The notes below the pieces were generated by a model. The model saw only the letters and a list, made by a program, of their open reading frames with translations. It was not told the origin of the DNA and made no database searches. A stretch of DNA of 64,000 nucleotides, from positions 15,781,548 through 15,845,547 of the forward strand of contig NC_049990.1 of NCBI RefSeq assembly GCF_000003815.2. Direction: 5' to 3'. Shown here piece after piece: positions 1 through 64,000 of this stretch. The DNA comes from Branchiostoma floridae (lineage: Eukaryota; Chordata; Leptocardii; Amphioxiformes; Branchiostomatidae). How positions within the stretch are numbered: position 1 is the first letter of the stretch; each line of letters begins with the position of its first letter. The position numbers were made by a program, and so were the translations under genes.

Positions 1-1113
1 CGTACGGGGTCGCTTTTTTGCGGTTACCGAAGGGTTCGCTTATCGGTTAGCGGTTATCCCCCAGGTGAGCCTTCATTCGTATGTAGAAAAGTTACAAAGT
101 AATTTTGGGTACTCAAATCACTTTTTACCTTTTGCCCACGGGTTTTACTATGATACTCAAGTGTTGAAAGTAACGCACATTTTGTTTGAAATTTCGGAAG
201 TCCGATCGTAAGGGGTCGCTTTTTTGCGGTTACCGAAGGGTTCGCTTAGCGGTTAGCGGTTATCCCCCAGGTGAGCCTTCATTCGTATGTGGAAAAGTTA
301 CAAAGTAATTTTGGGTACTCAAATCACTTTTTACCCTTTGCCCACGGGTTTAACTATGATACTCAAGTGTTGAAAGTAACGCACATTTTGTTTAAAATTT
401 CGGAAGTCCGATCGTAAGGGGTCGCTTTTTTGCGGTTACCGAAGGGTTCGCTTAGCGGTTAGCGGTTATCCACCAGGTGAGCCTTCATTCGTATGTGGAA
501 AAGTTACAAAGTAATTTTGGGTACTCAAATCACTTTTTACCTTTTGCCCACGGGTTTAACTATGATACTCAAGTGTTGAAAGTAACGCACATTTTGTTTG
601 AAATTTCGGAAGTCCGATCGTAAGGGGTCGCTTTTTTTTCGGTTACCGAAGGGTTCGCTTAGCGGTTAGCGGTTATCCCCCAGGTGAGCCTTCATTCGTA
701 TGTAGAAAAGTTACAAAGTAATTTGGGGTACTCAAATCACTTTTTACCCTTTGCCCACGGGTTTAACTATGATACTCAAGTGTTGAAAGTAACGCACATT
801 TTGTTTAAAATTTCGGAAGTCCGATCGTAAGGGGTCGCTTTTTTGCGGTTACCGAAGGGTTCGCTTAGCGGTTAGCGGTTATCCACCAGGTGAGCCTTCA
901 TTCGTATGTAGAAAAGTTACAAAGTAATTTGGGGTACTCAAATCACTTTTTACCCTTTGCCCACGGGTTTTACTATGATACTCAAGTGTTGAAAGTAACG
1001 CACATTTTGTTTGAAATTTCGGAAGTCCGATCGTAAGGGGTCGCTTTTTTGCGGTTACCGAAGGGTTCGCATAGCGGTTAGCGGTTATCCCCCAGGTGAG
1101 CCTTCATTCGTAT
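1..1113. repeat. 206-bp satellite, about 5.4 tandem copies
   Basis: Units begin at 1, 207, 413, 619, 826 and 1032, each opening with a CGTAAGGGGTCGC-like block. The fourth unit is 207 bp because of a longer T run. Copies differ at few positions by eye. The last unit breaks off near 1113, and a short TTTTGGGTTTTACTATGA remnant follows. The array probably continues beyond the left edge of the window. Confidence 0.95.
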
Positions 1114-1828
1114 TTTTGGGTTTTACTATGATTTGCGTCTTATATTCACGGATTACTTCGCAATTCGAACCGGAACCTTAAGGCCTCATACCGGACTTTT
1201 GTTGCCTCATTTACGATAGTGCTTAAATATGCAACTTTAATGGGCGAAAATCCAATAAAGAAACAACTCTACTGGAGATGTTTTAATTTCTATTGAAAAA
1301 GCACTTATCCAGTACTCAATAAAAAAAAATTCCCCAAAATCTGACCGGTGGATCAATTTTTATAACATCTATAACTGCACATAAATACTATCCAGAAAGT
1401 GGGGCTTTCCTTCAGTGACCCGCTGACCACATTACTCAGGACAAACAAACGTACACGTCCGAGAATCGCCCGAATGCCGAAACTTTCCACCCGATCCTGT
1501 CAGAAATACACAACCTTTCATCTCAAATCCTTCGATATGACATGGGAGCGATATAAGGCAATTTATCGTCTACATAAACACACGATTTTTGGGCCCCATT
1601 CATATTTCGGAGGGAATACTTCTGAGTGCCCACCCGCGCAGTAATACCGAACGAGGCCTTCAGTGCGGATTACAGATATCCGGTCAGATTTGAACTTTGA
1701 CCCGAAACCTTGACCTGGCGTTTTCCTACGCGCCTGGAGCGAGCATTGTGCGTATTCAAAGTGCGTTTCGAAGGTAGATATATTTATTATCTTTGCCAGA
1801 ATGGCAAGGTTATGTTTTAGGCTTGTAC

Positions 1829-1878
<50 letters not shown>

Positions 1879-3677
1879 GAACAGCATCACTCGAAAAGCG
1901 CCTTTGATTGATCCTGATGATATTTGGTAGGTGGATATAGGGGTCGTAATCCCCATACTACTTCTCTTGCCCTCGCATGTTCTAAGTTCATGACCTTTGT
2001 GATCCTTTGTCCTGCTCAGACTTTTTTTGTCAATTTAACCCTCCTAAGCTGGTTGTTTAATCTGATCAGTAAAACGTGACCTATTCTGTGCTGCTGCTGC
2101 AGACTTCCAGATCAATGCGGTTTCCTGTGGTAAGAAATGCAACAAACCTGTATTTACTGGACCCACCTACAGGAATCATATATGTGCATCCCGTATATAT
2201 TCTTGAGAGTTTATCTTAGTGATAGAAGGGGGACTTAAATCCTTAAATAATTGTAAAAGCTACTCCCCATAAAAATCTCACGGCCCTACTGAATAATACA
2301 TGTGTATATACACACCGCACATACATACATAGGTACATACATACATAGATACATACATGATTATTACCAACCATGCGCCTTCTTTGCTGCGCGGGACACT
2401 GTAGTGAGACCCCGGGACTAAATGGGAACCCATAACCATATCATCAGTTTATTTACGCATTTTGATCGCAAGGTACCCCAAACTTAGCATATAACGAAAA
2501 GAACGACGTCGTTATATCGTTTATCAAACTGTTGTTAGTCTACCAGCCATATTTCAAAACAGGGCTAATTGGCTACACATATTGAATTCCTAAATGCATA
2601 TTTAGAGAGAATTTTGTTCGTGAACAAAAATGTGACTGCAAACAAAGGAATAAAATGGCACCCAAGCTATCCCATCATCACCTATTGCGATAGAGGCGAT
2701 AAATTTGAGTGATTTATTTTCTTTTTACGCTGCGTTCGACTACTAGTATCACGTGCTGCAGTGCATACCATGTGGTGCCAACGTCAGGTCAAAAGAATCG
2801 ACATAGTAAACATATCAATTAATCTTTGTCAGACCATTCTTGGTCGGTCATACTTTTCCGGAAATTGTCGGCTTACAAACTGCAATGGCTGCTGGGATAG
2901 CATCATATTTCCATTGTCGCCATTTTGATTCTGTTTCAATTCACAAAATAGGCGCAATAACGCTGATATTTGCCGCATATATGACATGTAGCAAGTAGAA
3001 TGCAGGATATGTAAGTTGTATGCGATACACTATAAACGGACTAAGTATGTTTGTTATGATCAAGGAGGTTCATCGTCTGTGAATCTGTGAACTTTCAGCG
3101 GTCGATTTGTCTGTTATCAAATGATTCCGACAGCATTATTTTGTATTGTAGGCTACAGCCGTCAGTAGCGTACCTTCAACAGGAAATCTTTGCCATGGTC
3201 GTGAATAATGGATATGGTAGCCTCATACAAAAGATTGTGAAACTACCCGTTATTGTACCACCGTTTGAGAAAAGCTTGGTGGAAAAGGCGATGTCCCGTA
3301 TTCCTAAACAGAAACATCAAAGCCCAAGAACGTTCTTTTCTCTGTAAATATAGTATAATGCAACACCTGCCGTGCGATTCTACATATCTCTAAAACCCAG
3401 GCCTGTGGAGAAATTAATTGAAAAGTTGGTGTCGTACAGCTCATAAAACTTTAAAACTCCCAAACTAGCAAGACACATCTTCCTCGCAGGAACTTCCAGT
3501 TGATGGTCGATTGTTAGTCTTTATTGAAATATGTTGTAATATGTAATATGTACATGACCGACAAATGCAAAGTTAACCTTATCAAACTTTGTTTCTTGCT
3601 GTCGATAAGTGCTGGAAATATTGAATCCCACAATAAAGACATGTAATTTCTGTATTACACTGTTTACAGTCTATATA
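1114..3677. other. Non-coding stretch with simple repeats
   Basis: No convincing gene is visible. The small open frames at 1399-1644 and 3087-3347 show no recognisable domain and no splice context. The region holds a (CTGT)n run at about 1829-1878 and a CATA-rich run at about 2324-2358. No PAN or lectin exon of the left-arm receptor copy was found here on the minus strand. Confidence 0.6.
1829..1878. repeat. (CTGT)n microsatellite
   Basis: About twelve uninterrupted CTGT units. Confidence 0.95.
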
Positions 3678-3770
3678 TTAGAATCCACACTGCCGCAAAC
3701 TGTAGATTTTAGAATTACATAGATGAATTCCAAGACCAAAGACAAGTATTAGTGACCGAATGGGTGTTGT

Positions 3771-3959
3771 NNNNNNNNNNNNNNNNNNNNNNNNNNNNNN
3801 NNNNNNNNNNNNNNNNNNNNNNNNNNNNNNNNNNNNNNNNNNNNNNNNNNNNNNNNNNNNNNNNNNNNNNNNNNNNNNNNNNNNNNNNNNNNNNNNNNNN
3901 NNNNNNNNNNNNNNNNNNNNNNNNNNNNNNNNNNNNNNNNNNNNNNNNNNNNNNNNNNN
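3771..3959. other. Assembly gap (189 N)
   Basis: A run of N lies inside the Thr-rich stalk exon of the left-arm receptor copy. The 21-bp repeats next to it are a likely cause of the assembly failure. Similarity between the two arms of the large inverted duplication ends within or beside this gap. Confidence 0.98.
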
Positions 3960-4385
3960 GCGTGTGGTTGTCATTCCTGGCGTTGTGATTGTCACTCCTG
4001 GCATTGTGGTTGTCACTCCTGGCATTGTGGCTGTCACCGCTGGTAGTGTGGTTGTCACTCCTGGTAGTGTGGTTGTCACTCCTGGTAGTGTGGTTGTCAC
4101 TCCTGGCATTGTGGCTGTCACCGCTGGTAGTGTGGTTGTCACCGCTGGTAGTGTGGTTGTCACCGCTGGTAGTGTGGTTGTCACTCCTGGTAGTGTGGTT
4201 GTCACTCCTGGTAGTGTGGTTGTCACTCCTGGTAGTGTGGTTGTCACTCCTAGCAATGTCGCTGTCACCTTTGTTGTGCGGGTCACGGGTGGCAGGGTGG
4301 ATGTTATATTCGCCAGTGAAGACGTTGTTGTACGATTATGACCAGTTGTCCAAAAAGATAAGTCGGTTGTAGAAGTCTGGTTTGT
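3960..4385 (-). CDS. Exon: Thr-rich stalk of left receptor copy, cut by gap
   Basis: The acceptor is TTTTAATTCCAG|ACA and the exon enters in phase 0. After about 45 residues rich in Thr and Ser it becomes a run of seven-residue repeats of the type TTTLPGV or TTTLPAV, encoded by a 21-bp DNA repeat. Such sequences are typical mucin-like, O-glycosylated stalks. The DNA repeat is far more uniform here than in the right arm, which suggests recent expansion. The exon runs into the 189-bp gap, so its end is unknown. Confidence 0.7.
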
Positions 4386-7300
4386 CTGGAATTAAAAGAA
4401 GACACGAAGTTAGAGGGGTCTAATTCATATATGAAAAGAAAATGGTAAAACGAGTTCGCACACAACGTTGTGGCTTTTTGTTTATTTCGTATCTGGCTGA
4501 AACGTTTGAAAGTATGAAATATCTCTATATACTCGTAAATTTGCGGAGTTCTTATCGACGTTTTCCTTTTAATCTTGTATATGTAACATCAGCTATCGTT
4601 TTACCAATGATGAATTTATTCATTATGTAAATGTCCCCATGCAATTTGGTTGCGATGTGGGCGGTCTGTACAAAATTTTAAGATCAAATAAATCATTATC
4701 AAGTCTGTTTCACAGAAGTTGTCTTCAGTCTTCACCACAACCTTATAGTCGCTCATTTAATGAAACTTTCATAATTGAATGCTAGTATTTCAGGCTACTT
4801 TTCTGTAATAGTTTTTATGTAGATACCAGAATCCCAATCGTAGTCACGTAGAGAGAACTGATATTAAGGACTAACTGTTGCTAGATACTTAGAGAGGAGA
4901 CTGACCGGGTAGATTTTTGTTGTGTTCTCCAGTGGACTGATGACATAAATGCCGATTATAACTCCCAAAGCAACTATGGTTGCCACTGAAACAGGAATGA
5001 TGATGCCGCGGACTAGACGTGAGCTGAGACATGTCAACCACCACCCTGTCTTACCTATGAAAATTCAATGATTAAACATAAGTTACAAAGACAGAAATTG
5101 ATGTTTTTAACAATGGTTGTCAGCATAGAATTTGTAACATCTACTGGCCAAACAAAATTACTAATGGAGAACTGTACAGAAAAATGACCACAAGACAGTT
5201 GTCGGCTGAAATTGCCATCAGAAGACCAACTAAAATGGTTGGGCCATGTTCTCCGGATGTCGGATGACCGTATCCCCAAAGTTGCTCTACATTGGGCCCC
5301 TGAGGGGAAGAGGAAACGGGACCGTCCTAAAGTTCCATGGAGGCGCACTGTGGCTTAAGACCTAGCGGCCATTGGGATCCCCTGGGATGCTGCTCAGCCC
5401 CTGGCACAGAACAGACCCCAGTGGAGGAAACTCATCACAGTCTTATACCACTCATGGGACGAAGACTGGGACGAAGAAGTTAAGTAAGTAATACAGAAGT
5501 AAAGATTTTAAGGCAAAAACAATGATTTGACAAAGTGTTTTTTTAGCTTTAGTTAGTTCTTCATGGCATTATCAACTATCAGATACAGACATAACCCAAC
5601 CTTAGACAAGCTCAGAGACCTTCAATTTACTTATGTCAAGTCATGTCATGTCCTGGTGCAATTTTCGTTTACATAGGACAGTGCATCTCTTCTGCCTTCT
5701 AAAAAGGAATCGTACTGACACAAACAATTGAGTTAACTCTTTATAACGTATCAGTATATAATACTTGTTCCCACTCAATTAAAGTGGCATGTGATTAGTC
5801 ATTTGTTACCTAGAACTCCTTATCATTATGTATAAGCGTAGATATTAGTCTTAGTGCTATGTACATGTATTACTCTCGATTTGCTTGTCATACATTGTAC
5901 CTGTACAACTGTTGCGCGATAAAGATTCTGATTGAATTGAAAATTGAATTAATGGAGTTCCACGTGAGTCATACCCACCTGGCTATATGATTCATATGGT
6001 AAAAACATAGAGACTGAGACTTATGTACAGAATCCCGAACGCCATAGATGCCACTGCCTCGGCGTTCATGAATTCAATATAATGTAATTTGCCAATAAAA
6101 GTAGTGATAGTGGTTCGTGAACACACAAAGAAAAATGTCAATGAGGCTGACTGAACAGGGGATGATTTTGGTTAACCCTCTTCACGATGGCAGAGTATAG
6201 TTTAGGGTACAGTTTAGATTAGTCATGTTGAGGTTTATTGAGGGGAACATACTACTAGACAGGTCACATTTAAAGACTATGGTGACACGTTGCCTAGTAA
6301 CAAGCCTTTGATAATAGCCTCCGTTTGTTGGGTAGCCCCGGTTGTATTTCTGTCTATACAGCCGAACAAATCAAATCAAAAACGTCTTGTCTGATTATCT
6401 GCTACTCATGATAACGGTGTGCATGGTTAGAGCATGGGACACAGTGTCCCTCTTCCCCTTTATGGGAAAAATAAACTCTAAAACCTACTAGCGGTGGGTA
6501 CCGGTACAGAAAATTCAGGCCCAGCTACGGTCCAGGTCCAAGGGATCAGGTCTAGGTCCGGATCTGAACCAGGACCTAACTATCAAAAACCGATTTTGTA
6601 CCTGGAAACCGTACCGGTATCCACCCCTAATACTATATGTACCTTTGTTGTGATCTTGTCGAAGTGCTCCAGACACGTAGGTTGGGTTGTTCAGCAGGCC
6701 CGAGTCGTCCTTCTGTACGTTGTTTGATGCTGTGGTGTTTTCCTGTTTATCAGCTCTCTGCCCTCTGTCTGCAGCAGGCTGCTGTGGCCTGTCGATGTCA
6801 TCTGTGTCGGAATTGTTGTACACGTGGTTTTCAGGGTCATCATTGCAGTCATCGGGTGTTCCGTCTTCTGGATTAATAATATATCGCAAGTCAATAGTGT
6901 CTATGTAGGAAAACATACTAAATATGACATCCATTCTTGTTAACAATGGGTTTGTTATGCGCCAATATGCTTTCACCAAATTGAAATTCACATTCTGACA
7001 TTATTTCCGAAAGTTTACTTAACTCTATCTAGACGTGGGGTATATATGATTATGCATTACACATTATTATTATGATATCAAATAAAATCCGAGCAGGCAT
7101 TCCTTAGTAATATGCAACCTCTTCGTGCTCCAGTCTGACCTAAGAAAATTCAATGATTAACACAGAAGTAAAGATTTTAGGGAAACCACAGTGACTTTTG
7201 CACAGAAGTTTTGGTTATTTTAGCTTGCTTCTTCGGGGCGTTATCAACTATCAAATACAATCAGAACCTTATCTAAGACAAGCTAATAGACTGTCAATTT

Positions 7301-10300
7301 ACTTATGTCCTGTCCTGATGCAATTTCCTTTTACATAGGCCAATATATCTCTGCTGCTTTTATAAAAAGGAATCATATTGACACAAACAATTGGTGTTAA
7401 CTCTGTATCATGTATCACTATATGATACTTGTTCCCATGAATTGAACCACTAAGCTTAAGTGGCATAGCGATTAGTCGAATGGTTTGCAACATTGTACCT
7501 GCAAAATTGTTGAGCAATAAAGATTGAAATTGAAAATTGAATCAAATGGAGTTCCACATGAGTCATACCCACCTGGCTATATGATTTGAATGGTTAAAAC
7601 ATAAGTAGAGAATCCAGAACGCTATAGATGCCACTGCCCTGGCGTTGATGAATTCAATATTATGGAATTTACCAATAGTTGTAATTGTGGTTGCTAAACA
7701 CACAAATGAAACAAATTGGAAATAATCAATGAGACCGAGGGACTGTATAGGGGATGATTTTGCTTAACCCTCTTCAATTGTCACATTTAAAGAATATAGT
7801 TTAGAGTAAAGTTTAAATGAGGCATGTTGAGGTTTATTTAGGGGACATGCTGTCGACATGCCAGGCAGGTCACAGTTAAAGACTATGGTGACATGTTGCC
7901 TAGTAACATCTTGTCTGATTATCTGATACTCAGGTATCAGATATGGTGAGTATGGTTCCCCTTTATAGGAAAAATAAACTCTAAAATCTAGCTACCTTTG
8001 TTGTTATCTTGTCGAAGTGCGCCAGGTACATAGTGTACATTGATTGATGATGCGGTGTCTTCTTGCTTATCAGCTCTCTGCCCTCTGTCTGCAGCAGACT
8101 GCTGTAGCCTGTCGATGCCATCTATGTCGGCATTGTGGTACACGTGGTTTTCAGGGTCATCACTGCAGTCATCGGCTGTTCCCTCTTCTGTGCTCCGTCC
8201 GGAACATCCTCGTGGCCTTGCCGTCAGTTCTGTGCAGTCAAGTTGAAAAATTACTGTATAGAAGTCATAGATTCACACGACGTAAAGTTAAAAAGTAACG
8301 AGAAATATTGGAAACTTCCTTCATCAATGCAATAAAAGTATTCATAATGTTTAAATGGTTTTCATCTACTTATATTTTGCAGCTTGTGCTTAGTTCATAG
8401 CACTTCTCGATGCTTCGGCACTTAGATGTAACATCCACGAATACGTGCAAAACATAACGTTAAAGACGTTTCAGCTTTTGCACGTTTTACTACCTTGCCA
8501 TATCTTGCTCATCATTGGGACATCATTTGGATCTAAGCAACGCTGTGTTTCTAAATTAATGGGCAAAAAAAGAAATCTCCACAGAATATTGGAACCTCAT
8601 ATTTCACGTACTATTAGTTTCGCGTCTTCCATTTGAAGAAAAAAATCATCAAAGAATACATCGTGAATTGGTCGCGATAAAAATCCGATGCAATCATCGC
8701 AAAACATTCTTGTGTTGGCACATATGCTCTGTTGTTCCAGACCAGTGATTGGAAAATAAATGCATCGATTTCGTTTGTATTCGACTTACAAGCTGCGGGA
8801 TTCATGTCGGGCACTAGAAATACTTTGTCAGATAATATTCTGTAAAAATCGTTCATTTTACCTTAATTTTCAATTAAAATGCCTATTTTTTTCATTCCAA
8901 ACACAACTAAATATTGATCATATCTGATTAATGTATACAATAAAGTCAGCATTGTCCCCAATATTGAACCTGGCCATAATCTACCCACCCCCAATTCAGA
9001 TTACTATAATAATACAGTCAAACCTGTCTATATTGGCCACTCAAGGGACTGGTCAAAATTGGCCGCTATAGAGAGGTGGCCACTATAGAGAATATGATAA
9101 TTAATTGACCACAAACAATAAGTTACACATGGTTCTAGTACCCACTGATCTTTATTCACATAATACAGCACTGTACTTGTACTGCAATGCTTTTTACACT
9201 ATAAAAGCTATAAAAAGTTTTAAATGTTCTACAGTTGATATTTTCTGAAGAGACCGGTATCGTCATATTTCTTTGATCTTTCGTCTTGTATCCTTTGATA
9301 CTTCGCCATCCGTGTGTTCCCTCCCGCGTTCACACGTTCGATTCACCCATTATGCTAATGTGGTACTCACAAGAAAAGTCTCGTCATTTTAGACTTATCT
9401 CTTGATAAATGTAAGAATAAAATCCACCACAGTCTGAAGTTCATATCATTTTGTCTTTGTAACAATTTATTTAGAAAGTTTTTGTGATGAAAATTAACCT
9501 AAGCGATAGTGTATTAGAACGTAACTTTAACGAAATTTACCTCCGTAATATTGGTGTCGTCTATTGACCTTATATGACTTCGTTTGTCGGCGGGTATGGG
9601 TAGCGCCAGTTTATGAAGTTTTGTTTTGAAAATAAATCAAAGAGGTTTTAAATCCGGCGTAGGGTGAAGATACGGCCGCTGTATATGGCCGAACGCGTGC
9701 CGAAACATAGATCAGCTGTCCGCGTGGCCGTAATCGGCAGTGTTTTTGTACCTGCGGGACCGGAAATCGTGTGGCCGCGGCCGCGTTGGACAGGTGGCCG
9801 CTAAGCCTATTTCTTAATCATTAAGAATCCAAGGGACCGACAAAAAGTGGCCACTATGGGCAGGTGGCCGTTATGCAAAGGTGGTCGCTAATACAGGTTT
9901 GACTGTATTATGATCCTAAAACACCTTCTTTCTGTAACATGGCACCAAGTATACAAACAAACAAACACACACACATACATTTGGCACTTCTACTTATATA
10001 CACATACATTTATACTTATTGGCAAAGCAAATCAACAAAACGATTTTGTACACAAGGTAATCAAAATTGCATTATACAATAAAGAAAACAACACTTCTAT
10101 CCCCTAAAGACAGTAATGCAATAAATTTCATTCATATTTTCAGATATAAGCGATACATATAAGGGCCTACGGACTTTATAACACTGACCATACAATACAA
10201 CAAGGGACAGTCAATACAACTTGCATTGCATAGATCAAATTTTCCAACCCCACCAGGAAAAACCAGCACATGCCAAGATACATCACTTACCTTCCTTCGC

Positions 10301-12367
10301 CTTGCAAGGTCACGTGTTTTACCCACTTGTGTAGACAAAAAATCAAGCCTGTTTCTCGTGCGCACGACACGACATACCAAGTAACTACCATTATAAGAAG
10401 CAAACATGTCCAGGCTACCACCTACCATCAGAAACAACTTCTGACTTCTGACCAGCCTTGGGTCAGAGCACAGATAGTACAGCTGACCAAGAAACTTTAT
10501 CCACACAGTCCACAGAGATAACCAACACGATAACAGAGTCACTAACCTGCCCTTGCTAAGACCACATAACTCATTCATAAGGGGGTGTTAACATTTTTTT
10601 CACAACACTGCAGATAGATCTACAACAACCTGCTAATGAACACTAAAAAGCAAAGGCTCACAGTGACTACCCACATACTAAACAGAATCGCAATCAATCC
10701 AGATGTTCTTAGGATTTATGACCAGAAACACAGACGAAAACCACAAAGATAAACGACCATGCAGGACCGGAGCAAACTGCTAGGGGGGCCATATAACCCT
10801 TATGTCAATAAGTATTTGCCAGCTAAACATGACGGCCACAGAGCATCAAGTGGTTTTATGTTGCAATCTATGGTTCCAATATTTATCTTCTTGTCGTTGA
10901 GATGTTATCAACAGTATACTTAAAAAAAATCAAATTTCTTTATAGTTTAATGATTTACTACTGAAGTGCCAAGGTCAATCACCAGGTGCCCAAATTGACC
11001 TTCACCATCTGATGTACTCATATACCCACCTGCTAAATACCACCCCAGTCCATCCAGTGGATCTTGAAATATACCCCCACACATCATATAGACCAAAAAC
11101 AGTAACTCCATTTTCATGGAGTTAATAACGATATTTATACTTCTTGATATTTGAAGCAGTGGCTTCCAGAAGATTCTTGACCTTGGGTTCAATAGCTTGT
11201 TTCTGACTCTACAAATAGACTATGGCACACCGCTTTAAGGATGGGGTGACGGTCTGCTGCAATATTTCAAACATGCTATTTTGGGGGCCAAATTTTCCTA
11301 GACATGTTTTCTTAGAACGACAACAAATATATCAAAAAGTCATGGGGAAGAAGGAGGCGCTAGGCTATAATAAAGGCAACTTATACCATAACAAGATTTG
11401 CTCTACGGATAAGGCAGTTAAAAGATGTATGGCTGCTAGCAATGGTTTCTCACAAAGGAGATATCTAAAGTATTAGATTAGATTAAGAATTACGTTTTCA
11501 TCCTTCCTCAAGCTTCATACAAGAAAAGGGTTTAAACCTTAAAGAAATAAAAAAATTGTAAGTATATCAATAACATCTCAACAACAAGCACATAAATATT
11601 GGGACCATATATTTCCAATGAAACCACTTGTAATGGAAATACTTTGCACTGCACCAATCTAAAACTTGATGTAAATGTCACAACCAGTCAGTTATTTTAC
11701 TATATAGTGTTGGAAATCTATATTTTCATGCCTAGACTTTACAGGTGCTTTCAATGATAACGGCTATAACTGGCCAAATTACGATAACGATATATTTTGG
11801 CGTTGATTCCGGACCTATTCTTCTTTACGTTAGATAGTACTATTCAATGAGCTTCATTAGATTAGCTTAGATTAGATTAGATTCATTAGATTTGATTCCA
11901 TTTTCAATTCAAAAGACGAAGAAAAGAAATGTAGCATATTTCAATATTACAACCTTCACAGAAGGTAGGATTTTCTTGAATCATTTCAACATCAATAAAA
12001 TGTCAAACGAAAACAATACTCATGATTATGGAATACAAACGACAAGTCGAATACCTATGCCAATAGAATACAAACGACAAGAATGTCTATGCCAAAGTCA
12101 ATAGACCCAATACCAATAGAATACAAACGACAAGAATACCTTTGTGTCCTGATTGTTGGGGTGAACCAGTCGCGTACATCGGGTTGACAAACAATCCAAT
12201 GACATTACCGCCTACAGTGACGGAATATGTGTTTTCACCGCCTTTCTTTGTGGCACGGATTTGCCGGAGGGTGGTGTTGTGATCCCTTCCGGCATGGTGC
12301 TTGACGTGACCGCCAGGAGTATCGTTACCTTCGTCGTTAGTCGATAATTCTACGGTATTGTCAATAC
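3960..12367 (-). CDS. Left-arm copy of a type II membrane receptor gene, 5' half only
   Basis: Five minus-strand exons with matching splice phases mirror the right-arm gene: 12367-12140, 8187-7996, 6867-6643, 5054-4906 and 4385 into the gap at 3959. In order they encode three cytoplasmic modules (all phase 1-1), one transmembrane segment (phase 1-0) and a Thr-rich stalk (phase 0). By position and charge the N-terminus is cytosolic. No PAN or lectin exon follows between the gap and position 1, where a satellite lies, so this copy either continues outside the window or is truncated. No frame break was seen in the five exons. A first exon is not certain; a candidate ATG lies at 14920. It is either a diverged paralogue or a truncated relic. 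Confidence 0.6.
4906..5054 (-). CDS. Exon: transmembrane segment of left receptor copy
   Basis: The exon has 149 nt, entering in phase 1 and leaving in phase 0 (ACCCG|GTCAG). It encodes GKTGWWLTC, a basic stretch SSRLVRG, a hydrophobic span of about 21 residues (IIIPVSVATIVALGVIIGIY) and ENTTKIYP with an N-glycosylation sequon. The positive charge before the span predicts a cytosolic N-terminus (type II). Its mirror is 26079-26227. Confidence 0.75.
5085..5490 (+). mobile_element. Non-LTR retrotransposon 3' coding fragment
   Basis: Plus-strand reading, with frame breaks, gives typical C-terminal reverse-transcriptase tail sequence: a CNIYWPNKITN-like block, WLGHVLRMSDDRIPKVALHW, then GKRKRDRPKVPWRR, a stop codon and an AQNRPQWRKL-like block. 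It ends in a TAAGTAAGTAA tail. The same insertion is present in mirror orientation at 25670-26050, so it predates the inverted duplication. The tandem sister intron near 7140 is an empty site. Confidence 0.75.
6488..6631. mobile_element. Short TIR element (MITE) beside a splice donor
   Basis: The ends are near-inverted GGTGGGTACCGGTAC and GTACCGGTATCCACC. It lies just past the donor of exon 6643-6867 and is absent from the right arm. A longer relative is at 40119-40558. Confidence 0.65.
6643..6867 (-). CDS. Exon: cytoplasmic module of left receptor copy (NPTY)
   Basis: The exon has 225 nt and is phase 1-1, between ATTAATCCAG and AAAG|GTACAT. It encodes an acidic, Asp/Asn-rich segment (GTPDDCNDDPENHVYNN) with an NNPTYVSGALRQD end. 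The right-arm exon 22221-22448 is very similar, with one extra Asn codon. A short TIR element lies in the intron about a dozen bases past the donor. No membrane segment is present; the module is predicted to be cytosolic. Confidence 0.7.
7996..8187 (-). CDS. Exon: extra cytoplasmic module of left receptor copy
   Basis: This 192-nt, phase 1-1 exon is a diverged tandem copy of exon 6643-6867. It shares DDPENHVY, the RADKQE block and the YVPGALRQD end, with acceptor GAGCACAG and donor AAAG|GTAGCT. It lacks the NNPTY motif, having a deletion and reading INVHYVPG there. The frame is open. The right arm has no equivalent: there, sequence just upstream of this exon joins directly to the segment upstream of the other module. 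Confidence 0.6.
9013..9907. mobile_element. TIR element, about 0.9 kb, no transposase seen
   Basis: It begins TACAGTCAAACCTGT and ends ACAGGTTTGACTGTA, a perfect 15-bp inverted match flanked by TA. Subterminal GGCCACTATAG-type motifs are repeated. Termini beginning CAGTCAAACCT resemble pogo/Tigger-type ends (family assignment is inference). No transposase frame is visible, so it is probably non-autonomous. It is absent at the matching point of the right arm. Confidence 0.7.
10291..10578 (-). CDS. Candidate exon of unknown function
   Basis: An open frame starts at the ATG at 10578 and reaches a strong donor (GAAG|GTAAGT) after exactly 96 codons, in phase 0. The frame stays open past the donor to 10132. 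It begins MNELCGLSKG and is Leu/Trp-rich near the N-terminus, then more hydrophilic and ending TRDLARRRK. I do not recognise the family. It lies in a segment found only in the left arm. It could be a chance frame. Confidence 0.2.
12140..12367 (-). CDS. Exon: cytoplasmic module 1 of left receptor copy (NPMY)
   Basis: The exon has 228 nt and is phase 1-1. The acceptor follows a TTTTGTCACAG tract and the donor is AAAG|GTATTC. It encodes a hydrophilic His/Asp/Asn-rich segment beginning GIDNTVELST and ending with VNPMYATG, then QQSGHKG. The right-arm counterpart at 20052-20303 has eight extra codons and reads NTMY instead of NPMY, so the NPxY motif is intact only here. NPxY motifs in cytoplasmic tails generally bind PTB-domain or clathrin adaptors; that role is inferred. 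A TIR element inserted about 33 bp upstream of the acceptor sits between this exon and the preceding one. Confidence 0.65.
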
Positions 12368-12399
12368 CTGTGACAAAATGATAATGTTTAAGTGTCTTA

Positions 12400-13094
12400 G
12401 AGTCCATTCCAAGACACCATGCGGATGTTTGTTGCCATTGTTTAGAATTGATTTTAAAGTTTTGTAATTATATGTCTAGGACATTTGATACTTCAGAAAT
12501 ATTTTTAACACTGTTTCGACTTTATAAATATTTCCCTGGTCCTATAAAACTTTGGAAATATTCATGGTGTGGAATTGGATACTTCTAATGGTTTCTAAAT
12601 AATGATAACAGCATTCTACCATTATTTACCATTTTCTACCATTTTTGTAAATGGTTCGGTGGGCTGGGAAGATAGCAATTCACACATCCTTGCAAAGTAT
12701 GGTTGGGTGCCATGCAACAATGGCCCACCACAAAGGATCCACCAGTGCCCAGCAGTGAAATCTAAAAATATACAGATGCAACAATAGGGCTTACTTTTAT
12801 GGGGGCAATAAACTAATTTTACCATTTGGCCAGGTTTACCATTTTTTGTAAATATTTGTAAATGTGAAATAATCACAGAGAGGTTTCACAATTATTCTAA
12901 ATAAAGATATTTTTGTACAGTTACTTTCAAAATGTTTCTAAAATATTCAAAGAAATTCAAATAAATGAGTATTTTCTTAGTCAATTTTTTTAGAATTATC
13001 TAATTATTGTGGCTCAGATATTCTTTTACTCAAAATAATTCAGACTAATTATAAATATCGCCTAAAAACCCTCATGGTGTCTTGGAATGGACTC
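12400..13094. mobile_element. TIR element, 695 bp, inserted next to a splice acceptor
   Basis: The two ends are perfect inverted copies (GAGTCCATTCCAAGACACCA at the left, its complement at 13073-13094). The interior is AT-rich with ACCATTTTTGTAAATGGT-like inverted motifs. The right arm lacks it at the matching point, where CATTAGACTT and TTAAACATTATCC are almost adjacent. The inner end lies about 33 bp upstream of the acceptor of exon 12140-12367. Confidence 0.8.
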
Positions 13095-13499
13095 TATCTT
13101 AAGGCTAATGCGCAGTCTTAAAGTAAAAGTCAAGTGAAGGAGAAATATCGCAACTTTCTAATCTAATCAACTAAAAGGTACCACATTCAGTATTGTGGGT
13201 TTTGGCTTGTTAGACAAGGGACATTAAACAGACCAACATCCAACTAAATCAGTTTGTTTTGTTATTTCTTTTAAAGGAATGTAACATTTTGATGATCGAC
13301 GAAAAGGGAAACATCTCGGTAAAATTAGCTATTTCTTTCCGTAAACACACTGACCTACATTTGCCAAAATGATAACCCATTTTGAAGAAGTCGAATTTAA
13401 ATAGATTTTAAAGTAAAGATGTGAAACGGGCCCGATCGATACAATGTATGATATGGAATTCTGGAGAATGAATTTTGTTAATGGTGCAACCCTTCTTAG

Positions 13500-13590
13500 A
13501 ATAATTCTAATGAAGAAGTAGTAATAGCCGTAGTAGTAGTAGTAGCAGAAATAGTATTAGGAGTAGCAGTAGTAATAGTAGCAGCAGTAC
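13500..13590. repeat. TAG/CAG-type triplet-rich tract
   Basis: Imperfect AGTAGT, AGCAGT and AATAGT triplets. A similar tract lies at about 14415-14520 on the other side of the mariner-like insertion. Confidence 0.6.
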
Positions 13591-14167
13591 TTCGAGGGGC
13601 GTTCAATTAGTAATAACTCTGACTCATTTCCCATAGCAGGAGATTAATGAAACTTGGCACAGTCTTTCTCTTCATAGGAACCACTCAGAGTTATGCATTT
13701 CTCCCATCGTTTGATGCAGCCCTGGACACCGTTTTTGTAGGACAACCCAGGTTGGTCCTCCAACAGATGCCTTATCAATGGCAGAAGAGGGACGACCAGG
13801 TCTGGGAGCTGTTTCCACAGACTTTCGGCCATGTTTGAATTCAGGATGCCAGCGTTTTACAAGGTCATATGATGGGGGCATCATCACCATAAGTTTCTTT
13901 CATTTCACCAAAAGTCTCCTTTGGTGTGCGTCCTTTCAAATACAAAAACCGGATCACTTCGCGACACTCAACTGGCTCCATTTCACACCTGGTCCATTTC
14001 GCACCTAACTCAGTTCAAACACCAGTAAATCAGAAACCACAATTAGTTCAGAGGTTTTTTTTTTAAACATAAACTATAGAGGTATGAATCGATACACATG
14101 CAAAATTTCATTTAGATCAAACAACTGGAAGTGAGTTAGAGTTATTACTTATTGAACGCCCCTCGTA
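13591..14167 (-). mobile_element. Mariner-like element, internally deleted
   Basis: The terminal inverted repeats are CGAGGGGCGTTCAATTAGTA and its near complement ending TTGAACGCCCCTCG, followed by TA. On the minus strand, frames at 13672-14008 resemble the N-terminal DNA-binding part of a mariner transposase: PSYDLVKRWHPEFKHGRKSV followed by PRPGRPSSAID. No DDD/E catalytic region is present, and the coding part is broken. It is absent from the matching place in the right arm, so it inserted after the duplication. Confidence 0.75.
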
Positions 14168-14862
14168 ACAGTAACTGGTAGTAATATTACATACAACATT
14201 GACCTCTTGCTCATCCATGCTCACTCCATATCAATATCTGGACCATATATAATTTGGAACAAGCTGCATTGCATATTTGTAGTTATAGCTGTACCAAGGA
14301 GTTTAAACTGGTCGTCTTGAGGGTATAAAAAGGACAACACAGTGTCAAATCGGGAATACTGGATAATGAATTTTCTGTACGCTCCCACCCTTAAAAAACA
14401 ACTCCAGAATACGTCAATAGTACTTGTAGTTTTAGTAGTAGCAGGAGAGCTAGTTGTAGTAGAAGTAGTAGTAGTTAATTGAAATAGTAGTTGTTGCTGT
14501 TGTAGTAGTAGTGAAAGCAACATAGCAACACTTGAAATAGATTGGAACGTTGTGTTGCCTTGACACCCAACCCCCGAGGCTGAGTTTTTGCTCCTCCGTG
14601 ACATATTATTAGTCACCGCATGTTGATATCTGTACAATAATACAGCGTAACGAGTAAATATGGCTGATATTGCACTATGGCTGATGTTGTTTCAAGCATG
14701 TAAATGGAAGCTCAAAAAGTTGCTCAAGCACCTGCGTTGAGAAAACTGATAATCCCACATCCGACCGATACATTTTTAGGACGAAACGCCTGTATATAGT
14801 CCTTATCGACCCAATTTTGTTTTGCTCATAGACATATTTCTGGTGGTTCTTTTTGTCATTAC

Positions 14863-14920
14863 TATGTATAAACTGTTTCATCAATCTATAAAAAATATTG
14901 TCAGTCTTGGTGTCATTCAT
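14863..14920 (-). CDS. Candidate first exon of left receptor copy
   Basis: The ATG at 14920 opens MNDTKTDNIFYRLMKQFIH and reaches a possible donor (CATA|GTAATG) in phase 1, which would join exon 12367 correctly. The mirror sequence at 19589-19655 has the same layout. The differences between the two are mostly amino-acid changing and the donor is weak, so this is speculative. Confidence 0.2.
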
Positions 14921-15789
14921 TAATGCTCATTATCATACTTTATGCGGAAAAGGAGCTGGAAGAACTCACATTTTGCTTAAAAAAATCTATCATACTCTAA
15001 AATCTATCAACTATCTTAACAATCGTTTCGTCTGATCAGTTTCTAACAATAACGTTGATGTTAAAATTATACTGATATTATAATCATGTTATTTCATAAG
15101 AAAAGATATGAAAAGTTAACGTTAGGAATTTACGACATAACGTTACGTATGCGTCATAGTCTCCCACCTCGACAATATCTACTTTACTTTAGCTCAGGTA
15201 TATTTTCTTTAAAGATATCTTATTTGTTACTTAAAAAATCAATTGGGAATATTTTCACTTGTATAAGCACAGATAATTAGTGCGAATTATCTTCAAGCAG
15301 AATTATGAAAAACCACTGAAATACCAAGTTTCTTTCCCAAAAGTTGTTTTCTTTTCTTAACAACTATAAAATGTTGCCTTAGTTTCAAAGATGATTCCTG
15401 TTATTGTGGGCGATCCGACCCGCGGTCGGGCTGGGACCGAGGGTGATACGAAATATACGTGTTGTATTTTATTTAAGTCAAACCCAGGTCGGAAAACAGT
15501 GATTTAATTGTCAAACTACTATAAAAATGATAAAATTAGACACATTGTTTCAACCTGAGCCCACAACTTTATTCTTAAAGAACATCAATTCGAACATCAA
15601 CTCCGTTCGCTTGCAGTGGAGTGCATGGAGTGCGTTCTATTTAATCGATGGAAGTCTATGTGACACAGCTAAGATTAAGTAAGAAGCCTGTGGAAAATAA
15701 TCATCTGCACTCTCCTTTCATACAGGGATGACAACGCTCTGTCAAGTCAAGGTTATAAACAAACGATTCAGGGGACAGTAGTTTCTTAC

Positions 15790-16336
15790 CTCCTTCTGCC
15801 TTCTTCTTCTGGCCGAGGGTGTCGTTGTACTTGAGTTGAACGGTTTCTTGTAACTTGGCTTCGGCTCGGAGTTGCTCCAAGGTGAGATCCGACGGTCCCA
15901 GGGGTCCCATCGATCTATCTGTGGCGCCCTTGTAAGTCTGTACGGCCTGACTGACGCGGCCAGATGTGGCGTCGATGGTGGTCTTCGTCTTGTTGGCGGG
16001 ATCTTCCTCGGTGGACTTCTTTTCGGCGACGGGTTTTTTCGCCGGCTGATCTTCTGCTAACTCTTGTTCCAGCGCTTTTACCTCGTCTTGCAGTTTCTTC
16101 AAATCCAGGGCCCGGCGTAATTCCTCCCGTCGCCTGAGTAGCGCCTCCAACTGCGGGTCAGGCGGGGGAGGAGGTGTCCTCGTAGTTTTCGGATCGTCCT
16201 GATCGCTGACCTCTGGGTCCGAGACGTCCACCAGGCCCAGACCCTCGCAATGCTTGGTCGCTTTCCCCTTTGGGTGTAGGTTGGTTGGCTGGCCACAACC
16301 TGGGCATTTCTTTGATCGGGGCTTTGGCGGCGGCAT
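15790..16336 (-). CDS. Gag-like open frame with Zn-binding-like motif and coiled coil
   Basis: The frame starts at the ATG at 16336. It begins [10 protein letters not shown] and holds [20 protein letters not shown], a possible zinc-binding Cys/His cluster at about residues 11-30. A Pro-rich stretch follows, then a charged Leu-rich coiled coil ([15 protein letters not shown] and onward, about residues 65-95) and a Lys/Glu-rich part. After 182 codons plus one base comes a strong donor, GAG|GTAAGA; reading on ends at a stop at 15701. The roughly 1.1-kb GC-richer block that carries it (about 15410-16535) is missing from the right arm. Such N-termini recall Gag-like proteins of retroelements, which is an inference. 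Its phase-1 end would also be compatible with receptor exon 12367, so a chimeric first exon is possible. Confidence 0.4.
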
Positions 16337-17204
16337 CACGCGGTCTGGAGAAACGAAGAGCTCAGAAGAAATGTGTCTTCTCGCTAGAGAAACTGGGGGC
16401 GACTGCTCTCCTATTGGCAGGGGTCGGAGGTTTTGCTAATTAATTGGTTTGACCCCCATGGTCCGAACCACCCCTATTACCTGGTTCGGAACACCCGTAT
16501 CAAACGTTATCGCGGCCCAGGTATGACATAATAGGTAGTATATAATGCATAATTTGCTTGCTGGAGTCCGTTTGGACCCCGCCTAACCAGGCACAAACAT
16601 TCAAGTATAGCTTATACAGCAATTGTCTAAACTAGGTGAAAATTTGTTCGAAGTCGTAGGGCATGTATACAAACTCAAAGAGGGAAATTATTTTCTCTTA
16701 TAAAAAATGTCGATGTGGCAGATATGAATGTACGCCTGTTGACCCATACGACCGGATTAGAGTTAAAACAACTCAGTAAACAAATTCGCCCACGCAACAA
16801 ATTGTCTGGTGGAAAGTTCATGCAATTTAAGTGATTATGAAAAACCATCTGTAGCACGTAAGATGTCGGCAACAAAACGGAGTGCACAGTAGATGTAACA
16901 AATGTGAAAACAATTTGATATCTAAGAACAAACAAACAGAATAGGCCTTACTACAAAATCAATCATGTTGTATTTAATGACTAATGCAAGATTTTGATGA
17001 AATATGCATGTTTATTTTATCTTCGTCTAATATTGTATAAGCGTGGTACATACAAGTTACAAGACAACATACAAGTTATCCAATATCGAAATAATTTGAG
17101 AGAAGTCATGGGTGGAAATGTCTCTGTACTGCTGTTGTCATTTTGTGAATTTTATCAGGTTGGCGTTAAAAGGATTTTCGAATGATATGACAAAGAGAAA
17201 CTGT

Positions 17205-17814
17205 ACACACACATGATCACTAATATAATTGTCTGGTTATTGTTTAATTCTCAGTCCCTTTCAATTCTATGACGAACAATCAACCCCTCCCAATCAATGG
17301 CGTAAACAAAGATATTTTCTAGTTTCTCTTACAAAGCGATAGAGATGTTAAACAAATGTGGGTCTTATGTGTCTGATCATATGGAATAGATGTAGCAAGC
17401 GAAACCACGAGAACTTTGAAACTTCTTCTTGTCAATTAATGATATAACACGTTATAAGTCCATGGGCCAGAGAAGAGATCGGTACCTCCAGGATGGCCTG
17501 TGGTATATATTTTGATGTGATAGCCATTCTGGTATAGTAGCTTCATAACGGATATTAGCCTTCAAACCTATCACCATCAAAATGATCCGGAAATTTCGTG
17601 TCTTAAACAATTAAGAGGGAGGGGCATAAAATCAACATTAATATTTTTCAATGAAAATTAACTGATTGATAGAATTTATATAATGAGGGATAGTTTTGTG
17701 CATTAGGAGGCTCGTTTTGTTTTGTTTCGTCTTTTCGTGTGCGTATATCTATGAGTTCATGTTGAAAAATTCAATAAAGAAGGAACACAATTAGAAAAAT
17801 ATGAAATAGAATAA
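17205..17814. other. Spacer of the large inverted duplication
   Basis: Recognisable mirror sequence on the left ends at GACAAAGAGAAAC (near 17203), and on the right begins at TTCTCTTTGTCATG (near 17817). The roughly 600 bp between them are AT-rich and non-coding by eye. If both arm genes are active, this region lies between two divergent 5' ends and could hold shared promoter sequence. Confidence 0.5.
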
Positions 17815-18059
17815 AACTTCTCTTTGTCATGAAAACGTTTCATAACAGCAGTACAGAAACATTTCCATGACGTCTATCAAATTATTTCGATAATGGAAAT
17901 CACCTTCATGTCGTCTCATGTACCACGAATATAACCTTAGAGAAATATAAGATAAACACGTATATTTCATCAAACTCTCGCATTAGTCATTAAGTCATTA
18001 AATAAAACCTGATTGATTTTGGAGTAATGTACATTCTGTTTCTTTGTACTTAAATGTCG

Positions 18060-18960
18060 GCTTGTTGACGACGCCTCAGGGGAGTCGTCAAGTGGTATAT
18101 ATTGCGTTCAGTCTGCAAAAATTCTAGGAATTGCACAGGACTTTTTCCACAGGAATGCATTATGCTGGGTATGCATACCCCCCCCCCCCCTCAAATCTGT
18201 TGTATCTCTGGTATGCAATGGTGGAATGTAGGTCACACTGGCTCCCTGGAGGAATTTGTCCTTTGAAACAGGAAAACAGGGAAACTCTGCACAATGGATC
18301 ACGTTGTCTTGGTTGTTATGTTATGTTATGAAGGATACATTTTCTTTTCTAGAGCTTGTTCAAGCCATACGCCACAGGCAGACAGGAGTACTTCATATAG
18401 AGGTCATGATCTTGAATGATGGCATCCAAATGGTTATCATACACACACTGTAGTGCTCAGCTGTAGGTTTAGGTTAGTGGCAGACCATTTTGCTGTACCA
18501 GGGATAGTACATTTCTGCTGGCTGTAGGTTTATGTTACAGGTGGGATCGTATATTGTGCCAGGGATAGTGCGACAGGGAAGTTCCAGTCTATTTCTGAAA
18601 ATTTGAGCTGTATTGTTGTTCCCCTCAATCGTCGTCATGGCAATAATATTTTTATTGCCAGTCTTGTTTTGACATTTGTTCAAACTGATTTGTACTCCTT
18701 TTAGCTGTCGACATCTTACGTGCTGCATACGATTTTTCATTAATATTTTTCTATAATACACCAGATGATGATTCTTATTATTATTATGATTTTATTTACA
18801 TTAACTTTCACCAGACAATTTTGTTGCGTGGGCGTCGAGTTCTCTTAGTCTAGGCTGGTTCCAGTATTCTGGTCTCTCTGTTACTCGACAGGCGATGGCT
18901 ACACAGGGAGGTATTCATATTGGGGTATCGTCTCCATCATTAGACGGACATGCAGGTATG
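18060..18960. other. Right-arm-specific insert, no gene seen
   Basis: The left arm has only about 140 bp at the matching place (about 16760-16900). It contains a C run at 18179-18190 and a repeated GGGATAGTACATTT/GGGATAGTG block near 18500-18560. No coding region can be supported. Confidence 0.4.
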
Positions 18961-19588
18961 TTCTTGTTTGGCTGAATTGAATTTTAACTCTTATCCGATC
19001 GTATGGGTCGTATCTACCTACAAGCGTATATTCATATCTGCCATATCAATATTTTTTATCGGAGAAATTAATTTCCTTCTTTGAGTTTGTATACATGCCT
19101 TGGGACGTCTAACAAATGTTCACTGAGCTTAGCAAAATTGCTGTATAAGCTATACTGTACTTGAAAGTTTGTGCCTGGTTCGGCGGGGTCCAAACCGTTG
19201 GACCCCAGCAAATTTTATATATATATATTATATATACTACGTATACCTTGTATCTAGAAATGTCACTTTAATAACGGGGATTCTTTATCAATGCAATTAA
19301 AGCAACGGTGTATAGTTGCCTAAAAAAGAAAATAACTTTTGGGAAAGAAATTCAGTCTTTAGTGTAAAACGTGGTGCATTAATTATGATAATTAGCTATT
19401 AATTATCTGTGCTTAGACAAGTGAAAATATTCCTAACCCTCTCTTATGAAATAACGTCAACATTTCTTTTCACAAATTGAAAAGACGAAACGATTGTTAA
19501 AAAGCTGGAGTATGATAGAATGTTTTTTTTTGGGGGGGGGGTTCTAGCTCCTGGCTCCGTTTCGCCATAAAATGTGATAATGAGCATC

Positions 19589-22500
19589 ATGAAACATGAC
19601 AGTGACACCAAGACTGAAAATATTTTTCATAGATTGATGAAACAGTGTATACAAAGTAATGACAAAAAGAACTAACAGAAATATGTCTAAATCTTTTTTA
19701 AATCGACTTCATCCAAGTAATTTATTATTTTGGCAAACCCCATTGTATACTATGTAGGTACTATTACCAAAATAAATACATACATAATTTAACCGAAATG
19801 TTACCATTTTCGCCTTCAAATGGTTAAGTTCCAAAAAAGAAAAAAAAAACTGATTTTGTTGGACGTTGGTCTGTTAACTATCCCATACCTTAAAAAGTCA
19901 AAACCCACAATAGTGAATGTAGTACCATTTAGTTGATTGGAAAGTTTTTTCCGACATTTCTCTTTCACTTGAGTTTCACTTTCAGACAGCGCATTAGACT
20001 TTTGGTATGATTTTGGAAAAAAAACAATTAAACATTATCCTTTTGTCGCAGGTATTGACAATACCGTACAATCATCGACTACCGACGAAGGTAACGATAC
20101 TCCTGACTGCCATGTCAACCACAACACCGAAAGGGATCACAACACCACCCTCCGGGAAATCCGTGCCTCAAAGAAAGGCGGTGATCCAGCAAATGACATG
20201 GAAGCAAGGGGCACGTTTACCGTAACTGTAGGCCGTAATGTCATTGGATTGGCTGCCAACACGATGTACAAGACTGGTTCAGCCCAACAATCAGGACACA
20301 AAGGTATTTATGTCGTTTGTATTCTATTGGTATTGACATTGACATAGGTATTCTTGTCGTTTGTTTTCTATTTCCATGAGTATTGTTTTCGTTTTACGTT
20401 TTATTGGCATTCATGTTGAAAGCTTTTGAGGTACCTCCACTTCTTAGTCCTGTAACTTTTTAATGCTGTAGACATAATATCTGACAATTGTAAGAATTTT
20501 GACGCTATTATGTGGTAATATAACGTAATTATGACGCCATCATTTTGATTGTATTGGCTGGATTGGATTGGATTTTTGTCAAAAACGCCAGTGCATACCA
20601 ACACGAAAAATTGAAATTTTTTTTCATACTTCTTGATATTGTTGCCAACAATATCTAAGTAAAACGCACCAAATTTTGTGGCTCTAGCGTATTCCGTTCT
20701 AGCGTTATACGACATGAAAGTTGGCGTAGGCCTCAAAAGCCAATAAATATCATTAAGTAATGTTTAACTACTAAAAAGGTATCATAGTTACAAATTAGCC
20801 GTTTGTTTGACATGCGACCTTAACAGTATTACTAAGATGAAATTATGTTTGGGTTGAAAGAAATAGGCATTTTAAGCGAAAGGTAAGGTAAAGTGGCCGA
20901 TTTTTCACAGAATATTATCTGACAAAGTATTTCTAATAAATGACATGAATCCCGCAGCTTGTAACTCGAATACAAACGAAGTATATTCATATATTTTCTA
21001 ATCACTGGTCTGGAACAACAGGGCACGTGTGCCAACACAATTATGTTTTTCGATAATTGCATCGGATTTTCATTGCGACAAATTCATGATGTATTCTTTG
21101 ATATTTTTTTCTTCAAATGAAGGGCGTGGCATATGTCTTGATAATCATGTTAATGTTTATTCTAAAAAACTAATGGTACACGGGATATGACGTTCCAGTA
21201 CTCTATGGAGATTTCTAGCCCATAAATTAACAAAAAATAGGCAAGGTAAAAACGTTCAAAAGTTGAAAATTTTAAGGTGGTAAACTTTATGTTTACACAT
21301 ATTCGTGGATGCTACATCTGAGTACCGTAGCATCAAAAAGTTCTATGAACTAAGTACAAGCTGCAAACTATAAGCAGATAAAATAGGATTTTCAAAGCAG
21401 CAAATTCTGGGCGGTTTGTTATTGATTCCAGATGTTGTTTACGACAAAAATGCCACAACCAAGCACAATCCTCCGATCTCTGATTGGCCGAAGATAGTGA
21501 CACTCCATGTGGCCATCTTCTTGGAATTCTCTCTCAGCCATTCACGTGACACTTCCATTCTAGCTGTAGCACAAGCAACAGCAAAGCTTGTGTCTCTTGC
21601 GGTCTAGTCAAAAAGACGATTTTCCACCCGACTGCCCCGTACCTCCGTGCCAAAATTCACACCTCTCCAAATAACTACTTGCCGATCAAGCAATTTGTCA
21701 TTGCGGTCGTTGCATTATGGTCATTACAAGAACCTATACCTAGTCTACCTTTAGTTTCGTTCAACTTCTACACCGTTTCTATATTCTGCATTTAAACGTT
21801 ATAGATACTTTTATTGAGTTCATGAATGAAGCTTCCAATGTTTCTCGTTACTTTTCTTTCCTATCGGTACACCGTGTGCATCTATGACTTCTATACTGTA
21901 ATTTTCATACTTGACTGCACAGAACTGACGGCAATGCCACAAGGGTGTTCCGGATGGAGCACGGAAGAGTTTGCATATTACTAAGGAATAACTGCTCGGA
22001 TTTTATTTGATATCATAATAATAATGTGTAATGCATAATCATACATACCCCGAGTCTAGCTAGGGTTAAGAAAACTTTCGGAAATAATGTCAGAATGTGA
22101 ATTTCAATTTGGTGAAAGCATATTGGCGCATAGCAAACCCATTGTTAACAAGAATGGATGTCATATTTAGTATGTTTTGCTACATAGACACTATTGACTT
22201 GCGATATATTATTAATCCAGACGACGGAACACCCGATGACTGCAATGATGACCCTGAAAGCCACGTGTACAACAATTCCGACACAGATGACATCGACAGG
22301 CCACAGCAGCCTGCTGCAGAGATAGGGCAGAGAGCTGATAAACAGGAAAACACCACAGCATCAAACAATGTACAGAAGGACGACTCGGGCCTGCTGAATA
22401 ACCCAACCTACGTACCTGGCGCACTTCGACAAGATCACAACAACAAAGGTACAATGTAAATTTTAGAGTTTATTTTTCCTATAAAGGGGAAGAGGGACAC

Positions 22501-25500
22501 TGTGTCCCATGCCCTAACCATTCACACCATTATCATGAGTAGCAGATAATCAGACAAGATGTTTTTGATTTGATTTGATTTATTCAGCTGTATAGAAAGA
22601 AATACAGCCAGGGCTACCCAACAGCCGGAGGCTGTTATCTAGGACTTACTGTCACCATAGTCTTTAAATGTGACCTGTCTAACAGTATGTTCCCCTCAAT
22701 AGACCTCAACATGCCTAATCTAAACTGTTCTCTTAATTATACTCTGCCATCGTGAAGAGGGTTAACCAAAATCATCCCCTGTGCAGTCTCATTGACATTT
22801 TTTCTTTGTGTATTCACGAACCACTATCACTACTTTTATTAGCAAATTGCATTATATTGAATCCATGAATGCCAAGGCAGTGGCATCCATGGCGTTCAGG
22901 ATTCTCAGTCTCTATCTTTTAACCATATAAATCATATAGCCAGGTGGGTATGACTCACGTGAAACTCAATCAATTCAATTTTCAATTAAATCTTTATCGC
23001 GCAAGAATTGTACAGGTACAATGTATGGCAAACAAATCAATACATGTACAGAACTCTAAGACTAATATCTACGCTTATACATAATGATAAGGAGTTCTAG
23101 GTAACAAATGACTAATCACATGCCACTTTAACTGAGTGGGAACAAGTATTATATAGGGATACGTTATAAAGAGTTAACTGTTTGTGTCAGTACGATTCCT
23201 TTTTAGAGAGTGATAAAGGGACAGATGTGTCCTCCGGGACGGTTTCATCTGATGAAAGTGAACGTACCGGCTACGACAGCGGCTACCACAGCGGTGACGA
23301 GGAGGAGTGGACACTCTATCGAGACTTGACCATCGCACTTCCTCACCAGCCAGGCGATGTTCCTCAAAGTGTCATCAAAGAGACGAAGCGCGCTGGCAAA
23401 AAGTTTTATCTAATAGAGTTCGCTGCGTTGCCTCGTTACAGCAATGAGATTGTACACAGCAAGAACTGGGTCTCAGAACAGACATTGATGAAAAAATATG
23501 GTTACCTCGTCCTGAAGTAATGTGAGGTCGCCATATCGCTTGCAGTACAACTTTTCTTTCCTAATGTGATACCATGCTTGACATATAGGACAAGATGCAC
23601 GTTGATTATGAATTCCATGATACATTTTTGATCGACGTCAAATGATAGTAAAGTGTTACCAAACAGCATTACCGTACACTAGTGTCTTTTGTGTTGTTGT
23701 ATTGATAAATGCTCACCTTATAGACACGTATTCGTTACTTACCAAAATATATTTACTCAGTTATTTACTCCGAAGCAGTTTTATTTACTCCGGAGCAACA
23801 CGTATAGCTACTCCAAAGCAATGGTTCACTGCATGTACATATAGATGGTACATATTCGTACGTACATGACAAATATACTTACAACGAATATACTTACTCA
23901 CTTACTCCGGAGCATACTCCGGAGCAGTGTTTTTACCCCGGAGCAGATTTTTTACTCCGGAGCAGTGTTTTTACTCCGGAGCAACGCGTATAGCTACTCC
24001 AAAGCAATGGTTCACTGCATGTACATATAGATGGTACATATTCGTACGTGCATGACAAATATACTTACTTACAACAAATATACTTACTCACTTACTCCGG
24101 AGCATACTCCGGAGCAGTGTTTTTACTCCGGAGCAGTGTTTTTACTCCGGGGCAACACGTATAGTTACTCCAAAGCAATGTTTCACTGCATGTACATATA
24201 GATGGTATATGTTCGTACGTACATGACAAATATACATACTTACAACAAATATACTTACTCACTTACTCCGGAGCATACTCCGGAGCAGTTTTCTTTTACT
24301 CCGGAGCAGTTTTCTTTTACTCCGGAGCAGTTTATTTTACTCCGGAGCAGTTTTTTTTACTCCGGAGCAATACATATAGCTACTCCAAAGCAATGATTTA
24401 CTGCATGTACATATAGATGACATATGTTCGTACGTACATGACAAATATACTAACTTATTACAACAAATATACTTACTCATTTACTCCGGAGGATACTCCG
24501 GAGCAGTTTTATTTTACTCCGGAGCAGTGTTTTTACTTGCTTGGGCGTGTTCATTGTAAAATTTACGTCATGATGATGCAAACGTGTGCAGTTAGAAGCC
24601 AACAGAGACATTGTACAACCGACGGGTACTTGTCGTGCCGCCGACGGTCAAGCCGCGTGTTCATTGCAAAATTTACGTCACGATGATGCAAACGTGTGCA
24701 ATAGAAGCCAACAGAGACACTGTACAACCGACGGGTACTTGTCGTGCCGCCGACGGTCAAGCCATCCGTCCCATCCACGTTGGTGTAACAACCAGTTACC
24801 CGCATAGTCGCAAATCAACGTCGCTAACTCGGTGGAGATGGCGTCGGTACTTCCTTCATGGCATACTGTTCGTGAACGTTGACACATACGTCCACGGCGA
24901 AAGACATTGCGGTAACGAGTCGACCCCAGTTTAATCGTTCCTCTTGCAGTACTTTTTCGAGCACCGTTTCCAGCCCATCCCACGCGTTGGGTACGTTGTC
25001 CATGAAGCTGTCAGTAATCTTTCCATATTCCTCTTCCGCCGAGATCGCATCCACCCATTGTATTACTTTTACGTACGCCACGGAACTGGGGCGTCGTCAG
25101 TGCTCGGAAACCAAGCCTAGGGCTTTGTGATATAGTAACTGACGAAAGACGTCTTTTGTTTGTGTTTTCAGCGCAGCCATTAAAGACTGATCTCAGCAGA
25201 TTTAACCGGTTGATTGACTTAGAGACATAGAACCAGGCCAAATAAGGACATGTCTTTCACAATTGGGGAGGGGGAGGATTATTTGGGGTGGGGCGGGGGT
25301 TCTCTATCAAAAGGTCGGCCTGACCCCTATTTCACCCCTGCTCAGATCTAACAAAATACCTATTCCCCTAGATTTTGCCGTCATAACCTAACCTCTGACC
25401 TGCTCCTGAATAAATTATATGTGACCTATGACCTGCGCCTGAATACATAATAGTTAACCTCTGAACTGCGCCTGAATAAATTATATCTGACGTGAATCTG

Positions 25501-28500
25501 AACCTGGCCTGAATACATATCAGCAGGCGATGACCTTTGACCTGCGCCTGCTTGCGCCTGAATAATAATAGTCAGCGTGTCCCTACTATACTACTCCTGA
25601 ATAACCAAGCTAAAAATAACTAACACTTTGTCAAATCACTGTTGTTGCCCTAAAATCTTTACTTCTGTGTTACTTACTTATCATGAGTGGTATAAAGCTG
25701 TGATGAGTTTCATCCACTGGGGTCTGCTATGCTAGGGACTGAGCAGCATCCCAGGGGATCCCAATGGCCGCTAGGTCTTTAGCCACAGTGCGCCTCCATG
25801 TAACTTAAGGACGGTCCCGTTTCCTCTTCCCCTCAGGGGCCCAATGTAGAGCAACATTTGGGATACGGTCACCCGACATCTGGAGAACATGGCCCAGCTA
25901 TTTTAGTCTTCTGATGGCAATTTTAGCCGACAATTGTCTTGTGTTCGTTATTCTGTACAGTTCTCCATTACAGATTTTGTTTAGCCAGTAGATGTTACAA
26001 ATTCTATGCTGACAACCATTGTTAAATACATCAATTTCTGCCTTTGTAACTTTTGTGTTAATCATTGCATTTTCTTAGGTAAGACTGGGTGGTGGTTGAC
26101 ATGTCTCCGCTCCCGTCTAGTCCGCGGCATCATCATCGCTGTTTCTTTGGGATCCTTGGTTGCTTCGGGAGTTGTAATCGGCATTTATGTCACCGGTCTA
26201 CTGGAGAACACAACAAAAATCTATCCGGTCAGTCTCCTAAGTATTTAGCAACAGTTAGTCCTTAATATACGTTCTCTCTACATGACTACGAGTAGGTTTC
26301 TGGTATAGTCTTAAAAGCTATTACAGAAAAGCAGCCTGAAAAACTAGCATTCAATTATGAAATTTTCTTTAAAAGGTCGGCAGTAATAGGGCCTTCACAC
26401 GGAAATCGAATTAGCAGGAATCAAGCCGAACAAGTCGGAATGAAGTATTTGCAAAATTCGTAACACATTCGGGGCCATTCCGAGCGGGGGTTCCAAATGG
26501 ACTTGATATCCCCTTCATACGAGAAAGAATGAGCAAGAATGCCGTCAGAATGAAAATTCTTTTCTATTCCTGGGAATTCGTAGTGTATTCTAGAAATTCG
26601 TACTGCATTCGAGATATTCTTTTGGCCACATTCGGGTAGGATTCGAAGTGGCTTGCCTTTTCGGTTCTCCTTCGAATGAGATAAAAACGTTTCGAAGAAT
26701 GTTGGAATGCCACAGAATGAGGTCAGACTGCAGTTAGACTAGTTAGAATCCACTTAGAATCCATTTGGAATGCCATTCGATATTTCTACACTTCGAATGC
26801 ACCTCGACAGTTTTTGACATGTCAAAAACTTTCGAGCCAGCCAAAAGAACGGGGACGAATATCTGGAACGCAGTACGAATGTTTAGAATACAGTACGAAT
26901 TGCGAGGAATTGCCACGAATAGAAAAACATTTTCATTCGGACGGCATTCCGACTCAATCGTGCTCTCGTGTGAAGGGGGCTTTAGGTTGTGGGTAGGAAA
27001 ATTTCTTCGAAACAGACTTGATAACGATTTATCTGATTTTGAAATTTTGTAAATTTTTTACATCGCAGCCAAAGGCTGATTTTCATACTTTGACATGATC
27101 AGTAAAATCATTGTTAAAACAATAGCTGATGTTACATATACAATATCGAAAGGAAAACGTCGATAAGAACACCACAAATTTACAAATTATTTCATACTTT
27201 TGAACTTTTCAGTCAGATACGAAAGAAATAAGAAGCCACAATGTTGAGTACGAACTCGTTTTAGAGTTTTTGGTTTCGCATATCACTCTCTGTTTCTAAT
27301 AATATTATTCGTATTTCATTATGAATTTGACCCCTATAGCGTTGTTATCTTCACTTAGCTCCATACAAAACAGACTTCTACAACCGACTCATCTTTTGGG
27401 GCAACTGGTGATGATCGTACAACAACGTCTTCACTGACAAAGGTGACATCCACCCTGCCGCCCGTGACACCAACAACAAAGGTGACAGCGACAATACCAG
27501 CCTTGAAAACCACAATGATAGGAGTGACAACCACAATGCCAGCCGTGACAACCAAACTGCCAGGAGTGACAACAAAAATACCAGCAGTAACAACCACAAT
27601 GCCAGGAGTGACAACAAAAATACCAGCAGTAACAACCACTGTGCCAGCCTTGGCAACCACATTGCCAGTTGCGACAACCATACCGCTAGAAGTGATTTCG
27701 AATCTGCCGGATCTGACAACGACATACAAAAAGGTAACAAGATTGTCCTACATTCGAAGCGTTCACATGGAAATGTGCAATTTTTACTTGTTTTGTTTGT
27801 CCTATTTTGAAATACATTGACTTAATTATGTTTTTACAAAATTCAATGTCTTTGAACCATTTCTCATTTCTTGATTGAGATTTCATGTGATTTTTTTTCA
27901 TAGAAATACATTAATTTAAGATAAGCGTGATACAGTTTTTTTTCTTATTACTCTAGTATCTGTTACTTACGACCAGTGTGACGCGACGGAGCAAGTATCT
28001 TGAGACTACGAAGCAAGAGACGTCAACATACATGAAAGGTAAACACTGCTTTGGCTTTTGGACATTTCTTCACTTCGGTAACATTATCAACCAATGAATA
28101 AAAGAAATGCTAAGTAATGTATTTGTAACCACTGCTAGATATCTTTATTGTACGGTTTATGGTAATATATTTGTTTCAGAAATACATGAGCCATATACGT
28201 GACGCTTTATCTAAATTCACTTCACATGGGACGTAAAATACTTGACGTCCGATGTATTACAGAAACGTCACACTTACGTGTGGCATACGTAACGTATTTT
28301 TATCAATAACTTAGTTAACGATTGAGTAGGACGTGACTTATGTCCACGTCCCACTTTGTAGAACGTACGTGACGTGTTTTGACAGATCCTTGTTTAATTC
28401 ACGTCACGTGTGCCACAAAGTACGTGGCGTCTATGGCAATATATTTGTTTCAAAAATACGGGAGCTATATACGTGACGTTTTTCCTAAATTCACGTCACA

Positions 28501-29997
28501 TGGGACGTAAAATACGTAACGTCCGACCTATTCCAAACACGTCACAGGCTACGTGCAAGATACGTGACGTCTTTTTATCAATAACTTAGTTAACGATTTA
28601 GTGACTGATGACTGTCTTTGTAGTATGTGTGTGACGTGTTTTAACAGATCCGTGTTTAATTTACTCCACGTGTTACACAAAGTATATGGCAATATATTTG
28701 TTTCAAAAATACGGGAGCTGTATACGTGACGTTTTACCTAAATTCACGTCACATGGGACGTAAAATATGTGACGTCCGACCTATTAAAAAACGTCACACT
28801 TACCTGCTGCATACGTGACGTCCTTTTATCAAAAACATAGTATGGCAATATATTTGTTTCAAAAATACGAGAGCTATATACGTAACGTTTTTTCTAAATT
28901 CACGTCACATGAGGCGTAAAATACGTGACGTCCGACGTATTACAGAAACGTCGCACTTACGTGCGGCATACGTAACGTCTTTTTATCAATAACTTCGTTA
29001 ACGATTTAGTAGGACGTGACTAATATCCACGTCCCACTCTGTAGAACGTACGTGACGTGTTTTAACAGATGCATGTTTAATTCACGTCACGCGTGACCCA
29101 AAGTACGTGACGTGTTTTACAGATGTCACACGTCACGCCCGACATAACAAAACATGTTTTTTTAGCGTGTGAAGCCTGCCTTTCTGTTGGAGTTGTCCCC
29201 ATGGTTACGGTTATGGTTAAGTGACCCAAGACCGGGAGAGCTGAGATCTGATCTAATTATGGACCCACGTGTATGTAGCCTTCAAGCATAACGTGCATGT
29301 GCGTGATACTGAATCTTTCACGTGGAAAACCTTACCTTGGAGGCGGGCTCTTCTACGGGCATGCTGTTCTATTGTTGCTACTGTGAACAGTTGCGACTGA
29401 TATAGTTTCCCTTTTCGTCAACATTGATAGTATCAGGGAAAACTGAAACCATCACAACATGCTAAAGGTATATGAATCATTAACGTCATTATTAGAAATT
29501 AATGCCCGTAATGAAGTCTGCTATGGGGCAATAAAAATCGTACGACGATGGAGAAACTTTGAACATGTTCAAATTCCATTTAAGCTCTATTTTCGTTATA
29601 GGAGGCTCCCCGATTTATTGTGATTTAACTACGATTGACCCAGGTATGCTCTTATGACCTCATTGTACGACGGACTGCGACCTTTGTGACCACGGCTTTT
29701 TAAGAACTTTATTGCACGACAAGTGTACATGATACAATGTATGGCAAACAACTACTAGTATTACACAAGTACAAAAGGGAGGTGTAGGATAAAGCTTAAC
29801 AACCTAGTTAACATAACAATAAGGGCTAACATAATATACGGATGTCTATAGGTATGAATAAGTCAACATATTGGGTCTAGTATGTCATTTACACTATTAG
29901 TTCTAAGATATAAGCGTTTGTGAATATATATGCCTACTTGAACACAGTGAGGGTTGTCGCCTCCCTGAATGTAGTTGAATTTATGTATCGAACATAT

Positions 29998-30041
<44 letters not shown>

Positions 30042-33000
30042 CTATTGCGCCCGATTGTTCCCCGACTTACGACGTACTGTGTAAATCGCAGTAAATCGTA
30101 CGCGCTTGTGACCGGCTTCAAGCTTCATTAATCTTTTTCAGAAACATGTGGATTATCAGCGTTTCGCCACATCCCCCGGAGTGATTGTTCAGGTCCAGGT
30201 TCAGACATATCCAGTCCTCCTGGTGTCACTCTCCAGGGCTGTGCGGAGGCGTGCTGTGCCGACTCGACATGCCTGTCGTTTCAGTACAACATAGTCAACC
30301 AATGCTATTTGAAAAGCAGGCTCTGCTCAGATGGGCAGAAAGTGTCTACATCGGATGGCAACATGTACGATCGGATTCCTATACCAGGTTGGAGCATTTT
30401 ATCCATCTATAAAGTACATCATTTATCAAACTGGGGAACTCAACAGCAGAGGCGGGGATCGGTTTTTGAGATACAGTTTGTTTACGAAAGTACTTGTTAT
30501 CCTTATGAGATCTTGTACGACGGAAATGCAGACTTCGTACACACAGAAAAAAAGGTCTTTGATGCCTTATTTGCGGCATCATCGACGTATGACCTCTTAT
30601 TTTGGGTACATATTATGGCATCATTTCCGTGTCACCAATCCGTATTTAACTCGTATCATGGGAATACATTTGTTTCAAAAGTACGGGAGCTATATACGTG
30701 ACGTTTTATCTAAATTCACGTCACATGAGACGAAAAATACGTGACGTCCGACGTTTTACAGAGACGTCACACTTACGTGCGGCATACGTGACGTCCTTTT
30801 ATCAATAACTTAGCTAATTCCAGAAATGTGACGTATCACACGTGACGTGATTAAAAAGTGGGACGTGGACAAGTAACGTCCTATTCAATGTCTAGTTATG
30901 GCAATATATTTGTTTCAAAAATACGGGAGCTATATACGTGACGTTTTTCACGTTTTTCACGTCACATGGGACGTAAAAAAACGTGACGTCAGATGTATTA
31001 TTGAGACGACACACTTACGTGCGGCATAGCTGACGTCATTTTATCAATAACTTAGTTAACGATTCAGTAGGGCGTGACTTATATCTTTGTAGAACGTACG
31101 TGACGTATTTTAACAGATCCGTGTTATTCACGTCACGTGTGAAACAAAGTACGTGACGACTTTTACAGATGTCACACGACATACCAAAACACGCCACATG
31201 CTCCTTAATGTGTGACATAAGGTACGTGACGTCTTTTACAGATGTCAAAACGTCATTATGACAAGTCATCGATGTTGTTATTGGCAAGATAAGTCGTAAT
31301 AAACATTATCGTTCTGTTATCTGCACTTACTGTTACATTTTTGTAGCATACATTAAGGTTTTCTGGGAATACCCCCATTTCACGGTTCCAGCCAATCAAG
31401 TCAAATTGATGACGTCATAATTACGTCACCGTTGCGTCAAACGTACATAAATGTCAGATATTATGTCTATATCATGCTCGGAAAATTTGGTGGCCATACG
31501 ATAATTCGTTTTAGAATTACAGGTGTCAGAAGGGGCGGGCCTCAAAAGACCGTCCATCCATCCCCCCACCCCCCAACCTCCCCGTCCATGGAAGACCAAA
31601 AAAGCCCGGTCTGAATAGGGTTAATGAGAAAATCTATATTCATAGTGTTTTCCATTATAGGACACAAATACCTGTAACATATAACTTGTGGTAGGTAGGT
31701 AGGAAGATTAGCAGACATCAATTTTGCAACACTTCCATAATTTGCATAATATTGCAAAAACTAATTGTACTGCCCAAAGAAATGTGCAGCTTTTCAACAG
31801 AGCTGGTATCTACGACAGGAAGAGAATTATGCAAGTTTCCTATGTAAGCGTTACTAGTATAATCAATATCTGATTGGTTGAACGCCCGTGCAAACTAGGT
31901 CTGGAATACGTAGTTTGTATGTATCTCAACGCAAGAAGAACATTGTTGGCCTAGCGGGCAGATGTCGGCCATCTCGTCCGGCCCAAATTTTATTTTTAAT
32001 TATAGTGTTTCCCTTTTAGGACTCAAATACCTGTAACATAAATTATATAGTTTGTGGTAGGTAGAAGATTAGCAGATATCAATCATGCAAATAAGTCCCT
32101 AAATTGCATAATATTGCATACGATTAACGTCAAAGTGCCCTAATTAATCTCAGTACATATAGTAAATGATTGGATTGTCAGTATTGTGACCTTTGTAAGT
32201 TAGTTAAAGATGTTCATAATCAAGCATAAATTATGCAGATGTGAAAGTCATCTGTATCATCAAAATATTTCATGGAGGTATTAGGTCTCCGAAATCTTGT
32301 CTTTGAAGCACCCTGTCCGCAAGACAACCGAATCGTACTGTCCAGTGGTAAAACGTACACCGTCCCTGAAGGCAACTCAACGTATGGGGGCGCACAGGAA
32401 GAATGCAGACGACAAGGCGGCATCGTTGCGATTCCAAGGAACGAAGAGGAACAACAGAACCTGGCGTTCCTAAAGAACTGCGTCAGCAGGTAAGGTGACA
32501 ACTATATAGGCTTGGGCCTCACTGCAAGTGGAATGGAAATTCGCGAACAGTTTCATCAGGTTGGTACGTTACTTAATAAAGAAACTCGTTTTACACAAAA
32601 ATTGCTTTATTCATAACGACTTTTCGGTGACCGTCTGTCACTTTCATCATGGCGATTATGGCTGGTTCACATAGTACTACAGCACAAGATGTTGCTGCGT
32701 CCGAAAGACGTTAAATGGATATTCTTGTCTGCAGAACTAGCGATAAGAGAGGCAGTAACAAACTGATGCCATGCACTTTTACATTTAATAATATAGGGAC
32801 GCTCAGTTTTGGCTTGGTATAAGGAAGACAGCGGGTGACTGGAGAGACGACAGGGGCACCGCACTCGGCAGTTTTACGAGTTGGGCGTCCGGGGAGCCAA
32901 ACGACGGACTCAACTGTGCGCACATCGTCTACGGGAACAAAGTGGGCGAACGACGAGACAAGTGGGCAGACGCAAACTGCCTCCTAGTATTCCGCTACGT

Positions 33001-36000
33001 CTGCGAGATACAGGATGGTAAGACATATTCAACTTTTCTTTTCGATCACCTTTGGCAGAATAACTCTAAACAAAAGATATATTGTATGATAGAATTATCC
33101 GATCAAAACAACATCCAAACGGAAATCTGAACTGCGTCGATTGAAGAATCTTTATAACAGAAAGTCTGTTTGCAAGTTCATGCCCGAAGGTTCATTGCAG
33201 ATACATGCTAGAAACATAGGGAACATACATGTGACAATGAACAGTGATAAACATATTGTAATCTATGGCCATAGTCATTGCGCACTTTAACTAAAGTTTT
33301 GTGATACCATATTCCGATATAGAATAGAACGATACAGTATAAAAAAGAATCGCCTGAATTACGATATCGTATACCTGATGACGATATTCAAGTTACGTCT
33401 TTAGCTAAGGGAACAACCCACCGTACGTGCTTTTTGTCCGTACGTTTTTTGGGAGCCACGTTTTTCTGAAAAAGTGGGAAAGGAATAGTAAGAGCAGGGA
33501 GGGAGTGCGTCTACAGGCGCGTCACTCGCACGGCTGCGTAAGGTGTAAGTATGTGGTCTGCATGCCACGCATTTTCGCTAATTTAAGGTACGTTTTTAGA
33601 TACGATATTTTGACACGGAAATGATGCCATACACGTGCATGTGCGTGATACTGAATCTGCCACGTGGAAAACCTTGCCTTGGAGGCATTCTCTTCTAGGG
33701 GCGTGCTGTTCTCTGGTTGCTACTGTGAACAGTTGCGACTGATATAGTTATCCCCTTCCCGTTCTCCTTTTAGAGTTTACATATTGATAAGGAATGACAC
33801 GCTCAGATTTTATCTGATATTGTAATGATAATATGTAATGTAATGTATGATAGAATACACACACCGTCTAGATATAGTGAGTAAAGTAACTTCTTGGAAA
33901 TAATGTCAGAATGTAAATTTCAATTTGGTGAAAGCATATTGTCGCTTAACAAACCCATTGTCAACAAGACTGAATGCCATTTATAGCTTTTTTGTTAAAT
34001 AGACAATATTGCGTTGCGATACATTATGAATCCATAAAGTAGACACCCCTGTTGTTAAAAAGTATCCTAATCTTATAGCATATAATAATAATAGCCTTTA
34101 TTGCACATTCATGCCCTATCGGGCTAAGTACAGGCATATAGATACAAAAGGTAGTATTGCAGTACACATGGTTTCTAAAACATGGATTCTAAAACTAGTC
34201 TAATACATTTGTTCGGCTTCCTCTCGTTTCTTAGTAATGTTGAATATGTAGCTTGGAATGTGTTTGTATAATGTCGTTCGATCAAACCTCATAAGAAAAA
34301 TGAATTTTTCAACACTAGACAAAGATTCAAAGCGAGGGAACTTTCCTATAATAAAGCTAAAAAGAATACTTCTATCATTACTATATAAACTACAATCTAA
34401 TAAAAAGTGGGCTTCATCTTCGACCTTGTTCATGTTACAAAACTGACAGATTCTTTGCTCCAGAGGTGTGCGGTTGTGCCTCCCTGTTTCAACACGGAGT
34501 TTGTGGCAGCTGAGTCGCAGTTTGGTGATTGTAGTTCTTTGTCGTTCGTTCGGAATTCTAAGGTACTCTTCTTCGTTGTAGGTGGATTTGAACAGTCTGT
34601 ATGAGCGTAATTTGTTCTTTGCGAATTTGCCTTTGTTGTCATTATGGATTTCGCGTAGGAATGTCTGAAAGTAGATGTCCTTTAAACGTTGTTGAATAGC
34701 AGAGATGATTGAAGGCACTTTTGAAACAATTAAGTGTGGAGAATACCAGACAAAGGCATAACCACATTCTTCTAAAATTTTCCGCACACCGGAAGCCCAG
34801 CATTTACTACCCAAAGAGTCTAATTCTAATTGACATAAAAGTGCGTCTGCCTGGAGACTATCAGCCGGTACATTCAAGCAGATTCTGGTGAAAAACTTAA
34901 TGGCGTTTAGGGAGGCCTCCAAATGTAAGGGGTACCTCCCTAATTCCGCCCGTGCAGCAAGATTGCTAGCTGTTTTGGGGACATTGAGGGATTGTTTGCA
35001 GAATTTTACATGTACGGATTCGATTGGGCAAGATTTTGAACTTTTGAAAGAACCCCAAATCTCCGACCCATAAAGTAATGTAGGTTTGACACAGGAGTCG
35101 AATAACTTGTTTTTAACAGACAACGGGGCATCAGCTTTGTCAAGGGATTGTCTGACTACAAACAAAGCTCTTATATAATTAGTCCCTTGTTATATAGGTA
35201 TTTGTGATTGGCTTTGAATGTGCCGGCTGAGTTGACAATTATGCCTAAATAACAATATGAAGATACAATTTCTACTACATTACTATTGAACAAGAAGGAA
35301 CAGTCTTTTGGTAACCGACCACCCTTTGTGAAAACTACAATTTTTGTCTTTTTAAGGTTGACTTTCAACCTCCATGATTTATAGTACTCTTCTAATCTAG
35401 ACAAAGATGATTGTAAGCCACGTTGTGACTCTGAGAATATTACTAAATCATCAGCATACAATAGACAGGGTACATTCATACAGTGTAGAACTGGAGGATT
35501 ACAACAGGCATGGTCAAATTCTGATGCTATGTCACTAATGAATAAGTTGAACAATGTTGGACTCAGGTTACAGCCTTGTCGAACCCCACAGTGAGTTACA
35601 AATGTATCGGTTAGACCACTGTTTGTTTTAATACAATTTGTAGTTTTAGAGTACATATCTTTTATGGTCAGGAGAAATTTGCCTCCTATCCCAAGTTTCT
35701 TCAATTTAAGTAAAAGACCTTCTCGCCAAACAGAATCAAAAGCTTTACTAAAATCTACAAAACAAGCGTACAGACGTGAATTTCTACTAATATATTTGCT
35801 GACAAGCGTGTTCAAAGTGAATAGATTATCAGTTGTTCTAAAATTCTTTCTGAAACCGGCCTGTTGTGGTTTGAAAAGGCTGTTTTCTTCTGCGTAGTTA
35901 GACAGTCTATTGTTTAAGATTGAACAGAATAATTTTCCTAGACAACTTATAATCGAGATCCCTCTATAATTGCATGCTATAGACACACTTCTTTCAACCA

Positions 36001-38854
36001 ATAAATGTTTAATACAAAATCATAATAAAAGTCCATTGTTGTGCTTTGTCTCCAGCATGCCGCAATGGTTACAAAATACATAACAACATCTGCTACAAGG
36101 CCTTCAACATGGAGATGACTTTTCTCGACGCGTCTTCGACCTGCCGTACCGAAGGTGGGACCCTCGCTATGCCAAAGGACGCCGGCACAGACGACTTCCT
36201 GGTCTCCCTGAAGAAAGATGTGGCTGAGAGAGGCCGTTTCTGGTTCGGTTTGGCGGATCGGCGTCAAGAGGGGGTCTGGGAGTGGGTAGACGGCACCCCA
36301 CTTGAAGGCTACAGCGCATGGGGGCCAGGGGAACCCAACAACAACAATGATGAGGATTGCGTCCTTTATTATGACGGAAAGACATGGAATGACGAAAAAT
36401 GTTCATCAGCCAAAAAATTCATCTGTGAATTAAAACTACCAGGTGTGTTTTTTTCTCTAATCTGAGCATTCACTCAAAATAAAATTATTCATCATTAATA
36501 TGCTTGGAGAGTAACGATACGTTACTATGCCAAGTCTATTGACTTCCCCTTCCCCTTCTCCTTTTAGAGTTTACGTATTAATAAGGAGTGACATGCTCAG
36601 ATTTTATTTGATATTGTAATGATAATATGTAATGTATGATAGAATACACACACCCTCTAGATAGTGAATAAAGTAACTTCTTGGAAATAATGTCAGAATG
36701 TAAATTTCACTTTGGTGAAAGCATATTGGCGCATAACAATCCCATTGTCAACAAGACTGAATGTCATTTATAGCTTTTGTTGCTACATAGACAATATTGA
36801 ATTGCGATACATTATGAATCCAGAAAGTAGACACCCCTGTTGTTACAAAGTATCCTACTCTTATAGCATATAATTGTATGCTATAGACACACTTCTTTCA
36901 ATCAATAAATGTTTGATACAAAAATAAACGTTATTGTGTTTTGTCTCCAGCATGCCACAATGGTTACCAAATACATAACAACATCTGCTACAAGGCCTTC
37001 AACATGCAGATGACTTTTCTCGATGCGTCTTGGACCTGCCGTACTGAAGGTGGGACCCTCGCTATGCCAAAGGACGCCGGCACAGACGACTTCCTGATCT
37101 CCCTGAAGAAAGATGTGGCTGAGAGAGGCCGTTTCTGGTTCGGTTTGGCGGATCGGCGTCAAGAGGGGGTCTGGGAGTGGGTAGACGGCACCCCACTTGA
37201 AGGCTACAGCGCATGGGGGCCAGGGGAACCCAACAACGACAAAGATGAGGATTGCGTCCTTTATTATGACGGAAAGACATGGAATGACGACAAATGTTCA
37301 TCAGCCAAAAAATTCATCTGTGAAGTTAAACTACCAGGTGTGTTTTCCTTTAATTTGAGCATTCACTCAAAATAAAATTATGTATCATTAATATTTTATC
37401 ATTCAATACTATCTATTGCCAATTGTAAATATCTTTTTAAATGTTAAGAAAAGTATGAGCTTACAAGCCACACATATGATTTCCATGTCCCTCATGATCA
37501 CCCATCAACAAATAAGCTGTTCACAAATCAAATGTATTTATAACCATCATTTTTCGATATGATATGCAGTTTGAGAAAAAAGACTATTAGTGTTAAAATG
37601 CTAAGACAAACTCATTTTGTATAATGAATATTTTCTGTTGTTAATTTGAATTTCCTACTTGTCACATTTAAATCAATACTGAAGTGACATATATACATTT
37701 ACTACATATTTCCAGTTTTCAGCCTTAGGTATTCCCCACCTAACGTTACCTAATGTGATATATCTATGCATAGATCACGGGAGAGTGATTTGAATAAAAT
37801 CTACAAATGTTGAAATGACCATGGTAGTATAACGTCTTGACATGCGCATTGTAGGAGAGTTTCCTCCGTTCCAAGTCAAGGCAAAGATATATAAGATGAC
37901 ATTTATTCTTTCTCCCCTGTTTTAGCTCCTATGATTGACAACTGCCAAGTCGGATATAAACTTCTAGCAAGGACCTGCATCCGGCTTTATTTCAGGGAAG
38001 TGGGCCACAAAGATGCCAGGAAGATCTGTGAGAGGGAGGGGGCGAGACTTGCCATGCCTAAAACAGAAGAGTTGGATCAGGCTTTGAGAAACCTTGTCCA
38101 GAAGGAAGGCCACAACGTCGAGTTTTGGATCGGCTTGAGGAACAAAGGATCATTCCTTCTTCGTGAGAGACACTGGCTTTGGGAAGACGGGTCTACATTG
38201 GGCTACTACAAAGTACGTTGTTCAAGACATACCTTGTTTGTACCTAGATTGCTGGAAACATGTTTAAACATTTCCGTTTAACAAATGTAAAAAATTAAAG
38301 CCGTCCTTCGAAAATTTAAATTTGCTTTAGCTTTTTTATCTATTTACCATTTATGCCATTGTTGATCTAGAGAAATTATAACTCCCAATGGGGTAAAGAA
38401 ATAAGAAGATATCATTACAAAACTACTAATCTAGGACATATGATTAGATTTCTTTCTTTTCTCTGCTAACTTTCTTGTCCAATTCTAGTAATTGCATTTG
38501 CACCAGTTGTTTTTGACAAACCATTCTAACCACGATGTTCAAGTCTCTATTGCTGTATGCTACAGAATTTTTGAAGACTGCCTTGGATGGTGAAGTAGTA
38601 AAAGGGTATACGTGTTAACTGGACACGGTGGTGTGATGTAAGACAATGACGTAATGCATTGCCAGACTTTAAGCTGTTACTCTATGTTTCAACAGGGATG
38701 GAATCCAGGAGAGCCAGATGGCCGCAGATGGATTCATCTGACGAATCTGTGCGTAAAGTATGGCTCAGGTCGCACTGGTTATCCCATGTGGGATGATACT
38801 TACTGTTATTTCCGGCACAGGTTCATTTGTCAAGCGCCTCTGACATACACCTGA
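19589..38854 (+). CDS. Type II membrane receptor: NPxY modules, TM, Thr-rich stalk, PAN, four C-type lectin domains
   Basis: Twelve exons join in a consistent frame: 20052-20303, 22221-22448, 26079-26227, 27359-27733, 27957-28038, 30142-30387, 32318-32489, 32797-33017, 36056-36442, 36951-37337, 37926-38212 and 38696-38854 (stop TGA). Together they give about 980 codons. The predicted protein has two cytosolic modules, one membrane span, a mucin-like stalk, a PAN/apple domain and four lectin domains, of which the middle two keep full EPN and WND calcium and sugar motifs. The expected role is a cell-surface glycan receptor, possibly endocytic or immune. The 5' end is uncertain: a weak candidate exon is at 19589-19655. 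One LINE, several tandem repeats and MITEs lie in introns. An alternative is that the PAN-lectin part and the stalk part are separate genes; matching phases (0-1 exon at 27957, then 1-1 PAN) favour one gene. Confidence 0.65.
20052..20303 (+). CDS. Exon: cytoplasmic module 1 of right receptor gene
   Basis: The exon has 252 nt and is phase 1-1, with acceptor TTTTGTCGCAG and donor AAAG|GTATTT. It is the mirror of 12140-12367, with an eight-codon insertion (DPANDMEARG region). The NPMY of the left copy reads NTMY here, so this module has lost the canonical NPxY. Confidence 0.65.
20395..20745. mobile_element. Deleted copy of the TTAACCC...CTCAAAAGCC element family
   Basis: The left part (CTTTTGAGGTACCTCCACTT, ATAATATCTGACAATTG) and right part (CACCAAATTTTGTGGCTCTA, GGCCTCAAAAGCC) match the two ends of the element at 52528-53475, with most of the interior missing. 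The right arm only carries it, in the intron after exon 20052-20303. Confidence 0.6.
22221..22448 (+). CDS. Exon: cytoplasmic module 2 of right receptor gene (NPTY)
   Basis: The exon has 228 nt and is phase 1-1, between ATTAATCCAG and AAAG|GTACAA. It is acidic and Asn-rich, with NNPTYVPGALRQD near its end. It is very similar to 6643-6867. Flanking intron sequence is also conserved with the left arm, so the exon limits rest on phase and splice sites rather than on conservation. Confidence 0.7.
23207..23520 (+). CDS. Unrecognised open frame at the edge of a right-arm insert
   Basis: It follows an acceptor-like CCTTTTTAG and runs to TAA at 23518-23520. It encodes about 104 residues: an acidic Ser/Asp-rich start with YDSGYHSGDEEEW, then a mixed part with KKFYLIEFAALPRY and NWVSEQTLMKKYG. 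The frame is open and protein-like, but I do not recognise a family. It begins exactly where the right arm departs from the left arm, so it came with the inserted block of about 2.4 kb. It may be the last exon of an inserted gene fragment, or an alternative 3' end for the receptor transcript. Confidence 0.35.
23755..24540. repeat. CTCCGGAG minisatellite with higher-order units
   Basis: Short units of the type TTTACTCCGGAGCAG, each with the self-complementary CTCCGGAG, are grouped in higher-order units of about 175-215 bp. These also contain AGCTACTCCAAAGCAATGGT and TGCATGTACATATAGATG blocks, with the block near 23810, 23991, 24163 and 24377. It lies within the right-arm-specific insert. Confidence 0.9.
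24546..24770. repeat. Tandem duplication of about 109 bp
   Basis: Two near-identical units start with CGTGTTCATTGTAAAATTTA and CGTGTTCATTGCAAAATTTA. Both contain CAACCGACGGGTACTTGTCG. They overlap the 3' end of the Bcl-2-like fragment. Confidence 0.85.
24680..25095 (-). pseudogene. Bcl-2-family fragment (BH1 and BH2) with a frameshift
   Basis: On the minus strand, 25081-24824 reads through a helix-like part (YGKITDSFMDNV, VLEKVLQEERL) into NWGRLVTAMSFAVDVC, which fits the BH1 signature NWGR..(F)SF of Bcl-2 proteins. The BH2-like part, LICDYAGNWLLHQRGWDGW, lies in another frame at about 24825-24760. The two are joined by a single-base shift near 24850. NWGR-to-GW spacing (about 55 residues) is near that of known Bcl-2 proteins, so no intron is needed. 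The BH3 region is degenerate and a stop lies just upstream at about 25100. The 3' part is tandemly duplicated (units from about 24546 and 24655). It is probably a decayed copy, perhaps a retrocopy, carried in by the insert. Confidence 0.65.
25670..26050 (-). mobile_element. Non-LTR retrotransposon fragment, mirror of 5085-5490
   Basis: The minus strand has the same WLGHVLRM-like, GKRKRDRP-like and RPQWMKL-like blocks as the left-arm fragment, with independent substitutions. It lies just upstream of the transmembrane exon in the right arm. It shows that the insertion predates the inverted duplication. Confidence 0.7.
26079..26227 (+). CDS. Exon: transmembrane segment of right receptor gene
   Basis: The acceptor is TTTTCTTAG|GT and the exon exits in phase 0 at CCG|GTCAGT. 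It encodes GKTGWWLTC, basic RSRLVRG, a hydrophobic span of about 22 residues (IIIAVSLGSLVASGVVIGIY) and ENTTKIYP. The basic flank before the span predicts N-in, C-out. It matches 4906-5054 codon for codon in length. Confidence 0.8.
26389..26985. mobile_element. MITE with GGGCCTTCACACG / CGTGTGAAGGGGGC ends
   Basis: A TIR-bounded block of about 0.6 kb carries many ATTCG-type motifs. A relative with the same ends and interior lies at 49546-50102. It is absent from the left arm, so it inserted after duplication. It has no coding potential. Confidence 0.75.
27359..27733 (+). CDS. Exon: Thr-rich stalk of right receptor gene
   Basis: The exon has 375 nt, phase 0-0 (TTCACTTAG|CTC to AAAAAG|GTAACA). 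After LHTKQTSTTDSSF it holds degenerate seven-residue repeats such as TTTMPAV, TTKLPGV and TTKIPAV, ending DLTTTYKK. This mucin-like segment would be heavily O-glycosylated and extend the ectodomain from the membrane. The left copy starts alike but has a more uniform repeat. Confidence 0.8.
27957..28038 (+). CDS. Exon: short linker of right receptor gene
   Basis: The exon has 82 nt, phase 0-1 (TTACTCTAG to AAAG|GTAAAC), and is open. It encodes YLLLTTSVTRRSKYLETTKQ and ends TYMK plus one base. It links the phase-0 stalk to the phase-1 PAN exon, which is the main reason for accepting it. Confidence 0.5.
28160..29150. repeat. ACGTGACGT-rich tandem repeat, left block
   Basis: Imperfect units open with AATATATTTGTTTCAAAAAT (near 28167, 28438, 28688 and 28849) and are packed with ACGTGACGT, CACGTCAC and TGACGTCA-like words. 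It occupies the intron before the PAN exon. Confidence 0.9.
29698..29960 (-). mobile_element. Possible LINE 3' tail
   Basis: It begins TTTATTGCACGACAAGTGTA and contains CAATGTATGGCAAACAA. The same motif occurs at 22985-23060 and, inverted, at 5870-5945. The pattern is like the reversed 3' end of a LINE. No coding part is present. Confidence 0.4.
30003..30039. repeat. (TA)n microsatellite
   Basis: A run of alternating T and A. Confidence 0.95.
30142..30387 (+). CDS. Exon: PAN/apple domain of right receptor gene
   Basis: The exon has 246 nt, phase 1-1, with acceptor ATCTTTTTCAG and donor CCAG|GTTGGA (weak). It encodes about 82 residues beginning ETCGLSAF. The pattern GCAEACCADSTCLSFQYN followed by NQCYL and SRLC is the core cysteine pattern of PAN/apple domains, which bind proteins or carbohydrates on the cell surface. 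An additional N-terminal Cys pair is visible. It is flanked on both sides by the ACGTGACGT repeat. Confidence 0.75.
30640..31215. repeat. ACGTGACGT-rich tandem repeat, right block
   Basis: It contains the same units as 28160-29150 (openings near 30668 and 30903). The PAN exon and about 1.5 kb of other sequence separate the two blocks. Confidence 0.85.
31245..31625. mobile_element. Truncated copy of the element at 52528-53475
   Basis: Read on the minus strand, it matches the first part of that element, from AACCCTATTCAGACCGGGCT through TTGAGGCCC and ATCTGACAT-like words to GTTACATTTCTGTAG-like sequence. The distal end is missing. Confidence 0.65.
31645..32125. repeat. Tandem duplication with about 360-bp spacing
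   Basis: Blocks with AAATACCTGTAACATA, GTGGTAGGTAG, GATTAGCAGA and GCATAATATTGCA occur at about 31645-31760 and again at 32015-32125. They lie within the intron before lectin domain 1. Confidence 0.7.
32318..33017 (+). CDS. Exons: C-type lectin domain 1 (two exons)
   Basis: Exon 32318-32489 (phase 1-2) and exon 32797-33017 (phase 2-1) join through a split Arg codon. The first part has APCPQD, EECRRQGGIVAIPRNEEE and the domain's first helices. The second has FWLGI, GEPNDGLNC, KWADANC and FRYVCE. The EPN motif (mannose-type ligand set) is kept, but the usual WND reads WAD, so one calcium ligand is missing. Binding may be weakened. Confidence 0.8.
33790..34060. repeat. Relic of the intron beside the cytoplasmic NPTY exon
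   Basis: TAATGTCAGAATGTAAATTT, TTGGTGAAAGCATATTG and CATTATGAATCCA match the intron upstream of exon 22221 (22080-22220). The similarity fades just past the old splice acceptor. A second relic is at 36570-36840. Confidence 0.75.
34085..35968 (-). mobile_element. 5'-truncated LINE with reverse transcriptase
   Basis: The minus strand encodes, from the truncated end, NYRGISIISCLGKLF, FVDFSKAFDSVWREG, GVRQGCNLSPTLFNLFISD and the catalytic LLYADDLVIF, all reverse-transcriptase motifs. A downstream part carries a CQFC...HFLLDC zinc-finger-like motif, found near the C-terminus of several LINE families. A one-base frameshift near 35185 separates the two parts (stop at 35171). The 3' tail ends in TATTATTATT, followed by a possible TATAAT target duplication. 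Endonuclease and the RT N-terminus are missing. It lies in the intron before lectin domain 2. Confidence 0.9.
36056..36442 (+). CDS. Exon: C-type lectin domain 2
   Basis: A single 387-nt exon, phase 1-1 (TTTGTCTCCAG to CCAG|GTGTGT). The domain begins ACRNGYK and shows CYKAFNM, WFGLADRRQEG, WEWVDGTPL, GEPNNNNDEDC, TWNDEKC and KFICE. EPN plus WND are intact, predicting calcium-dependent binding of mannose-type sugars (known from mannose-binding lectins). It is nearly identical to the next exon. Confidence 0.9.
36570..36840. repeat. Second relic of the NPTY-exon intron
   Basis: A close copy of 33790-34060 lies before lectin domain 3. It shows that the duplicated unit was relic plus lectin exon. 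Confidence 0.75.
36951..37337 (+). CDS. Exon: C-type lectin domain 3, tandem duplicate of domain 2
   Basis: The exon has 387 nt, phase 1-1, with the same TTTGTCTCCAG acceptor. About nine residues differ from domain 2 by eye, all outside the cysteines. GEPNNDKDEDC and TWNDDKC are intact. Flanking introns are similar from about 36550 to 37380. Confidence 0.9.
37926..38212 (+). CDS. Exon: C-type lectin domain 4, first part
   Basis: The acceptor is CCCTGTTTTAG (phase 1), and the exon ends in phase 0 at TACAAA|GTACGT. It encodes APMIDNCQVGYKLL, CIRLYF, CEREGARLAMPK, FWIGLRNKG and HWLWEDGS. The second half of the domain is in the next exon. Confidence 0.8.
38696..38854 (+). CDS. Last exon: C-type lectin domain 4, second part, and stop
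   Basis: The acceptor is GTTTCAACAG and the exon is phase 0. It encodes GWNPGEPDGRRW, LCVKYG, MWDDTYC and HRFICQAPLTYT, then TGA. EPN reads EPD and WND reads WDD, so sugar specificity is probably altered or lost. No clear AATAAA signal lies within the next few hundred bases. Confidence 0.8.
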   Translation, partial: GWNPGEPDGRRWIHLTNLCVKYGSGRTGYPMWDDTYCYFRHRFICQAPLTYT

Positions 38855-39799
38855 TTTAGGCCAGCCCCTGAGGTGTCAGCAAAAGGACCAAAATGATGGC
38901 AAAACAGGCCGGAGAGCCCTTTATTTTTGTTGTGGTAGTAAAACAAAAGAACTTTTCAGAGTGAGTCCGAAGACTAAACTTTCTTTTGTGAAAATTAAAC
39001 TTACCGAAACGGAATCAAGCCCCAAAAGGTAAAACGTGCCTACTGGGCAGGGTGATCAAATCATCACGCAATGCACACCAGGTTTCGAGCCCGCCTGTCA
39101 TAAACAAAGTTAACTTTCATACAAAATAATACTTTCATTCACACATTCCAAGCAGCGTAGAATAGCAGTTCTGAAACCCAAAGGGAACTCCAGTTCAACT
39201 TGCAAGCGAAGACGTACTGTATTTGAACACAAATTATAATAAAAAAGCTTCACAGAATAGAAGCGACAATGTATAAACACACATTTCAGAGGTAGCAAGA
39301 GTACGAAGACTCCACTTTTTAAGAGGTAGAAAGAGTTGGAAGACTCCGCTTTGTAAGAGGTAGAATAGGTCCTTGCCAATGACCCTTGAACTAAAGTGGG
39401 TCAAGCTCGAACGGAGAGCTCTTCATGCCCGATATTGGCAGTTTAAAGCCAGGCATATATAAAATAATGATTAAATTGTTGTTGTGAAATGAGGCAAGGT
39501 AGTTCATAATGTAGATGTGTTTTTGCAGCTTTGTAGCCATTTGTATGTCAACAATGGCAGAGTAAATTTCAGTCTTTGCATCAAGACTGAAAATCTAAGT
39601 AAGACTAGTTTGTTTCCCTCAAACACCTCAAGTGGTTCCGGTAGGAACCAGGGCAAAACAGTCCCGTCCGTGACTTAATCAGTAATCATCTGATATAGCA
39701 GCACCCATATGTAAATTAGTTGGGTGAACAACCCCATGCATACATTATGTACATCTACATGTCATTTTTATAAAGTCTATTTCATGAAGTCGCCAAACT

Positions 39800-39960
39800 C
39801 TAGTTCGTTCAGTTATTAGTCACTTCACGTTTTATGGTATAGCTGTGTAAATCTTAGAAAAAAAGCTGTCAGCTGTTTAAATTGTGACAAAAAGGAACCT
39901 ATAACTATGTGCATGCATAAATTAGTGTGACCGATGATTTCGGACCTACCGTTTTTGTTA
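39800..39960. repeat. Interspersed block shared with 60300-60470
   Basis: GTTCAG(T/C)(T/C)ATTAGTCA, AAAAGCTGTCAG and GACCTACCGTTTTTGTTA occur in the same order at both places. At 60300 the block directly follows the stop codon of the esterase exon. Confidence 0.75.
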
Positions 39961-40118
39961 CAAGACTTTTTTCAAAATGTTTCGCTTTAAAAATCCATGA
40001 TAGCACAATGTACTTTAGGGGAATTTTCTCTATTAGCACACAGTAAGGTATCTAAAGAAAAGTTACTTTTCTATGCTAGTGCTGTATAAATGGTACTACT
40101 GTTGCAATACCTTTTGGC

Positions 40119-40558
40119 TAGGGGTGGATACCGGTGTACTGGGGGTACAAAACCGTTTTTTTTTGTCTTGTTGGACCGGTCTGAAGGAACGGACCTGAAA
40201 ACATCAGTGACCGGATGTTGGACCAATTCGAAAATAAACAGATTATGTCGGCAGGCGTTCACTTGTTTGGGGGACTACAGGTCCACGAAAAGAACAAGAG
40301 CGAAGTAGAGGAGAGTTGATTGTCATTTGTACCAAGCTGCTACGACCAAACATGGTCTAAAACAGAGGAAGTCAGTATTGTTTACATGAATTGTAAAATG
40401 GACGTCGGATACTCTACCAAACAGAATACGTTGTAGCGAAATGTGCCTTTGATTTGAGCATCACCCATTTAAAGTTTTTCACAGATAATTAGGTCCAGGT
40501 TCACGTCCGGATACTGAATACCTGGACCTGAATTTTCTGTGCCAATACCCTCCCCTAA
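40119..40558. mobile_element. MITE with GGGGTGGATACCGGTGTAC end
   Basis: It begins TAGGGGTGGATACCGG and ends with CTGTGCCAATACCCTCCCCTA. The interior ends with GGACCTGAATTTTCTGTGCC. It is related to 6488-6631. Confidence 0.55.
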
Positions 40559-41254
40559 TAAATACCATTATTGCTGCCTACCAGAGCTAAGCAACGTCAC
40601 AGGCCACAGCAAATGCATGTTTACCAAAATACAAAATGTTGGCATGAATATCGTTGGCATAAGCCATATTCTCGTCTCGACTAAAGGTGAAAATGCAAAA
40701 TTGCATGGATTTTGTCACAGTACGATTATCATAATGAGAAGTAGAGATGTTTCAGTGCTACTCATATATAAATATATACATACTTATACAGGTACTGATA
40801 CAAGTACTGTATAGACATTTTATACTAAGATACTAATATAGTGAAACACTAAGATCTTGAACAATTCTTCGTTTGAGGCACTGGAAGAAGAAATTACCCT
40901 CTTCGTCTATGGTATGTTGGTTTCTTGGTTTTAATACTAGTAGTAGAATTGATCTCTTTTCGTTGGTAATGGTGGGGAAGCAATGATATACTTTAGAAGC
41001 GTCTGGAATCTTTTTAAAAATAAACAGCTGGAGATGAAATTGCTCTCGTCTTTCACTGAGTTTATTTGAGCTCGAGGAAGAATATTTAGCATATCTCTCC
41101 AACACATGTAGTTTTTCGTATATCGCCCTTTTTTCAATGGTCAGAGGGTAGGTACTAACTCTGGTCTTACTGATAGTGGAACTTTATTCAAAGATCGAGA
41201 ATATTCAGTATTTACAATGCATATGTATCAAATTTGTATTACTATTAATACATA

Positions 41255-41318
41255 CATACGTACATACATACATACATACATATATACCTACCTACATACA
41301 TACATACATACATACATA
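41255..41318. repeat. CATA-rich microsatellite
   Basis: Imperfect ACAT and TACA units. Confidence 0.85.
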
Positions 41319-42469
41319 ACTTAAACCTATTCAGAACGAGCTTTTTGATCAACCAGGGAGTATAGTCGTAGGAGCAACACTAGTAAAGTAGCCATTAGTG
41401 TAATTGTAGAAATGAAGTAGCTTGAGTGTTGTTGTACATGTAAAAGTGACACTAGTGTTGTTACATTTTCAGTTCAGTTGTAAAAGTCACTCCAATGTGT
41501 AGGAGTGTAATGTACATGTAGTGCTAGAAATTATCAAGTAACTGAACTGAACTGAACCAAGTATCGTGCACTTTTAGTAGATATATCCAAAAGCATCATC
41601 TAAAGAGCTATGCAGTATTTAACAGGCAACAACATATTTTATATGTAATTTAACACCTCATATTTTATCTTTTTCCTAACTTGCACCGTAGCCAGTATCT
41701 TTTAAAAGTAGCTGACGTTAAACGTTTTTTTTTATTAATATCTAAACTGTCTATGGTGATTCAAGGTTTGAAACTTGTTAGGTATAGTTGTAGGAACATT
41801 CTACTGCGTATATGTATCTAATGAAGTTTGAGACTAAATGATTTTTTTTCTTGTTCAACAACCAACCACAGATAGAACACCCTGTTTAAGATAAATTGTA
41901 TGTTGTCCCCTCATAAAATAATGGTCTTTCATGCTTTTTGGTGAAATCTTTGTAGCAAGTGAAATGAAAATTCATTTGATTGTCAACTGATAGTCTTTCA
42001 AATTCAAGCATCTATTTTTGTATGTCATCTGCATAATTAAATTAAATAATCAAATCAGTTTGGCCTTAACGAACATAAGCAGTTAGTGTACATGTTCACT
42101 ACATTTATAGTGTATGTAGTACACGTCACAGAGTGAGAAATTTTCGTGTAATTTTCACTGTCGGTTTAACGTAGATACACTGGTAACACCACGCCAGTAC
42201 GATTGTATCTGGTTATAGATATGCTACTTCAACATTTATTTAATGCTGATACGGTCCCACCAATTTTGCTGTTGTGTCCATCATTGAAAACCACACAGCT
42301 CACCCTGTAGAAAAAAAAAACATTTGGAGCTTAGTGTCCGGAGAGAAGCAATAACGGTGTTTGAAAGAACAACACATATCAGGGAGTACATCAGTTGTAA
42401 TTTTCACTCATGTCCAGTATCAGGGTGAAATGCACGAAGTTGTCCTAAGTTAAGTTAGATGTCAGAAGT

Positions 42470-42740
42470 TGTCCAAAGTTGTCCAAAGTTGTCCGTAGTT
42501 GTCCGAAGTTATGACGTCACGGTAACCATGACGTCATCCTAACTTTGGACAGTCAGCCGGGGGGTGTACGTAGTTGTCCGAAGTTGTCCGAAGTTATGAC
42601 GTCACCCTAACCATGACGTCATCCTAACTTTGGACAGTCAGCCGGGGGGTGTACGGAGTTGTCCGAAGTTGTCCGAAGTTATGACGTCATCTTAATTATG
42701 ATGTCATCCAAACTTTGTATAAGAAGACGGGAGGTTACCG
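42470..42740. repeat. GTTGTCCGAAGTT array with TGACGTCA sites
   Basis: Units of about 100 bp contain GACGTCACGGTAACC or GACGTCACCCTAACC, and GGACAGTCAGCCGGGGGGTG. Confidence 0.85.
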
Positions 42741-43479
42741 AAGTTGTCGGAAGTTGAGACGTAAATATAAAAGTGATTAGATCGAGATCTAAAAAGTCTG
42801 TGTTTTTGGTGGGACATTACCAGCCTTCAACTAACAGTGGGAGTACCGAGGCTTAATTTACCAAAAAATGGTAAGTACTTATGTCGTATAGGGATAAGAA
42901 TTATCTCTTTAATAGTCACTATTAAATATTGCATAGAAATATTGCATAGAAAATTTTATAATCTTTCTGCAAGATTAAAATACCTGTTCACTAGAGCAAG
43001 GAACACGCAGGCAACCCCCAGGATGCGATGCTGGAGTACTCGAGTACAGTCTTATGATGGAATAGCATTCATAAGGCAAACCACGCAATTATTCGCGACG
43101 CGTTAGGCGCTCCAATAGGAATCAAACTTTTGATAAACTAGAGTTCCACGAACACATACCTTTGCCAAATAAACCAGGTTTGTTATGTAGAATGATGTCT
43201 GTAGACATAAATTTGTCACTCATTACATTTTATTTTATATGCCTGGAGTTGGTTCATAAAATTTTGCCATTGATTATACAAATTAGATCCCTATTTACAC
43301 TATTAATATCAAATTTTATCAAGCATCACTTAAGCTATCAGCATACCAAAAATCATGATGATCCTTTCATTCTTGACTTATTCTCTTTCAAAGTCTGAAA
43401 CAAAACCGGCATCTGCAGTTCAAGAAAAGACATTATAGGGGACCCAAACATACACCACTTACTCTCTGCCATCTTTCTC

Positions 43480-44100
43480 AACTACATGCAGTGGATCTAT
43501 CGACTTTCCTCATCAATTATGCAAATTAGCTATTAATTGGTATCTCATTATGTAAGTTTTTACTTAGGCTATCTACATACCAAAAATCATGACGATCCGT
43601 CAACACGTTCATATTTTCCATTAATTATGCAAATGAGATCAACATTTGCATAATTAATATGTATTGACATTTCTTTTTCTCAGCTACAAATGTGACAAGT
43701 TTGAAAGTCCTATAATGGAATGCAGTAGATTTACAAACTTTCCTCATTAATTATGCAAATTAGCTGTCGATTTGCATAATTAGAATTCCATCATGTAAGT
43801 CTTCCCTTTGGCTATCTACATACCAAAAATCATGACGATCCGTCAACACATTCATATTTTCTCATGAATTATGCAAATGAGGTCAATTGCATAATTAATA
43901 TGCGTTGATATTTTTCTCTTTCTCATCTAAATATGTGACAAGTTTGAAAGTCCTATCATGAAATGCAGTGGATTTATAAACTTTCCTCATTAATTATGCA
44001 AATTAGCTGTTGATTTGAATAATTAGTATTCCATTATGTACATTGTTACTTGGGCTATCTACATACCAAAAATCATGACGATCCTTCTACACGTTCCCGA
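43480..44100. repeat. Tandem repeat of about 240 bp with ATTATGCAAAT
   Basis: Units near 43508, 43745 and 43990 share CTTTCCTCATTAATTATGCA, CATACCAAAAATCATGACGA and CCGTCAACAC. Each contains the octamer-like ATGCAAAT. Confidence 0.8.
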
Positions 44101-44259
44101 GTTATTCTCCTCCAAAGTTTGAAAGGAAATCGGCGGCTGCAGTTCCAAACAAGCCGTTAGGGGGTCAAAACTTACAGCACTTACTCTCTGCCCCAAGGGC
44201 TATTTACCATTTAAACATCGCGACCACAACATGTCCAGAACATGAGATATAAAAAATTG

Positions 44260-44381
44260 AGTTCTGCTGCAGTACCTTAGCAAGCCGCTAGGGAGCCCAT
44301 TATCGAACTTGACCTTCGTTTTCCCAACCCCTACCCACCTACCAAATATTATCTGGATCCATCCGAGGCTTCTTGAGTTAT

Positions 44382-44437
<56 letters not shown>

Positions 44438-45215
44438 ACACACACACAGACTCACAAGCACAAAACATAACCATAGCCATTCTGGCACTGTGGCTATATT
44501 TGGGTGTAATGGTTACGTCATGCCCAAGCCTAGTGTAAGATTGACAAGAAGTGACCCCAAAGGTCATAGTTGCTGCAAAAGAGGTCAACACCACTATAAA
44601 CCAGACGATTATACATGATGGGGTGTATACATGCTATGTACACATAAGATTTAATAATCTGTAGACCAAGAATAAGGGCAACTAGGGGGCCCAAACTTAT
44701 GTTACTAACTCCTGAGCATAAGAGCTATCTAACACCCAAAACTCGTGGCCATACCATGTTCAGAAGATGGAAAAACACACCCGGAAGTTGCGCTGCAGTA
44801 CCAAGGGAAGCCGCTAGGGGGCCCATTATCGAACTCCCCCTTCGTTTCCCAGACCCCTACCCACCCACCAAATACCAGCTGCATCCGTCGAAGTCTTCTC
44901 GAGTTATGCTGTCCGCAGACAAAAGTTTGCAATTAAACCGGTGCCTGCACTTCCACGAAAGCCGCTAGGGGGCCCAAACTCGCAGCAATCACTCCCTGCT
45001 TTAAGGGCTCCCTAACGCTCAAAAATCACGACCGCAGCATGTCCGGAACGCGAGATATCAAGCATGCAGGTCCTGCTGCAGTACCTTAGCAAGCCGCTAG
45101 GAGGCCCATTATCGAACTCGACCTTCGTCTTCCACACCCCTACCCACCCACCAAATATCAGCTGCATCCATCGAAGTCCTCTCGAGTTATGCTGTTCACA
45201 AACGGGGAGAACCAC
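44260..45215. repeat. Degenerate repeated block, three copies, with (CA)n
   Basis: CTGCAGTACC, AGCCGCTAGGG, CCCATTATCGAACT and CCCTACCCACC recur near 44265, 44790 and 45065. A (CA)n run at about 44383-44450 follows the GAGTTATGC end of the first copy. It resembles repeated LINE 3' ends. Confidence 0.7.
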
Positions 45216-45630
45216 ACCACCAAACCGAAAACATAACCTTAGCCATTCTGGCAAAGGTAATAAGAGACGGCGTACAATACCCAGGTCGCGTATTCCTAGG
45301 AAGATGTCGCCTAGCATGACTTTGGCGATACATATACTACACTACGCGTCTACAAGTTTTCTGTGTTACGTTCAAATGTCTCAACTGTCATTTCTAGAAC
45401 CTTTCTTCTAATGTTCTCATCATCTTAGACGTCACAATCTGACGTTTACGTCACTAACTCAGGTGTTTTCGTAATTCGAAACCGGAATGCGTTCTTCGAA
45501 CGGTGTCGTTTTTCAGTCTAACAGTTTGAAACCGTGTGGCGCTGAAGTCGCCACGGCTACTTTTTAGTCCGTGTCTTTGACGAAATAGACTTTTTTAACG
45601 GGGGAACTACGGACAATATTATATCATATC

Positions 45631-46205
45631 ATGTCGTGCAGTAAATCTTTGAAGGCTACAGATCTCCATTCGTCCTGGAAAGTCGAGTTTGAATGGAAGG
45701 ATTTTCCGGAAGAACTTGTTCAGGTGGGTTAGTCGTATTAATCGCACCTTGATATCTTTTGAGTTCTGACTTTTGATTCATAAATCTTATATTCTTTAGA
45801 AGTTACATCTTACAAAACAACCGATTGTTTTATCAGAATGCAGATTATTTATCTTTATTAAGATTTGTCTTATTCTTCACAGGGATGTTGTGCTGTTGCA
45901 TCTGTTTTGTGCGTGCCAACGGTGGCTGTTTTATATAGCCTTATCACGGTCGCGGCTTTTGCTGTAAGCCATGCACAAGTCTCTCCACCTGACAACAATT
46001 AACGTTGGCATTAGTGAGTGACAATTTCTTTTTAATTAAAACACAGCGAAGCAGAAGAAGACATGAATAAGTCCCTTGAGGCAAACGATGTGATCGGGGG
46101 AGAGAAAAGGAAGCTGTGCGCCGCTTCAACGCTGCTGTCTCCACTATATGATGCCGATGATGACAACGACTTTGCTCTGACAACCAATAAAAGGAGATCA
46201 ATTTA
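45631..46205 (+). CDS. Candidate short spliced gene, structure uncertain
   Basis: The ATG at 45631 opens 31 codons (MSCSKSLKATDLHSSWKVEF and onward, with WKDFPEELVQ) ending at CAG|GTGGGT. A second segment from 45883, after TTCTTCACAG, keeps the frame to a stop at 46002, giving 70 residues with a hydrophobic middle. A third open segment after an AAAACACAG acceptor encodes EAEEDMNKSLEANDV and ends KRRSI, stop at 46205, but its phase does not match the second segment in that frame. It may belong to the surrounding element. Function is unknown. Confidence 0.25.
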
Positions 46206-46477
46206 AACAGTCCTTCTATGTAAAAGGGGTGTGACCGTGCAGGCAGAAAATGGCATACTTATGTACTAAATGGTGGAAGTATTTCAATTAATTGTTAAAT
46301 TACAAGGAATAAAATAACAACTACTACTTCTTATGATACAAAGTAGTGAAAGATGACTGCAATACATGTAGTTTATAAATGGATTGGGGAGATGTTTTCA
46401 GGTACTTGTATTTAGCAGTGACGTAAAAAAGGGAAATATGATATTAAGAGTGAACTTAAATTATTTTGTGTGCATTG

Positions 46478-47055
46478 NNNNNNNNNNNNNNNNNNNNNNN
46501 NNNNNNNNNNNNNNNNNNNNNNNNNNNNNNNNNNNNNNNNNNNNNNNNNNNNNNNNNNNNNNNNNNNNNNNNNNNNNNNNNNNNNNNNNNNNNNNNNNNN
46601 NNNNNNNNNNNNNNNNNNNNNNNNNNNNNNNNNNNNNNNNNNNNNNNNNNNNNNNNNNNNNNNNNNNNNNNNNNNNNNNNNNNNNNNNNNNNNNNNNNNN
46701 NNNNNNNNNNNNNNNNNNNNNNNNNNNNNNNNNNNNNNNNNNNNNNNNNNNNNNNNNNNNNNNNNNNNNNNNNNNNNNNNNNNNNNNNNNNNNNNNNNNN
46801 NNNNNNNNNNNNNNNNNNNNNNNNNNNNNNNNNNNNNNNNNNNNNNNNNNNNNNNNNNNNNNNNNNNNNNNNNNNNNNNNNNNNNNNNNNNNNNNNNNNN
46901 NNNNNNNNNNNNNNNNNNNNNNNNNNNNNNNNNNNNNNNNNNNNNNNNNNNNNNNNNNNNNNNNNNNNNNNNNNNNNNNNNNNNNNNNNNNNNNNNNNNN
47001 NNNNNNNNNNNNNNNNNNNNNNNNNNNNNNNNNNNNNNNNNNNNNNNNNNNNNNN
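46478..47055. other. Assembly gap (578 N)
   Basis: A run of N directly before a 75-bp tandem array, which probably caused it. Confidence 0.98.
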
Positions 47056-47620
47056 AACTTCGTACACATGCCGCCCTACCCTGCCCACTGTCCAAAGTTA
47101 GATGACGTCACGTAACTTTGCACAACTTAGGACAACTTCGCACACTTGTTGACCTACCCTGCCCACTGTCCAAAGTTAGATGACGTCACGTAACTTTGCA
47201 CAACTTAGGACAACTTCGCACACTTGTTGACCTACCCTGCCCACTGTCCAAAGTTAGATGACGTCACGTAACTTTGCACAACTTAGGACAACATCGCACA
47301 CTTGTTGACCTACCCTGCCCACTGTCCAAAGTTAGATGACGTCACGTAACTTTGCACAACTTAGGACAACTTCGCACACATGCCGCCCTACCCTGCCCAC
47401 TGTCCAAAGTTAGATGACGTCACGTAACTTTGCACAACTTAGGACAACTTCGCACACTTGTTGACCTACCCTGCCCACTGTCCAAAGTTAGATGACGTCA
47501 CGTAACTTTGCACAACTTAGGACAACTTCGCACACTTGTTGACCTACCCTGCCCACTGTCCGAAGTTAGATGACGTCACGTAACTTTGCACAACTTAGGA
47601 CAACTTAGTTAGATTACGTC
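47056..47620. repeat. 75-bp tandem repeat with TGACGTCA
   Basis: Near-identical units contain CCTACCCTGCCCACTGTCC, AGATGACGTCACGTAACTTT and CACAACTTAGGACAACTTCG. Some copies have CATGCCGCC in place of CTTGTTGAC. The array starts at the gap, so its true length is unknown. Confidence 0.95.
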
Positions 47621-48248
47621 ATCCAAGAAAGGTTTTGACGTCATCTGTGACTCCCGATATAGCCTCAAAGCCAGTGGGAAACGCTTGTAACTTAGTACAA
47701 CTTCGTACAACTTCGTACACCCTAACTTCGTGCACTTCACCCTGATACTGGACATAGCTCGTAATTTTCTTTCCACCTTTGTAATATTTTATACCTGACG
47801 TGGTGTAAAGGTCCAATAAATACCATTCTTGGCATTTTATCTTATATATATATTACGTTTTTTTTACCTACACAACAGAAGCCATACAATTCAATGGCTT
47901 TTCGTATGCAGTACACGTACGGTCTCCAACTGTTCAGGTCTTGGTGCAGAAGTCAACTAGTAAGGCTAAGGTCACATTTTCACAAAGGGGCCCGGCCGGG
48001 CAGCTTTCCGGAACGATAAATATGATATATAAGACAACAAGAACCCAAAACTGACCAAAAACAATTCAACGGCATGTCTTGTGCATATTTATTGGCATAA
48101 AATCTTTTTTTTGTTTTTGTTTCTGCAAACAGACCGGCCGGGCCCCGGGTAGGAAGTGTGGCGTAGGCCTAACTGCACCTTATGGCCCCCCGTACCAGCT
48201 AAATCTGCTATACCGGTGGCTGAGGGTGGAGTAGGCTGCAGTACTTAC

Positions 48249-50345
48249 ACACTCGCGGCATCTGACAGATGTAAGCCTTCCTCTGTCGACAACGGTACAG
48301 GTTCCATTTCCCAGACGACATGACGCCTGCGCAGTCCTTACCCGGGTGACGACGACGACGACTCCTGGCCCAGTTCTGGTACTCCAGAGCCGTCCCGTCA
48401 TTCCACGCGAAATGTTTCTCTCTCGCTCTGTCGTCCAGCCCGATCCAGTAGTCCCTGGTGAAAGATGACACTCAAAAAGCTCAATAATCCATTTATCATT
48501 TTTACTCTAGAGCATGGAGTTCAAGTCGTGTGGATCGCCCAGTTATACACCCCTCACATTAGGCGAAAATCGATTGGACGACGAGTCTGCAAGCTCTAAA
48601 TTACGAGGAGGCATGACCCTGACGTATCAGAAAGGGGGAACTCTGTCGAATCTTCGCAGGCTCGTGCCTCCTCGTAATTTTGAGCTCGCAGACTCGTCGT
48701 CCGATCGATTTTCGCCTAATGTGAGGGGGGTATAAAGAACAAAGATGGCAGACTTCGCCCCCATGTAGTTAAGATCCTTCTGGTAGAACATACTTACATT
48801 GCAGTACATAGGCACACATACACAGAAGCAAAAAGGCAAGCAAAACTTCACTCCCATCCATGAGTTATGTTTGGGACCGCATCTTATAAACACTGCGGCA
48901 GCGACACATAACTGACGTGCAATGTACAGCCGCGTAGCATTGCCCCATTGGAAGATAGTCATTGAAACGTCGGCTAGGTTCCAGTAGTACCTCTTTGGTT
49001 GTGAAGTCAAGAACTTCTTAATACATCATAATTTTGCGGTACCTTTGAGACATACCTCATATATGTTTGCTTTGTAAGCAGTACGTCTTTTAAAAGTGCT
49101 CATCTTTGAAGAGACAGAGTTTGCTGACAATACATCTTACGGCGTGATTGCATTAATGTGTAGGTCGCTGCACGATTTCGATACGGTAGAATTGTCAAGC
49201 ATATTGTGAGAAGACGAATCGATGACAAGGATTCTGCATCAAAAGGGACAGCTGCATCAAAAGGAGACGTAACGCTAATTCACTTTTATTCGCGGGGTAA
49301 CCTTTAACCGTTGTACTTAAAACTACCGGGTATTTAGTGGTATTAGGCCAACGAACGGTGGTTTCAAACTGCAGTATCTAACAAAAATGCAATTTGAACC
49401 CGCCGTCCATCGACTTGATATCTCTTAATACCTTGTTTTTAGATACAACGGATATAGGTTACCCCGTGGATAAAGGTGAACTAGCGTTAATCCCGAAAAA
49501 TGCATTCAGTTGTCAGACGTAAGCGACTGTGCGATGTACGTAATATAGAGCCTTCACACTGAAACCTTATTAGCAGGGATCAAACAGAACCAGCCGGAAT
49601 TAAGTATTTGCAAAAGTTGTGCCACATTCGGGTGGGAATTCCAAACGGACCCTTTACCCCCTTCACACGAGGAGGAATGAGCCAAAATGCCGTCAGAATA
49701 ACTTTTCTTTGTCTATTCCTGGGTATTTGTAGTGCATTCTAGACATTCTCACTGCAACCCAGATATTCTTTTGGCCACATTCTGGCAGGATTCGAAGTGG
49801 CTTGCCGTTTTGGTTCTCCATCGAATGAGATGAGAATGTTTCGAATAATGTTGGAATACCGTAGAATGCGGTCATACTGCAGTTAGAATAGTTAGAATTC
49901 ACTTAGAATACACCTTGAATGCCGAAATCGAAATTTCGCCACTTCGAAAGCATGTCAAAAACTTTCGCCAAAAGAACGGGCACAAATATCTGGAATGTAG
50001 GATGAATTTCTAGAATACACAACGAATTCCCAGGAATAGCAAAGAATGTTCATTCTAACGTTGTGCCGGCTCTTTCTTGCTCTCGTGTGAAGAAGCCTTA
50101 CTCGGGTCCTTACCTTCGTGGGCCACTGACGATGGTCCCCAAGTACTGTTCCACGAAGGCCTGGGTGTCTACATCCTTGATGAGAGCCAGGGTTGCTCCT
50201 CGGCCGCCGCTGCGGGCCACGCAGTCCGCCCGAGCTCTCGTGTACTTCCTGCTCCTGCGGTAGTCAGTCGGGGAGAACCAGTAACACCTGTTGTCGTGCA
50301 CCGCGTACCGGGACGCCTCGCTGCTGCTGAAGTAGTCCTCACAAG
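48249..50345 (-). CDS. C-type lectin gene, two exons seen (partial)
   Basis: Exon 50345-50114 (phase 1-2, acceptor CTCCTGCTGCAG, donor CGAAG|GTAAGG) and exon 48454-48249 (phase 2-1, acceptor TTTCACCAG, donor GTGT|GTAAGT) form one domain. It reads ACEDYFSSSE, RCYWFSPTDY, DCVARSGGRGATLALIKD, YWIGLDDRAREKHF, NDGTALEYQNW, KDCAGV, KWNLYRCR and AYICQMP. The EPN motif is replaced by an Arg-rich loop (ARSRRRRHPG) and WND reads WNL, so the calcium-sugar site is lost; it may bind another ligand. Upstream and downstream exons were not found. Two MITEs sit in the 1.66-kb intron. Confidence 0.8.
48534..48737. mobile_element. Foldback MITE, about 200 bp
   Basis: Arms of about 85 bp read TATACACCCCTCACATTAGG inward through GACGACGAGTCTGCAAGCTC and GAGGAGGCATGACCC, then back in complement. 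A partial relative lies at 54326-54457. It sits in the lectin gene intron. Confidence 0.85.
49268..49494. mobile_element. MITE with GTAACGCTAATTCAC ends
   Basis: It starts GTAACGCTAATTCACTTTTA, ends with TAAAGGTGAACTAGCGTTA, and has internal CAACGGATATAGGTTACC. A relative is at 56437-56599. Confidence 0.75.
49546..50102. mobile_element. MITE related to 26389-26985
   Basis: The ends GAGCCTTCACACTG and CGTGTGAAGAAGCCTT and the interior (AGCAGGGATCAAAC, CCCTTCACACGA) match the right-arm MITE. It ends about ten bases before the donor region of lectin exon 50114-50345. Confidence 0.7.
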
Positions 50346-50384
50346 CTGCAGCAGGAGCAAGACAACGGCAGAGAACAAGTTTAT

Positions 50385-50600
50385 GGCGTTGTGTGTGGTA
50401 TAATTGGTGAAGTGTTGGGCTCAGAACCTAGAGGTCCCGAGTTCGATACTCGCCGTGCCCCCAACGTTGTGCCCTTGGTTAAGGAACTTTACACGACCTT
50501 TCTCACTTCACCCAGGTGTGAAAATGGATACCTGACTTCAATCAGGGGAGGGAAAATACCACCTTTATATTATGTCTGTACTTTGTTTATGTCAAATTAC
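50385..50600 (+). mobile_element. tRNA-derived SINE
   Basis: The head reads GGCGTTGTGTGTGGTATAAT and has GAGGTCCCGAGTTCGATAC, in which GTTCGATAC (50441-50449) fits the RNA polymerase III B box. The body has CCCTTGGTTAAGGAACTTTA and TTTCTCACTTCACCCAGG, like conserved bodies of known invertebrate SINEs (family name not certain). It lies just upstream of the acceptor of lectin exon 50114-50345. Confidence 0.8.
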
Positions 50601-50840
50601 ATTACTTAAACTTGAGTGCAGTGCCACTTTGTCCTCGTCTGTCCAAAAGCATATACACCCCTAACGACCTGTGTTGGTATAGCCTAATAGCCATGCGTTA
50701 TCCTGCCTGTCTACAGCACTGAACGCAATTCAAAACACTGCATAGCTAATATGATTGTAGAGTACGCTAATACTTTACAGACCACAATTATAAAAGTTTA
50801 GGCATTCTTCGAAGATTTAAATCAATGTCCCATGCGATAG

Positions 50841-52400
50841 TTAAAGGAAAGCATCAGAAAATTTTCAATTCATTATTTTCCAGTAGTTTACTCATTAAAA
50901 AGTTGATGTACGTCAATTTTTACATTGATCCGCCTATTATGACCCTGTAGACACGTTTGAACTTCGCGCTGTCCTCCTCTCCCCGCCGCGCTGGCCGATG
51001 ACGTAATGGCCTCGTTCTGATCGTCTGAGATTGTATGACGTCACGGATCTGAAACTTCTAGCCAGCCATTTTGCTCGGTGAACCTCGGTCCTCTCAGCGG
51101 TAAATACTAGTAATCACCCCGCCATTCTGGAGTTTAGTCCGCTGTTGTTGACAATTACTTTCGTGGACCTGTAAGTCGCATTGTGATCTGTCTACGAAGC
51201 CATAGTCCCCGGGAGACCGAACATGAATGAGCTTGCCTGCGAGTAAACCGCGCGGCGACGGAACGAAATCAAAACAATGGTGGCGGGGGAGGTTCACGCA
51301 CCGTGCCATTCCGGACTATTACAAGAGCGAGTTCGGGTCAGTTCTTACCATCTCCTTTCCGGACAGCACAGCGATAATTACACGTAAGCTTCCATGAATT
51401 TTGGTTGAATTCACAGTTGTCCAACTGGCAGGGACATTAAAAAAAACATACCCTTGATCGCTACATATCGAACGACCCCCTTTTCGCGCCGAAACATACA
51501 TACAGCATTGTTGTTTTTACATACAACTCAGGCCGGCATTGTGAATTGCGCGAAATGTCGGCTTCGTTTCAGAGTCCGTGATTTGTTTTGAATGAATCCC
51601 CAACAATCTCCGCCAAAGCTACATGATTGAAAAACCGACCAGTCCAGATAATTTACCTGAGAAACAGAAAATAAAGTGAGAGGCGAGGCGTAACTCGCAC
51701 GAATCTGTACAAGTTGCGGTGCAATCTGTTTCGGCGCGAAAAGGGGGTCGTTCGATATGTAGCGATCAAGGGTATGTTGTCAGAAGAAAAATGTTTTTTT
51801 TTAATGTCACTGCCAGTTGGACAACTGTGAATTCAACCAAAATTCGTGGAAACTTACGTGTAATTATCGCTGTGCTGTCCGGAAAGAAGAAGGTAAGAAC
51901 TGATCCGAACTCGCTCTTGTAATAGTCCGGAATGGCACGGTGCGTGAACCTCCCCCGCCACCATTGTTTTGATTTCGTTCCGTCGCCGCGCGGTTTACTC
52001 GCAGGCAAGCTCATTCATGTTCAGTCTCCCGGGGACTATGGCTTCGTAGACAGATCACAATGTGACTTACAGGTCCACGAAAGTAATTGTCAACAACAGC
52101 GGACTAAACTCCAGAATGGCGGGGTGATTACTAGTATTTACCGCTGAGAGGACCGAGGTTCACCGAGCAAAATGGCTGGCTAGAAGTTTTAGATCCGTGA
52201 CGTCATACAATCTCAGACGATCAGAACGAGGCCATTACGTCATCGGCCAGCGCGGCGGGGAGAGGAGGACAGCGCGAAGTTCAAACGTGTCTACAGGGTC
52301 ATAATAGGCGGATCAATGTAAAAATTGACGTACATCAACTTTTTAATGAGTAAACTACTGGAAAATAATGAATTGAAAATTTTCTGATGCTATCCTTTAA
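50841..52400. repeat. Near-perfect palindrome, arms about 660 bp
   Basis: The arms are 50841-51495 and 51728-52400, with a spacer of about 230 bp. They differ by few substitutions and small indels. Each arm reads the same 71-codon frame, beginning MARCVNLPRHHC (51309-51094 minus and 51932-52147 plus). Arms hold TGACGTCA, GCGCGG and splice-like signals. It is probably a foldback element or recent inverted duplication. Confidence 0.9.
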
Positions 52401-52527
52401 ACTCTGTATCGACTGTAAAACAAACGTGAACTCAATCGTGGAAACACGTGTTTGGTAGTACAATTGGAATCTGTCGAAAACCTTAAGGATGCGATTTTCT
52501 TTCTTACAAAGTAAGACATGTTTGCCC

Positions 52528-53475
52528 TTAACCCTATTCAGACCGGGCTTTTTTGGTCATCCCTGGACGGGGGGGGGGGGGCTTTTGAGGCCCTCCACTT
52601 CTAAGTCCTATAACTCTAAGACGACGTGCCGTAAGGCCACCAAATTTTTAGGACATGATGTCAACATAATATCTGATAAGTATTTGACGTTTGACGTTAC
52701 GCTGACGTAAGATGACGTAATTATGACATCATCAATTTAATAATATTGGCCGGACCCATGAAAAAAGGGTATTCTCATAAAACTTTAAGTTATGCTACAG
52801 AAATGTAACAACAAGTGCAGATAACAGAATAGTAATGTTTGTTACGACTTGCGTTGCCAATAGCAACATCAATGACGTCAAAATTGCGTCATAAAATGAC
52901 GTCATGCACATCTAAGATGCTAGTTGGGCTCCGCCATATTATATCCACCATCTTGAATTTTTAAAAATACTTTTTTTGCAACAAATAATCAAAAAGGGCA
53001 ATGACTAAATTCATTCATTTAGATGGTTTTTCATGAAAAAATACCAAGTAGTTACAAATTTTAAGGGATAATCAGCTTGTTATTCTTCATCTGGCCATAC
53101 GGTCCGCCATCTTGGATTTTGGGCTGATGACGTCATCAAATTAGCATAATTTATGCATATATAATCATGAAAGATATGCTTAATAATATAAGATTTTATC
53201 TATGTAACTAGATAGCAGTAATATAGCAATAAATGTGAAAAATACATTGTAAGAACCAAAAATAGTAATTTTTGGCAAAACTGCCTGTCAACAAACGGTT
53301 GCCATGGCAACAAAGAAAATTGGAAAATTTGTTAAACTTCGTAAAATAATTACCAACAATATTGTAGGAAAACTCAGCAAATTTGGTGGCTCTAGCGTAA
53401 GCCGTTCTGGCGTTGTAGGACATCAAAGTTGCCGCAGGTCTCAAAAGCCCCCCCCCCCCGGTCTGAATTGGGTTA
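52528..53475. mobile_element. TIR element, about 0.95 kb
   Basis: The ends read TTAACCCTATTCAGACCGGG and, inverted, TTAACCCAATTCAGACCGGG, each followed by a G run and CTTTTGAG. It has no coding potential. Truncated relatives are at 20395-20745 and 31245-31625. Confidence 0.85.
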
Positions 53476-53785
53476 AACGGTCAAATACTCATTTCATTGA
53501 GTGCAGAAGTCATGTAAAACAGACATGAACTCAGTTGTGAAACTTCTGCACAACTTCATGCCACGCTTTCGGATGTACACTGTTGCATAGAGTATATTTG
53601 TCGCAATTTCAAAACCCGACATAATAGCAGCTCCAAGCAGATGTGAGAAGGGAAGGTAGTAACTTATTCGAAGTTGCCTGCGTTTTTACGAGGACAAATA
53701 AGGGGTTAGTGAAAAAGGTTAAGATTTTTCCAACTACCATCTGCTTGGTAATCGGGAAAGTTGTGCGCCGTTCTTTTAGATGGAT

Positions 53786-56700
53786 TCACTGAAAGATGAC
53801 GGCGATCACAGCTGCCAGAAGAAGGAACAGCAGTTCCGGCACAGATCGCGAGGCGGCGCCACTGTCACCTTGTCCTGGTGGTCGAGGTGCAACGTTCAGA
53901 GCGGCGTCATCGAAGGACCTGTAGACCGTGCGTCCGTTCAGGGGCTGGGGAGGGCGGAAGTTGCTCTGCATCTTTTTGGCAGGGGTGTTGGGTTCGGCTT
54001 TGTAGTAGATGTTGTTGATAAACTTGGTCAGCTGAGGAGGAGAAAAAAACCGAAGGGTTGATACGATTGGTACTGGCCGCCGGGGCGTTTTTTTGTCTGT
54101 GCTTACACTGTGAAATTTTAATTTGGCTTTCTTACTTTCTTACTGTAACGGTAACGTTAACTTAAAGAGAGAAGGACTATCCCATGCGGTTGTTGCTATC
54201 TCTGATCAGGGTTAATGTTTTGTTTGTTGTTTGTTTGTTTGTTTCATAGCGAGTTTGCTCAGAGCGAGGCCATAGACCAATTCTTGTTTGTTTTTTAATC
54301 ATGTTAGTTTGATGAAACATTTTCAGGAGGCATGACCCTGACGGGAAGGGGGGAGCTCTGCCATTTTTTCGTCGGCAGCAGGGTCATGCCTCCTCGTAAT
54401 TTAGAGCTCGCAGACTCGTCGTCCGATCGATTTTCGCCTAATGTGAGGGGGTATAAGGCCCCCTTTCTACTTGACGGCGATCGCGCTGCGCTCTCACTGC
54501 GACCTACAACTGATGTGTGTAACCTTCTATTTCAAACTGGATGTATCATACAAAATGTAAAGTGTGACTGAAGAGACCAAAAAACACGCAAAACGTAAAA
54601 AGATTAGTTTGTTTTCTATACAATTCGTTGAGCGATCTGTCAAATGTTAGGTCGCCGCGAGAGCGCCGTCCTAGTGGAAAGGAGGTAGAAGCAGCTTCAT
54701 GACAGAGACCACACGAACGACTTGAAACTATGTTCGCACCTGATTGCTTGAAATGGAGATGGTGTCCTTGAAGACGGTCCAGGTGACCACCTCGTTGCAG
54801 GTGGGGGTGGTGAGACTGCCGTTGTAACGGAAGAAGTTGATACGGTCGGGAGGGAGGAGATTATCCAGGGTGAAGCGGTCAGCATTCGGGAGTTTGAAAT
54901 TCGGCGATCCTGTGGAAAGATTTACGTTTTTGTTTCTTCAATACCCCTTTCCTAAATTGGCCTACGCTATGCCTATAACCTATGTTTTCGGTAGCACTTG
55001 CAAGTGTGTATGTTTGTGTGAGTATGTATGTTTGTGTGAGTGCATGTGTGCGTGTGCGAGTGTGTATGTTTGTGTGAGTGTGTATGTGTAGGTGAGTGTG
55101 TATGTTTATGTTTGTGTGAGTATGTGTGTGTGAGAGTGAGTGAGTGAGTGAGTGCATGCGTGCGTGTGTGAGTGTGAGAGAGACCGTGTGTGTGTGTGAG
55201 CGTATGCGAGCGTGTACGGATGCACAGCATAACTCGAGAAAGTCTCTAATTTTCTCTATATTGATATTTGGCACATATGTAGGTTGGTCTTGATGATGAT
55301 GAAAAACAGAGTGCAACAATAGTTGACTATGCTATCGGTACAATGTTGTGTCGTCTCAATTCTTCATATCAGTAGCCAAAAAATAGATATTAGAAGAGAG
55401 CCATTTGTACAAGTAACAAACATTAGTACTTGATAGAATGCCGGCTATACTAAATAACATGTTGGACATGTATCTCACCGCCATGGCTGACTTTGGCGAC
55501 GTACTTCAGCATCGGCTCAAAGGCAGGGTTGTCAGAGTTGCCCAGCTATGGAAAAATAAAGGCAAACATAAAACTTAGAAAAAATGTTTAATACCCGTAA
55601 ACACGTGACGATACATGTTCTGACAAAAATGTGATCTTTTTTTTACATTTAAACTTGACTGTTCGCTCAGTGCTTTCATGAAAAGCTAGAATGTTGGGCT
55701 CTAAATGCGGTGTACCACTTCAAATTGAAAAAGTAACCTTTCAAATCTTGATCTATCTTGTCTTTGTATACATATTGCTCTTATGGCTGTGTATTTTTAA
55801 TAGAAGATGTTTTTTTTTTACAAATTATCGTTATGTCTTACCTCTATGAAAAAGCCGAGTACGGCGAGTGAGCCATGGTTGGTGTTCTTGCCACCGACGG
55901 CATCCATAAGATCGGAGTGTTGGTCAGCGTTCCAGTGGACAAGATGCAACTGTGTGGAACAGCGAAAAGCTACGTTATTGGTAAATGTATATGCCGGAAG
56001 ATATACTAAAATTCCCAGTGACCAGAGGTTTTGTCCATTCTGCCCAAATGAGATCGAAGACGAACGTCACTTTGTTATGGATTGTTCTCGATATAATGAT
56101 ATACGCACAGAGCTGTTCACATTGATTTTAACTTGCTCTAAAGAATTTGCTACTCCCTGTTCGATAGATTAACTCAACTACATCCTGGGAGGCGATAGTC
56201 TTCATTGTGTACAAGTAGGCAAATATATCCACGAATGTTTATACCGTAGAACCAATAGTGTAAATGACATGCTAGACCCTATATGTTGATTTGTTCATAT
56301 CTATAGATATCCATATACTGTGAGAAGTTGTTATACATGTAGACCTTACGAAATTCGCTGTACTTTTGTCGTGCCAATAAAGATTTCTGTATACACTTGG
56401 ATGAATAGATAGGTAAAGCAATAGATAAAATGTTATGTAACGCTGGTTCACCTTTATCCGTGGGATAACCTATATCCGTTGCTTTTGAATACAGGATGTA
56501 TTTAGGGATGTCAGGTCAACGGTGGTTTCAAACTGAATACCATGTTTTTAAAAACAACGGATATAGGTTAACCACCGAATAAAGGTGAATTTGCGTTACA
56601 GATGCAGAGCTGTGACTTTGATCCATCCCGTACTAGTGTTGATGATTGAATATTTTTCTGCTATTATTCAGTATTAGCCTGGAAAAACTCTAACTCGATT

Positions 56701-58685
56701 CGCAACCTTCCCCAGATGGAGTGTACTCTGATTGGTATGTTCCTGGGTTGGATCTCCTAAAACATACTCATTTCATGCAACCCACATTCCTAATCAAACT
56801 AGACAAATCATTGATCATAAAACGTATTATTTTTATCTCCACCATAACTGAATAGCGGGAAGTTGAATCTATCTAACGATAAATTAATCCTGTATCTGTT
56901 AGATTCATGTATTCAATTCATCTTCTTGTCGTGACCCGTACTTAGCTAGGTGTGACAAAATCTGCAATAAAAGCTTTTTTGGTGACGCCTCAAGGGCGGA
57001 GGCATTTGAAGTGATTCTGCCCACCTCAGCAGGGTAGATCTGTCCGTTGAGGACGTGCTCGGACCCGGCGCCCATGTTGTCCAGGAAGCTCCAGTGAAGA
57101 TGGAACTGGGCCAGCCTGTAGTTGTCGCCGGGGAGGCCGCCGCCACCAACGCGGTAGGCGCTGTTCGGTTCAAAGTTTACACCGACTAGAAAGGGGTGCG
57201 GAGAAATTTGAGTGAATGAACGGAAGAACGTCAACAAACGAACGAGCGAATGAAAGGAATTCAAGTTAGGAATGGTACGAAGGAAGAATTGAATAAAGGA
57301 AGCAACTGAGGGAAAAGTTAGAAATGAATGAAGGACAGGAGGGAAAGAAATGAATGAAGGAAATGAACAAAAGGAATTAAAGGAACAAAACGAATGAAGG
57401 ATGGCGTGAATGAAGGTTAGGGCAAGAAGGAAGGAATGGACGGATTAATGAATAGATGACCATGTGAAGGAGTGAAGGTTCGTCTGCACCGACATAGGAA
57501 TGAATCAAGATACATGAGTGGCGTGCGTGGATACACGGACATGATTCTTGAGTTACAACCTATGATAAGTACAAACATATGTATTTTCTTACATGCGTAG
57601 CCGCTGTTGAACAGCTCGAGGTTTGCGTCAGTGGGCACGGTGTTGTAGCCGGCGAAGGTGAATGCTGGGTAGGTCCGCTTGACGGTGGTTCGGTACACGA
57701 GGTCGATAGGAGACTGGGCCCGGCCGGCGCAGTACTGTGGCTCAAGGACTCCCCAGTTCTCGGGACCTAGATTTAGATTCGAATTCAGCTTTATTGGTTC
57801 TTGGCATGGCAAATGACATTATAAATGCCACATGAAATGTGCCAAAGAATCACATTCCATAAAATCCTAAAAGTTGTTACAATTCACAAACATACATAAT
57901 CACATTTTTGTTTAAAAACATAGACACCGGATTAAATATAGTGACGGAGAGAAAAAGTGGATATAACTATATCAGCAAACAATAACGTACGTAGAATTTA
58001 CGAGAAAAAAGTAACTGCAAGTATATTCTGTACAGACGCAGTACTAATGACCTATCGCCACAGAAACGCCATCTTGATAGAGCAATTTTAGTGCTTTAGG
58101 AACAAAGGAGAGTTCACGTCTCTTGTCAAAGCATATATTACGTCGATGAAGATCCAGGTAATAAGATATGGAAAAAAGCAGTTACTCAAGCAACTGAAAA
58201 TCATATCCAGTTTCTTGACTAACTGCTTTTTGGCAAAGCATATACTACATTTTACCTTCACAGAAGGTGAAATTATTTTTGCTTCAAATATTCCTCTTCT
58301 TCCGTCCCAAACAAATAAGTTCAAGGACCCGGATAAGGTTGTCGTAACTGTATAAGTCCCATCCACCATGGGCGTTTGATTACATTATGTGACAGGACTG
58401 ATCTGAAGGGATGGTCACCATATACATACATGGGTTTGGTTAAGAATAAAGAAAGCGCTAGTTTGATAGTCTAGACCATGGAAAATGGAAGGGGCGTTCT
58501 GACAATGACCATGTCCTTCTAGACAGCCTGATGCAGCTCCAATAGTTTCCGCCAGCCGGCGTACGTAAAAAAGCTACATACAAGATGTACTTACCGTATC
58601 GGCCTGGAGAGTAGCCCCAGCTGCCGGCTCCCTTCGCAACATTGAGCAGCAGCGCCCCCAGGGTGCAGTACTTCCGAAGTGACAT
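53786..58685 (-). CDS. Alpha-carbonic anhydrase, secreted, probably GPI-anchored
   Basis: Seven exons: 58685-58595, 57766-57593, 57185-57025, 55949-55842, 55545-55479, 54909-54740 and 54031-53786. The 1017 nt join in frame to 338 residues. Carbonic anhydrases convert CO2 and water to bicarbonate and a proton. The start MSLRKYCTLGALLLNVAKG is a signal peptide. Zinc ligands are H117 and H119 (FHLHW) and H144 (LHLVHW); E131 in GSEH and T235 in SLTTPTC fit the catalytic Glu and Thr. C43 and C238 fit the conserved disulfide. The His64 proton-shuttle position is Tyr (NSGYAF, Y87). The hydrophobic C-terminus (LLFLLLAAVIAVIF) fits a GPI-anchor signal, as in CA4/CA15-type enzymes. The start choice is the first in-frame Met with a signal peptide; an upstream exon is not excluded. 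Confidence 0.9.
54326..54457. mobile_element. Partial copy of the foldback MITE at 48534
   Basis: It retains GGAGGCATGACCCTGACG and one long arm ending CCTAATGTGAGGGGGTATA. The other arm is mostly missing. It lies between the last two carbonic anhydrase exons. Confidence 0.75.
55008..55205. repeat. TG-rich low-complexity tract
   Basis: Imperfect TGTGTGAG and TGTATGTT units lie in a carbonic anhydrase intron. Confidence 0.9.
55978..56400 (+). mobile_element. LINE 3' fragment
   Basis: The plus frame has RFCPFCPNEIEDERHFVMDC and CSRYNDIRTELF, the same type of C-terminal zinc-finger motif as in the LINE at 34085-35968 (CQFC...HFLLDC). A stop follows at 56170, and an AATAAAGATTTCTGTAT tail ends it. 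It lies in carbonic anhydrase intron 3. Confidence 0.75.
56437..56599. mobile_element. MITE related to 49268-49494
   Basis: It starts GTAACGCTGGTTCACCTTTA and ends with AAGGTGAATTTGCGTTAC. Confidence 0.75.
57775..58370 (-). mobile_element. Possible LINE 3' region in carbonic anhydrase intron 1
   Basis: It begins AGCTTTATTGGTTCTTGGCA, which looks like the reversed A-rich 3' end of a LINE, and continues as AT-rich sequence. No coding part is recognised. Confidence 0.3.
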
Positions 58686-59886
58686 GGTCTTCTTGTTGAC
58701 GATTATCTGTATACAAACGACAAATTGCAAGTGTTAGCGCCTTTTACAAGCCTCAGTTAAGTGCTTCCATACTATTGTAAGGTATGCCAGGGTTGACGTA
58801 CATCTTCGTTACAGCTTTTTGGGAGGTTTGTCATGGGGGGGGGGGGGGGGGGTGAGTTGGTTGGCAAGAGGCAGAACTTTACAAATACGTACAAATACGA
58901 AAAAGCCCAGATGTTACCTATGGTAATCCAAATGAAAAGGAGAAAAGACCAAAATAAAAACCAGGCAAACAAGCCTAGTGCAGGAGCCGAACGGAACTAA
59001 TTTCTCAAATATCCAAGTAGAAAATATATTCACCGCGTCAAAATAATCATTATACTGTACCATAAAAAAGGAACACAACTTCAAATAACCTTCAGTAGCG
59101 TCTGTGCTTACAAATTAATAACTCAAATCTTACTTGTCAAACAGCGTTTTCTGCTTAAATTGCACCCATCCTTGGTTAGTGCAATAACTTGTTCGCAAAA
59201 TTCGCCAGGTGTCCCCAAATAAGCCATTATTTGTCGAAAAACGGATTTCGATATCAGAATGACAAGGCACTGTTCATTAGATGGTAGTAAACTACGTTTG
59301 GAGTTAACTAGAATACTGAGTACTTCCGAATCCAGCTGCATGCTGCCGCACCGCGTGCATACCCGAGACGCTAGAGCTGCGTGTTACACCGTGCATTTAT
59401 ATTGATACGGATGCAGAAATTGACACGCCAACGGATAAAAAGTGTATACTTGTATTATAAAAAAGAGGGAAGCACAAATATACAAGTAAGGTACCTTTTG
59501 GGTTCTGAATAAAGTCGACTTGTGGCCTGCATGTGTCTTGACTACTCTGAGCGGTAAGGTTACGGGTGGATTTGAAGACTCTCGACTAACGCTCTGAGGA
59601 GAACAGTTGTCTGACTGAGCTCGAGGGATACTGCCGGTTGGAATGCTTATTCATAGACTTCTCCAGCTGTTGGACAGATTAACCACCAACCAGTGCAAAA
59701 GAAAGGTCGGATTGACCCTATGAAACGTTTTTCGACCAATCAGCGACGAGCGATAATGATAGGATTTAAATTGACCTGTTGGAAAAGGTTATAGGTCGCC
59801 CGAGGGACAAAACTGTGCCAAATTCTCGTCGTTTATGAATTAGTTTGCTCATAAAAGTGGTACCTAAACAACGACCTCTCTTTCAG

Positions 59887-60292
59887 GAAAGTGCTTGAAG
59901 CCAACAATCACACAAGTGTGGAGCTTAAGAAATCTCAGTACGCCGGGTACGTGGATCCAGGAATGGTCGACGTTAAAAAGGTTAAGAAGGGAAATCTCAA
60001 ATTTCCTGACATTCCGAACATCGCGACCATTTTGGATCCACGTTTTGCCCCGTTAATGGCGGATGATGCTGATTTGAAAGGTCTCCCACCGACGTACGTG
60101 ATGACGTGTGAGTATGACGTGTTGAAGGACGATGGTGTGATGTACGCAAAGCGTCTTGGGAAGGCCGGGGTAAAGGTCAGCCACGATCATTACCAACATG
60201 GCTTCCACCCTTTTTTAATCTATTTCGATGTTTATGAGTCAGCGAAGACAGCTATGGAGAACTACCTGGCGTATCTAAAGAAGAACCTTTGA
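59887..60292 (+). CDS. Last exon of an AADAC-type esterase (orphan exon)
   Basis: The acceptor is CTCTCTTTCAG and the exon enters in phase 2, ending at TGA (60290-60292). It gives 134 codons plus stop: KVLEANNHTS, DPRFAPLMADD, LKGLPPTYVMTCEYDVLKDD, AKRLGKAGVKV, HYQHGFHPF and AYLKKNL. This is the C-terminal third of arylacetamide deacetylase-like alpha/beta hydrolases of the hormone-sensitive-lipase group. Asp77 and His107 of this exon have the 30-residue spacing of the family's catalytic Asp and His. The nucleophile exon (GDSAG-type) and the oxyanion HGG exon are not found upstream in the window. It is either the end of a gene whose other exons lie beyond the carbonic anhydrase gene, or a detached copy. 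Confidence 0.8.
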
Positions 60293-60299
60293 ACTCAAT

Positions 60300-60470
60300 A
60301 TTCACTCGTTCAGCCATTAGTCAATTCACGTTTATGGCATACTTTTGTGATTTCTAAAAAAGCTGTCAGGGGTTTGAATCGTAACAAATACGACCCTATA
60401 ACTGTGTGCACGCATAACTTAGTGTGGCCGATGATTTGCGACCTACCGTTTTTGTTATATATAAATTTAT
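60300..60470. repeat. Block shared with 39800-39960
   Basis: It follows the esterase stop codon directly, so it may be 3' untranslated sequence of the esterase copied elsewhere, or a repeat that landed there. Confidence 0.7.
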
Positions 60471-60900
60471 ATTTCTGATAGAAGCTGATTTGATGATGGG
60501 TCAACCTGCAGTTCGGAACATGGCCGCAGGATGGTGTCTTTGTGTTGGAGGCATTACGCCCCTTGGTATGCATTACTAGCAAACTCATTTTGAATCTTAA
60601 CAAAGGGTCTACTGAAATAGTCTGTGTCAGCCCGAAGAGTCTGAAATTGAATTTGATAGGAAGGTACTTTTGTGTCAAGATGTTGAAAATTTCCTGAGCG
60701 TAAAAGGTGAGATATGTGAAACTAGCGAAGTGGTTTGATTTGCTAAAGTTACTTGTATGAACATGTGTTATGGGCCACTTTCTTTCCTTTAAATGATGGC
60801 GGTTTGCAGAATGTATCTTTTCATAAACAATTCATCTATTACCAATAATGCTTGAGACCCTATGTATATCATATTGGAAAAAAATCATTCCAAACGTTAC

Positions 60901-61151
60901 AATTTCACTGATCTCGAGCTTTTACTATTCAGGAAATCACGAAAGTCTACGTTTTTAATAAAACACCAAATCTACTCATTATGCAGAACGTGGGACTTCA
61001 AAGAAGAAGGCAAACCTCACAGTAGTAAATCACAGTTTGACTTCTTCTTTGAAGTCCCACGTTCTGCATAATGAGTAGATGTGGTGATTTTATTAAAAAC
61101 GTAGGCTTTTGTGATTTCCTGAATAGTAAAAGCTCGAGATCAGTGAAATTT
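60901..61151. repeat. Palindrome with arms of about 110 bp
   Basis: The arms are 60901-61009 and 61041-61151, with a spacer of about 31 bp. Arms run AATTTCACTGATCTCGAGCT to GGGACTTCAAAGAAGAAG and back, nearly identical. Confidence 0.9.
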
Positions 61152-61689
61152 ACGGTGGTAGTAAATGTAGCACTTTAGGCCATGTTGATGTGATTACATG
61201 GATAACATACACTGTGAAACCACAAACCGATGCGAGCCTGTTAAAAAAAAAAAATGTAGTCTAAGAAAAGTTGCCTTCATTATGAAAACGAAATGAACTG
61301 AAATATTGAAGACATGACTAATTACACGTAATATGGCACATTACAGAAGACAGTCCAATGTAGCTCAAGATACTCTCAGTGACACTGACGAAAGATAATG
61401 GATGCTATCTGAAACTTCTGATAACCGTTTGCAAACCCATATCCAGTTGCTTGAGTAACTGCAATTTTGTCTCGTCCCATTGTTCGTGGGTATGTGTTAG
61501 GTGCTGTTAATAGGTGAAGGGTTCGGCTCAGAGTTTTACGGCTTTTCTAAAGAAAATTCTAACGTTACGCTTTTTAGTGCTTCGTTTTTTCCTCTACTCC
61601 TACGTGGAAAGGTATAAAAGCATCACACCACGTGGAAAAGTAGCATTGTACCCTAAATCTAATATCAGACTGCTATAGTGGGACATGGG

Positions 61690-61960
61690 ACGTGGGACTT
61701 TTCATCAGCCACTGCCTCCGAAGAATAAGTCAAACCTCCCAGTCTTCTTCTTCGTCGTGTCATCACTACACTTTCCTGCTCCAATACTCCACACACTCCC
61801 TTCCTCTGGGGGTCAGAGCTTCCCGATCTTCTTTGGTGCATGGTTCGGGCAGGAGGGGGCAGACAAGAAGGTGTTTCATAGTCTGCTCCTGTCCACAGTC
61901 ACAAGCAGTCTGTCCATCTGGGCTGAGACCTCCCAGTGAAGTATTTAGAACCATAAGATA
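61690..61960 (-). mobile_element. LINE C-terminal fragment
   Basis: The minus frame 61954-61766 reads CDCGQEQTMKHLLVCPLL and ends GRECVEYWSRKV, a zinc-finger-like tail seen at the C-terminus of some reverse transcriptases. No other part of the element was recognised. Confidence 0.6.
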
Positions 61961-62927
61961 GTGTACAGAATAGACAGTTGTTACTTTTTACTGTCTGTAC
62001 CCTTGCAATTAGCCTACGGACATGGATTTGTAAATAAATATATATATAGTGGAATCCTGCCAAAAAATTGGCTTATTTTGTCTATTCACTTGAGAATCAC
62101 AGAGATTGTGTAAACAATAGTATTCGACCTTCATATCCTCTTGACTTTGTCTTTAATGCGATTCTAATATTTCGTTATTACCTAAAAAGATAATCCTTTT
62201 ATTACCGGACACTAATCCGGGGCTGAATATGCTTAATCTTCTTTACGGTGCTACTTAATCCGGTTGTGACGTCGTGGTATAGATTAAACCCCTGGCAATA
62301 TGGCTAATCTGTCGCCCAAGGTTAATACCTGACGACACCTAGGTCTGAAAAAAGCACTATGTAGGTTACGCTGGGTACGACCTTGTCTTAAAGGTCTAGA
62401 TGATGTATAAATGTTTTCATAACCTGTTACCCTGTCAATTTAGCTAATAGTTTGTTTTGTTATAGGCTGGGGTCGACTACTCTCTCTTCACATCCAGGGG
62501 CTGAATTGTGAGCTTACAAAAAGTGGTGCTAATCGCAAGTGTCTGGAGCGACTGCCATTTGGCACTAACTCATGCGACCTCTATACGGCAGTTATTGCCC
62601 CAGGTGTGGCCATAGTACTGTAGGTTTTGAATACTTTTTGCAATAAGTGTGGTGGGTTCTTTACCGTGCTCGAGGTGTGGCTCTCCTCCAACACGGGACC
62701 TCTATCTAACGTCCTATCCGAGGGACGGCCCTGACCGAAGCTAGGTGCTTTTCCCAAGGACGCGAGTTCGGTTTGATATCAACGCCAAACACCCCGCCGC
62801 TACGCCCTATGACCCCACACCATTAAGGCAACAAATCAATCAAGTGCCATATGAAATACCGTCATGTGTTACGCATGTACTATGACTTTTGAATGAAATC
62901 AAAGGACTTTAGGATTTTTCAAATAGC
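61961..62927. other. No gene seen
   Basis: AT-rich sequence gives way to a GC-richer stretch at about 62460-62820, with neither splice signals nor an open frame worth reporting. Confidence 0.4.
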
Positions 62928-63108
62928 CAAGCAGAGGTTAGGCTCCGGCTGTGTTTTTTTTAATACATTTTTAGTCGTTTTTATCGGGCTTTCTATATTG
63001 TATTGTATATTGTATTGTCAAAACCGCGGACTTCAAGAAACATGACAAAATAGAAAGCCCAATAAAACGACTAAAAAACACAGCGGGTCGCGGAGCCTAC
63101 CCTCTGCT
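62928..63108. repeat. Palindrome, arms about 65 bp
   Basis: CAAGCAGAGGTTAGGCTCCG at the left pairs with CGGAGCCTACCCTCTGCTTG at the right. Inside, AGTCGTTTTTATCGGGCTTT pairs with AAAGCCCAATAAAACGACTA. Confidence 0.85.
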
Positions 63109-63123
63109 TGATGGGTTCATACA

Positions 63124-63614
63124 CGCGCGTATATACTGTAAATGCATTTAAGTTTGCGGGGATTTAATTTCGCGGTAGCAGGAAAATGGACTTTTCGCGG
63201 TGGTTTTAAATTCGCGGTAGCACCTTGCACTGTGGTCTCTTACTGTTATGGAAAAATGTTCGCGGTGGTTTTAAATTCGCGGTGATGCGGCCGCCGCGAA
63301 AACCGCGAACATTCATCCACCGCCAACATTTCTGCATTTACAGTATTCAAGGCCGTATGATGTCCGTATGGAAGACCACGGAAGTCTTAGCCTCTATACC
63401 AGACCCCACAGGTCGCTGGAAAATTACTAGAAATTAGAGAAATGTAGACAGATAACATGCAGGTAGGCTGGGCCGAGGAGTATGGTTTGCGACCCAGCTA
63501 ACTCCTCTGGTATGTTATCTGTCCGATTTCTATTATTTTTCCAGTGACCTGTGGAGCCTGGTAGAGGCTAAAAATTCCATACGGACCTCATACGGGCTTG
63601 AATATATACGCAAG
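63124..63614. mobile_element. Foldback element interrupted by a nested MITE
   Basis: The left arm begins GCGTATATA, then resumes at 63346 with TTCAAGGCCGTATGATGTCC. The right arm ends CATACGGGCTTGAATATATA. Arms are about 85 bp without the insertion. Confidence 0.8.
63136..63343. mobile_element. MITE with CTGTAAATGCA ends, TA target duplication
   Basis: It begins CTGTAAATGCATTTAAGTTT and ends TCTGCATTTACAG. TA flanks both sides (63134-63135 and 63344-63345). The interior has TTTTCGCGGTGGTTTTAAAT units. Removing it restores the arm of the surrounding palindrome. Confidence 0.9.
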
Positions 63615-64000
63615 TGTGAATCCATCCTATTAATATCCTTTGATATTTGTAAAACCATAAAATCCCTTGATTTAATTCATTCGAAAGCCATAGTCCATAT
63701 TAGGACCCATTTCACCATACAGCGCGATGCGATTTCGCTACGTCCTAATTCCGCTTTGTGTAATACTTGACTTCATAATAGTTTATTTATTGCAAATTAC
63801 TGGCCAAGGGCTAAATCAGTTAACATGAAATGGGCCAAACAAACAGTGTAGAGAATATGTCTATTCTAGTCTAATAATTGGAATGCCATACACAATGTGA
63901 AATTACAGCAAGACAGATAACACAACCAAGCACTCAAAGCATAGAAAGGCTCGTTTTTTTCATCTATGAATTTTTTCGAGCGTTCTGTCAGATCGCTAGG

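Follow-up and report, generated by a model that had tools for sequence, protein, structure and literature searches.

The window, a 64,000-nucleotide stretch of Branchiostoma floridae contig NC_049990.1, contains the 5' parts of two receptor genes which face away from each other in the two arms of an inverted duplication. The arms and the spacer between them are as follows:

3962..17136, minus strand: left arm with the 5' portion of the left receptor gene, 13.2 kb, in a 15-block inverted chain
17137..17843, no strand: spacer, 707 bp
17844..27695, plus strand: right arm with the 5' portion of the right receptor gene, 9.9 kb, in the same 15-block inverted chain

The left arm (minus strand, 17136-4055) pairs with the right arm (plus strand, 17844-27695) in 15 colinear inverted blocks, twelve of which show 72-84% identity, while identity in the distal arms reaches 87-95%. 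The best chain between the reverse-complemented left arm and the right arm comprises 5310 aligned columns with 81.5% identity and a score of 5101 bits. Far lower scores were obtained with the controls: of 20 left arms shuffled in two-base blocks, 19 scored 0 bits and the remaining one 39 bits, the left arm in direct orientation gave 0 bits, and three other reverse-complement stretch pairs from the window gave 245-269 bits. Inverted colinear homology beyond chance, spanning both exons and introns, bears out the inverted duplication of the original prediction, as well as its arm lengths of 10-13 kb, although the spacer is longer than the 600 bp it gave. The block 18964-19211/16783-16558 adds little to this case, as it contains a genome-wide repeat. 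The distal end of the left arm is not visible, because the arm stops at the N run at 3771-3959; the only other N run in the window lies at 46478-47055. The insertions said to distinguish the arms are likewise supported. Pieces within 9900-10907, in the long left intron, were rejected as a left-arm insertion, being common to the C15 relative, present in part in the relative at C12:16.996 Mb (C12b) and unmatched in the right arm.

In the comparisons below, wL and wR denote the left and right arms of the window and C10L and C10R the corresponding arms of a copy on C10, a contig of chromosome size from the same genome. The exons of the two genes are:

18895..18955, plus strand: right-gene start exon, MATQGGIHIGVSSPSLDGHA, with a phase-1 donor GTATGT; conserved in C10R, C10L and C12b
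16783..16787, minus strand: site of start-exon loss in the left arm; approximately 130 bp missing, corresponding to right 18835-18963
20052..20303, plus strand: right tail exon 1, phase 1-1, with NTMY
12140..12367, minus strand: left tail exon 1, open frame, with NPMY where the right gene has NTMY
22221..22448, plus strand: right tail exon 2, phase 1-1, with NPTY and YNNS
7996..8187, minus strand: left tail exon 2A, native left-type (typed by intron), without the NPTY stretch
6643..6867, minus strand: left tail exon 2B, right-type (typed by intron), NPTY retained
26079..26240, plus strand: right membrane-anchor exon, 3' end tentative
4889..5054, minus strand: left membrane-anchor exon, 3' end tentative
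27359..27740, plus strand: right Thr/Pro-rich stalk exon, 21-bp repeats, ends approximate
3960..4391, minus strand: left Thr/Pro-rich stalk exon, entering the N gap
30141..30377, plus strand: PAN exon following the right stalk (PF00024, E 2.9e-06)
32792..38278, plus strand: four C-type lectin exons beyond the right stalk, at 32792, 36013, 36917 and 37895

Both arms show the two tail exons, the anchor exon and the stalk exon in mirror order, as predicted, and with these tail exons, membrane anchor and Thr/Pro stalk both genes resemble type II membrane receptors. The donor assigned to the left anchor exon is tentative, since at this site the wL and C15 sequences extend 4 nt beyond wR. The exons follow one another in order and keep phase 1 as far as the anchor acceptor, and the lectin domains of the right gene were identified by Pfam: the exons at 32792, 36013 and 37895 match PF00059, while that at 36917 was typed by its 93% identity to 36013. 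The lectin exons would belong to a single transcript with those of the tail. C10 has PAN and lectin exons arranged in this same order; an F5/8C-type exon is also found near this copy. The claim of two receptor genes holds for the mirrored exons but is less complete for the left gene, which is without a start exon and for which a search with four peptides (E up to 1e-3) found no PAN or C-type lectin exon beyond the stalk in window positions 1-3960 and approximately 16.8 kb of non-N sequence in the 30 kb further left. As a weak C-type lectin match directly follows the stalk of C12b, a left-type ectodomain may be situated in the unread part. The left-gene exons that were read stay open, with one in-frame ATG at 12407. 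Tail exon 1 shows a dN/dS near 1 in most pairs, which gives no clear sign of constraint. Exon 2 is conserved beyond the pair (90% identical in C15, 92% in C12b) and constraint explains part of its right-left identity. Constraint or simple conversion was the first reading of the high distal identity, but with exon 2 conserved in C15 and C12b also, the test of type was shifted to the introns.

C10 carries the same head-to-head centre, including the start-exon parts of both genes, together with the right gene. The spacer part 17197-17847 resembles the inner portion of C10R (82%), and 17492-17674 is a repeat present at many places in the genome. An assembly artefact, in which the arms would be folded alleles or the C10 copy a haplotype of the window put in the wrong place, might be considered given the very high heterozygosity of amphioxus (3.2-4.2%, abstract of PMC12500494) and the segment S4, which is 96.7% identical and gap-free between the C10 and C12 right arms. 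Most arm-to-arm blocks are, however, far below allelic identity at the values given above, and wR and C10R are only 80-93% identical in the six other measured segments (S1 80.2, S2 89.9, S6 91.5, S7 90.8, S7b 92.7 and S8 92.6%). Furthermore, no colinear C10 match was found beyond window position 48574 in the C10 sequence compared (up to 1180000), and no left-gene tail or anchor exon occurs on the C10 minus strand among the matches listed. Since the centre is free of N and is seen again on C10, albeit within one assembly, an artefact there is unlikely; the folded or misplaced haplotype is given very little credence, and the centre is probably a real structure, as originally proposed.

Trees, rooted by midpoint, were built for six of the arm segments. 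Three of them, namely S2 (left-type rows wL, C10L and C12b) and S4 and S8 (wL, C12b and C15), split wR and C10R from the left-type rows with a bootstrap of 100, and forcing wL to group with wR is rejected in all three (p-AU 1.4e-4, 9.5e-8 and 6.7e-95, respectively). In S2 a branch supported at 100/99 separates the two types, by which the left/right split would predate the copying of the centre between chromosomes, and the duplication looks older than the window locus. No right/left grouping is evident in S1, nearest the centre, where wR shares 88.8% identity with C10L but 80.2% with C10R and support is 49, apart from wL with C12b at 94. In S7, the anchor-exon segment, wL is weakly placed, beside wR and C10R (89/90), while its pairing with wR is rejected (p-AU 0.021). 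In S6 (intron 2), left unit A falls with C15 and C12b (100/100) and left unit B with wR and C10R (100/100), and holding the two left units together is rejected (p-AU 7.2e-6).

The left gene contains a tract of right-type DNA which gives it a second tail exon. The tract and its mark are:

5000..7132, minus strand: right-type tract in the left gene, approximately 2.1 kb, with exon 2B, intron 2 and the intron before the anchor exon; the end near 5000 is approximate
21969..22219, plus strand: 250-bp segment at the exon-2 acceptor, a right-type mark, found also in left unit B (6869-7117)

When positions 9000-3901 of the left gene were divided into 34 intervals of 150 bp, 15 consecutive intervals (7200-5101) were right-like, while the other 19 comprised 15 left-like, three tied and one right-like (8850-8701). 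The 250-bp mark is carried by wR, C10R and unit B and is lacking in unit A, C12b and C15. It was rejected as a genome-wide repeat, as the search gave at least five places (six rows), this count being a lower bound since the whole-genome searches score the best candidates only. At the entry junction, a 10-nt stub of left-type anchor exon is joined at TGG, a 3-bp microhomology, to right 21955, while the far end near the anchor exon is homologous. Gene conversion between the arms had been suggested as a possibility, and DNA of one arm's type does lie in the other; a plain conversion tract, with homologous borders and unchanged copy number, is not what is seen, as one border is the 3-bp microhomology and exon 2 was added rather than replaced. 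Ordinary ectopic conversion, in which the left gene duplicated exon 2 in tandem and right-type DNA later overwrote the second copy, would account for the right-type character of unit B over approximately 2.1 kb and the homology at its far end. It requires two events rather than one, however, and leaves a non-homologous upstream junction that falls about where the 250-bp mark begins; non-crossover tracts in B. floridae are, moreover, described as predominantly under 200 bp in the abstract of PMC12500494. Such conversion is considered unlikely. The few-base entry, copied segment and retained donor have the anatomy of template switching, and the tract is best read as the outcome of such switching onto right-type DNA or of unequal exchange with it. 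The window's own right arm is not proved as the donor: wR joins unit B with support of 92/86, but a tree that makes wR and C10R sisters to the exclusion of B is not rejected (p-AU 0.073), and in several intervals the score of unit B is higher against C10R than against wR.

The start exon is kept in four rows (wR, C10R, C10L and C12b) and missing in wL; the stretch around it is also matched at C15:853721, where the exon letters were not read. Bidirectional-promoter pairs are usually defined by two intact start sites facing away from each other within approximately 1 kb. The suggestion that the head-to-head pair shares a promoter finds no support here, with the left start exon missing, the C10 start codons, where both start exons survive, 3661 bp apart, and upstream DNA duplicated in both arms (17136-16909 versus 17844-18066, 74%). 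The right start codon (18895) sits 1051 bp inside the right arm. With each arm having its own upstream DNA, a shared promoter is not needed. Retention of the pair for a two-way promoter co-expressing two partner receptors would fit the recurrence of the head-to-head order on C10 and again on C18, and the divergent orientation of all three anchor-exon pairs less than 25 kb apart among at least 13 places, for which the 25-kb cut-off was set after the list was known. It is nonetheless highly improbable against the C10 start-codon distance and the copies without a visible partner on C15 and at C12:16.98 Mb. The left gene is also broken in both chromosomal copies at opposite ends, lacking the start exon here and, as far as found, the tail and anchor exons on C10, a pattern that speaks against the arms being a shared-promoter unit. 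The two arms exchanged and lost parts, rather than having one common switch.

An inverted duplication probably gave rise to the divergent type II receptor pair, of which the left gene lost its start exon and gained the right-type tract by a template switch. Each gene would have received its own upstream DNA. DNA synthesis on the left arm would have reached the start of the anchor exon and, at the 3-bp microhomology, switched to right-type DNA immediately before tail exon 2, in the simplest case that of the opposite arm, copying approximately 2.1 kb before returning by homology at the next anchor exon. The right gene would be the working one and the left a decaying copy, or one now started in some other way.

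Events of this kind are already known, and the present example is well documented; among the matches listed in a literature search, no title or abstract opening describes the present pair. Inverted segmental duplications with paralogue exchange share the inverted arms, mirror exons, unequal decay and single tract of the other type, but here the tract was added and the exon count of the receiving gene changed. Microhomology-mediated break-induced replication or template switching (PMC2621351) has the 3-bp non-homologous entry and kilobase copied segment in common with this locus, which differs in its one germline junction, its return by homology and in being known from sequence alone. A lancelet family of lectin-type immune proteins, for which PMC12373286 reports fucolectin, two C-type lectin domains, CUB and APEC, is comparable in the C-type lectin exons and the F5/8C-type exon near the C10 copy, but the genes here have a type II anchor, mucin-like stalk and PAN exon, and APEC and CUB were absent from the Pfam matches of the frames scanned. 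The sea urchin Sp185/333 genes are similarly a clustered immune family, for which PMC3091723 makes frequent use of the terms segmental duplication and gene conversion, but they are small two-exon genes coding for unrelated proteins.

The locus is a clean case of a mirror-pair gene gaining an exon by copying partner-type DNA, with the junction, the donor-type marker and event-free relatives all within one genome. It is a speculative extension, and rather doubtful, that head-to-head inverted pairs act as a recurrent engine of this receptor family, each arm serving as an inverted template for the other and arm-to-arm switching adding or removing cytoplasmic tail exons (NPTY, YxN motifs); if so, the signalling tails of partner receptors would be reshuffled while their ectodomains diverge. 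Should the pattern on C18 reflect the same process, it would offer a testable route for signalling-tail change in a chordate receptor family. This second head-to-head pair (12.99/13.00 Mb) is perhaps independent of the window pair. Its minus-strand gene has three tail-exon matches and its plus-strand gene two, and one tail exon is 91% identical across the pair, compared to 71-76% for the eight other longer matches.

Comparison of the window with its own reverse strand yielded an inverted chain of 15 colinear blocks, in which positions 17136-4055 (left arm, minus strand) are matched by 17844-27695 (right arm, plus strand). Identity is 72-84% in the 11 innermost blocks, 87-95% in three distal blocks (7132-4756) and 74% in the last block, which includes the repeat-bearing stalk. 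A shuffled arm and other pairs from the window, used as controls, scored far lower and gave nothing comparable to the chain, and the large inverted duplication of the original prediction is thus borne out. The mirror order of exons claimed alongside it also holds, with tail, anchor and stalk exons in the left gene mirroring those of the right gene, whose exons are:

18895-18955, plus strand: start exon, phase 1
20052-20303, plus strand: tail exon 1, phase 1
22221-22448, plus strand: tail exon 2, phase 1
from 26079, plus strand: anchor exon, acceptor in phase 1
about 27359-27740, plus strand: Thr/Pro-rich stalk exon

Phase 1 is kept from the start exon through to the anchor acceptor; the anchor donor is tentative, the left arm and a relative on contig C15 (0.8625-0.8695 Mb) exceeding the right arm by 4 nt there. 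A 244-aa open frame (15704-16435, minus strand) with a CPGCGQ motif and a charged part lies in an insert present only in the left arm; it has no Pfam match above the cut-off and is perhaps part of a retroelement.

In the genome searched (431 contigs, 513 Mb), the window occupies C12:15781548-15845547, and positions 1144852-1175746 of the chromosome-sized contig C10 match window positions 15049-48574 piecewise, most long blocks being 88-93% identical. The centre is covered by the C10 match, from the left-type start region across the spacer to the right gene, and the head-to-head centre therefore occurs twice in the assembly. The inner arms extend further on C10 (1146023-1146787 against 1148692-1147965, 78% identical, about 1.2 kb between them), and a shorter centre, with its junction at 17190/17197, is common to the window and C12b, a relative on the minus strand of C12, the window's own contig, at 16.978-16.996 Mb. 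A repeat in the spacer (17492-17674) has many genomic copies, several of them paired on opposite strands at distances of about 1-10 kb, an arrangement expected of transposon ends.

Segments along the arms were aligned and placed in trees with rows for the window's two arms (wL on the left, wR on the right), their C10 counterparts (C10L, C10R), C12b and C15, each where present; S7b comprises three rows, without a tree. The right-type pair wR and C10R is split from the left-type rows at 100 in S2, S4 and S8, and in the anchor exon (S7) it is joined at 97/98, with wL adjoining at 89/90. The S1 tree, nearest the centre, is weak (49) apart from wL with C12b (94), while the partner of C12b in S2 is C10L (94/95). 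In S1, wR shares 88.8% identity with C10L and 80.2% with C10R, a ranking that a simple history would not predict.

The ATG, reading frame and GTATGT donor of the start exon are identical in wR, C10R, C10L and C12b, and about 130 bp are absent at the start-exon site of wL. A match at C15:853721 covers the stretch surrounding the start exon, the start-exon letters there being unread. C10 reverses the pattern of the window in that its left start exon is retained; genome searches with tail exon 1, tail exon 2 and the anchor exon gave no match on the C10 minus strand among the matches listed. C12b has the start exon, but tail exon 1 was not found there. No stop interrupts the tail and anchor frames of wL, and translation from the in-frame ATG at 12407 would run into left tail exon 1; a new start of the left gene is therefore possible. 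Tail exon 1 dN/dS is 0.78-1.52 in five of six pairs and 0.29 in wR-C10R, and that of tail exon 2 ranges from 0.22 to 1.52 across 15 pairs, exceeding 1 in C10R-C15 and in two of the five comparisons that involve unit A (described below). With their small counts, these values would be compatible with the left gene being a pseudogene or not, neither proving nor excluding it.

The left gene carries two copies of tail exon 2:

7996-8187, minus strand: copy A (the exon of unit A), left-type, as is the intron of that unit
6643-6867, minus strand: copy B (the exon of unit B), right-type, as are the intron of that unit and the one that precedes the anchor exon

In intron 2 (S6), identity is 93.9% for wR-B, 91.9% for C10R-B and 91.5% for wR-C10R, whereas B matches C15, C12b and A at 82.7-83.6%. 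Along 9000-3901, 15 consecutive windows of 34 (7200-5101) favour the right type, the remainder comprising 15 of left type, three ties and one of right type (8850-8701). A 250-bp segment ending at the exon-2 acceptor of right-type genes is present in B and absent from A, C12b and C15. It occurs in at least five places in the genome (six rows, one place split), namely 21969-22219 at the exon-2 acceptor, 33775-34034, 36569-36822, unit B and C10R; the second and third of these (78 and 82%) precede right-gene exons for C-type lectin domains. At one border of the right-type tract, the 10-nt left-type anchor-exon start (GTCAGACTGG; GTCAGGCTGG in C15) meets right-arm position 21955 at TGG, and the far border lies near or within the anchor exon. 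Non-homologous entry followed by homologous return through template switching would leave such borders, and unequal exchange would be expected to leave the same traces. The evidence speaks against plain gene conversion as the source of the tract, because B. floridae non-crossover tracts are, according to a passage in PMC12500494, mostly shorter than 200 bp.

The anchor exon occurs in at least 13 places in the genome. Among the matches listed, pairs no more than 25 kb apart, a cut-off set after the list was seen, are those of the window, C18:5.081/5.098 Mb and C18:12.986/13.003 Mb; all three are divergent, an outcome that random orientation would give once in 64. With the tail exon at C18:12.988 Mb as query, 13 rows were obtained among the matches listed, the query included: a tandem neighbour is 96% and the pair partner's exon at 13.0007 Mb 91% identical, eight others are at 71-76%, and the remaining two are short matches, over 58 bp (84%) and 41 bp (93%). 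The higher identity of the partner, in the one exon region compared, suggests that this C18 pair was formed, or homogenised, independently. Tandem duplicates are commoner in B. lanceolatum than in vertebrates, according to PMC9673378.

PAN and C-type lectin exons lie further right of the stalk exon, and we infer that the start, tail, anchor, stalk, PAN and lectin exons form a single transcript. C10 has PAN and lectin exons in the same order; between stalk and PAN it carries in addition one F5/8C-type exon (E 3.3e-12) along with two more C-type lectin pieces, and a further F5/8C-type piece on C10 is a weak match (E 0.021). Lectin-type immune proteins of lancelets are treated in PMC12373286, and PMC4967905 disputes a claim that lancelets form new domain combinations at a high rate. 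The PAN exon (30141-30377) has at least 103 protein matches in the genome, with at least 16 rows (the window's own counted) at 80% identity or more across 10 contigs, and surrounding DNA recurs on many contigs in copies of about 0.35-1.2 kb (76-93% identical), as if the exon had moved with a dispersed repeat. A reverse-transcriptase element (34200-36019, minus strand) lies inside the first of two tandem lectin-exon segment copies (33751-34086 with 35965-36501, and 36545-37394; 92-94% identical). An insert at 23207-25607, unmatched in wL, C10R, C12b and C15, holds a Bcl-2-like fragment in two frames (24681-25096, minus strand; PF00452, E 1.8e-06 and 0.06, both below the curated cut-off). An alpha/beta-hydrolase exon lies at 59855-60289; two more copies (94-96%) are found outside the window, 13-21 kb to its left.
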